From Carboxylicivirga linearis (lineage in GTDB: Bacteria > Bacteroidota > Bacteroidia > Bacteroidales > Marinilabiliaceae): a stretch of 36,639 nucleotides of DNA. The notes under the pieces are model-generated. The model was not told the origin of the DNA. It worked only from the letters and a program-made list of their open reading frames with translations, and did not search any database. Made by a program: the position numbers and the translations under genes. How positions within the stretch are numbered: the stretch's first letter is position 1; each line of letters starts with the position of its first letter. The stretch covers positions 1 to 36,639 of the forward strand of contig NZ_JAGUCO010000033.1 in the NCBI RefSeq assembly GCF_018271995.1, given 5' to 3'. Below, in pieces: positions 1 to 36,639 of the stretch.

Positions 1-1
1 C

Positions 2-292
2 CTGACGATTTCTGCTTCTGATGCTGCTTTATATGCCAATACGCTGTACGGTGCAATGCTCGACTTTGGTACAGATGAAAAGGTCATTTACTCCATAATT
101 GATAAGATACAGAGCAAAGATGATATGCTATTGGTGATTAAAGCCTTTGGCATGAAACAGTATTTGTGGGGAACCAGGGCAGCGTTTTTAGGTCAGGATT
201 TCAACCTAATTGGCTGGTTCAGACAGGAACTAAGCGAAAGTGAAATTTCCAAAATCAAACCCAAGTTCGACAGTTGGGGAATCCCTCTCTAA
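2..292 (+). CDS. Annexin-like small protein of phage-like module (5' truncated)
   Basis: The reading frame is open from base 2, so the gene begins outside the window; the first internal Met is at 56. The visible 96 residues contain a stretch of the form GTDEKVIYSIIDKI followed by an amphipathic helix, which resembles an annexin-type repeat (GTDE, then I-x-x-I-L). No signal peptide or membrane segment is visible in this part. It ends 17 bases before the P5-like gene and runs in the same direction, so it belongs to the same transcription unit as the virion-like genes that follow. A structural role in a phage or phage-derived particle is inferred from position only. The exact family is not certain. 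Confidence 0.6.
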   Translation: MTISASDAALYANTLYGAMLDFGTDEKVIYSIIDKIQSKDDMLLVIKAFGMKQYLWGTRAAFLGQDFNLIGWFRQELSESEISKIKPKFDSWGIPL

Positions 293-309
293 ACTCTAAC
301 AATAAAGCT

Positions 310-915
310 ATGGAAAAGAAGAAAAAGATATTATTTATTTCGGGAGGGGTGTTAACCACAGGGGCAATAGTTACCACAATTGTACTCGTTCGCAGACGAA
401 ACAAACGCAAGCGTGGGCTATTGCCTCCTCGTGGTTCAAACGTTTTGACAACCAACAATAACGAACTGCCCTCAAACTTTCAGAATTGGAACGGTGGCAA
501 TACCTACCTCTCAAATGCACCCAGGGGCATACGCAACAACAATCCGGGAAACCTGATTTTCACCAACATCAAATGGAACGGCAAACTACCTAAAGAGCAA
601 AACAAAGACAGGCGTTTTGAAATGTTTATTGCTCCGGTTTATGGTGTTCGAGCCATGATTAAAGACCTCAAGCATGATATTGAAAAAGGCAAAAACACAG
701 TACCGTTATTGGTCGAGGAATATGCACCCCGATTTGAAAACAATACAGACCATTATATCCAAACGGTTTGCAAGGATTTAAAGGTCAGCAAGAGTGCAAA
801 GCTTCTGCCTACAAAAAATACACTTCGCTTATTGGTGCTTTCAATGACAAAGGTTGAGACAGGTGGCAATTACGTCTCCAACCAATTGTTTGAGCAAGCC
901 TACGCAATGATTTAG
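310..915 (+). CDS. Membrane-anchored P5-like virion / muralytic protein
   Basis: The start at 310 is preferred because it gives a compact N-terminus, MEKKKKI, directly before a hydrophobic segment of about 20 residues. A Met at 274 in the same frame would overlap the previous gene. After the membrane segment come a basic RRRNKRKR stop-transfer patch and a low-complexity linker. The soluble domain opens with GIRNNNPGNL and continues through W-N-G, FxMF, YGVRAM and a Y-A-P-R-F-E-N-x-T-D-x-Y block. That motif order is typical of the phage family often annotated as structural protein P5, thought to act on peptidoglycan. The gene sits between the annexin-like gene and the tail-fibre-like gene. The family call is from motif recognition; muralytic activity is inferred. 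Confidence 0.7.
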   Translation: MEKKKKILFISGGVLTTGAIVTTIVLVRRRNKRKRGLLPPRGSNVLTTNNNELPSNFQNWNGGNTYLSNAPRGIRNNNPGNLIFTNIKWNGKLPKEQNKDRRFEMFIAPVYGVRAMIKDLKHDIEKGKNTVPLLVEEYAPRFENNTDHYIQTVCKDLKVSKSAKLLPTKNTLRLLVLSMTKVETGGNYVSNQLFEQAYAMI

Positions 916-934
916 CAATTAAAAGACTTTAGAT

Positions 935-2203
935 ATGGGAACGATAAAAATGTTTAGGGGAACAACCCCACCGTTATTGAAAAAGGGCGAATGGGCTTCG
1001 GATGGCCAGTACGCTTATTTAGGTATGGAACACGAACAATACAAAGTGTTTCAGGGCGTGTTTGACATGAGTAAAGACCAACAGATAACAGGTTTTGAAT
1101 ACGATGTTGAACGCAAAGCGATAATAATTCCTTCGGGAACTCCTTTTTCAAAGCTGCAAAGGCTGTTTGATTCCCTGCCCAAAGCATTGAAATACCACAC
1201 CAACAAAAGTGCAAGTATCAGCATTATGTTTGAGGATGGTACTTACATCAATGATTTAGGAACGTTCCTGGTCCTTCGTGATTTTTCCTACCAAATCAAC
1301 ATCTGCTCATTGAGCAATAAGGTGGATGGTGTGGTTGGAACATACGTTAAGCCTGTAATTTTCCAAAGCGATAAGGCTATTGAAATTTACAATAGTGCTA
1401 TCAATTTTGCAGACATACGCTTTGAATATACTGATGCCGGAAGCGGTGCAATTGCCTTTCTGAACAGTACCACCAACATTGATGATTGCTGTTTCGAGGC
1501 GAAAGTCAATCAATCCTGTGTATTCGATAGAGGTTACAACAAAATTGTGTTTTCTGATACCTATTTCAAAATGAACAGGGATATTCAGGACACGATACTT
1601 GACAGGGCTTCGGTTGGTTCATTCATCAATATTGCACGTTCAAAATCCGCTCCTGAATACAGACCAAAAACCATTGTTCAGCAAATTAGCGGTGGTCTGA
1701 TAATCGCCGGGAATGTAGAAGACTTACTCATTTCAGAGAAAAGTCCTGTGTATATGCCCAATGGTGGTATCGAAGTACATGGTGGTTTCGTAACCGACCC
1801 TGACGGTAATATCAATATTGCCATTCCAACAAAGCTCTCACAGTTGGAAAACGATATGAACCTGACTTCAAATTTTGAAGAACTGCAAAATAAACCAACG
1901 ACCATTAGTGCAGAACAGGCAACGGCAATTGAGAACAACAACAAAAAGAGCAGCTATCCACAAGCTGATGCAGAAAAGCTTGCAGGAATTGAAGAAGGTG
2001 CAACTGCCGGGGCTGATTGGAATGCTAATATTCAAAACAAGCCTACTACCATATCGGCAGAACAGGCAGCTGAGATTGAAACGAATACGCAAAAGCGTTC
2101 CTATCCCGAAGCCGATGAAAATAAATTGGCAGGGATTGAAGAAAACGCCACCGTTGGTGCAGATTGGGTGCCACTTGTTATCACCTATAATGAAAGTGTA
2201 TAA
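935..2203 (+). CDS. Phage tail-fibre / receptor-binding-like protein with C-terminal repeats
   Basis: This is a 422-residue protein following the P5-like gene by 19 bases. The N-terminal part has no motif I recognise. From about residue 300 a collar-like TKLSQLEND segment appears, followed by two tandem copies of a ~50-residue unit containing NKPTTISAEQA, then S/R-YP-x-AD, then KLAGIEEGAT and GADW. KLAGIxxGATxxAD units are common in phage tail fibres and receptor-binding proteins. The protein ends shortly after the second unit, so it may be a trimeric fibre with an exposed C-terminus. The downstream intergenic region carries inverted GGTTACA motifs. A role in host attachment is inferred from the repeats and neighbours. 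Confidence 0.65.
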   Translation: MGTIKMFRGTTPPLLKKGEWASDGQYAYLGMEHEQYKVFQGVFDMSKDQQITGFEYDVERKAIIIPSGTPFSKLQRLFDSLPKALKYHTNKSASISIMFEDGTYINDLGTFLVLRDFSYQINICSLSNKVDGVVGTYVKPVIFQSDKAIEIYNSAINFADIRFEYTDAGSGAIAFLNSTTNIDDCCFEAKVNQSCVFDRGYNKIVFSDTYFKMNRDIQDTILDRASVGSFINIARSKSAPEYRPKTIVQQISGGLIIAGNVEDLLISEKSPVYMPNGGIEVHGGFVTDPDGNINIAIPTKLSQLENDMNLTSNFEELQNKPTTISAEQATAIENNNKKSSYPQADAEKLAGIEEGATAGADWNANIQNKPTTISAEQAAEIETNTQKRSYPEADENKLAGIEENATVGADWVPLVITYNESV

Positions 2204-2255
2204 TATTACATATCAATGCGTTGAATCTATATTTATATCGAGTAAAATATTTTGT

Positions 2256-2357
2256 GGTTACATATATGTTACACAATATTATAGTAATTATTTTACATTG
2301 AAGGTTAATTTTGATTGATGAAAGTTATTTTTAACGTGGTTACATACTGGTGTAACC
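2256..2357. repeat. Paired GGTTACA / TGTAACC inverted motifs
   Basis: GGTTACA at 2256-2262 is followed by TGTTACA at 2268-2274. GGTTACA at 2338-2344 is matched by its reverse complement TGTAACC at 2351-2357 across a 6-bp loop. The motifs lie between the convergent tail-fibre gene and the decayed end of the helicase-associated-repeat gene. They could be a weak hairpin or operator half-sites; no T-tract follows. They resemble the nrf/hcp palindrome only in the GTTAC core. Confidence 0.35.
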
Positions 2358-2377
2358 AACAAACAATATAGAAAATT

Positions 2378-2542
2378 TCAGCGTTTAATTTCTTGCTGAT
2401 TATCCTTGAAAAAATCAATCTCATTAAGAAGTGAAATTCTTTCTTTTGACAATTTGGAGATATGAGTACGTTGGATAGATACCCAATTTGCTAATGATTT
2501 GTGATTTTTGCTTGTAGTGACAATATAGCAGGTACCAAATTG
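2378..2542 (-). pseudogene. Severed fourth helicase-associated repeat
   Basis: Directly downstream of the stop codon of the helicase-associated-repeat gene the same frame stays open for 54 codons and ends at a TGA (2378-2380). The translation continues the domain pattern: QFGTCYIV, then SLANWVSIQR, then SKERISLLNEIDF, matching the N-W/V-x-x-Q-R and L-x-x-I/L-x-F positions of the preceding repeats. The only interruption is the TAA at 2543-2545. This is either a recent nonsense mutation (CAA or AAA to TAA) or a sequencing error. Without it the protein would be 304 residues. Confidence 0.7.
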
Positions 2543-3292
2543 TTATTTATATTCTTTCAACTCTTCGTAACGAATTAACCATTGTTCGTTAGCTCTTTCT
2601 TTGTTCAATAAAGCAGTAACAGATTGCTGTGGATTCCAATTAAAACCTAAATCATTAAGTTTTTCTTTCCTTTCTGTGGACATTGTATCTTTAGTCCGTC
2701 TAAGAACTTTCACAAAGTTTACAAGTTCATTTTTTGCACCATAGGAACTACATACTAATAAATGACCGTGTTCTTTTTTAAACAGTACTAATTCATCAAA
2801 CATTTCTTCCCATCGATTTAGAGTTTTATTTTTCATTTCAACTCCAGCCAATTTTAGCTTCTTAATTTTTGAACGATGCAATTTACCTTTCCAATATAGT
2901 TTTCGTTGATATACAAGCCAGTTTTGCAGCTGACTGTCGCTATTACTTTCGGTAACATTTGTATGTCCAAACTGCTTTTGAAACTTAAGCAACTTGGTGT
3001 ACATGTTATCCCAATCATGAAACGCCATTAAACGAAAGTTAAAGCCTATCATGTACAAAAGATTTTCCCTTTTCAAATCCATTGTACCCTCGTGATATAC
3101 TAATCTTTGACGACGAACCCAATAACCCAAACTTTTATTTAGAGGATATTTAGCAGGAACATCAGCGTGACCGTTCTTATTTTTATAATCAACTAATTCA
3201 AGAAACATACCTATCCAACGACCTTCAAGAGCTTTGGTCATATCTGCCTGCTTTTTATAATCTTCGATTGCCTTTGATAAGTTCTTATGCAC
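2543..3292 (-). CDS. Helicase-associated (HA) domain repeat protein, truncated
   Basis: This is a 249-residue protein without any helicase core. It consists of tandem helicase-associated domains (PF03457 type): about residues 25-90 (GHADVPAKYP, LGYWVRRQR), 95-150 (GHTNV, LQNWLVYQRKLY) and 160-225 (GHLLV, LVNFVKVLRR, LNDLGFNW). Each unit has the G-H-x-x-V strand, a W/F-V-x-x-x-R helix and a closing L-x-x-L/I-G/D-F. In known proteins these domains follow helicases and are thought to bind nucleic acid; stand-alone repeat proteins occur in Bacteroidota mobile regions. A fourth unit is cut off by an in-frame TAA and continues to 2378. The gene lies 77 bases downstream of the J-domain gene on the same strand. 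Confidence 0.75.
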   Translation of the reverse strand: MHKNLSKAIEDYKKQADMTKALEGRWIGMFLELVDYKNKNGHADVPAKYPLNKSLGYWVRRQRLVYHEGTMDLKRENLLYMIGFNFRLMAFHDWDNMYTKLLKFQKQFGHTNVTESNSDSQLQNWLVYQRKLYWKGKLHRSKIKKLKLAGVEMKNKTLNRWEEMFDELVLFKKEHGHLLVCSSYGAKNELVNFVKVLRRTKDTMSTERKEKLNDLGFNWNPQQSVTALLNKERANEQWLIRYEELKEYK

Positions 3293-3369
3293 AATACTTT
3301 GAATCCTGAATTATATAATTGTTTAGAATTAAACAAAAATACTTTATTTCAATTTCATTATCAAAAGTC

Positions 3370-3717
3370 TTACAACCCATTTAGCAAATTTACAACTCCT
3401 TCCAGAATACCTTTTTTCAAGGATGAATCGGTCATTCTGATTTTTTGCTTCAAGTATGATTGTGGCACTTGCTTTTTTATTAGAAATTTTGCCAATCTTC
3501 CCAAATCTCTTAAAAATTCATCTTCTAACGATGTTTGTGGCTGACTATAGGTAGTGTTTTTCTGTTTTTGTAGATGCAAGAGTGTGGCATTATATTCTTC
3601 CTGCATTTTTTGAAATTCACGGGCTGTTCCTCCAGCATCCGGATGCAGTTGCTTTGCCAGTTCTCTGTAACGCAATTTGGCTTGAGGTACATCGGCTATT
3701 CCTTTAAAATAAATCAT
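3370..3717 (-). CDS. Small J-domain (DnaJ-like) protein
   Basis: This 115-residue protein opens with a compact J-domain. It has helix I residues, then YRELAKQLHPDAGG with the HPD tripeptide that stimulates Hsp70 ATPase, then F-x-x-M-x-x-E-Y. The C-terminal half is a basic helical region with no G/F-rich or zinc domains. Its start overlaps the stop of the DUF4248 gene by four bases (ATGA at 3714-3717), so the two are translationally coupled. Short J-proteins of this kind are found in phages and mobile elements, where they recruit host DnaK to replication or assembly complexes. The specific partner is unknown. Confidence 0.75.
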   Translation of the reverse strand: MIYFKGIADVPQAKLRYRELAKQLHPDAGGTAREFQKMQEEYNATLLHLQKQKNTTYSQPQTSLEDEFLRDLGRLAKFLIKKQVPQSYLKQKIRMTDSSLKKGILEGVVNLLNGL

Positions 3718-3950
3718 AGTTGCTCCAACTCTTCAATGGTTATACTAAAATGTTCCAGGATTAATAGAAGCTGCTGTTTGTTGTAATAATGGCATTTTGT
3801 GCTCCCGGCATCTGAAATTTCTTGTTTTAAGGCAGGACATATATCAATTTCATTCCGAAGTTGCTGCATTGCTGACTTAATTGAAATGCTGTTTGGATAA
3901 AGCTTCTTTACTAATTCTTGTTTTAAATATGTTCTTGGGACTATCATCAC
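3714..3950 (-). CDS. DUF4248 family protein
   Basis: This 78-residue protein has the layout of the Bacteroidota-specific DUF4248 family: an R-T-Y-x-K-x-E-L start, L-Y-P around residue 18, and a helical A-M-x-x-L-R-x-x-I segment. The family is common in prophages and integrative elements of Bacteroidota and has no assigned function; a small winged-helix or scaffold fold is plausible. It is the first gene of a minus-strand unit with the J-domain protein. The ~100 bases upstream before the direct repeat at 4058 show no clear promoter box. Confidence 0.65.
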   Translation of the reverse strand: MMIVPRTYLKQELVKKLYPNSISIKSAMQQLRNEIDICPALKQEISDAGSTKCHYYNKQQLLLILEHFSITIEELEQL

Positions 3951-4057
3951 ATTAAGATTTTATCAGAAATAGATGAATTTTTAAAAAATGAAGTGATTTT
4001 TTAAAATTCAATAGGAATACTGTAGTTTCATTGCTAATAAACCAAAATAAGAGATAA

Positions 4058-4196
4058 TAAATCAAAGAAAACGAAGGGTCTATAAACACGAAAAGCCTCT
4101 GAAAGAGGCTTGTTTTAAGTGTTATATGTAATTTTTTAGGCACAATTCATATTATTATACCTTTTTTGGTAATTAGCTCTATAAAGATAGAAATTC
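4058..4196. repeat. ~135-bp direct repeat, left copy (repeat A)
   Basis: This segment is about 88 percent identical by eye to 9382-9515, in the same orientation. It carries an internal 8-bp stem hairpin and conserved blocks TAAATCAAAGAAAACGAAG, AAGTGTTATRTGTAATTTTT and ATAAAGATAGAAATTC. The two copies bracket the AraC, TIM-barrel and GH97 genes. The left copy is followed within 10-20 bp by the GTAAA-triplet element. No transposase or terminal inverted repeat is visible, so I read it as the footprint of a duplicated locus and not as an insertion sequence. The region from 3951 to 4057 holds no feature I can support. Confidence 0.75.
4093..4111. terminator. Hairpin inside repeat A (left)
   Basis: AAGCCTCT at 4093-4100 pairs with AGAGGCTT at 4104-4111 over a 3-base loop and is followed by GTTTT. 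This is a short, possibly bidirectional intrinsic-terminator-like stem. The equivalent stem is kept in the right copy with a 2-base loop. Confidence 0.5.
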
Positions 4197-4205
4197 CAGT
4201 TACAA

Positions 4206-4333
4206 GAGAAAGAAAGCTAACACTTAAAATTTCATGTAAACTTTGTAAATAATGTAAATCAATAGTTTTATATGATTAATATTCAATATCATATAGATTT
4301 ACTTCACTATTGATATCAAGTAAATATATTTAC
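4206..4333 (+). repeat. GTAAA-triplet element, copy 1
   Basis: GTAAA boxes start at 4236, 4245 and 4254, exactly 9 bp apart. An inverted box (TTTAC) starts at 4298, 44 bp after the third, and another GTAAA starts 22 bp later at 4320. The whole block aligns without gaps to 19323-19447 at an offset of 15,117 bp, including a 24-bp identical core around 4229-4252. The geometry resembles iteron or multi-site protein-binding arrays. Whether it is an attachment site, an origin-like site or an operator cannot be decided from sequence alone. Confidence 0.7.
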
Positions 4334-4427
4334 CTAACATCTAATTCTTCTTACGTTTCACCAAACATATCATGTGGTAGAAAGAAACTATGAATCCTTG
4401 GGTTTTACGTATTGTGAGCTTTCTGAA

Positions 4428-4455
4428 TGAGATACTCCTAAAGCGGAATATCTCA
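4428..4455. other. Hairpin in GH97 3' flank, decayed copy
   Basis: TGAGATA (4428-4434) pairs with TATCTCA (4449-4455); after a C-A mismatch TCC pairs with GGA. It is the counterpart of the hairpin at 7235-7261 and keeps its shape, including the C-A mismatch, while the stem bases differ in a compensatory way. It lies just 3' of the GH97 remnant on the minus strand. Confidence 0.5.
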
Positions 4456-4493
4456 AACTGTATCTTATTAGTATTATTTACAAATTAGTTCGT

Positions 4494-4655
4494 TCATTTT
4501 GTCACAATTACACCACCGTTAGGTTGAATTGTCAAATTCATCGAACCACTATTTTTAATTTTTGTTTCAGAAAATTATGGTTCCAATTTCTTATTGTCAG
4601 AGTATAGTTTCACATCTATTCCTGCCATCATCGGAAGATTAACACTTAATTTCGA
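4494..4655 (-). pseudogene. 3' remnant of a second GH97 gene
   Basis: The last ~54 codons of a GH97 gene are recognisable on the minus strand and match the end of the intact gene at 7321-7480. Shared peptides include DVKLYSDNKK and SGSMNLTIQPNGGVIVT. A TAA at 4575-4577 replaces the Gln codon of the intact gene (P-Q-F-S), so the fragment could not encode a functional C-terminus. Homology fades above about 4655, and the rest of the gene is absent. Similarity continues downstream on the minus strand into the 3' flank to about 4420. The order repeat A, GTAAA element, GH97 3' end reads like the joint of a former tandem duplication. Confidence 0.8.
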
Positions 4656-4729
4656 AGTAGTAAGCTAGTTTTTTGGTAAAATAAATGTAAAAAAATAAAC
4701 CGGTTATGGTTATAACGAACAGGAAACAC

Positions 4730-4808
4730 GCACAAAATATACCCATATAGTATCTGTATTTAATACAATAACACCAAAAATTGTGTATTTAAACGATATA
4801 TTTTGTGC
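4730..4808. promoter_or_regulatory. 12-bp inverted repeat upstream of the AraC gene
   Basis: GCACAAAATATA at 4730-4741 is repeated in perfect inverse orientation at 4797-4808 with a 55-bp spacer, about 100 bp before the AraC start. Widely spaced inverted sites fit binding by a dimeric regulator with DNA looping, possibly the AraC protein itself. This is inference. The rest of 4656-4907 holds only AT-rich DNA and the -7-like box. Confidence 0.4.
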
Positions 4809-4848
4809 ACTTCACGGATTAATCGTTCACAACAATTGCTGCTAATCG

Positions 4849-4856
4849 TATATTTG
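4849..4856 (+). promoter_or_regulatory. -7 promoter box of the AraC gene
   Basis: TATATTTG fits the Bacteroidota sigma-70 -7 consensus TAnnTTTG and lies 51 bases before the AraC start codon. A clear TTG at the usual -33 distance is not obvious, so an activator may be needed. Confidence 0.5.
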
Positions 4857-4907
4857 CTTTAATTTAAAAGAGAAAAGATTCTTCGTATAGAATAACTAAA
4901 ATCAAAG

Positions 4908-5681
4908 ATGAGATATACTATTTTAAATCCACCACTAGAATTAAAAGACTTCGTTAGTCATTTTTGGATAAGCTCAACAGAAAGGAATAATAAGAGTAGA
5001 AATACGACCGAAAACACCACAGCATGTAGTTTAGCAAATATTATTATTGGATTTAAAGGAAGTGAAGAAAATCCATCTCCTGCATTTACATTATTCCAGG
5101 GACAAACTTCTTTTCCAAAAGAAATACAGATTTCCAAAAATGGCTTCTTTAAAATATTTGGGATTGCAATTTACCCGCACACCATTTATCAATTATTCAA
5201 CATATTAGCATCCGAAGTAAACAATCAATCAATTCCGATTTCTTCTTTTTGGAGTACACAAGAAAATCTATTAAGTGAGATGATCGCAAATTCTCTTGTT
5301 ACCCCAAAGTGTATTAATATTCTCTCAAATTATTTACATACCCTGCTATTGAATACCAAGGATAAAGATCAAATAGTTATTAACGCTGCTAAACAAATAA
5401 GACAAATTAATGGCAACTTGAATATCGAAAAATTATCTCGTGAATTTTGTCTTTCACAAAAGCAATTTTCAAGAAGATTCAAAAAACACATAGGATTTAC
5501 ACCAAAATTATATGCCAGAATTGTCCGTTTTGAATCCGTTTTTTATAACATTTTGAAATATTCAAATTTCACACAGGCTGCTTATGCTAGTGGGTATTAT
5601 GACCAATCTCATTTTATTCAGGATTTTAGAGTTTTTACAGGTTATAGTCCGAATAAGTTTTTTGCACTAAGCAATTCGTAA
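4908..5681 (+). CDS. AraC-family transcription regulator (DUF6597-type N-terminus)
   Basis: This 257-residue protein has an N-terminal domain beginning L-N-P-P-L-E-L-K-D-F-V-S-x-F-W, as in DUF6597-containing AraC proteins. The C-terminal AraC DNA-binding domain spans about residues 160-255: a first HTH in LNIEKLSREFCLSQKQFSRR and the second in FTQAAYASGYYDQSHFIQDF, followed by the GYSP signature. It lies 81 bases upstream of the TIM-barrel lipoprotein gene on the same strand. The natural inference is that it controls that gene, and possibly the convergent GH97 gene. The inverted repeat at 4730-4808 is a candidate site. The inducer is unknown. Confidence 0.85.
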   Translation: MRYTILNPPLELKDFVSHFWISSTERNNKSRNTTENTTACSLANIIIGFKGSEENPSPAFTLFQGQTSFPKEIQISKNGFFKIFGIAIYPHTIYQLFNILASEVNNQSIPISSFWSTQENLLSEMIANSLVTPKCINILSNYLHTLLLNTKDKDQIVINAAKQIRQINGNLNIEKLSREFCLSQKQFSRRFKKHIGFTPKLYARIVRFESVFYNILKYSNFTQAAYASGYYDQSHFIQDFRVFTGYSPNKFFALSNS

Positions 5682-5762
5682 AAAATAGGATGTCCATTTT
5701 TTACAATTTTCCTACAATATAGACTCACATCTTTGTTCTAAAAAAAATAAGATATATCAAAG

Positions 5763-6962
5763 ATGAAAACATTAAGATTCGTGAAAATTCACCGGTGCTA
5801 CCTATCGGCAATTTTTGTACTACTATTTACTTCTTGTTCAGCAAATCAGAAGTCTAAGGAAAAAACATCCACTCAAGTTCAGAAAACAAATAACCTTAAA
5901 TATCGAGGGGTAGTATATGATGTAGGATTACAGTTTAATCCGGGAAGTTATTCCGTAGAAACGTTTAATCCTGATTTAGTAAAATACGACATGTCTATTA
6001 TTGCTAATAAACTGAATGCAAATACAGTACGTGTCGAGGGGGAAGATATTTCCAGATTAGTAAAAGCAACAGAAATAGCGCATCGTGCAGGATTAAAAGT
6101 ATTTTTTAACCCATGGAAGATGGGAGCAAATGCAGAAGAAACCATAGCTTATATGAAAGATGCATCTATTGCTGCCGAAAAACTAAGACTTAAAGGTATC
6201 GATTTAGTTTTTGTTGCCGGGTGCGAATATTCACTGTTCAGCAAGGGCGTTTTTCAAGGTGAAACTTTAAATGACCGACTTGCATATATGATTAAAGCTG
6301 GAACTACCCCGGACTATCCTCAAGGGAAAAACCCTGTATTTATTGCAGCTTATGAGAAATTAAATTCTATACTCTCTGATATTTGTAAAGAAGTACGTTC
6401 TCAATTTAAAGGTTCTGTAACCTACTCTTCAGGAACATGGGAGAATATAGATTGGGACTTATTTGATATCATCGGTGTCGATTATTATCGTAATGGAGAA
6501 TCAGAAGAAGAATATATTGCTGGCTTGGATCGATACAAGTCCTCCAAACCGTTATTCGTTATGGAAGTTGGAAGTTGTACTTATGAAGGTGCTGCACAAA
6601 GAGGAGGTGGTGGTTTTATGATCCTACAAGGCATGAATCCTGATGGGACAGGAATATACGAAGGAGGTAAAATACCTGTGCGCAGCGAAAAGGAACAAGC
6701 CGACTATATCGAACATCAAATTAATGCTCTGCAGAAAGCGGATGTGGATGGCGTATTTATTTATGTATTTGCTTTTCCGATTATGCCATTTAGCGAAGAA
6801 AAGGGAAAAGACATGGATATGACTTCTTATTCGTTGGTTAAATCTTTTTCGAAACAAGACTCTCGTTCTCAAAAAATTCCAAACTGGGAACCCAAAGAAG
6901 CATATAAACGTTTATCTGAAGTATACAGTAGAATGTCAAAAACAAAGGAATATGATTATTAG
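5763..6962 (+). CDS. TIM-barrel hydrolase-like lipoprotein (family sometimes annotated abortive infection protein)
   Basis: This 399-residue protein has a type II signal peptide: basic N-terminus, hydrophobic core and lipobox L-F-T-S-C near residue 25. It is therefore an envelope lipoprotein. The body opens with YRGVVYDVGLQF and YDMSIIANKLNANTVRVEGE, a pattern I associate with TIM-barrel proteins labelled abortive phage infection protein in other phyla. Candidate catalytic acids are Glu155 (in AGCEYS) and Glu268 (in FVMEVGS), placed like the acid/base and nucleophile of clan A glycosidases; an FNPWKMG segment resembles a substrate-binding loop. Context with AraC and GH97 favours glycoside hydrolysis over phage defence. 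The substrate is unknown. Confidence 0.6.
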   Translation: MKTLRFVKIHRCYLSAIFVLLFTSCSANQKSKEKTSTQVQKTNNLKYRGVVYDVGLQFNPGSYSVETFNPDLVKYDMSIIANKLNANTVRVEGEDISRLVKATEIAHRAGLKVFFNPWKMGANAEETIAYMKDASIAAEKLRLKGIDLVFVAGCEYSLFSKGVFQGETLNDRLAYMIKAGTTPDYPQGKNPVFIAAYEKLNSILSDICKEVRSQFKGSVTYSSGTWENIDWDLFDIIGVDYYRNGESEEEYIAGLDRYKSSKPLFVMEVGSCTYEGAAQRGGGGFMILQGMNPDGTGIYEGGKIPVRSEKEQADYIEHQINALQKADVDGVFIYVFAFPIMPFSEEKGKDMDMTSYSLVKSFSKQDSRSQKIPNWEPKEAYKRLSEVYSRMSKTKEYDY

Positions 6963-7065
6963 GAATTTTAATTCAATAGAATTAAAAACAGACAGGCGTA
7001 TTATGGAAAAACTTTTTAATATCAGAGAGTATTATTGATGCACTATACTATTTATGCATGAATAC

Positions 7066-7097
7066 AAAAATGGTGATTCAAAGAATCGCCATTTTTT
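7066..7097 (+). terminator. Rho-independent terminator after the TIM-barrel gene
   Basis: AAATGGTGATTC pairs with GAATCGCCATTT (one G-T wobble) around a 3-base AAA loop and runs into a seven-T tract. It lies about 105 bp after the stop codon. The rest of 6963-7320 holds only the hairpin at 7235-7261 and AT-rich DNA. Confidence 0.85.
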
Positions 7098-7234
7098 TGT
7101 GATTTTACATTCGGAATATTTATAATAAATTAATATTAAAGTATTCATATTTTAAATTCTGCTGATGTAAAAACTATACACAAATTCGAATAATACCAAT
7201 TGTATTTTTAAATGAGAGCCATAGTTTCTGAATA

Positions 7235-7261
7235 AGCTACTCCTTTGAAAAAGGAATAGCT
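7235..7261. other. Hairpin in GH97 3' flank, intact copy
   Basis: AGCTA (7235-7239) pairs with TAGCT (7257-7261) and TCCTT (7241-7245) with AAGGA (7251-7255), separated by a C-A mismatch. Compared with the copy at 4428-4455, a stem pair has changed on both sides (AGCTA/TAGCT versus AGATA/TATCT), so pairing is conserved. It lies ~60 bp downstream of the GH97 stop on the minus strand and may end or stabilise that transcript, although no strong T-tract follows. Confidence 0.5.
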
Positions 7262-7320
7262 CATACTGTATCTTAGTGGTTTCATTTATGTAAGATGGTA
7301 TTATTTACAAACTAGTTCAT

Positions 7321-9264
7321 TCATTCGGTCACAATTACTCCACCGTTAGGTTGAATTGTCAAATTCATCGAACCACTATTTCTGATTTTTATTTTAGAAA
7401 ATTGTGGTTCCGATTTCTTATTGTCAGAGTATAGTTTCACATCTTTACCAGCCAACATCGGAAGTTTAACATTTAACTTAATTGCTTCTTTTTGTGCATT
7501 CACACCAACAACATACCATTGCTCTTTATGACGACGTGCTATAACACAGTATTTACCCGGATAACCATCAATGAAAACAGTTTGATCCCATGTAGTTGGT
7601 ACGTTTTTCATAAAATCAATCTCAAATGCAGGAACATCTGTTAAGTTGTTGGGTGCAATGCCAAACATTTGCACTGGGGTTTGATATAAAACTGCCGTAG
7701 CTAGCTGAAGGATGTCAGATGTTTTTCTTGTTGTCCCTCCGTCATTTGTTCTGTTATGCCGTTTATTTAATAATACTGGTCCAAATTCCATACTCCCAAC
7801 CGTATTCCTGATGAAAGGATGCAAACATGCATTATAAGCTTCCATATCATCAAAATGCTGATTGAATATTAAATTTTCAGAAGCTAAAACCGCTTCACTA
7901 CCAATGTAATTCGGATACATACGTTCCCATCCACGTGGCAATGTACATCCATGAAAAATGATCATTAATCCATACTCATTGGCATCGGCCAAGATATCTT
8001 CATACAACTTCATGGTTTCCTGTTTATCACCTCCAAAGAAGTCAACCTTTAGACCTTTCACACCTAAACTCTGTAACCACTTCATTTCTTTTTTACGGGC
8101 AATGGAGTTATCCATTTTATTTCTTGGTCCTTGTGGAGCATTATTCCAATAGCCATTTGAGTTATACCATAAGAACACATCTATTCCTTTTGAATGAGCA
8201 TATTTTATTAGTTCCGGCATTTTGTCATAACCAACCTGAGTATCCCAAAGAGCATCCATCAAGATATATTCGTATCCCATTTCAGCGGCCAAATCAATGT
8301 AGGTTACCTGGTCATCGTAATTCATGCTGTTATCCTGCCACATAATCCAGCTCCAGGTTCCTCGACCATATTTATATTCCTGAGACGGTTCATATAAAGG
8401 CTCTACCAAATCAAAAGGAATAGTTGTTTCAACGATTGGTTCCAAATTATTAGATATGGTAATGGTACGCCATGGTGTTGAACCCGGTAGTGAAATCACA
8501 GGAGTTGTGCTTCCGTAACCATTGTTTTCCCCTTCTTGAGGAAATGCAATAGAATAGATTCCATCCTTTGTGCCATCGCTTAAATGAGATGCGCAATATT
8601 GACTGGTTACACCTGTTTCAGAAATCAGTACCCAACCTTTTTCTCCAACATGAAAAAGCGAAGGAAAGGTATATCCTTGTCCGTATTTTGATGGAGTGGA
8701 AAGAGGTTCGTCAGGAACATATTCTTCTTCATAACTGGGTTTTGTACGTTTCCATCCCATTCCAGGTGTAGCCTGAGGAGATAAAAATGTGGTTGTTTCA
8801 TTTGGCAGATTGAATCCGGAAATCTCTTTTTCTATAACACAGGAAGCTGTTTCTCCAAATTGAGGTAGATTATATCTAAAACCAATATCATTGTTGCTAA
8901 TCCTGAAAACAACTTCTATTTGCTGTTTCTCTTTATTGTTGAGTGTTATGGTTAACTCATTGGCTTCATAATTTATGGTAGATTGTTTAATTCTATCTTG
9001 TTTATACTTTTTTTCTATTGTATTATTTTCTGTTGATAGAATTGACAAATCTGTGCTAAAATCTCCTACATTGGTGATTAACCCAAGAGGTGAATCTTCA
9101 AGCATTACATTGTTATTATCATACAGTACAATGTAAGAAATTTTTCCATCTGTAAGTTTAAAAGTTAAGGCTAGTTTGCCATCAGGACTACTTAGTGATA
9201 TTTCTTGTGCAAATGTGATTGTTGTGATTATTAGCAAGTAGCAAAACATTAGTTTTCTTTTCAT
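7321..9264 (-). CDS. GH97 glycoside hydrolase, probable retaining alpha-galactosidase-type
   Basis: The start at 9264 is preferred: MKRKLMFCYLL begins a type I signal peptide ending near FAQE, while the in-frame Met at 9333 only adds an unlikely 23-residue lead. The mature protein has the three-part GH97 layout: N-terminal beta-supersandwich (SSPDGKLALTFKL to about residue 290), a (beta/alpha)8 barrel (WSWIMWQDNSMNYDDQ, LMDALWD, KVDFFGGDKQ, FHGCTLPRGWERMYPN) and a C-terminal beta domain ending GGVIVTE. The Asp in KVDFFGG matches the nucleophile position of retaining GH97 members, and the inverting-type Glu in the region after PRGWERxYPN is not evident; this is inference. It converges on the TIM-barrel gene. 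A decayed paralogue end lies at 4494-4655. Confidence 0.85.
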   Translation of the reverse strand: MKRKLMFCYLLIITTITFAQEISLSSPDGKLALTFKLTDGKISYIVLYDNNNVMLEDSPLGLITNVGDFSTDLSILSTENNTIEKKYKQDRIKQSTINYEANELTITLNNKEKQQIEVVFRISNNDIGFRYNLPQFGETASCVIEKEISGFNLPNETTTFLSPQATPGMGWKRTKPSYEEEYVPDEPLSTPSKYGQGYTFPSLFHVGEKGWVLISETGVTSQYCASHLSDGTKDGIYSIAFPQEGENNGYGSTTPVISLPGSTPWRTITISNNLEPIVETTIPFDLVEPLYEPSQEYKYGRGTWSWIMWQDNSMNYDDQVTYIDLAAEMGYEYILMDALWDTQVGYDKMPELIKYAHSKGIDVFLWYNSNGYWNNAPQGPRNKMDNSIARKKEMKWLQSLGVKGLKVDFFGGDKQETMKLYEDILADANEYGLMIIFHGCTLPRGWERMYPNYIGSEAVLASENLIFNQHFDDMEAYNACLHPFIRNTVGSMEFGPVLLNKRHNRTNDGGTTRKTSDILQLATAVLYQTPVQMFGIAPNNLTDVPAFEIDFMKNVPTTWDQTVFIDGYPGKYCVIARRHKEQWYVVGVNAQKEAIKLNVKLPMLAGKDVKLYSDNKKSEPQFSKIKIRNSGSMNLTIQPNGGVIVTE

Positions 9265-9381
9265 TTTAGTTTTTATGGATTTTAATATTGTGAAATTAAT
9301 AAAGGTTAAATATACTATTTTGAATTCTACCAATACTTATGCTTTGTATGTACTCCCTTTACTTTTGGTAACAAGTGGCTG

Positions 9382-9515
9382 TAAATCAAAGAAAACGAAG
9401 AGGTTATAAACACGATAAGCCTCTTTAGAGGCTTAATTTTAAGTGTTATGTGTAATTTTTAGGCACAATCGTAATTATTATACCTTTTGGTGAAGCTCAA
9501 TAAAGATAGAAATTC
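9382..9515. repeat. ~135-bp direct repeat, right copy (repeat A')
   Basis: This is the counterpart of 4058-4196 in the same orientation, with small indels. After its end at AGAAATTC the left copy continues within 10-20 bp into the GTAAA-triplet element. Here the next such element lies 9.8 kb away, with the whole restriction locus in between. Only a weak CATGTAA/GTAAAT trace follows directly at 9514-9535. Confidence 0.75.
9417..9434. terminator. Hairpin inside repeat A' (possible hsdR terminator)
   Basis: AAGCCTCT (9417-9424) pairs with AGAGGCTT (9427-9434) with a 2-base loop, extended by a flanking T-A pair. On the minus strand it is 145 bases past the hsdR stop. The T-rich run (AATTTT) is on the plus-strand side, so it would work best for plus transcripts. 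Confidence 0.4.
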
Positions 9516-9579
9516 ATGTAAGTTTAGGAAGAAAAAGTAAATGATTATCACCTACAGATTTCATCAATGCTCACTTTTA

Positions 9580-12471
9580 TCAACTTCGTGAAATACCACT
9601 TATAAATGTATCAACGAAATCAATAATCTTTTCGGTGATTCTTTCTGAAATGGTTTTCCGTTCCTTCAAGGATGGTTTCTTTTTCATCATACCAATAATA
9701 TCATCTCGTAACGGCTTTTTCTCGGTAAACATATAGTTTCCGATTACCTCCTGTAACATTTCTGCATCCAGATTCTCTTCTTCACTAAGTTTTTCAATGG
9801 CAACAATTCTTTCTTTGCTCCAGTAGTTTTCAAATTCTTCAGGTATATCTTCAGAATCTTTAATTGAAGGTAAATTTTCCTGGATAAATCGCTCGATTAA
9901 TTCACGTTTACTACGCATACGAGCATCTCCGGTCATTAAATCAAGAATAGCTTTTTTCTGTTTTTCCTGCTCTTCTTCTGTTGAATCTTTAAGTTTAGCC
10001 AGAAGTTTTAAAATATATGCAACGTTAATTTCATCACGGTGAATTAACTCTAATTCAAAATCAATATCACCTAGTATAGAAACCTTTTCTTTTTGGTGTG
10101 TTGATTTTGCTTTATCGTATAAGTCAAGATATTTGCTTTTATAATCCTCAAAACCTTGCTCTTCCATTGATAAATCATCAAAAGTAAACTCAGTGAATGT
10201 AACAAGTACATTTCTTAAACGCATCAACTCACGGAATGCTTTTATAAACTCAAGCTCCTGTTCTTCATCAATCAAATCGTTTACGCTATCAACGGTTGGG
10301 GCTATTTTTAATAACTCTTCAAATGCCTGGTTGAATTTGGCAACATACTCTTCGTATGGCTGCATTATAATTTCATCCTTAGCATTGATGTTTGAAAATA
10401 AAGAAATTGCTTTGTCGGTAGCACCTTTTAAATTTCTAAAGCAAACAATGTTACCTTGTGATTTTAACTCATTTAAAATGCGGTTCGTTCTGGAATAGGC
10501 TTGAATTAAACCGTGATATTTCAAATTTTTATCTACATATAAGGTATTTAACGTTTTGCTATCGAAACCAGTTAAAAACATATTTACCACCAGTAATATA
10601 TCAATCTGCTTGTGTTTTACTCGCTTAGCAACATCATTATAGTAATTATAAAAGCTTTTACTGTCTTTTGTAGTGAAATTCGTACCAAACTCCTTATTAT
10701 AGTTTCCTATAAACTCTTCAAGATAGTCTCTTGAATGTTGAGTATTATATGCAGCTTGTGGTTCAGCTGCTATATTCATTACTTGGTCAGACTCAAAAGC
10801 AAACTCTTCATCTATAAAATTGCCTACAGCATCTTTGTCATCTTCATTGGCCTGATAAGAAAAGATTGTTGCTACTTTTAGATTATGAAGCCCTTGTTCT
10901 TTCTTTTGTTGAAATAACTTATAGTATTCAACTACGGGACTAAAACCTGTTTTGGGGTCGATACTTGATACAGCAAGAATACTTGTAAACTCTTTATTAT
11001 GAGTTTTTCTATTATGATTTGCAATAATGTAATCCACTATATTGTTAAGCCGAATTGGAGCATTCATTACCTCTGCTTCGTCAATAGCTTCAACCTCAAT
11101 ATCTAAAATATTATCTTTCTTTTTGAAAGTGCTGATATACTCAACTGAAAATTTTAGAACATTCTCGTCTCTAATGGCATCGGTAATTACATACTGATGC
11201 AGCTTTTTCTCAAACAACATTTTAGTTGTCCGTTTCCCAAATTCATTAGTCCCTGCATTTTCTTCGAAAATAGGTGTGCCGGTGAAACCAAACATTTGGC
11301 ATTTAGTAAAGAAATTCTTAATGTCATCGTGTGTTTTACCGAATTGAGAACGGTGACACTCATCAAAAATGAAAACAATACGCTTGTCGCTTTGAGTTTC
11401 CATTTGAGCCAAATACCTTTTCTTGCTAATGGCGGTGTTTAGCTTCTGAATTGTGGTTACAATCAGTTTGTTATCACCTGTCATCTGCTTTACCAGGTTG
11501 TTGGTGTTGTTTGTTCCATCAATACTCCCTTTGCTAAATGCATTAAACTCTTTGGTGGTTTGGTAGTCGAGGTCTTTACGGTCAACCACAAACACAACCT
11601 TGTGTACTTTTGGATAGTTTGTAAGTATTTGAGCTGTTTTAAACGATGTAAGCGTTTTACCGGAACCTGTTGTATGCCATATGTAGCCAAACTTCCTGGT
11701 TGTTTCAACTCGTTCAACAATGGCTTCTACTGCATAAAACTGATAAGGGCGTAACACCATTAATATCTTGTCCGATTCATGAATTACAATATATTTTGTA
11801 ATCATCTTTGAGATATGGCAAGGCTCTAAGAAAACATTGGTGAAATCAACAAGTTGCGTAATGAGTTTATTATTTACATCACTCCAATAAAATGTTTGTT
11901 TAAATGACCTGGCTTTTACCGGACTATTAGCATAATACTTTGTATTAACCCCGTTGCTGATTACAAAAATCTGAATAAATTGAAACAAGCCATGGCCAGC
12001 CCAATATGAGTGTCTTTCATAACGATTGGTTTGATTGAAAGCTTCCTTTAATTCAAGTCCCCTGCGCTTTAATTCAATCTGAACCAAAGGCAAACCATTT
12101 ATTAGAATTGTAACATCGTAACGATTCTTATAATTTCCCTCAATGGTTACTTGTTGTGTAACCTGGAATTGATTTTGACACCAATGAATTTGATTGATTA
12201 ACTCTATCGTTTTATGCTCGCCATTATCGTTGATGTAGGGAACCCGGTCTCTTAGAATTTTAGCTCTTTCAAAGATATTCCCTTTGTTAATGAAGTTCAG
12301 AATTTGTTTAAAATCGCCATCAGAAAGTTTAATTTTATTATGAATCTCTAACTGTGATTTCAGGTTTGTCAATAAATCACTTTCATCATTAATAACAATA
12401 TTTTTATATCCTAACTTTTGTAACTGTGCAACAAGGTTATTTTCTAGTATCTGTTCAGGTTGAGTAGACAT
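9580..12471 (-). CDS. hsdR: Type I restriction enzyme R subunit
   Basis: HsdR is the translocating and cleaving subunit of a type I restriction-modification complex. The start at 12471 (MSTQPEQ) is chosen over the in-frame Met ten residues upstream, giving 963 residues. The N-terminal nuclease has RYDVTILINGLPLVQIELK (Asp119, Glu133, Lys135: the PD-(D/E)xK pattern). The motor domain has Walker A HTTGSGKT (about 266-273), Walker B DECHRS (370-375) and GFTGTPIF. Later helicase motifs include FLTGFDSKTLNTLYVDK and AYSRTNR. The C-terminal ~300 residues are helical, for assembly with M and S. The length is normal for EcoR124-like enzymes and no interruption is seen. It is last in the minus-strand order, 99 bases after the recombinase gene. 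Confidence 0.95.
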   Translation of the reverse strand: MSTQPEQILENNLVAQLQKLGYKNIVINDESDLLTNLKSQLEIHNKIKLSDGDFKQILNFINKGNIFERAKILRDRVPYINDNGEHKTIELINQIHWCQNQFQVTQQVTIEGNYKNRYDVTILINGLPLVQIELKRRGLELKEAFNQTNRYERHSYWAGHGLFQFIQIFVISNGVNTKYYANSPVKARSFKQTFYWSDVNNKLITQLVDFTNVFLEPCHISKMITKYIVIHESDKILMVLRPYQFYAVEAIVERVETTRKFGYIWHTTGSGKTLTSFKTAQILTNYPKVHKVVFVVDRKDLDYQTTKEFNAFSKGSIDGTNNTNNLVKQMTGDNKLIVTTIQKLNTAISKKRYLAQMETQSDKRIVFIFDECHRSQFGKTHDDIKNFFTKCQMFGFTGTPIFEENAGTNEFGKRTTKMLFEKKLHQYVITDAIRDENVLKFSVEYISTFKKKDNILDIEVEAIDEAEVMNAPIRLNNIVDYIIANHNRKTHNKEFTSILAVSSIDPKTGFSPVVEYYKLFQQKKEQGLHNLKVATIFSYQANEDDKDAVGNFIDEEFAFESDQVMNIAAEPQAAYNTQHSRDYLEEFIGNYNKEFGTNFTTKDSKSFYNYYNDVAKRVKHKQIDILLVVNMFLTGFDSKTLNTLYVDKNLKYHGLIQAYSRTNRILNELKSQGNIVCFRNLKGATDKAISLFSNINAKDEIIMQPYEEYVAKFNQAFEELLKIAPTVDSVNDLIDEEQELEFIKAFRELMRLRNVLVTFTEFTFDDLSMEEQGFEDYKSKYLDLYDKAKSTHQKEKVSILGDIDFELELIHRDEINVAYILKLLAKLKDSTEEEQEKQKKAILDLMTGDARMRSKRELIERFIQENLPSIKDSEDIPEEFENYWSKERIVAIEKLSEEENLDAEMLQEVIGNYMFTEKKPLRDDIIGMMKKKPSLKERKTISERITEKIIDFVDTFISGISRS

Positions 12472-12570
12472 ATTTCGTTTAGTTCTATAGCCAAATGTCA
12501 AAAATAGCTATAACTTATAAGAAATATGTATCCTAATTGCTTTTTTGTTATTATCAAGGTTTTAACCTAA

Positions 12571-13503
12571 TTAATTGAGCGACCTAAACATTTGGTTTAT
12601 TGCTTTTTTCTTTTGTTCGGTGTTGGGATGAACATAAAGGTTTAATGTTGTGCTAATATTTGAATGCCCCAATAACACACTTACTGTTTTATAATCGCAA
12701 TTGCTTTCAATGCAGCGTGTGGCAAAAGTGTGGCGTAAACTATGAAATTTCAAATGTGGTACACCAAGATTATCCACAAAGCTTTTGTAATAATTACGGT
12801 AGGTGCGAGGTTCTGTACTCTTAATTTCGTTTGTTAATACGAAAAAGGATGCATTGACTATCTTTTTAACGGATTTCACCATTCGTAATAATTCACGGTT
12901 CATAGGTATCTCACGAACTGAGTTTTTGGTCTTAGGACTGTCGATAATAAGCTCTGTTTTGCCAATATTGTTTTCCATAGTGTAAATACGCTGAATTGTT
13001 TTGTTGACACTTATCAATCCTGTTTCTGTATTTATATCTTCCCAGGTAAGTGCGCAAACTTCACCAATTCGCAATCCTGTCGTTAGGCATAAGTAAATAC
13101 CTAAATTCCGGAAAGTAAAATGCTCCTGAACGTAGTTCATTATTTTCTTTTGGTCGTTTCTGGTGAAAACCTCCAATTGCTGACTTTTTTGGTCTGTAGG
13201 ATATCGAATTTCAAACGGTTCGTACTGTAACAGGTTTTGTTTTGCTCCATACTTGAGAATCATTTTCAAAACAATAAGTATATCCATTATTGTTTTTTTG
13301 CTTAATCCTTCGTTTAATTTCCTAAAAACAAAGGCTTGTACTTCATCTTCCATTATTTGATAATTTTCGCCAAAAGCTGGTTGCACATGGTTTTTTACTA
13401 ATAACATATAAGCCGAGATTGTTGATTTTTTAACATACTGCTTTTTGTCTTTCAACCATAATTGGCTGATTGTTGAGATTTTTTCCTGGTTTTTCATATA
13501 CAC
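12571..13503 (-). CDS. Tyrosine recombinase within the hsd locus, probable hsdS invertase
   Basis: This 310-residue integrase/recombinase has an N-terminal SAM-like core-binding domain (residues 10-95) and a catalytic domain with all expected residues: Arg145 (TTGLRIGE), Lys193 (SPKTKNS), His254 and Arg257 (HSLRHTF), His280 (LLGHSN) and the nucleophile Tyr290 (LNLYVH). An alternative start lies two codons in (MKNQEK). It sits between the silent hsdS cassette and hsdR, as in other Bacteroidota type I systems in which a local recombinase inverts hsdS sequences. The 31-bp inverted repeats at 13562-13592 and 15869-15899 are its likely substrates. A role in mobilising the whole island is an alternative. 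Confidence 0.85.
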   Translation of the reverse strand: MYMKNQEKISTISQLWLKDKKQYVKKSTISAYMLLVKNHVQPAFGENYQIMEDEVQAFVFRKLNEGLSKKTIMDILIVLKMILKYGAKQNLLQYEPFEIRYPTDQKSQQLEVFTRNDQKKIMNYVQEHFTFRNLGIYLCLTTGLRIGEVCALTWEDINTETGLISVNKTIQRIYTMENNIGKTELIIDSPKTKNSVREIPMNRELLRMVKSVKKIVNASFFVLTNEIKSTEPRTYRNYYKSFVDNLGVPHLKFHSLRHTFATRCIESNCDYKTVSVLLGHSNISTTLNLYVHPNTEQKKKAINQMFRSLN

Positions 13504-13561
13504 TTTTTAAGATTAAAAAGCGCAAAGGAAACTATTAGAGCATTTTATATTCTTTATTCCT

Positions 13562-13592
13562 CAATGTTCCAAATTTGAGATTCCCAGAGTTT
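13562..13592 (+). repeat. Inverted repeat arm at the silent hsdS 5' end
   Basis: These 31 bases are identical to the reverse complement of 15869-15899. They encode the N-V-P-N-L-R-F-P-E-F region of HsdS. Identity stops abruptly on both sides (T versus C before, AGTGG versus GAGGG after), as expected for a recombination site. Confidence 0.9.
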
Positions 13593-14768
13593 AGTGGAGA
13601 GTGGCATTCAATAATTTTAAATGATTTATGCTCATTAATAACAAAAGGAACAACACCCAAAGAATTCTCAAAAGGTGATGTTAATTTCGTAAAAATAGAA
13701 TCATTAAATGGTATCTATATTTTAAAGGAGAATTGCGCCACAATCACCTCAGAAATACACAATAACGAATTACGTAGGTCAATTTTAGAACAGGACGATA
13801 TCTTATTTGCTATTGCAGGAGCAACAGTTGGAAAAATAGGGATTGTTACAAATGATATCTTGCCTGCAAATACAAACCAAGCTCTTGCTATTATCCGGTT
13901 AAAAGAAAAATCACAAAAAGACTTTTTACTATTTGTACTCGGTTCAGCAACTATGAAAAAATACATTTTTCAAAGTATGAGTGTTGGTGCTCAACCCAAC
14001 TTGAGTTTAGCTCAAATTAATAATTTCAAATTTAATACCCCAACTCTTCCTGAACAAACCAAAATCGCAGCCTTGCTATCTGTTATTACAGACAGAATCA
14101 ATACTCAAAGCAAAATCATAGAACATCAAGAATCCTTAATGAAAGGATTGATACGGCAGATTTTTTCACAACAATTGCGATTTAGAGATGAAAATGGAAA
14201 CGATTTTTCAGAATGGAAAAAGAAAAGGTTAGGTGAAATTGCTGAAATAGTTGGAGGTGGTACTCCAGAAACTACAAAACCAGAATATTGGAATGGAAAT
14301 TTTAATTGGTTCACCCCAACTGAAATAAAGCAAAAATATATTGAAGAAAGCAATAGGAAGGTTACAGCCTTAGGAATACAAAAGTCATCTGCTAAAATAC
14401 TTCCTAAAAACACTTTACTTTTTACAAGCAGGGCTACAATTGGGGATGTTGGAATTACAAAAGTTGAATGTTCAACAAATCAAGGCTTTCAATCATTCTT
14501 ACCTAATGAAAAATACGAAACTGAATTTTTATATTATTGGTTAAAAGCTCATAAAAAGAAATTCATTAGAAAATCTTCAGGTTCAACGTTTATTGAAATC
14601 TCAAAAGGAGAAATGCAAAAGATACGTATTCAAATACCTTCAATTCAAGAGCAATCAAAAATTGCTAAATTCCTTTCATCATTTGATGAAAGACTTGAGA
14701 AAGAAAAGCAGATTTTAACGCATTACAAACAGCAGAAAAAACACCTATTACAAAACCTGTTTGTTTAA
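13575..14768 (+). CDS. hsdS: Silent hsdS cassette (specificity subunit without its start)
   Basis: This is a complete HsdS body: target recognition domain 1 (about residues 1-150), a central conserved helix (TLPEQTKIAALLSVITDRIN), target recognition domain 2 (about 215-345) and a C-terminal conserved helix ending HLLQNLFV. It lacks a usable start. The frame opens at a TAG at 13536, contains no ATG before the conserved NVPNLRFPEF, and the nominal first codon is a TTG inside that motif. The expressed copy encodes twelve more N-terminal residues before the equivalent Leu. No promoter is apparent. After inversion between the 31-bp repeats this body would be joined to the expressed start. It is convergent with the active gene, overlapping it by four bases at the stops. 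Confidence 0.88.
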   Translation: MRFPEFSGEWHSIILNDLCSLITKGTTPKEFSKGDVNFVKIESLNGIYILKENCATITSEIHNNELRRSILEQDDILFAIAGATVGKIGIVTNDILPANTNQALAIIRLKEKSQKDFLLFVLGSATMKKYIFQSMSVGAQPNLSLAQINNFKFNTPTLPEQTKIAALLSVITDRINTQSKIIEHQESLMKGLIRQIFSQQLRFRDENGNDFSEWKKKRLGEIAEIVGGGTPETTKPEYWNGNFNWFTPTEIKQKYIEESNRKVTALGIQKSSAKILPKNTLLFTSRATIGDVGITKVECSTNQGFQSFLPNEKYETEFLYYWLKAHKKKFIRKSSGSTFIEISKGEMQKIRIQIPSIQEQSKIAKFLSSFDERLEKEKQILTHYKQQKKHLLQNLFV

Positions 14769-14784
14769 ACGAACAGGTTTTGTA
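14749..14784. terminator. Near-perfect palindrome joining the two hsdS 3' ends
   Basis: Two 18-base arms (14749-14766 and 14767-14784) are reverse complements with one T-G exception and no loop. They encode the same C-terminal peptide LLQNLFV in each direction, and the stops share bases 14765-14768. The palindrome may act as a bidirectional terminator and marks the symmetry axis of the invertible segment. Confidence 0.7.
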
Positions 14785-15925
14785 GTAAATATTGTTTTTG
14801 AGTCTTCAAATTTTCAAGTTGTTTTGATTCAACTACTATTTTTTCATCAATAGCTGAAAGCATTGAAGAAATTTTCTGTTGTTCTGCTATTTCGGGAATT
14901 CTAACTTTTATTTTTTCAATAGTTGCTTTTGATAGGCTTGGTACACCTGAGGCTTCGTTAAATTTTAACCAATTTATGCGTTGAAAGAGTAGGTATGCGA
15001 AATATGGAGTAACACCATCAAAAGAATGTGTATAAAATAAGGTATCAACTGTCCAAAACTTACCATCAAGAAAGACAGGTTTGTCAATGGTTCCTTTTCT
15101 TCCAATTCCTACACTTTTGCCTTCAAATAGATAATCATCAACAGATGTCATATATCCTCCTGTTCCATAGACAGGAATATTCCCTGATTTTAGGTGCTTA
15201 TAGTCTTTACCACTACCAATTTTAAGAACTTCCCCAAGCTTTTTTTCTGACCAATCTGCATAAAGATTGCCTTGGTTATCTTTGAACCTAAGTTCTTGAT
15301 TAAAGATTTTTTGCATCAAGCCTTTTTTAAGGAATTTATAATCCTCAATGATTTTGCTTTGGGTATCAATACGTTTATCAATTTTTTGAAGAAAATCTGC
15401 AATTTTAGTTTGTTCCTCCAAGATTGGTAATGCTATTCGTGTTTCACGAATGGATTTTAGAGAAAGGTTCTTGATTGTAGTTCCAGTTAGTTCGGAATAA
15501 AAGAAATATTGTGTTTTGGGTGTGTTTAAAACATGATAAATAAAATTAACATCAATATAGGCTTCAATATTTAAATATGCTGCACTTTTCCCTAACATTA
15601 CTTTTTCTTCTTTGTAAAAAGCAACATTCCCAACTGTACCATTAATTGACAAAAGTAAGGTGTGAGATCCCAAGTCTCTTTTATGTTTTATCGCTTCATC
15701 ATCAGATACCCTTTTTGTCTGTTCATTTATTTTAATATTACCATCTACCAAGTTATTCCCATTAATAAAATAATATTCTCCATTATCATCATATTTTGGC
15801 GTACCATGAATTCCATCCCCAATTTTTGCAGTATGATTCTCCAGTGTTTTAATTTTCCATTCTCCCTCAAACTCTGGGAATCTCAAATTTGGAACATTGG
15901 GTGTATTTTTTCTATTTTCTTTCAT
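14765..15925 (-). CDS. hsdS: Type I restriction-modification specificity subunit (expressed copy)
   Basis: HsdS has 386 residues and begins MKENRKNTPNVPNLRFPEF. It has two target recognition domains separated by conserved helices: the central one at LEEQTKIADFLQKIDKRIDTQSK and the C-terminal one at AEQQKISSMLSAIDEK, ending YLLQNLFV. The recognition domains differ completely from those of the silent cassette, while the helices and termini are conserved, so the two would give different DNA targets. It is 48 bases downstream of hsdM on the same strand and so is in the expressed orientation. The 31-bp inverted repeat covers codons near the start (15869-15899). Confidence 0.93.
   Translation of the reverse strand: MKENRKNTPNVPNLRFPEFEGEWKIKTLENHTAKIGDGIHGTPKYDDNGEYYFINGNNLVDGNIKINEQTKRVSDDEAIKHKRDLGSHTLLLSINGTVGNVAFYKEEKVMLGKSAAYLNIEAYIDVNFIYHVLNTPKTQYFFYSELTGTTIKNLSLKSIRETRIALPILEEQTKIADFLQKIDKRIDTQSKIIEDYKFLKKGLMQKIFNQELRFKDNQGNLYADWSEKKLGEVLKIGSGKDYKHLKSGNIPVYGTGGYMTSVDDYLFEGKSVGIGRKGTIDKPVFLDGKFWTVDTLFYTHSFDGVTPYFAYLLFQRINWLKFNEASGVPSLSKATIEKIKVRIPEIAEQQKISSMLSAIDEKIVVESKQLENLKTQKQYLLQNLFV
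15869..15899 (-). repeat. Inverted repeat arm at the expressed hsdS 5' end
   Basis: This is the reverse complement of 13562-13592 over all 31 bases. It lies 26 bases inside the expressed hsdS, so inversion would keep the promoter-proximal start and swap everything downstream. The invertible segment would be 13562-15899, about 2.3 kb. Confidence 0.9.
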
Positions 15926-15973
15926 TTCAACTATTTTCTTTCTTAATTAAATAACATTAAGGATTCAGTTAGA

Positions 15974-17542
15974 TTAAAAAAAACTCAATCCCAATTCCTG
16001 AAAATAGCCGTTAATTTCAACGTCCAGTTCTGAGCGTTTGGCTTCCAGTGTTTTAATTTCCTGCATTACCGCATAAATATCCACAGGCTCTTCCTCTTCA
16101 AATGTATCAACATAGCGAGGAATGTTTAGGTTATAATCGTTCTCTGCAATCTCTTCTAAAGACGCAAGGTAGGAGTACTTATCAATGGCTTCACGATTTC
16201 GATATGTGGTTACAATTTTCTCAACATCACAATCCCTCAATTCATTTTGATTACCAACTTTAATAAAGTGGTCATCGCCACTGGCATCAATAAATACCAC
16301 ATTGTCATCAACTTCACGGCACTTTTTAAATACCAAAATACAGGTTGGTATAGATGTTCCATAGAAAATATTGGCAGGTAAACCTATTACAGCATCAAGA
16401 TAATTGCGGTCTTCAATTAGATACCTGCGAATAACACCTTCGGCAGCACCACGAAACAAAACTCCGTGAGGTAATACTGTAGCCATTGTTCCGTTATCGG
16501 CTAATTGGTGAACCATGTGGGTAACAAAGGCATAATCAGCTTTAGTTTTTGGTGCCAATTTACCGTATTGACTAAAACGTTCATCGGTGCTGTTCAATGG
16601 ATTTTCATCGCTTTTCCAATGAGCTGAGAATGGGGGATTAGCAACCACAGCCTCAAAACGCTTGTCGAGATGTTGTGGGTTTTCTAAAGTATCTTCCTGG
16701 CGAATATCGAAATTACGGTAATGAACATCGTGCAAAATCATGTTCATGCGAGCAAGGTTGAATGTTGTACGGTTAAGTTCCTGTCCGTAGTATTCGTCAA
16801 CAACTTCAACCTCTTTAGCTACACGCAACAACAAAGAACCGGAACCGCATGTTGGGTCATAAACCGATTTTAATTTCTTCTTTCCGCTGGTAACAATCTT
16901 AGCCAGTATTTTAGATACTTGTTGGGGAGTATAGAATTCTCCGGCAGATTTTCCGGCTCCGGCAGCAAATTTTGCAATTAAATATTCGTATGCATCTCCC
17001 AATACATCAGAATCAACTTCCTGTAGTTTAAAATCAATTTTATCAAGATGATTCAATATTTTGACTATAATTTCATTTCTTGCACCAACAGTCCTACCAA
17101 TCTTTGTTGACGTTAAATCCAAATCTTCAAATAAAGCCGTGAAATCGTCCTCGGATTCAGTCCCCATTGTACTTTGTTCAATGTGATTCATCACGGCTTG
17201 CAAGTCTTCAATAATATAGTTGCTTTCACTTTCGGTATCAGCATTCCCTTTTTTAGCCAATTCAGAAAATAGCTCTTTAGGTTTTAAAAAGTAACCCAGT
17301 TTCAAAAGCGATTCCTCTTTTATGGCTTCTAAGGTTTCGGTATCAGTTACTTTTATATAATCGGTTATCTTTTCTCCTTCAAGTAATTCATTGGCATATA
17401 AGTATTGTTTTTCACTCAGGTACTTATAAAAGATAAAACCGAGAATATAATCCCGGTAATCATCTGCACTAATCTTGCCTCTTAATAAATTGGCTATGCC
17501 CCAAAGTTGGGCTTCCAATAATTTCTTCTGGTCTTCTGACAT
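15974..17542 (-). CDS. hsdM: Type I restriction-modification DNA methyltransferase subunit
   Basis: HsdM methylates adenine-N6 at the site chosen by HsdS and is required for both modification and restriction. The 522-residue protein has the N-terminal helical HsdM_N domain (residues 1-165), AGEFYTPQQVS, the SAM-binding motif DPTCGSGS (229-236) and the catalytic NPPF (302-305). The length is normal. It lies 33 bases after the DUF1016 gene and 48 before hsdS, giving one minus-strand operon. No frameshift or missing motif is seen, so the system should be active. Confidence 0.95.
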   Translation of the reverse strand: MSEDQKKLLEAQLWGIANLLRGKISADDYRDYILGFIFYKYLSEKQYLYANELLEGEKITDYIKVTDTETLEAIKEESLLKLGYFLKPKELFSELAKKGNADTESESNYIIEDLQAVMNHIEQSTMGTESEDDFTALFEDLDLTSTKIGRTVGARNEIIVKILNHLDKIDFKLQEVDSDVLGDAYEYLIAKFAAGAGKSAGEFYTPQQVSKILAKIVTSGKKKLKSVYDPTCGSGSLLLRVAKEVEVVDEYYGQELNRTTFNLARMNMILHDVHYRNFDIRQEDTLENPQHLDKRFEAVVANPPFSAHWKSDENPLNSTDERFSQYGKLAPKTKADYAFVTHMVHQLADNGTMATVLPHGVLFRGAAEGVIRRYLIEDRNYLDAVIGLPANIFYGTSIPTCILVFKKCREVDDNVVFIDASGDDHFIKVGNQNELRDCDVEKIVTTYRNREAIDKYSYLASLEEIAENDYNLNIPRYVDTFEEEEPVDIYAVMQEIKTLEAKRSELDVEINGYFQELGLSFF

Positions 17543-17575
17543 ATTGTATTTTTCTTAAAATCAGTCTAAAATATT

Positions 17576-18619
17576 TTATTCTTTATCTCGGTTTTCAATA
17601 AGCCTTTTAGCAGTAATTGTAAATTGATGCAATTTTTTGGCTAAAAGCTCTTTGGGTAAATGTTGGGTTATGTATTCGGCAACCTTTATGTTTGCTTTAT
17701 CCAATTGAAGAAGCTCTATTTGTTCCTGGTTTCCTTCAGCACAAAGTATTAAGCCTATTGGTCGTTCTTCATCCGGTTCGGTATCGTGTTTTTCAAGATA
17801 TCGCAAATACAGTTCCATTTGTCCTTTATAGGCAGGTTTAAATTTCCCGATTTTAAGGTCTATTGCAATTAATCGTTTCAATTTCCGGTGATAGAACAAC
17901 AAATCAAGATTAAAATCGGTATTGTCGATTATCATACGTTTTTGACGGGCAACAAAGGTGAAACCAGAACCCAATTCAATTAAGAAGTTTTCTATCTCCC
18001 TAAGTATGGCAGCTTCCAGATCTTTCTCTGCATAAGTATCTTTTAGGTTTAAGAAGTCAAGGACATAATGGTCTTTAAAAACTAAATCCGGAGAGAGTTT
18101 ATCGCTTTCTTTTAATGCTTGAAGTTCAAGTTTTGCAAGTTCTTCTGGCTTTTTACTAATAGCTGTGCGTTCAAACAGCATTGAGTCTATTTTCTTTTGC
18201 AGGGTACGTGTGCTCCAGTTTTCAATTCGACACATCTGTGCATAAAACTCACGTTCTAAGTCTGTTTTGAGATAGATGATTGATTTAAAATGAGTCCAGC
18301 TCAATTGTCTCCACAGTGCAGAGACAATTTCTGATTCAGGAAAAGTCTCTGCAAAGCGTACCATGTTTGCTAAGTTTCTCTCTGAATATCCTGAACCATA
18401 GTGTGTTGTTAATTTTGCACTCAGTGCATGCAAAATTTGTTTTCCGTAATCAGCTCGCTTATTTTCAAGGATATCTTCTTTAATTCGCTTACCAATGTTC
18501 CAGTATGTGGCGGTAATTCCAACATTCACCGCCTGAGCTACCTGCTGTTTACCATGGTCAATTAGCTGTTGAATATCTGCAAATAGATTGCTGTTTATAT
18601 CTAACTTGTCTTCTGACAT
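17576..18619 (-). CDS. DUF1016 (YhcG-type) PDDEXK nuclease protein
   Basis: This 347-residue protein has the DUF1016_N helical domain (TATYWNIGKRI, YGSGYSERNLANMVRFAE, WSHF-like SWTHFKSI) and a C-terminal PDDEXK nuclease domain. Acidic/Lys residues lie in FNLDLLFYHRKLKRLIAIDLKIG, followed by KPAYKGQMELYL and a conserved GLILCAE. Members are repeatedly found next to type I RM operons, which is the case here: 33 bases before hsdM and 13 after the AbiEi-like gene. The biochemical role is not established; an accessory defence nuclease is the usual guess. Confidence 0.88.
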   Translation of the reverse strand: MSEDKLDINSNLFADIQQLIDHGKQQVAQAVNVGITATYWNIGKRIKEDILENKRADYGKQILHALSAKLTTHYGSGYSERNLANMVRFAETFPESEIVSALWRQLSWTHFKSIIYLKTDLEREFYAQMCRIENWSTRTLQKKIDSMLFERTAISKKPEELAKLELQALKESDKLSPDLVFKDHYVLDFLNLKDTYAEKDLEAAILREIENFLIELGSGFTFVARQKRMIIDNTDFNLDLLFYHRKLKRLIAIDLKIGKFKPAYKGQMELYLRYLEKHDTEPDEERPIGLILCAEGNQEQIELLQLDKANIKVAEYITQHLPKELLAKKLHQFTITAKRLIENRDKE

Positions 18620-18632
18620 ATTCTTTTTTTAT

Positions 18633-19232
18633 CTATTTATCAATTGCCTGTTTCATTATTTCTCTAATCCACACCGGGGCTAATGCAATATCGTGTTGCA
18701 ACAGTTTGGGGTCTTCTTTCTGTAAAAGCGTATTAATTTTTCGGAGTTCCACTTCGGTGGCTTTATCTTTGCCTATTTCACGCAAAGCCTGTATAACCAA
18801 AGAGCTGATTTTACCTTTTGCTTTAAGGTTTTTAGGAGTGGTTCTTTTTAGTTTTATGGTTCTTTTTCCGACCTTAATAATACGGGGAGCACCATCGGTG
18901 AGGAAAACTAATTTTAAAGGTACTTGTGTACTTAAACCTAAAGCATGTAATGCGTATGCTCCTGTAGAGATGAGTTTAATTTTATCGCGTCTGGCAATGG
19001 CTTTAGCTACATCCTCGGCGGTAGGCAATACTTCTCCAATATATTTGTCTATTATCGGACGCACGTATATACCATGAGCAACAGACCTTATCAGACCTTT
19101 TTCTTTTAAGTTTTGCAAAGCTTTTCTTATTGATTCAGCCGAACCTCTATGGCTAAAATCATCGGAAAACAATAGATAACCTTTAGGTTTTGACTTAATT
19201 GTCTTTTCTATCTTAAATTCAACGCTTTGCAT
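18633..19232 (-). CDS. DUF6088 / AbiEi-like antitoxin-type protein
   Basis: This 199-residue protein has an N-terminal winged helix (RGSAESIRKALQNLKEKGLIRSVAHGIYVRP) followed by the conserved STGAYALHALGLSTQVP block of AbiEi-type proteins, and a basic region (VGKRTIKLKRTTPKNL). In AbiE systems the antitoxin represses its operon and counters an AbiEii nucleotidyltransferase. No such toxin lies beside it, and the next gene is DUF1016. As the first gene after a good -7 box, it could be the autoregulator of the restriction operon. This role is inference. Confidence 0.75.
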   Translation of the reverse strand: MQSVEFKIEKTIKSKPKGYLLFSDDFSHRGSAESIRKALQNLKEKGLIRSVAHGIYVRPIIDKYIGEVLPTAEDVAKAIARRDKIKLISTGAYALHALGLSTQVPLKLVFLTDGAPRIIKVGKRTIKLKRTTPKNLKAKGKISSLVIQALREIGKDKATEVELRKINTLLQKEDPKLLQHDIALAPVWIREIMKQAIDK

Positions 19233-19256
19233 ATTTATTACATGAGAAAATTTTCA

Positions 19257-19264
19257 CAAATATA
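19257..19264 (-). promoter_or_regulatory. -7 promoter box of the AbiEi-DUF1016-hsdMS operon
   Basis: On the minus strand TATATTTG matches the Bacteroidota TAnnTTTG -7 consensus exactly and lies 25 nt before the AbiEi-like start codon. All downstream genes to hsdS are spaced by 13-48 bases, so this is probably the promoter for the operon. Confidence 0.6.
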
Positions 19265-19322
19265 GAATAAATATGTGAAGCAGAAATTAAGGTAGGTCAA
19301 TTGTATTTATTTCAGGAAATAT

Positions 19323-19447
19323 GAGAATGTAAGCCAACACTTACAATTTCATGTAAACTTTGTAAATATTGTAAATGGAGAGATGTAAAAATCAATACGT
19401 CAACAAAATATAGATTTACTTTATAAGAATTTTCAAGTAAATATCTT
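19323..19447 (+). repeat. GTAAA-triplet element, copy 2
   Basis: GTAAA boxes start at 19353, 19362 and 19371 (9-bp steps), the inverted TTTAC at 19415 (44 bp after the third), and a further GTAAA at 19437 (22 bp on). All three distances equal those of copy 1, and the two align without gaps at an offset of 15,117 bp. It lies between the restriction operon promoter and the end of the nitrogen operon (19233-19505 holds nothing else). Confidence 0.7.
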
Positions 19448-19505
19448 CACTAAATACCATAGCATTAAAAATGGTTGTGGCTATATTTTTTTAATAGCTA
19501 TGTTA

Positions 19506-20117
19506 TTATCGAAACGGTTTATAGTTACTGATTTTTAATTTAATTTTTCTCAAAACTCCTCTAACTCTACCATTGGTTGGATAAGTCCTGTGTTTAGTCA
19601 TGTTATTAAAAACTAACGCAACAAGAAATAAGATAAAAGCTCCTGATAAGACTGGAGAAATTGCATAAAAATATCCGATAGCTTTGACTTTCTCAGTACC
19701 AATAACTGCAATTAATGCAGTAGCTCCGCCGGGAGGATGTAGCGTTTTTGATAATTGCATTGCAACTATTGAAGTAGCAACAGCTAACGGTGCTGTAATC
19801 CATATTATTTCTGGTAATATTTTAAAAATGGTTACTCCAATTATTGCAGAAATAAAATGTCCCCCAATGAGATTCCGTGGTTGCGCTAAAGGACTTTCAA
19901 CTGCTCCGTATATCAAAACACTAGATGCTCCAAATGAACCGATAAGAAATATATTTTCTAACTCGCTAAGATGAGTGCTTTGTATAAATGCGATTAATCC
20001 GATACCGACAAACGCACCAATAAATGACCATAGAAACTCTTTGTAATCTATTAGAGTTTCCCTGTATATTACATATTTAGAAAAGCGTATGCTTCTCTTT
20101 ATCTTTCTTACAACCAT
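19506..20117 (-). CDS. HPP-family membrane protein, candidate nitrite transporter
   Basis: This 203-residue protein has four or five hydrophobic segments and the family signature HPPGGATALIAVIG around residue 127. Cyanobacterial and chloroplast HPP proteins have been shown to move nitrite. Here the gene is the last of the minus-strand series nrfH-nrfA-resB-ccsA, 46 bases after ccsA, which makes nitrite or a related anion the natural candidate substrate. No C-terminal CBS domains are present, unlike some bacterial members. The family call is firm; the substrate is inference from family precedent and context. Confidence 0.8.
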   Translation of the reverse strand: MVVRKIKRSIRFSKYVIYRETLIDYKEFLWSFIGAFVGIGLIAFIQSTHLSELENIFLIGSFGASSVLIYGAVESPLAQPRNLIGGHFISAIIGVTIFKILPEIIWITAPLAVATSIVAMQLSKTLHPPGGATALIAVIGTEKVKAIGYFYAISPVLSGAFILFLVALVFNNMTKHRTYPTNGRVRGVLRKIKLKISNYKPFR

Positions 20118-20163
20118 AGGTATTTAATTCAATAGGAAGAAAACTCATTTCATCGTGAATTGT

Positions 20164-20949
20164 TTAACTCGAATAAACATGCACACTATTTTGCGCTGCC
20201 GGAAGGTAATTGATTCCAAACCAACAAATGAGTAATACTACAAATGCCAACAGTAAAATCAGAAAGACTTTTTTGTGGCTTAGATTACTTTTTATCCTGA
20301 AATGAATATAAATCAGGTAAACTGCCCAAGTAAGAAATGCCCATGTCTCTTTGGGATCCCAAGTCCAATAATGCCCCCATGCTTCTTTTGCCCATAAAGC
20401 CCCAAAAATAAGCCCTAACGTGAGGAAGCCAAAGCCGACATAGACTATGTTATCTGTTTTTAATACAAAATCCTCTTTCAGATTATCTTTTCTAATGACA
20501 TATAATCCAAGCAACCCGAAAAGTGCAGATAAGCCCAATAATGCGTAAGCAATCATATACACAATTACATGAGGTACAAACCAAATGCTTTGCAATGCTG
20601 GCATTAGTGTTTTACTGTGAATATCAGGATTTAGGTAGTTCAATAATAAAAATAGAATAGCCATACCAAGTGAATACATAAGCATTAGCTTGATTTTCCA
20701 TCGCTTAAATATTACATAGCCTGAAATTGCCAGGAAGAATGAATACCAAAGTCTTGTCTCTCCAAGAGTTCTTAATGGTGGGCGATGAAGATTAGTCCAA
20801 AGTAAAACGATAAATACAGCCAGACTTAAAGTTCCAAGGATTGCAGTCAAATTGGCGATTTTGCCCATCTTGTCAGAAAGTGAAGTGCCAATAGCCAAAA
20901 TCCATGCTACCACCGAAATAATTGCGAATATTTCAAAATTATGCCACAT
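20164..20949 (-). CDS. ccsA: Cytochrome c assembly protein CcsA (system II)
   Basis: CcsA and ResB/CcsB form the system II synthase that exports heme and attaches it to CXXCH motifs outside the membrane. The 261-residue protein has about seven membrane helices and the heme-handling motif WGHYWTWDPKETWAF (around residues 190-205). Conserved histidines lie near HVIVYMIAYALLGLSAL and the C-terminal helix. The start overlaps the resB stop by one base (TAATG), showing translational coupling. It supplies mature hemes for the nine CXXC[H/K] sites of NrfH and NrfA encoded upstream. Confidence 0.9.
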   Translation of the reverse strand: MWHNFEIFAIISVVAWILAIGTSLSDKMGKIANLTAILGTLSLAVFIVLLWTNLHRPPLRTLGETRLWYSFFLAISGYVIFKRWKIKLMLMYSLGMAILFLLLNYLNPDIHSKTLMPALQSIWFVPHVIVYMIAYALLGLSALFGLLGLYVIRKDNLKEDFVLKTDNIVYVGFGFLTLGLIFGALWAKEAWGHYWTWDPKETWAFLTWAVYLIYIHFRIKSNLSHKKVFLILLLAFVVLLICWFGINYLPAAQNSVHVYSS

Positions 20950-22214
20950 TACACTTCCTCCTTCCTTTTACCAGTCCATATCAGATAGAAAGTTCCTGCA
21001 ATGAGTAAGAAGAATCCCAAATATACCGACGGCAACCAAGGGTCTTTAACCAGTTCCAAAATGCTTTTCGTTGACCAACGTCCCATTGTTTCATCATAAC
21101 TTGTTTGATAAATCTTCCATCCGGAAATCTTGATTGGTTTATTTACCTCGATGATGGTATCATATACTGCTCCGGCTTTTTCATAAACCGTTATTTCAGA
21201 CAGGAATCGTTTTGCTTCGGGTTCGGTCATAAGCATGATAGTGCTTGAATCTATCGAGTACATTACCTGATGGTATAAAATACTCGGACTTGAAATCCAG
21301 AATGTATCAACCATTCCGTTGTATGACTTTGTTATCATCGTTGATTGTGTTGCCCCCATCCCCAACACAGGTTCAAACCTATTTAAAACAGGCGCAGAAC
21401 TCATTAAAAGCTTTTCAATCTTAAAATCGTAATCCTTATAGTTGAATTGCAAGCCCTTGTTTGGGTCTATCATTAAAGGTTTGTTGTTTTGATTGATTAT
21501 CTCCCCGGTTTTGTTATCAACGAATGCAATTTTCGCTGGATATTCTTCAATGGAGAAATCTCGTAGCTTAATGGCAAAATTCAATTCTTCTGTACTGTTT
21601 CCGTTCTCAACTCCATACCAGATAGTTTTGCCTTCTTCAAGATACATATTCAGTTTTTGTATGTCTCCTGCACCTAAATGAGCTGCTGCAATACACAGCC
21701 ATAAACCGAAATGGTTTAGAAAGAATCCAATATTTCTTTTTGATAATTTTGTAATCCTTTTTATGGTTACTGTACCAAGTATGATTAAAAAGAAAGTCAC
21801 ACCAATTGTGTAAGTCCAGCTTGATGTTACATCAAACAGAAAAAACAACGAATCTGTTTGTCTTTGTGGAACTAAAGCCATTGAAAGAGATGGTACAACG
21901 AACAATATTATCCCTGCAATAGATGCAGGAACGCTATAAAACCATTTGAAAAACGTTCTTTTTTTTGATAACAGGTACAGCAATAACGAGATGTTTGCTA
22001 AAAGAACAAGTGAAATAACATTGGCTGGCCATGAAATTTTGGGAGCTTTTGTTCCTGTTATAAATTCAAGGCCCAATGATGCCAAAAGCAGGGCAAAAGC
22101 TATCAGGAAGCTTTCTGAGTACCTCCAGGGAAGTACCCACAAGCTTTTCTTTTCTTTAGTATTTTGCAAGGTCTTTATTCTAATATTTTGATTCTCTTTG
22201 ACTAGCTTCTTCAA
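20949..22214 (-). CDS. resB: ResB/CcsB-like cytochrome c biogenesis protein
   Basis: This 421-residue protein is the second half of a system II cytochrome c synthase. It has three N-terminal membrane helices (about residues 30-120), another near residue 165 (GFFLNHFGLWLCIAAAHLG, where the His is a typical heme-facing residue), a large extracytoplasmic domain and a final helix followed by a basic tail. The first Met lies 35 bases inside nrfA, the only ATG giving the full N-terminus; an in-frame TTG further in is possible. The overlap implies coupling to nrfA translation. The partner CcsA is encoded directly downstream. Confidence 0.85.
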   Translation of the reverse strand: MKKLVKENQNIRIKTLQNTKEKKSLWVLPWRYSESFLIAFALLLASLGLEFITGTKAPKISWPANVISLVLLANISLLLYLLSKKRTFFKWFYSVPASIAGIILFVVPSLSMALVPQRQTDSLFFLFDVTSSWTYTIGVTFFLIILGTVTIKRITKLSKRNIGFFLNHFGLWLCIAAAHLGAGDIQKLNMYLEEGKTIWYGVENGNSTEELNFAIKLRDFSIEEYPAKIAFVDNKTGEIINQNNKPLMIDPNKGLQFNYKDYDFKIEKLLMSSAPVLNRFEPVLGMGATQSTMITKSYNGMVDTFWISSPSILYHQVMYSIDSSTIMLMTEPEAKRFLSEITVYEKAGAVYDTIIEVNKPIKISGWKIYQTSYDETMGRWSTKSILELVKDPWLPSVYLGFFLLIAGTFYLIWTGKRKEEV

Positions 22215-23679
22215 GCCATTTAGGAACTACTGTTTCAAGAAATTCTGCTTTATCAGCATTTAATTTAGCCATATCCAAGCCTATGTACTGTTGTGCCTTC
22301 GCTTTAGTAGATATATCAGGCATTTCAACCTCTTTATTATAACCAAGGTCGGCTAATAAGCGGGTAAGCTTGATTCTTGCCTCTTGTGCAATATTAATTC
22401 CTGATGATACAATTCGACCAGTTTCAACTGGAGAATGGAATGATGCGCCATGTGCTGCTACAGAATAATCCCAACGCCATTGAGCGTGTCGTATATCCAT
22501 AAGTATGGGTTGCATTTGTTTTTCGTTTGCACCTTTGTCCCATGCTGCTTTAGCTTCTACATGTGCTTTCACCAATAAATCTTCAAGTATGTTTACGTTT
22601 TCTTTTATTTTATCCTGACGAGAATATACATCGGCAATGAGTTTGTGGGCTTCTTCACGATGGCAAACCTGGCATGAATTAGCCACATTATTAAGCGGAC
22701 TTTGAATATGATGGTCGGTAAATTTTACTCCCCCTTCGCTCTTATAAGGCATATGACAATCGGCGCATGAAACCCCTCGTTGAGCATGAACTCCTGTTAA
22801 GTAAGTTTCATAACCCGGATGTTGCGCTTTTAGCATCGGAGCCTTACTTAATTGATGCGTCCAGTCACTAAAGTTCATATTGTCATAGTATTCTTCTGCG
22901 GCTTCAACGGTCATTCCATTATCCCAGGGGAAAGTAAGGTAAGGAACACCTTCAATTTTATCCTTATTGAAGTAATATTCGACATGACATTGGGCGCAAA
23001 CTAAAGTTCGCATTTCCTGATGCGTGGCTTTACTTATGTCTTTTCCTTGTCTTTCAAATGCTTCAATCAATGCCGGACGAGAAATGCGTAACTGCATGGT
23101 ATTCACATCATGGCAATCGGCACAACCAATTGGGTTAACTATTTCAGCTCCCCATTTTTCCCATGAACCTTTATAAAACTCTGCAATCCCCACTTCATTC
23201 ATCATTCTTGGAACATCGGGGCTTTTACATGTCCAGCAAGTATTTGGCATTGGACTTTTTACACTATCATTTGGTGCGCCAGTTCTTAAAATATTACGGA
23301 CATCATTTACCGCATAATAGTGGCCTCGCCCCTGGTTATATTCTTTAGAAAAACCATATCCAGCCCAAAGCACAACCATCCTTGGGTCTTCCTCCAATTC
23401 ATCTATAGTTGCAGAACCATTGTATTTACTTCTAAATGTTGTATCAGAAGTGTTATAGTATGATTCGAATTCACGAGGAAAATTAGCTCCCCACTTTTCA
23501 TTACGGGGTTCAAACTGAGAAAAATCGTTTTTGGGTGCATAGGCAAACACCGCTTCGCTTCTTCTTTCTACAACACTTGATGCTAACAATCCTAAAAGGA
23601 ATACAACTATTATTGTTCCGAGGAAAAGAATCCAGCCTTTCCAGGGTTTTTCTTTGATTTGTTCGCTGAATGATTTCAT
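22180..23679 (-). CDS. nrfA: Pentaheme cytochrome c nitrite reductase (ammonia-forming)
   Basis: NrfA reduces nitrite to ammonium with six electrons, and also NO and hydroxylamine. The 499-residue protein has an N-terminal signal anchor (residues 14-36). It has the active-site heme motif CWTCK (148-152), in which Lys replaces the proximal His, and four CXXCH motifs: CADCH (186), CAQCH (228), CADCH (305) and CQVCH (336). Conserved HPGYETYLTGVHAQ (287-300) supplies the catalytic His region, and Tyr and Gln residues near YLTFPW fit the calcium site. All expected elements are present. It lies 9 bases after nrfH, and resB begins inside its 3' end. An Fnr-like operator precedes the operon. Confidence 0.96.
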   Translation of the reverse strand: MKSFSEQIKEKPWKGWILFLGTIIVVFLLGLLASSVVERRSEAVFAYAPKNDFSQFEPRNEKWGANFPREFESYYNTSDTTFRSKYNGSATIDELEEDPRMVVLWAGYGFSKEYNQGRGHYYAVNDVRNILRTGAPNDSVKSPMPNTCWTCKSPDVPRMMNEVGIAEFYKGSWEKWGAEIVNPIGCADCHDVNTMQLRISRPALIEAFERQGKDISKATHQEMRTLVCAQCHVEYYFNKDKIEGVPYLTFPWDNGMTVEAAEEYYDNMNFSDWTHQLSKAPMLKAQHPGYETYLTGVHAQRGVSCADCHMPYKSEGGVKFTDHHIQSPLNNVANSCQVCHREEAHKLIADVYSRQDKIKENVNILEDLLVKAHVEAKAAWDKGANEKQMQPILMDIRHAQWRWDYSVAAHGASFHSPVETGRIVSSGINIAQEARIKLTRLLADLGYNKEVEMPDISTKAKAQQYIGLDMAKLNADKAEFLETVVPKWLEEASQRESKY

Positions 23680-23688
23680 ATGGTTATG

Positions 23689-24288
23689 CTAATTAGTTTC
23701 TTTTAGTGCTTCTTTTAACCAATCGGGTACAGGACTTTCAGGCAATGGTACTTTTGCATTAGGCGTACTCGAAAGACTGTTCACCCTGCCATGGGGAACT
23801 TCACGATGGCATTCCCAACATGTTCTGTCCGTTCTGTTTGAATGAAAGTCGGCATGTATGGTATTCATTTTTGAATCTGTAATAAGGTCACTGTGGCATC
23901 GAATACAATTTTGCTGAACAACCTGATGTCCAGCATCCTTAATTTGGATGACCTGAGGTTCTGCTCTCATAGTAAAAATGGTTGCATGTCTCATACCATC
24001 TTTCCCTTTGAAATAATATTTATTGAGTACGTTATTGTGAGGTACGTGACAGTCATTACAGTTAGCCCATTCTCTATGGGAGCTATGCATCCAGGTTGCA
24101 TATTGAGGAGCCATAATGTGACAGTTAACACAGGTTTTTGGCTCATCAGATAAATAAGATGATGCGTTGGAGATGTAAAATAGAAAGAAAAAAAGACCAA
24201 CTAAGATAGCGGTAACAATAATGACTGGAATTCGCCATTTATCCGGAGGTAAAATTTTTTTCAATAGAATCATAGTCTTTAGTTTCAT
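23689..24288 (-). CDS. nrfH: NrfH membrane tetraheme quinol dehydrogenase
   Basis: NrfH takes electrons from menaquinol and passes them to NrfA. The 199-residue NapC/NirT-type protein has one N-terminal membrane helix (residues 20-42) and four heme motifs: CVNCH (53), CNDCH (77), CIRCH (128) and CWECH (157). The Met after the first heme (CHIM) fits the known unusual ligation of NrfH heme 1. An alternative start lies at codon 6. It is the first gene of the operon. The promoter region has a -7 box at 24354-24361 and a palindromic operator at 24383-24398. Confidence 0.94.
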   Translation of the reverse strand: MKLKTMILLKKILPPDKWRIPVIIVTAILVGLFFFLFYISNASSYLSDEPKTCVNCHIMAPQYATWMHSSHREWANCNDCHVPHNNVLNKYYFKGKDGMRHATIFTMRAEPQVIQIKDAGHQVVQQNCIRCHSDLITDSKMNTIHADFHSNRTDRTCWECHREVPHGRVNSLSSTPNAKVPLPESPVPDWLKEALKETN

Positions 24289-24353
24289 TATAGTAAAACT
24301 ATCCTCCCCGCATTTTCATTAAAACAAATTAATGAATATTCAATCTTGCAATA

Positions 24354-24361
24354 CAAATATA
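24354..24361 (-). promoter_or_regulatory. -7 promoter box of the nrfHA operon
   Basis: On the minus strand TATATTTG matches TAnnTTTG, with about 65 nt to the nrfH start. There is no convincing -33 element, but the palindromic operator sits exactly 21 nt upstream, centred near -43. This is the arrangement of class II activation by Crp/Fnr proteins. Confidence 0.6.
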
Positions 24362-24382
24362 GGTTGTCACAAACAAAGAAAC

Positions 24383-24398
24383 TGTACCATATGTTACA
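24383..24398. promoter_or_regulatory. Crp/Fnr-type operator in the nrfH-PepSY intergenic region
   Basis: TGTACCATATGTTACA differs by one base from the perfect palindrome in front of hcp (30689-30704), and the flanking GCT is shared. It lies between the divergent nrfH and PepSY-type genes and could serve both (141 bp before the latter start). The GTAAC-N4-GTTAC shape resembles sites I recall for HcpR-type regulators; that match is from memory. The rest of 24289-24538 is AT-rich without further features. Confidence 0.7.
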
Positions 24399-24538
24399 GC
24401 TTATGATTTTTCTATTTCATAAAATTGCATCTAATAAATTTAAGACTTTTTAAAGAGATTAAAAAAACAATATTCAGCATTGACGATTTTTAAGATGCTG
24501 TAATTTAAATAAGAACGAACGTTTAGACTGATTGATAA

Positions 24539-26062
24539 ATGGGAAAACTTTATAAAAAGCTTCATAAGTGGCCAGGGCTAATCATTGCCTTTCTGCTTTT
24601 ATATTTCTCGGTTACAGGCATCATTATGAATCATCGTGAGTTTTTCTCAGGCATTGATGTTTCGCGAAGTAGCCTCCCAAATGATTTCCGTTACAAGAAT
24701 TGGAACAATAGTGCCATTAAGGGTAATCTTATTATAAGTTCAGATAGTATATTGGTCTTTGGTAATATTGGTGTATGGCTTACAGATTCTACTTTTACGA
24801 ATTATCACTCATTCAATAATGGTTTTCCACATGGTAGCGACAATCGTAAAATTTTTGACTTACATCTTTCAACCGATGGAAATTTATACGCTGCAACTCA
24901 ATTCGGACTATTTTCTTTTGATAGAGCCAGAAGTCAATGGAATAAGTTTGACCTAGATGTGGACATTAAACGTTTTGTTGCTATTGAAAGCATTGAAGAT
25001 ACACTCTATGTTTTAAATCGCTCATATCTCTTTAAAGGAAAGTCGGAAGGTATCAACACCCAATTTCAGAAAATTGAACTAAGGCAGCCACTAAATTACA
25101 ATAATAAAGTTTCGCTTTTTGAGACCATGTGGCAAATTCATTCAGGTGAAATTTTTGGGATTCCCGGAAAGCTGTTTGTTGATGTGTTAGGATTAGTAAC
25201 TATCTTTTTATCGATTACCGGAATTTTTTACTTCTTTTTCCCCGGATGGATAAAGCGTAGAAAGAAAAAGTCGAAAACAGTCACATCAATTGTAAAGACG
25301 AACCGATGGTCGTTAAAATGGCACAATAAAACAGGAGCCTGGTTATTTGTTTGCCTGATAGTTTTGTTTTTTACAGGCATGTTCTTACGTCCTCCTTTGC
25401 TTATTGCTATTGCCTATTCAAAAGTAAGCCCGGTAAAATATTCTCATCTCGACCAGCCTAATCCCTGGTACGATAAATTAAGAGACTTAAAATTTGATGA
25501 ACAACGAAATGATTTTCTTTTGGCAACATCGGAAGGAATCTATTATATGGAAAAAGATAATCTGGCTCCAATAGTTTTTAAAGTTCAGCCTCCGATAAGT
25601 GTTATGGGAATTAATGTGCTTGAACCTTTCAATGATGGAGCATACATTATAGGTTCGTTCAGCGGTTTGTTCTTATGGCATCCGGCTCATCCTGAGATTT
25701 ACAACTATGCAAAAGGTACTTTATATGCAGGAAATACAACTGGCAGACCTATTGGCGATTTTAAAGTTACAGGATTGATAACTGATTTGGACGGCAAACA
25801 ATATATGATTGACTATGACAAAGGAGCCATTCCTTTGTATCACGATAAGTTATTTCCGGAAATGCCAAATAATGTCCTTAAAGAATCGAAAATGTCACTC
25901 TGGAACTTATCACTTGAAATTCACACAGGACGTTTTTTTCGATTTCTTCTTGGTAACTTTTACATTCTCCTGGTTCCCTTATCAGGATTGGTAAGCGTTA
26001 TGGTTGTATTGAGCGGATATTTGCTTTGGAGAAAGAAGTTCAGGAAACCGAAAGCTCGTTAA
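24539..26062 (+). CDS. PepSY-associated TM-helix membrane protein
   Basis: This 507-residue inner-membrane protein starts with KLYKKLHKWPGLIIAFLLLYFSVTGIIMNH, the typical opening of PepSY_TM proteins. It has further helices at about 215-240 (LVTIFLSITGIFYFF), 265-290 (WHNKTGAWLFVCLIVLFFTGMF) and 470-495, with extracytoplasmic beta-rich segments between them. The recurring His residues at helix ends (LHKWPG, MNHRE, IHSGE, WHNKTG, IHTGR) could bind heme or metal. Some family members act in ferric-siderophore reduction. It is divergent from nrfH and shares the operator region, so a link to respiratory electron transfer or iron supply under nitrosative stress is possible but not shown. Confidence 0.75.
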   Translation: MGKLYKKLHKWPGLIIAFLLLYFSVTGIIMNHREFFSGIDVSRSSLPNDFRYKNWNNSAIKGNLIISSDSILVFGNIGVWLTDSTFTNYHSFNNGFPHGSDNRKIFDLHLSTDGNLYAATQFGLFSFDRARSQWNKFDLDVDIKRFVAIESIEDTLYVLNRSYLFKGKSEGINTQFQKIELRQPLNYNNKVSLFETMWQIHSGEIFGIPGKLFVDVLGLVTIFLSITGIFYFFFPGWIKRRKKKSKTVTSIVKTNRWSLKWHNKTGAWLFVCLIVLFFTGMFLRPPLLIAIAYSKVSPVKYSHLDQPNPWYDKLRDLKFDEQRNDFLLATSEGIYYMEKDNLAPIVFKVQPPISVMGINVLEPFNDGAYIIGSFSGLFLWHPAHPEIYNYAKGTLYAGNTTGRPIGDFKVTGLITDLDGKQYMIDYDKGAIPLYHDKLFPEMPNNVLKESKMSLWNLSLEIHTGRFFRFLLGNFYILLVPLSGLVSVMVVLSGYLLWRKKFRKPKAR

Positions 26063-26116
26063 ATTGTTGTAACTTTTATATATTATTGTTTCCAAACATT
26101 AAAAGAAAGAGCAATA

Positions 26117-27490
26117 ATGAAACAAACACTTTTAATTTTTGTCAGCATCTTGATAACTCATATAAGTTGTGGACAGGAACTAGCTTTGCTGAAAATTAGT
26201 AATGATAGTAGTTATTTTGTGACCGAAGACAATAAACCATTTTTTTGGTTAGGAGGAACTGCATGGGAATTGATTCATCGATTAGACAGAGAACAAGTTG
26301 ACCAGTACCTCACTGATAGGGCTAATAAGGGATTTACAGTTATACAAACTGTAATTCTTGCCGAACTGGACGGATTGAATACTCCAAATGCTTACGGAGA
26401 AAAACCTCTATTAAATAATAACCCGACAAAATTAAATGATCAATATTTTAAACATGTTGATTATGTACTAAATAAAGCCAATGAACTGGGCCTTTATATT
26501 GCTTTACTGCCATCCTGGGGTGATAAGTTTAATAAAAAATGGGGAGCTGGTCCTGAGATTTTCAATCCTGAAAATGCGACTGTTTACGGAGAACTTATTG
26601 CCAGACGGTATCTCAATTATAATAACCTTATTTGGATTCTTGGAGGAGACAGAGCTCTTGAAAATGAAAACCATTATAAAATAATACGAGCAATGGCAGA
26701 AGGTATCCGAGAGGTGGATAACAAACATTTGATGTCATTTCACCCTGTTGGGGGCAAAAAAGCTACAGATTTTCTGAATGATCATTGGCTCGATTTTGAT
26801 ATGTTTCAAAGTGGACATAGCAGAACTGCAAGAGAGTATTCATATGTTACAGATAGTAGAAAATCCTCAGCAATGCGACCCATAATTAACGGTGAAGCGA
26901 GATATGAAAACATACCAGACCGATTTTGGGAAGAGAAGTCACACGGCTGGCTTGACGATGCTGATGTGAGAATTTCTGCATATTGGAGTGTAATTGCTGG
27001 AGCCGCCGGATACACATACGGTTGTAATGATATTTGGCAAATGTATGATATCAGCAAAATACCCATTATCAATGCCCGGACAGATTGGCAAGCTGCACTT
27101 CAGCTACCTGGTTCTTCTCAAATGGGGTACATGAGATATATTTTCGAGAAACTTCCTTGGCAGAAAATGAATCTTAATCAGAATTTAGTACTAAATTCTA
27201 ATCCTGAGGACGAATCATATATTTTATGTGCTATTGATTCTGATAAACAAGTAGTTGTTGCCTATTCGCCAATTGGAAACCCAATAAAAATTGATTTATC
27301 AAAAATAGATTCGAATAGGATAAATGCGTATTGGTTTAATCCGCGAAGTGGAAGAACAAAATATATTGGTGATTTTGAGACTATCAAACCTCAGGAATTT
27401 AAACCATGGGCGAGTGGTTGGGGAAGTGATTTCCTTTTGATATTGACGGCGGAAAGTTATAAGATAAATTTCAGCGATTTGAATAAATAA
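26117..27490 (+). CDS. DUF4038 / GH140-like secreted glycoside hydrolase
   Basis: This 457-residue protein has an N-terminal signal peptide (about residues 1-19, possibly a lipoprotein since Cys18 follows HIS). A (beta/alpha)8 hydrolase domain of the DUF4038/GH140 type begins with PFFWLGGTAWELIHRL and continues through NKGFTVIQTVILAELDG, LPSWGDKF, LIWILGGDR and GEARYENIPDRFW. A C-terminal beta domain (about 365-450) holds AYWFNPRSGRTKYIG, typical of the appended collagen-binding-like domain. GH140 enzymes act on apiose in pectin. The Asp in GGDR and the Glu in INGEARYE are candidate catalytic residues. It follows the PepSY gene by 54 bases and is functionally out of place in the nitrogen block. 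Confidence 0.8.
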   Translation: MKQTLLIFVSILITHISCGQELALLKISNDSSYFVTEDNKPFFWLGGTAWELIHRLDREQVDQYLTDRANKGFTVIQTVILAELDGLNTPNAYGEKPLLNNNPTKLNDQYFKHVDYVLNKANELGLYIALLPSWGDKFNKKWGAGPEIFNPENATVYGELIARRYLNYNNLIWILGGDRALENENHYKIIRAMAEGIREVDNKHLMSFHPVGGKKATDFLNDHWLDFDMFQSGHSRTAREYSYVTDSRKSSAMRPIINGEARYENIPDRFWEEKSHGWLDDADVRISAYWSVIAGAAGYTYGCNDIWQMYDISKIPIINARTDWQAALQLPGSSQMGYMRYIFEKLPWQKMNLNQNLVLNSNPEDESYILCAIDSDKQVVVAYSPIGNPIKIDLSKIDSNRINAYWFNPRSGRTKYIGDFETIKPQEFKPWASGWGSDFLLILTAESYKINFSDLNK

Positions 27491-27551
27491 CCTTTGGTAA
27501 TGCAAAGAGCCATTCGACTTTTATAAAAGTGTTTAATTAAAATAAAATAGC

Positions 27552-28805
27552 ATGAGCGAACTTATTAATAATTCAAAGTATCGTAAAGAGCGATTAAAAG
27601 AACTTATTCTAAAATTACACGAAGGTGAATCGGCAGAAGCTGTAAAAAAAGAACTGGTTGAAACGCTAAAAATTATTCCTTACGGTGAAGTAGTAGAAGT
27701 TGAACAGGAACTAATGCAGGAAGGCTTACCCGAAGAAGAAGTTTTGAAACTTTGTGATGTACATGGTTCGGTTCTCGAAGGCAACGTAGATTTAAGCGGA
27801 GCAAAAGATATTCCTGCCGGGCATCCGGTTGATGTTTTCAAGAATGAGAATATTGAGCTGAAGAAAGTAGCCGAAAAAGCGAAAACCCTTTTAAAGGCAT
27901 TAAGTGCAGTTGATGATTCGGAGTTTCAGCAATTTATATTCGGATTGCAAGGTGTGTTTAATCAATTAATGGATGTTGACAAGCACTACCTCCGTAAAGA
28001 GTACCTTGTATTTCCACACTTAGAGAAAAATGAAATTACTGGCCCGCCCAAAGTTATGTGGGGCAAACATGATGAAATAAGGGAACAGTTGAAAGGTTGT
28101 ATCGAGGTTTTAAACTCAAAAGATATTACTAAGACCGATTTAGTTGATTCTCTCGATTTGTTGTTTTTCCCGACTCTGCAAGCAGTAATTGATATGGTAC
28201 AGAAAGAGGAAGAAATTCTGTTTCCTATGAGTATGGATGTGCTAACTAAAGAGGATTGGTGGAGCATTCATAAACAAACGCTGGAATTTGGTTTTTGCCT
28301 GTATGACCCACAAGTTGAATGGAAGCCCGAAGGATTGACAGATGATAAAGATGAAACAGGAGTTTCTTCTGACGGAAACATTCAATTACCATCAGGCAGT
28401 TTCTCTGCAAAAGAAATAATGGCAATTCTAAATTCCGTTCCATTCGATATGACCTTTGTAGATAAAAACGACAAAGTAAAATATTTCACACAAGGAAAGG
28501 AGCGCATATTCGTCCGCAACCGTTCAATTATCAATCGTGATGTGCGTTTGTGTCACCCTCCCGGAAGCACACATATTGTCGAGAAAATTCTGGAAGATTT
28601 TAAATCGGGTAAAGCTTCACACGCACCTTTCTGGATTCAGATGAAAGGCAAGTTTATAAAGATTGAATATTTTGCCTTGCGTGGCGAAGATGGTGAATAC
28701 CTTGGCACACTTGAAGTTTCACAGGATTTATCAGAAAACAGGGCATTGGAAGGTGAAAGACGAATTTTAGAATATACTGACGATAAAGAAGAAAATAATG
28801 GATAA
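27552..28805 (+). CDS. DUF438-hemerythrin-like-PAS protein, paralogue 1
   Basis: This 417-residue protein has DUF438 at residues 7-75 (RKERLKELILKLHEGE, LPEEEVLKLCDVHG), a hemerythrin-like four-helix domain (about 95-240) and a C-terminal PAS domain (about 290-400) with LCHPPGSTH and FWIQMKGKFI. Compared with paralogue 2 it lacks two of the expected metal-ligand histidines: NENIEL where a His is expected, and Ile in the last helix before KEEEILFP. It keeps DKHYLRKE and GKHDE. A di-iron site may therefore be absent or altered, leaving a regulatory or scaffold role. The stop overlaps the next start by eight bases. Proteins of this class accompany Hcp and NO-stress genes. Confidence 0.85.
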   Translation: MSELINNSKYRKERLKELILKLHEGESAEAVKKELVETLKIIPYGEVVEVEQELMQEGLPEEEVLKLCDVHGSVLEGNVDLSGAKDIPAGHPVDVFKNENIELKKVAEKAKTLLKALSAVDDSEFQQFIFGLQGVFNQLMDVDKHYLRKEYLVFPHLEKNEITGPPKVMWGKHDEIREQLKGCIEVLNSKDITKTDLVDSLDLLFFPTLQAVIDMVQKEEEILFPMSMDVLTKEDWWSIHKQTLEFGFCLYDPQVEWKPEGLTDDKDETGVSSDGNIQLPSGSFSAKEIMAILNSVPFDMTFVDKNDKVKYFTQGKERIFVRNRSIINRDVRLCHPPGSTHIVEKILEDFKSGKASHAPFWIQMKGKFIKIEYFALRGEDGEYLGTLEVSQDLSENRALEGERRILEYTDDKEENNG

Positions 28806-29322
28806 ACTGATAATTACCCCCAAAACAAAGATATTCGATTTATTGGAAGCATATCCTCAGTTAGAGGATGTGCTAATAGCTGTTGCTCCACCGTTCAAAA
28901 AGTTGAAGAATCCAGTATTGCGAAAAACCATTACAAAGATTACTACTTTAAGTCAGGCATCTGTAATTGGTGGTATCAAAGTTGAAGAACTCATAAACAA
29001 GCTTCGTGCAGAAGTTGGGCAAACAGCAACCGACTCAATTGAAGCAGAAGACAGCAATTATACTACTGAAAAACCTGATTGGTTTGTTGAATCGAATATC
29101 TCTGAATCAATAGACATAAGAGAAATGCTAAATGCAGGCGAACAGCCAGTGCATGAAGTATTAGCTTTATTGAAGAAACTTGAACCAGGAAAAATATTAA
29201 AAGTAATTGCACCTTTTATTCCGGCTCCACTTATTGATAAATCACTAAGTTTGAACTATGAGCATTGGCTTGACAAAAAGGGTGAAGAAGAATTTTTCGT
29301 GTATTTCAGAAATCATTCATAA
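28798..29322 (+). CDS. DUF1858 (ScdA_N-like) plus DUF2249 protein
   Basis: This 174-residue protein has residues 1-65 as a DUF1858 domain (ITPKTKIFDLLEAYPQLEDVLIAVAPPFKKLKNP), related to the N-terminus of the iron-sulfur repair protein ScdA/RIC. Residues 100-174 look like DUF2249 (a SirA-like fold: IDIREML, HEVLALLKKLEPGKILKVI, FVYFRN). It is translationally coupled to the DUF438 gene by an eight-base overlap. In RIC the ScdA_N-type domain and hemerythrin are one protein; here the two halves are neighbouring genes, suggesting a two-protein version. Function in Fe-S repair after NO damage is inference from context. Confidence 0.75.
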   Translation: MDKLIITPKTKIFDLLEAYPQLEDVLIAVAPPFKKLKNPVLRKTITKITTLSQASVIGGIKVEELINKLRAEVGQTATDSIEAEDSNYTTEKPDWFVESNISESIDIREMLNAGEQPVHEVLALLKKLEPGKILKVIAPFIPAPLIDKSLSLNYEHWLDKKGEEEFFVYFRNHS

Positions 29323-29329
29323 CGAAAAT

Positions 29330-29857
29330 ATGAAGCAAATAATATTAACACTAGTTTGCCTGGTGTTTATTGTTCAATTGGGGCAATCTCAGGACAATAA
29401 GTTTAAACGATTAGAATTTCTATTGGGGAATTGGCATGGAACAGGTTCCGGCTTCGGTAATAATAACTCAGTCATTGAATCGAGTTTCAATTTGGTTATG
29501 GATAACAATTACATTGAAGTAAGCAATGAATCTAAATTCGAACCCACAGAAAAGAATCCGGAAGGTGAACATCATATTGACAAAGGCTTTATAAGTTTTG
29601 ATAAAACCCGAAGTGCAATTGTCTTTCGGCAATTCAACAGCGAAGGATATTATAACCAGTATGTACTGGTTGATTCCTTATCGAACGATACAACATTGGT
29701 GTTCAATACCGAATTTATCGAAAACTTTGTACCCGGAGGAAAAGCTCGCTGGATTATAAAAAAGCTCTCAGAAACGGAAATAGAAACGACATTTGATGTT
29801 TCATTTCCCAATAAGGAATACACTTGTTTTGGGACGAATAAACTTACCAAGCAATGA
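29330..29857 (+). CDS. Secreted calycin-like (DUF1579/nitrobindin-like) protein
   Basis: The start at 29330 (MKQIILTLVCLVFIVQL) is chosen because it begins a clean type I signal peptide cleaved near GQSQ; the frame is open further upstream inside the previous gene. The mature ~155 residues open with FKRLEFLLGNWHGTGSGFG, a G-x-W-x-G-x-G pattern shared by lipocalin-like, DUF1579 and nitrobindin-type beta-barrels, and continue as alternating strands. Nitrobindins bind heme and react with NO species; no distal/proximal His pair can be assigned with confidence here. It is the last gene before the Crp/Fnr gene, convergent with it. Confidence 0.55.
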   Translation: MKQIILTLVCLVFIVQLGQSQDNKFKRLEFLLGNWHGTGSGFGNNNSVIESSFNLVMDNNYIEVSNESKFEPTEKNPEGEHHIDKGFISFDKTRSAIVFRQFNSEGYYNQYVLVDSLSNDTTLVFNTEFIENFVPGGKARWIIKKLSETEIETTFDVSFPNKEYTCFGTNKLTKQ

Positions 29858-29880
29858 TTTGAAAGGCCATTGCTTGTTTT
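29849..29880 (+). terminator. Terminator between the calycin-like and Crp/Fnr genes
   Basis: AAGCAATG (29849-29856) pairs with CATTGCTT (29868-29875) across an 11-base loop and is followed by GTTTTT. The left arm overlaps the calycin-like stop codon. On the minus strand it lies just past the Crp/Fnr stop and could serve both genes. Confidence 0.6.
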
Positions 29881-30635
29881 TACTTCAACAATCCCGAAAG
29901 GGCTTTTTTATCCACAATTTTTATATTTCGTCCATCTGCTTCGATAATGCCCTCATTATGCATTTCGCGTATTACCCTTCCCAGCGATGGACGTGAAATT
30001 CCGAACATATTGGCAAGTTCACTTTGTGAGTTTTTAATTGTAAATTCCATTTTACCTTCTCGTCTAACATGTTCTAGCAGATAATTTGCAAATTTGCCTC
30101 TAATGGATTGTAAGCCCAGAAGCTTAATCTTTTTTGTGAGTTTCTGTGCCCTGTTGGATATAATATCGAGATAGTTCTTTAGCACAGTATTTTCGTTACA
30201 AAACAAGTTCATCAGGTCTTGTCTCGGTATAAACAAGATTTTGGTTTCTTCAATGGCAATCACATCAACAGGGAGTGTATTATCCTCACCAAATAAGAAT
30301 GCAGAAGCTATTGTATCAGGGGCATGAAGTTCTTCAATACGCAAAGACTTTCCCTGAAAATCCATCATTTCGCCAACAGCAGCTCCTTTAACAATTATTC
30401 TGAGGCTGTTGCATGTATCACCACTACTTGCAATCAGTTCATCTTTTTTGTATGTTTTTACCTGGTGATGGACTTTTTTAATTATCTCACCAATGGCCTC
30501 AGCCTTTAAATCTTTAAAAATATAGCTCGATTTCAGTGCATCAACATAGTTTAAAAAGCAAAAACTACATTTATCATTACAAGGCTGAATATATTTTTCA
30601 TTGAAATTATTATCCTCTGTAGCTGTACTTCCCAT
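29880..30635 (-). CDS. Crp/Fnr-family regulator, probable HcpR-like sensor of nitrosative stress
   Basis: This 251-residue protein has a cyclic-nucleotide-binding-like domain (about 40-155: KDELIASSGDTCNSLRIIVKG, then IASAFLFGE) and a C-terminal winged helix (about 170-250) with recognition helix SQSELANMFGISRPSLGRVIREM. The N-terminus carries Cys19, Cys23 and Cys26 (C-x3-C-x2-C), which could hold an Fe-S cluster as in Fnr; heme binding, as in HcpR proteins, is an alternative. It is divergent from hcp, with the perfect palindrome TGTAACATATGTTACA between them, and the same site precedes nrfH. This supports a local regulon of hcp, nrfHA and perhaps itself. The effector is not determinable from sequence. 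Confidence 0.85.
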   Translation of the reverse strand: MGSTATEDNNFNEKYIQPCNDKCSFCFLNYVDALKSSYIFKDLKAEAIGEIIKKVHHQVKTYKKDELIASSGDTCNSLRIIVKGAAVGEMMDFQGKSLRIEELHAPDTIASAFLFGEDNTLPVDVIAIEETKILFIPRQDLMNLFCNENTVLKNYLDIISNRAQKLTKKIKLLGLQSIRGKFANYLLEHVRREGKMEFTIKNSQSELANMFGISRPSLGRVIREMHNEGIIEADGRNIKIVDKKALSGLLK

Positions 30636-30688
30636 AAACTGTGACTTAGATATTTATTTTCGATAAAGTTAGAAAAAAATGCCCTTCC

Positions 30689-30704
30689 TGTAACATATGT
30701 TACA
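30689..30704. promoter_or_regulatory. Perfect palindromic operator upstream of hcp
   Basis: TGTAACATATGTTACA is a perfect 16-bp palindrome located 54 bp upstream of the Crp/Fnr gene start and 70 bp upstream of hcp. The -7-like element GAACTTTG (30726-30733) begins 21 nt after it, the same spacing as at nrfH. Class II activation of hcp and possible autorepression of the regulator are inferred. Confidence 0.75.
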
Positions 30705-30725
30705 GCTATTGCTTTCAAAATGACA

Positions 30726-30733
30726 GAACTTTG
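30726..30733 (+). promoter_or_regulatory. -7-like promoter element of hcp
   Basis: GAACTTTG keeps the TTTG half of TAnnTTTG and sits exactly 21 nt from the operator, as in nrfH. The nearby TATCGTTG at 30734-30741 is an alternative box. The weak match is consistent with dependence on an activator. Confidence 0.45.
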
Positions 30734-30773
30734 TATCGTTGATTTAGAATAAAAATTTAAAAAAGATAAGATT

Positions 30774-32417
30774 ATGAGCATGTTTTGTTACCAATGTCAG
30801 GAAGCTGCAAAAGGAGAAGGTTGTACCATCAAAGGAGTTTGTGGAAAAGAAGATTCAACAGCTAACCTACAGGATTTATTAGTGTATGTAACCAAAGGTG
30901 TATCATTGGTTACTGAAATTGCAAAGAAGAATTCTGTTGCGATTGACAAAGCCGATAAATTTGTATTTGAAGCCTTATTTGTAACTATTACCAACGCTAA
31001 TTTCGATGATAATAAAATCACCAATAAAATTATTGAAGGTATTCAGGTTCGTGATGCTTTAAAGAAAGAATTGGAAGATAAAGGTGTTGCAATTCCAAGC
31101 CTTCCTGCTAATGCTACATGGGTTGCAGAGAGTGATGAAGCAATTAAAGCTAAAAGTGAAATTGTTGGAATATTAACAGAGCAAAACGAGGATATTCGTT
31201 CATTAAAAGAGTTGTTAACCTACGGATTAAAAGGGATGGCTGCTTACGCCGAACATGCTTTTAATTTAGGTTATATTGACGAGAAAGTATTTGCATTTAT
31301 GCACAAGGCATTAGTTGCTACTACCAGAACTGACATTACTGTTGATGAATTGGTTGGCTTAACTTTGGAATGCGGTGAGTATGGGGTAAATGTAATGGCT
31401 TTATTAGACAAAGCAAATACCGAATCATACGGAAATCCTGAAATCACAAAAGTAAATATTGGTGTGCGTAATAATCCGGCAATCCTTATCAGCGGTCACG
31501 ACTTGAAAGATATGGAAGAGCTGTTAAAGCAAACCGATGGAACCGGAGTTGATGTTTATACACACAGTGAAATGTTACCCGCTCACTATTACCCCGCATT
31601 TAAAAAGTACGAACACTTTGTAGGAAACTATGGTAATGCATGGTGGAAACAAAAAGAAGAATTTGAATCATTTAACGGAGCAATCCTATTCACTACAAAC
31701 TGTATTGTTCCACCAAAGGATAGTTACAAAGACAGAGTTTACACCACAGGTGCGTCAGGCTTTGATGGTTGTACTCATATTGCTGATAGAAAAGATGGTC
31801 AACCAAAAGATTTTTCTGTAATTATTGAACACGCTAAGAAATTACCTGCTCCAACCGAGATTGAAACAGGAGAAATTGTTGGTGGATTTGCACACAACCA
31901 GGTTTTACAATTGGCCGACAAAGTAGTTGATGCTGTTAAAACAGGTGCAATCAAGAAATTCCTTGTAATGGCAGGATGTGATGGTAGAATGAAAGGACGT
32001 GAATACTATACTGATTTTGCTGACCAATTACCACAAGATACTGTTATTCTTACCGCAGGATGTGCGAAATATCGTTACAACAAATTACCATTAGGCGATA
32101 TCGGCGGTATTCCTCGTGTTTTGGATGCAGGACAATGTAATGATTCATACTCTTTGGCTGTTGTGGCTCTTAAATTGAAAGAGGTATTTGAATTGAATGA
32201 TATTAACGAACTGCCAATTGCCTATAACATTGCATGGTACGAGCAAAAGGCTGTGATTGTATTATTAGCTCTTTTACACTTAGGTGTGAAAAACATTCAC
32301 CTGGGGCCAACATTACCAGCTTTCCTTTCTCCAAATGTTGTGAATGTTTTGGTTGAGAACTTTGGAATAGCCGGAATTGGAACAGTTGAAGAAGATTTGA
32401 AGCTTCATTTGGCTTAA
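30774..32417 (+). CDS. hcp: Hybrid cluster protein (hydroxylamine reductase / NO-responsive)
   Basis: Hcp carries a hybrid 4Fe-2O-2S cluster and reduces hydroxylamine; it is also credited with NO reduction and protein nitrosylation. The 547-residue protein has the N-terminal cubane ligands C5-x2-C8-x8-C17-x5-C23, the spacing seen in Hcps of strict anaerobes (4Fe-4S), and hybrid-cluster ligand regions: [39 protein letters not shown] and [12 protein letters not shown] second start is possible two codons in. The length is normal. It is transcribed alone between the Crp/Fnr operator and a strong terminator; no hcr reductase gene is adjacent. Confidence 0.96.
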
Positions 32418-32435
32418 TATAAAACATACTCATGT

Positions 32436-32470
32436 AGAACGCTGCAAAACAGATTTGTAGCGTTCTATTT
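32436..32470 (+). terminator. Rho-independent terminator after hcp
   Basis: A 13-bp stem (32436-32448 with 32454-32466, one G-T wobble) encloses the 5-base loop ACAGA and is followed by ATTTAAAA. It lies about 20 bp past the hcp stop. Confidence 0.8.
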
Positions 32471-32486
32471 AAAAACGTAATTAGCT

Positions 32487-32819
32487 ATGATTGAAAAGAT
32501 ATTTAAAACCGCAGAAGTTTACAACCTGAAAGACATGGTTGATTATTCCGATGGCTCAACTGTAAGCAAAATTATTACACGAAATGAAAAAGGAAATCTT
32601 ACCTTGTTTGCATTTGATAAAGGACAAAACCTAAGTGAACATTCAGCTCCCTTCGATGCCATTGTCCAGGTTTTGGAAGGTTCAGGTACAATTATTATAG
32701 ATAAAAAGGAACATAAGGTGAGCGAAGGGCAATTGATTATTATGCCTGCCAACATTCCTCATGCTGTGGAAGCAACTGAAAAGTTTAAGATGTTGCTGAT
32801 AATGATTAAAGCATCCTAA
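32487..32819 (+). CDS. Small single-domain cupin
   Basis: This 110-residue beta-barrel has cupin motif 1 as NLSEHSAPFDAIVQVLEGSGTIIIDKKEHKV (HSAPFDA, with Glu in VLEGSG) and motif 2 as GQLIIMPANIPHAVEA (conserved P-x-x-x-P-H). Histidines in both motifs can bind one metal ion. Such small cupins are often found beside Hcp and other nitrosative-stress genes in anaerobes, but the substrate is unknown. It is separated from hcp by a terminator and is followed by its own hairpin at 32877-32908. Confidence 0.8.
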   Translation: MIEKIFKTAEVYNLKDMVDYSDGSTVSKIITRNEKGNLTLFAFDKGQNLSEHSAPFDAIVQVLEGSGTIIIDKKEHKVSEGQLIIMPANIPHAVEATEKFKMLLIMIKAS

Positions 32820-32876
32820 AATTAATCGTTGTGAGCATAATAAATACAAGTTCTCAAAAACTTAAACATTACTCAT

Positions 32877-32908
32877 AAACCGTTGTGAATTTCATTTTGC
32901 AGCGGTTT
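32877..32908 (+). terminator. Terminator after the cupin gene
   Basis: AAACCGTTG (32877-32885) pairs with CAGCGGTTT (32900-32908, one G-T wobble) over a 14-base loop, followed by TTGCTTAT. The stem is moderate and the T-run short. The rest of 32820-32964 is AT-rich and probably contains the promoter of the next gene, but no box matches well. Confidence 0.5.
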
Positions 32909-32964
32909 TTGCTTATAGTAAATATTAATATTTGTAAATTATAAGGCTAATTAATGTTTTTGAT

Positions 32965-34155
32965 ATGTCGGAATTCACAAATACAAAACAACAACGTATA
33001 AAAAAATTGCTTGAGGTTTCTAAACTAATTTTGGAAACAGGGAATGCTCATTCATTCATTACTGAAAACAAGGATTTTATTTCTACGGTAATACCTACTG
33101 ATTTTATAACCCTCTTTGACGAGATTATAAAGGAAGGTTATAAGATGGAAGATATAAAAGTACTGACAAATAAAGTCCTGAATATTTTCCATGTTCCTAT
33201 TCGTGATTATGTAAGAGTTGAACCAAAACCGAATTCTTTTCTTGGTGTGTTAGAACAGAATAACCATGAAATGGAATTGTTATTAAATAAAGTCCGTCCG
33301 GTTTTTAAAGAATTTGTGAAAGACTCAAGTAATTCTGATTTACAGAAAAAACTGACAGAACTCTTTACCCGTCTTGAAATTTTTGCAAAACATTATACAA
33401 TAAAGGAAAATGTTCTATTCCCAATCATAGAGGAATCATGGCAGGACTATCGCTGTTTACAGATTATGTGGTCGTTTCACGATGATATTCGCAGAAATAT
33501 CAAAGCTGTAATTACCCAATTACAGGAAGGAAACATCGAACTAAAAATTTTCAATAAATGCGTAGGCGACATATTCTTTAATATGCACGCCATAAAGTTC
33601 AGAGAAGAACGTATTCTCTTTCCTTGCATATTATCAACCATCAGCGAAAGCCAGTTAGAAAAGATGAATCGTGAAGGCTTTGAGCTGGGCTATCCTTTTA
33701 TTCAACCTAATTTAAAGATGGACAAAGAAGTAAAACCAGATTATGAAGGGAACCTTGTAAATCTTGGAACGGGTAAAGTAAGTATCGAGCAAATTAAACT
33801 CATTTTTAATCACCTTCCGGTGGATATTACTTTTGTTGATGAGAACAACAAGGTTTGCTATTTCTCAACACCGCCCAAACGAATTTTTCCTCGCACAACA
33901 GCAATTATCGGGCGTGAAGTAAGTAACTGCCATCCGCCTGAAAGTGTACATGTGGTAGAGCAGATTGTTGAATCATTTAGGAATGGTGAAAAAGACCATG
34001 CTGATTTCTGGATTAAAATGAAAGGTGAATTTATTCTTATTCAATATTTTGCTGTTCGTGATGAATCAGACAACTACAAAGGTGTTATTGAAGTCTCACA
34101 GGAAATTTCGGGCATTAAGGCTTTGGAAGGTGAAAAGCGATTATTGGATTGGTAA
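32965..34155 (+). CDS. DUF438-hemerythrin-PAS protein, paralogue 2
   Basis: This 396-residue protein has an N-terminal helical DUF438-like region (1-75), a hemerythrin-like domain (about 90-225) with a full set of likely ligands (QNNHEME, KHYTIKENVLFP, SFHDDIRR, NMHAIKFREERILFP), and a C-terminal PAS domain (about 275-390) with NCHPPESVH and FWIKMKGEFI. The domain order equals that of paralogue 1 at 27552-28805, but the di-iron ligands look complete here. Hemerythrin-like proteins bind O2 or NO, and RIC-type members repair Fe-S clusters. The CHPP-x-S-x-H motif of the PAS is kept in both paralogues. It heads a small operon with the next two genes. Confidence 0.85.
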   Translation: MSEFTNTKQQRIKKLLEVSKLILETGNAHSFITENKDFISTVIPTDFITLFDEIIKEGYKMEDIKVLTNKVLNIFHVPIRDYVRVEPKPNSFLGVLEQNNHEMELLLNKVRPVFKEFVKDSSNSDLQKKLTELFTRLEIFAKHYTIKENVLFPIIEESWQDYRCLQIMWSFHDDIRRNIKAVITQLQEGNIELKIFNKCVGDIFFNMHAIKFREERILFPCILSTISESQLEKMNREGFELGYPFIQPNLKMDKEVKPDYEGNLVNLGTGKVSIEQIKLIFNHLPVDITFVDENNKVCYFSTPPKRIFPRTTAIIGREVSNCHPPESVHVVEQIVESFRNGEKDHADFWIKMKGEFILIQYFAVRDESDNYKGVIEVSQEISGIKALEGEKRLLDW

Positions 34156-34173
34156 TCTTAAATCTTTTAAAAT

Positions 34174-34530
34174 ATGGAATTATCAAAATTAAGGCTTGAG
34201 AAGTTTAAACATATCAAGGTTGTAAATTTCCCAACTGATATTAAAATCGAACTTGATTCTACTGACATTGAAGCGGAAGTCATTATCTACTATATTGATA
34301 AGTTTGAAGATGTGAAAGCATTTGTTGAATTGAGCAACAGCTCGAATCTTCCAAAAGAAAACCGAACAATAATGATTTATAAAAAGGGACGAAAAGATGG
34401 TGTTAATCGTGACTCCATATTTATGCCATTTAAGGAGCACGTTTATAAAGGATTTAAGTTGAAAGCTCCCATGCTTTGTTCTATTTCAAAAGAATTGAGT
34501 GCTTGTGTGATGTGTAAAGAAATAGGATAA
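34174..34530 (+). CDS. Conserved small protein of unknown function
   Basis: This 118-residue soluble protein follows the DUF438 gene by 18 bases and precedes the DUF2200 gene by 3 bases. I do not recognise the family. Visible features are an acidic N-terminal half with alternating strands (IKIELDSTDIEAEVIIYYI), a basic turn (IYKKGRKDGVNRDS) and a C-terminal pair of cysteines in SACVMCKEIG plus one in PMLCSI. These could bind a metal or act in thiol chemistry. Its tight spacing with DUF438-HHE-PAS suggests a related role. Confidence 0.6.
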   Translation: MELSKLRLEKFKHIKVVNFPTDIKIELDSTDIEAEVIIYYIDKFEDVKAFVELSNSSNLPKENRTIMIYKKGRKDGVNRDSIFMPFKEHVYKGFKLKAPMLCSISKELSACVMCKEIG

Positions 34531-34533
34531 AGA

Positions 34534-34884
34534 ATGGATAATATAAAAATCTTTAAGATGCCTTTTGCCAAAGTCTATCCGCTTTATATTCAAAAAGCCG
34601 AAAGAAAAGGCAGAACCCAGAAAGAAGTGGATGAAATAATATTTTGGCTCACAGGCTATGATAAATACAGTCTATTTCAAATTTTATCGAATAATTCCGA
34701 TTTTGATACGTTCTTTAAGTATGCACCAAAAATAAATCCAAATGCCGCTAAAATTAAGGGCATTGTATGTGGTGTTCGAGTTGAAGAAATTGAGGATAAG
34801 TTAATGCAGCATATCAGGTATCTCGATAAATTGATTGACGAACTGGCAAAAGGAAAAGCAATGGAGAAAATTTTAAGGGAATGA
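34534..34884 (+). CDS. DUF2200 family protein
   Basis: This 116-residue protein matches the DUF2200 pattern: [36 protein letters not shown], then a second conserved block [45 protein letters not shown]. Short DUF2200 proteins are widespread, cytoplasmic and uncharacterised. It is the last gene of the unit that starts with the DUF438 paralogue, and a strong hairpin follows its stop. Confidence 0.85.
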
Positions 34885-34886
34885 CA

Positions 34887-34909
34887 AAAAGGAGGCTCAA
34901 CCTCCTTTT
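34887..34909. terminator. Bidirectional terminator between DUF2200 and HU genes
   Basis: AAAAGGAGG (34887-34895) pairs perfectly with CCTCCTTTT (34901-34909) over the 5-base loop CTCAA. A-rich and T-rich flanks on both sides make it effective in both directions for the convergent genes. Confidence 0.9.
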
Positions 34910-34919
34910 ATATTTTGAG

Positions 34920-35192
34920 CTAGTTAACAGCTTCATCCAAAGCCTTACCCGGCTTAAACTTAGCAACTTTCTTTGCAGCTATCTGAATTTCTTTCCCTGT
35001 TTGAGGATTTCTACCAGTGCGAGCTGAACGTTCGCTGATAGAGAAAGTACCAAACCCTATTAATTGAATGCTTTCGCCTTTAGCTAAAGCACCTTTGATT
35101 GCCTCTGTTGTTGCATTTAAAGCTTTCTCTGAATCTGCTTTTGTTAAGCCACTTGCCTCAGCAATGGCACTTACTAATTCTGATTTATTCAT
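34920..35192 (-). CDS. HU-family DNA-binding protein
   Basis: This 90-residue HU/IHF-family protein has MNKSELVSAIAEASGLTKADSEKAL at the N-terminus, the GFGTFSISERSARTGRNPQTGKEI beta-arm region with the intercalating Pro, and the KPGKALDEAVN C-terminus. It bends DNA as a dimer and assists replication, recombination and integration complexes. It lies beside the GTAAA-triplet element copy 3 and the phage-like helicase, so it may be the element's own HU; a housekeeping gene cannot be excluded. Confidence 0.95.
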   Translation of the reverse strand: MNKSELVSAIAEASGLTKADSEKALNATTEAIKGALAKGESIQLIGFGTFSISERSARTGRNPQTGKEIQIAAKKVAKFKPGKALDEAVN

Positions 35193-35344
35193 TCTTTTAA
35201 TTTTTTAGATTGAGTAAAATATTCTATGCAAGATAGCTATTTCTTCTTTACATCTGTTTAAACAGTGGTATTGAAAGGTTTTTAGTGATTATCATCACTC
35301 AATTACTTCATAATTTCAGGACAATAAACTATCAAATTTAGCAG

Positions 35345-35436
35345 TGAAGTAAATCAAGTAAATGTGAAGTAAATATCAAAATAGTTGTTAATAAACATGT
35401 TACTGTATTTGATTTACATTATTTACTTCATTTACT
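35345..35436 (-). repeat. GTAAA-triplet element, copy 3 (inverted)
   Basis: On the minus strand GTAAA boxes begin at 35435, 35426 and 35417 (9-bp steps), and the inverted box begins at 35373, 44 bp on, the same distances as in copies 1 and 2. An 18-bp block (GTAAATAATGTAAATCAA) is shared with copy 1. The far side differs: plus-strand GTAAA boxes at 35349, 35358 and 35369 make a second cluster, so the whole is nearly symmetrical. It lies in the 334-bp gap between HU and the helicase gene; nothing else is seen there except a weak stem near 35485. Confidence 0.7.
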
Positions 35437-35526
35437 ATAAAAAACACCCATTTCCTTTTAGTTGAATTTTTGAGCATAAAAAAAGGATACCATAAAGTAC
35501 CCTATAAAGAAAAATGAGAAACAAAC

Positions 35527-36639
35527 TCAGATTGCCAGCTCCACACCATCAATGATTATTCCATTTGTTGTTTCGGCATCCTCGTATTTAAACATATAAC
35601 TGGAGCCTAATACACTATGCGTATAGCATTTTACTCTACGACTTTTTTGTGAGCTATTGGGAATAAATGATTTATTACCCTTTGCCGTTAACAATTCTCG
35701 CAATGAATTCATCTCAAGAAAGTGTAGCTTATTTTTATTCACATAGTCGCAATAGCAAGGATAAAGTAGTTTGTATTTGATGTAGAGTATTTTCTTTATT
35801 GGGTCTTTCACGTAGTGGATGTCTTTACGGATATCTCCATAAGGGTCGGCAACCTTATAGGCAATGGCACTCCAAAAGATGGATACATCCTTTAAGTCAC
35901 TTGCCATTTCATCTTGCATCTTTGCGTTTTCAATAACTGCATCCTGGTACGTATCCAAATCAAATGGGAAAGTCAATTTACCTTGAAGGAGTTTAACTGG
36001 AGTCAACAACAAGGCTATATGTCTTATTTGTCGGTCTGCCAGTTCTGTTTCAGCATTTATAACCAATTTAACCTGTTGAAAAACCTCATTAAATACCGTT
36101 TTAAACTGCTTTTCAAAATAGCTGCGGTATTTAAAGAGTTCACGTGTTATATTGCAAAATCCATGCTCCTTCTCTTTTAGCAGCCTTTTATAAGCTTCTG
36201 TAGTTTCATCAGAGAACTTATTATCCTCAAAATGCAATACAATCATACGGGCAAAAAGGGCTGCTTCAGAAGTGGGCAGTTCATTCCCATCTACCATACA
36301 GGCAGAGCTAATTTCCAGTGTTGTGGTTTTATTATCGTTGCTTTTTTGTGCCATGGTATACAACTCTCCATCATAACCTGTCTTAAAAACATCGACCGTC
36401 TTTTTATCAATGGAATTGGTATATTCTTTCAGATAATACAAAGCATTACTGCGTTGTGTTAATGATCGTGAAAAACCTTTGTCCGTGGAGTTAAGTAAGG
36501 ATATTCCATGATTAGGTTCTCCAAACAGGTGCATAAAGAAATTGACAAAATTGGACTTTCCGGCTCCCTGGTCACCAAACAGGAATAAAAATGGGAAGAA
36601 GCCTGTTATATCAAGAATAATGTCTCGGTATAACGCCAG
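35527..36639 (-). CDS. D5/SF3-like phage or plasmid helicase-primase, C-terminal part (5' truncated)
   Basis: The frame is open to the window edge, giving 370 visible residues; the first internal Met is at 36534, but coding clearly starts earlier. Near the N-terminal edge lies Walker A, FLFLFGDQGAGKSNF. It is followed by ALYYLKEYTN (Walker B-like with L-x-E), DVFKTGYDGELYT and a sensor-type ISSACMVDGNELPT, then ALFARMIVLHFE. This order fits superfamily 3 / D5-like replicative helicases of phages and mobile elements, often fused to an upstream primase domain that would be outside the window. The C-terminal 150 residues are probably a winged-helix accessory region. It is the replication gene of the right-hand mobile-element part. 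Confidence 0.75.
   Translation of the reverse strand: MALYRDIILDITGFFPFLFLFGDQGAGKSNFVNFFMHLFGEPNHGISLLNSTDKGFSRSLTQRSNALYYLKEYTNSIDKKTVDVFKTGYDGELYTMAQKSNDNKTTTLEISSACMVDGNELPTSEAALFARMIVLHFEDNKFSDETTEAYKRLLKEKEHGFCNITRELFKYRSYFEKQFKTVFNEVFQQVKLVINAETELADRQIRHIALLLTPVKLLQGKLTFPFDLDTYQDAVIENAKMQDEMASDLKDVSIFWSAIAYKVADPYGDIRKDIHYVKDPIKKILYIKYKLLYPCYCDYVNKNKLHFLEMNSLRELLTAKGNKSFIPNSSQKSRRVKCYTHSVLGSSYMFKYEDAETTNGIIIDGVELAI

Follow-up and report, generated by a model that had tools for sequence, protein, structure and literature searches.

The window, the whole stretch of 36,639 bp from Carboxylicivirga linearis analysed here, carries three blocks of cargo genes between a small operon on its left and a primase-helicase gene on its right, together with three GTAAA arrays and two copies of a longer repeat, R (Table 1).

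Table 1. Features of the window, with positions counted from its first base
Feature	Position	Strand	Description
J-operon	3370..3950	-	78-aa and 115-aa proteins with weak J-domain-like matches; backbone genes beside site B
Repeat R1	4058..4196	+	Upstream region of the small J-operon, with hairpin; abuts B1
Site B1 (copy 1)	4206..4333	+	GTAAA at 4236/4245/4254, TTTAC at 4298, GTAAA at 4320; faces site A, 31.2 kb off
Cargo, sugar module	4340..9381	.	AraC-type regulator, GH113-like protein (under Pfam's cut-off), GH97
Repeat R2	9382..9515	+	Second R copy, between GH97 gene and hsdR
Cargo, restriction block	9580..19232	.	Type I restriction-modification, two hsdS, tyrosine recombinase, YhcG-type (DUF1016), DUF6088
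Site B2 (copy 2)	19323..19450	+	GTAAA at 19353/19362/19371/19385, TTTAC at 19415, GTAAA at 19437; probable stray B half
Cargo, nitrogen block	19506..34884	.	Cytochrome c552, NapC/NirT-type cytochrome, cytochrome c assembly, prismane (hybrid-cluster) protein, hemerythrin/PAS, Crp-type regulator, others
HU-family DNA-binding protein	34920..35192	-	Directly beyond site A; possible accessory factor
Site A (copy 3)	35349..35435	-	GTAAA from 35435, 35426, 35417; AT-rich spacer; three inverted boxes; proposed origin core
AT-rich spacer of site A	35375-35411		78% AT
CHC2-TOPRIM-DUF927 primase-helicase, 3' part	35527..36639	-	370 codons to contig end; proposed initiator

Two kinds of GTAAA array

In the window sequence all three arrays have GTAAA boxes at 0, +9 and +18 and an inverted box, TTTAC, at +62. 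Copy 3 has further TTTAC boxes at +73 and +82. Copies 1 and 2, which lie at a mutual offset of 15,117 bp, share the TTTAC at +62 and an extra GTAAA at +84 (22 bp on), preceded by the common AACACTTAMAATTTCAT. The coordinates given in the original prediction for the triplets, their 9-bp steps, the inverted box and the offset were all correct. Its description of a single element in three copies holds for the geometry; the copies themselves are of two kinds. A sites (copy 3, one site on contig C119 of the same genome and position 5227502 of the related genome G001) have boxes at 0, 9 and 18 and inverted boxes at 62, 73 and 82. B sites (copies 1 and 2, one site on contig C112 and G001 positions 2216724 and 5258983) have boxes at 0, 9 and 18, followed by a single inverted box at 62 and another forward box at about 84, and a conserved stretch precedes their boxes. 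A sixth site, on contig C109, is of the A kind with one box lost.

The window holds three exact stepped triplets and one with two mismatches, against 0.42 matches expected with up to two mismatches, and four such matches were reached in none of 100 shuffles of the window. The whole genome (6.05 Mb) contains six exact triplets and no match to the reversed pattern. TTTAC at +62 is present in five of the six; the exact triplet on contig C88 lacks this box and was set aside as a chance match. The genome has the exact 67-bp geometry at five places, three in the window (contig C108) and one each on C112 and C119, and has the reversed control nowhere; the geometry is present in 4 of the 60 genomes searched, its own included. 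With up to two mismatches the pattern is no commoner in the genome than its reversed control (105 versus 114 matches), so looser genome matches were uninformative and were dropped.

Site A and the adjacent primase-helicase

Site A lies 92 bp behind the primase-helicase gene, which runs off the contig. A Pfam scan of the encoded fragment, cut by the contig end, gave no match. Its full-length relative in G001, 95% identical to the fragment, is a 900-residue protein with a CHC2 zinc finger, a TOPRIM domain and DUF927 (31.7 bits against a cut-off of 22.6), and it matches phage DNA primases. Scored by repeat count, the 350 bp that follow the window gene are only weakly unusual (19 of 1000 shuffles reach the score).

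Searching a collection with one genome per species returned 51 pattern matches in 48 stretches, all carrying GTAAA by construction. The full layout of three boxes facing three is present in 14 of the 51, all in records titled as members of the Bacteroidota. A homologous SF3 helicase gene lies upstream of 12 of these 14 sites, compared with 1 of the 37 incomplete ones (L085; Fisher p = 7e-9). The distance from the last aligned base of the helicase to the first box is -1 to 94 bp in 11 loci and 269 bp in L099, and in seven loci the helicase stop codon falls inside the first box. As for the two exceptions, L097, the same locus as G003:C111, has a different array right behind its helicase gene, and L086 ends in what appears by eye to be a degraded helicase-like tail. 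The full pattern with up to two mismatches was found three times in 393 genomes of the order (controls, 0): on C108 and C119 behind the initiator, and in G279, at the place of L090, behind the helicase of that locus. In a viral contig collection the full layout is missing from 43 of 45 pattern matches, most of which resemble another family.

A scan of 33 stretches that named no box sequence identified five related elements in which A and B alike carry GTTAAC arrays. Its control, one shuffle for each of the 33 stretches, gave no match; of the scan's 35 rows, the one for C113 is unrelated. Together with the window and the GTAAA island of G001, these elements give matching, facing halves in 7 of 7 pairs. 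The B sites of the two GTAAA pairs come from the original pattern rather than the box-free scan. The box contrast is essentially a single switch and three of the five GTTAAC elements have one common cargo, so that the seven pairs do not count as independent. GTTAAC is palindromic, and orientation in those arrays was taken from the flanking bases. Sites of the GTTAAC type have a spacer of 70% AT, no richer than its flanks (71-75%).

The initiators of the GTAAA and GTTAAC types share 67-77% identity overall, falling to 58-60% across residues 811-855. In the same stretch three GTAAA-type proteins keep 89-96% identity, including L098, elsewhere the most distant of them. Along the initiator, the residues fixed by box type number 6 of 315, 9 of 45 (residues 316-360), 12 of 405 and 29 of 138, and the excess of the C-terminal part (29/138) over the N-terminal part (6/315) has a p value of 3e-11. 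The residues that set L098 apart show the opposite trend, with 9 in the C-terminal and 60 in the N-terminal part. Box type thus tracks the C-terminal domain of the adjacent initiator, in a single contrast and at the level of sequence. This suggests that reading of the boxes is the task of the C-terminal domain, perhaps together with residues 316-360; the contrast is essentially one switch between GTAAA and GTTAAC, seen in several relatives.

More distant homologues were sampled in seven phage records and one plasmid. Significant arrays of other boxes stand behind the primase in laban6-1 (TCTCAA words) and Pseudomonas phi3 (GGAACA), with 0 of 1000 shuffles reaching the score in either case. Phage 1H looks alike by eye, and its array is not significant. 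Among the 16 initiator flanks scored, no array was found in those of Ingeline_1, Microcystis, two Porphyromonas phages and three distant primases; four of the sampled phage and plasmid records have none in the immediate flank. By eye, a ParA-like gene follows the primase in distant relatives.

Repeat arrays are also typical of centromeres. Instead of an origin, the boxes could be a centromere for partition or a site of transcription control, a reading with which this general resemblance and the ParA-like genes of the distant relatives would agree. However, neither ParA nor ParB was found among the 30 window proteins scanned, and box type tracks the initiator's C-terminal domain, which is the origin reader in SaPI Rep according to passages of the published account (PMC7581432). 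We consider a centromere or control site improbable.

Facing halves and the DNA between them

A second, facing array with at least two 9-bp steps lies within 320 bp at 10 of 15 sites, namely the 14 full-layout sites and L085, with L075 too short to tell. No B was found behind A in L063, L064, L086 and L097. The same is true of C119, where a remnant B suspected by eye was then unsupported. The structure is undivided in Geofilum (G033/L110) and in G002. In the window, three G001 islands, G077 and G006 the halves also face each other, 24-35 kb apart, and the same backbone genes lie outside all six split pairs, with the J-operon beyond B and the primase beyond A. In the window B and A are 31.2 kb apart. 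The three G001 islands have spacings of 31.5, 34.9 and 24.5 kb, the 24.5 kb being measured across the ends of the record; G077 and G006 also have 24.5 kb, and G002 has 0.24 kb. One and the same cargo, in different surroundings, is found in the 24.5-kb islands of G001, G077 and G006; counted once, this leaves four independent cargoes. In G033 B adjoins A, and 9 kb lies between R and B instead. On the B side of G002 neither R nor a second J-operon was seen.

This arrangement bears on two functions that the original prediction had offered, attachment-site arms and transposition ends. If an integrase used the arrays as arm-type sites, B and A would be attachment-site arms and the DNA between them would have integrated there. 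The fixed spacing of the facing box sets and the cargo between B and A accord with such a function, as do the L099 pair, which comes after a tyrosine integrase that contains an arm-binding domain, and the B site of C112, which adjoins an integrase-like gene. The usual neighbour, however, is a helicase and not an integrase, and no integrase gene lies next to the window sites, whose neighbours are the J-operon and AraC, DUF6088 and HPP, and HU and the primase. The layout is also the same whether the recombinase is of the serine type (four of the five GTTAAC elements; none was seen beside that of G002) or the tyrosine type (the GTAAA island of G001, and G033). Furthermore, whole islands at different places contain the same 24.5-kb cargo, and the cargo junctions, inspected by eye, have no common core. 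We consider integrase arms improbable. A narrower version, with B as the island's own attachment site, deserved serious thought since the cargo is bracketed by B and A, but was abandoned in view of the 24.5-kb cargo within whole islands elsewhere and of the cargo-free pairs.

B and A could also be the terminal inverted repeats of a cargo-carrying transposon, as they face each other around cargo in the six split pairs. Transposon ends are very improbable given that the same backbone genes flank all six pairs, that cargo-free elements keep both halves side by side, and that the island moves as a whole with one of the cargoes. An unsystematic look at the neighbourhood of the sites showed no transposase.

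The repeat R, absent from the original prediction, gives a further view of the borders. Its two copies are 85% identical; the first lies directly left of copy 1, and R2 stands at another module border. At 5.26 Mb G001 contains the left part of the window (209-4325, with a gap at 2179-3362), and the homology stops at G001's own B. At 2.19-2.22 Mb the order is nitrogen block, restriction block, B, which is the window's order of restriction block, B2 and nitrogen block circularly permuted. This second G001 island is of the GTTAAC type yet has a GTAAA-type B within its cargo, and a B2-like half adjoins the restriction block in G001 too. A contig of P. sediminum lacks much of the sugar module that the window has between copies 1 and 2. 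Based on the permuted G001 blocks and the P. sediminum gap, copy 2 and R2 are most simply read as relics of another island joined to that of the window, with R2 probably a relic border. The predicted relation of the arrays to module borders holds for these three sites, and the relatives have none, different or permuted DNA between copies, contrary to the refuting condition of no gain or loss there. The reason differs from that supposed: the copies would look like borders because cargo occupies the linker between the proposed origin halves, and copy 2 would be a stray.

We propose that the GTAAA arrays are probably the iteron-type replication origin, similar to that of SaPIs and PICIs, of integrative islands of Bacteroidota, with cargo between its halves and copy 2 a stray B. 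Sequence comparison shows the layout and how it goes with the helicase gene, the matching boxes of the halves, the sorting of the C-terminal domain by box type and the intact and split states. The island's primase-helicase would bind site A, just behind its own gene, through a C-terminal winged-helix domain, assemble on the facing box sets and melt the AT-rich spacer; replication would start once the island is active, and HU may help to bend the site. The full origin would have two parts, A and, no more than about 300 bp away, its inverted partner B. The cargo of the window island would sit in the linker between B1 and A, placing the halves 31 kb apart, while copy 2 would be the B half of another island, attached to the restriction block. 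The separated B may still function. It is conceivable, though rather doubtful, that the halves stay functional partners across 24-35 kb of cargo, with initiator at A and B pairing them by looping and with cargo gain and loss tied to island replication. If so, the cargo rides inside the origin itself. Whether a split origin works can be tested directly in this system, and the link between box sequence and initiator domain is readable.

Relation to known replicons

The structure model of the window's own initiator was too poor for use. For the model of the homologue L107 the best match is SCCmec Cch (5dgk, E = 3.6e-8), followed by SaPIbov1 Rep (E = 1.7e-6), with the next match at 0.39, and L107 residues 472-599 align with ORC winged helices. 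The L107 model thus matches the overall fold of the SaPIbov1 Rep/SCCmec Cch family, and the DUF927 of this family is present in the full-length relative. With the helicase association and the box-domain sorting, these fold matches lend good support to the iteron-type origin, one of the functions originally suggested, and the predicted protein-binding site under selection would fit the same reading. No known element had been recognised; the closest kind is now the SaPI/PICI/SCC replicon.

Passages of the published accounts describe a SaPI Rep whose C-terminal domain reads an iteron origin located just after the rep gene (PMC7581432), a PICI origin with two iteron sets around an AT-rich region immediately 3' of rep (PMC6092414), and Cch as a DUF927 helicase related to SaPIbov1 Rep (PMC7581432, PMC10061031). 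Site A of the window and 12 of the 14 full sites have this SaPI/PICI-like arrangement, 3' of the initiator gene with two box sets flanking a spacer that is AT-rich in site A. The Bacteroidota sites differ in their host, their GTAAA or GTTAAC boxes in 9-bp steps, the second facing half B and, in some islands, the 24-35 kb of cargo between the halves. In the GTAAA island of G001 the gene order is integrases, a xis-like gene, a 370-aa protein, primase and A, and that of G033 is similar; in the comparison with the PICI order (excision function, primase/rep, ori) the window itself is cut by the contig end. The G001 island sits among phage-like genes (the left-hand ones were scanned). The island is not called a PICI here, a name that also stands for phage-dependent induction, interference and packaging; parts of its surroundings are phage-like. 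The likeness to SCCmec lies in Cch as the best fold match and in the serine recombinase of four GTTAAC islands, but gene content differs, and the iteron work described in the passages available concerns Cch2, another helicase family.

A literature search of titles and abstract openings under open licence returned no split origin and no Bacteroidota origin of such a layout. The arrays, found in loci of 14 Bacteroidota records, offer a search key for replicating islands in this phylum. In satellite P4, ori and crr are two separated sites with the same repeats, read by the primase-helicase. The present halves differ from these in distance, repeat sequence and host, and both adjacent and split states are seen. 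We conclude that the proposed origin would be of an already known kind, namely an iteron origin accompanied by its helicase as in SaPI/PICI/SCC elements, and that, as far as these searches show, the host group, the two-half layout, the cargo between the halves and the correlation of boxes with their reader are new.

Contig ends and the gene beyond the proposed origin

The window (at 36639) and C119, another contig of the same genome (at base 1), both end at codon 531 of 900 of the predicted primase-helicase initiator gene. An assembly break in this repeated gene is therefore the probable cause of both contig ends. Beyond the proposed origin, C119 and Geofilum have in common a small zinc-ribbon-like gene, the likeness being judged by eye, and the window carries the HU gene at that place.

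Positions of features discussed in the text
Feature	Position	Remark
Zinc-ribbon-like gene, C119	L062:1784-2149	likeness judged by eye
Zinc-ribbon-like gene, Geofilum	G033:641161-641535 (in L170)	likeness judged by eye
Small J-operon with upstream repeat R	window 3370-4196	77-aa protein and J-domain-like protein
Tyrosine recombinase gene and two hsdS genes	window 12571-15925	

GTAAA-pattern matches elsewhere

Eight matching stretches (L065, L069, L070, L076, L092, L101, L106 and L108) came from one Candidatus Uhrbacteria genome and consist of GTAAATCA-type repeats opposite their own inverted copies; these are dispersed repeats. Among the 43 remaining matches on viral contigs (L111-L155 minus L118 and L152), the majority have a different layout in common, in which GTAAA arrays lie next to long runs of T or of A and TATA-like stretches; these apparently represent an unrelated family.

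The J-operon and the hsdS region

The J-operon with its upstream R is present in the window and in relatives, and a single genome has several copies of it. Of 100 related genomes, 25 gave a match to its 77-aa protein. Within the restriction block, a tyrosine recombinase gene adjoins two hsdS genes of opposite orientation. Part of the hsdS region is inverted in the alignment with the related genome G001, which fits what an invertible specificity cassette should show.
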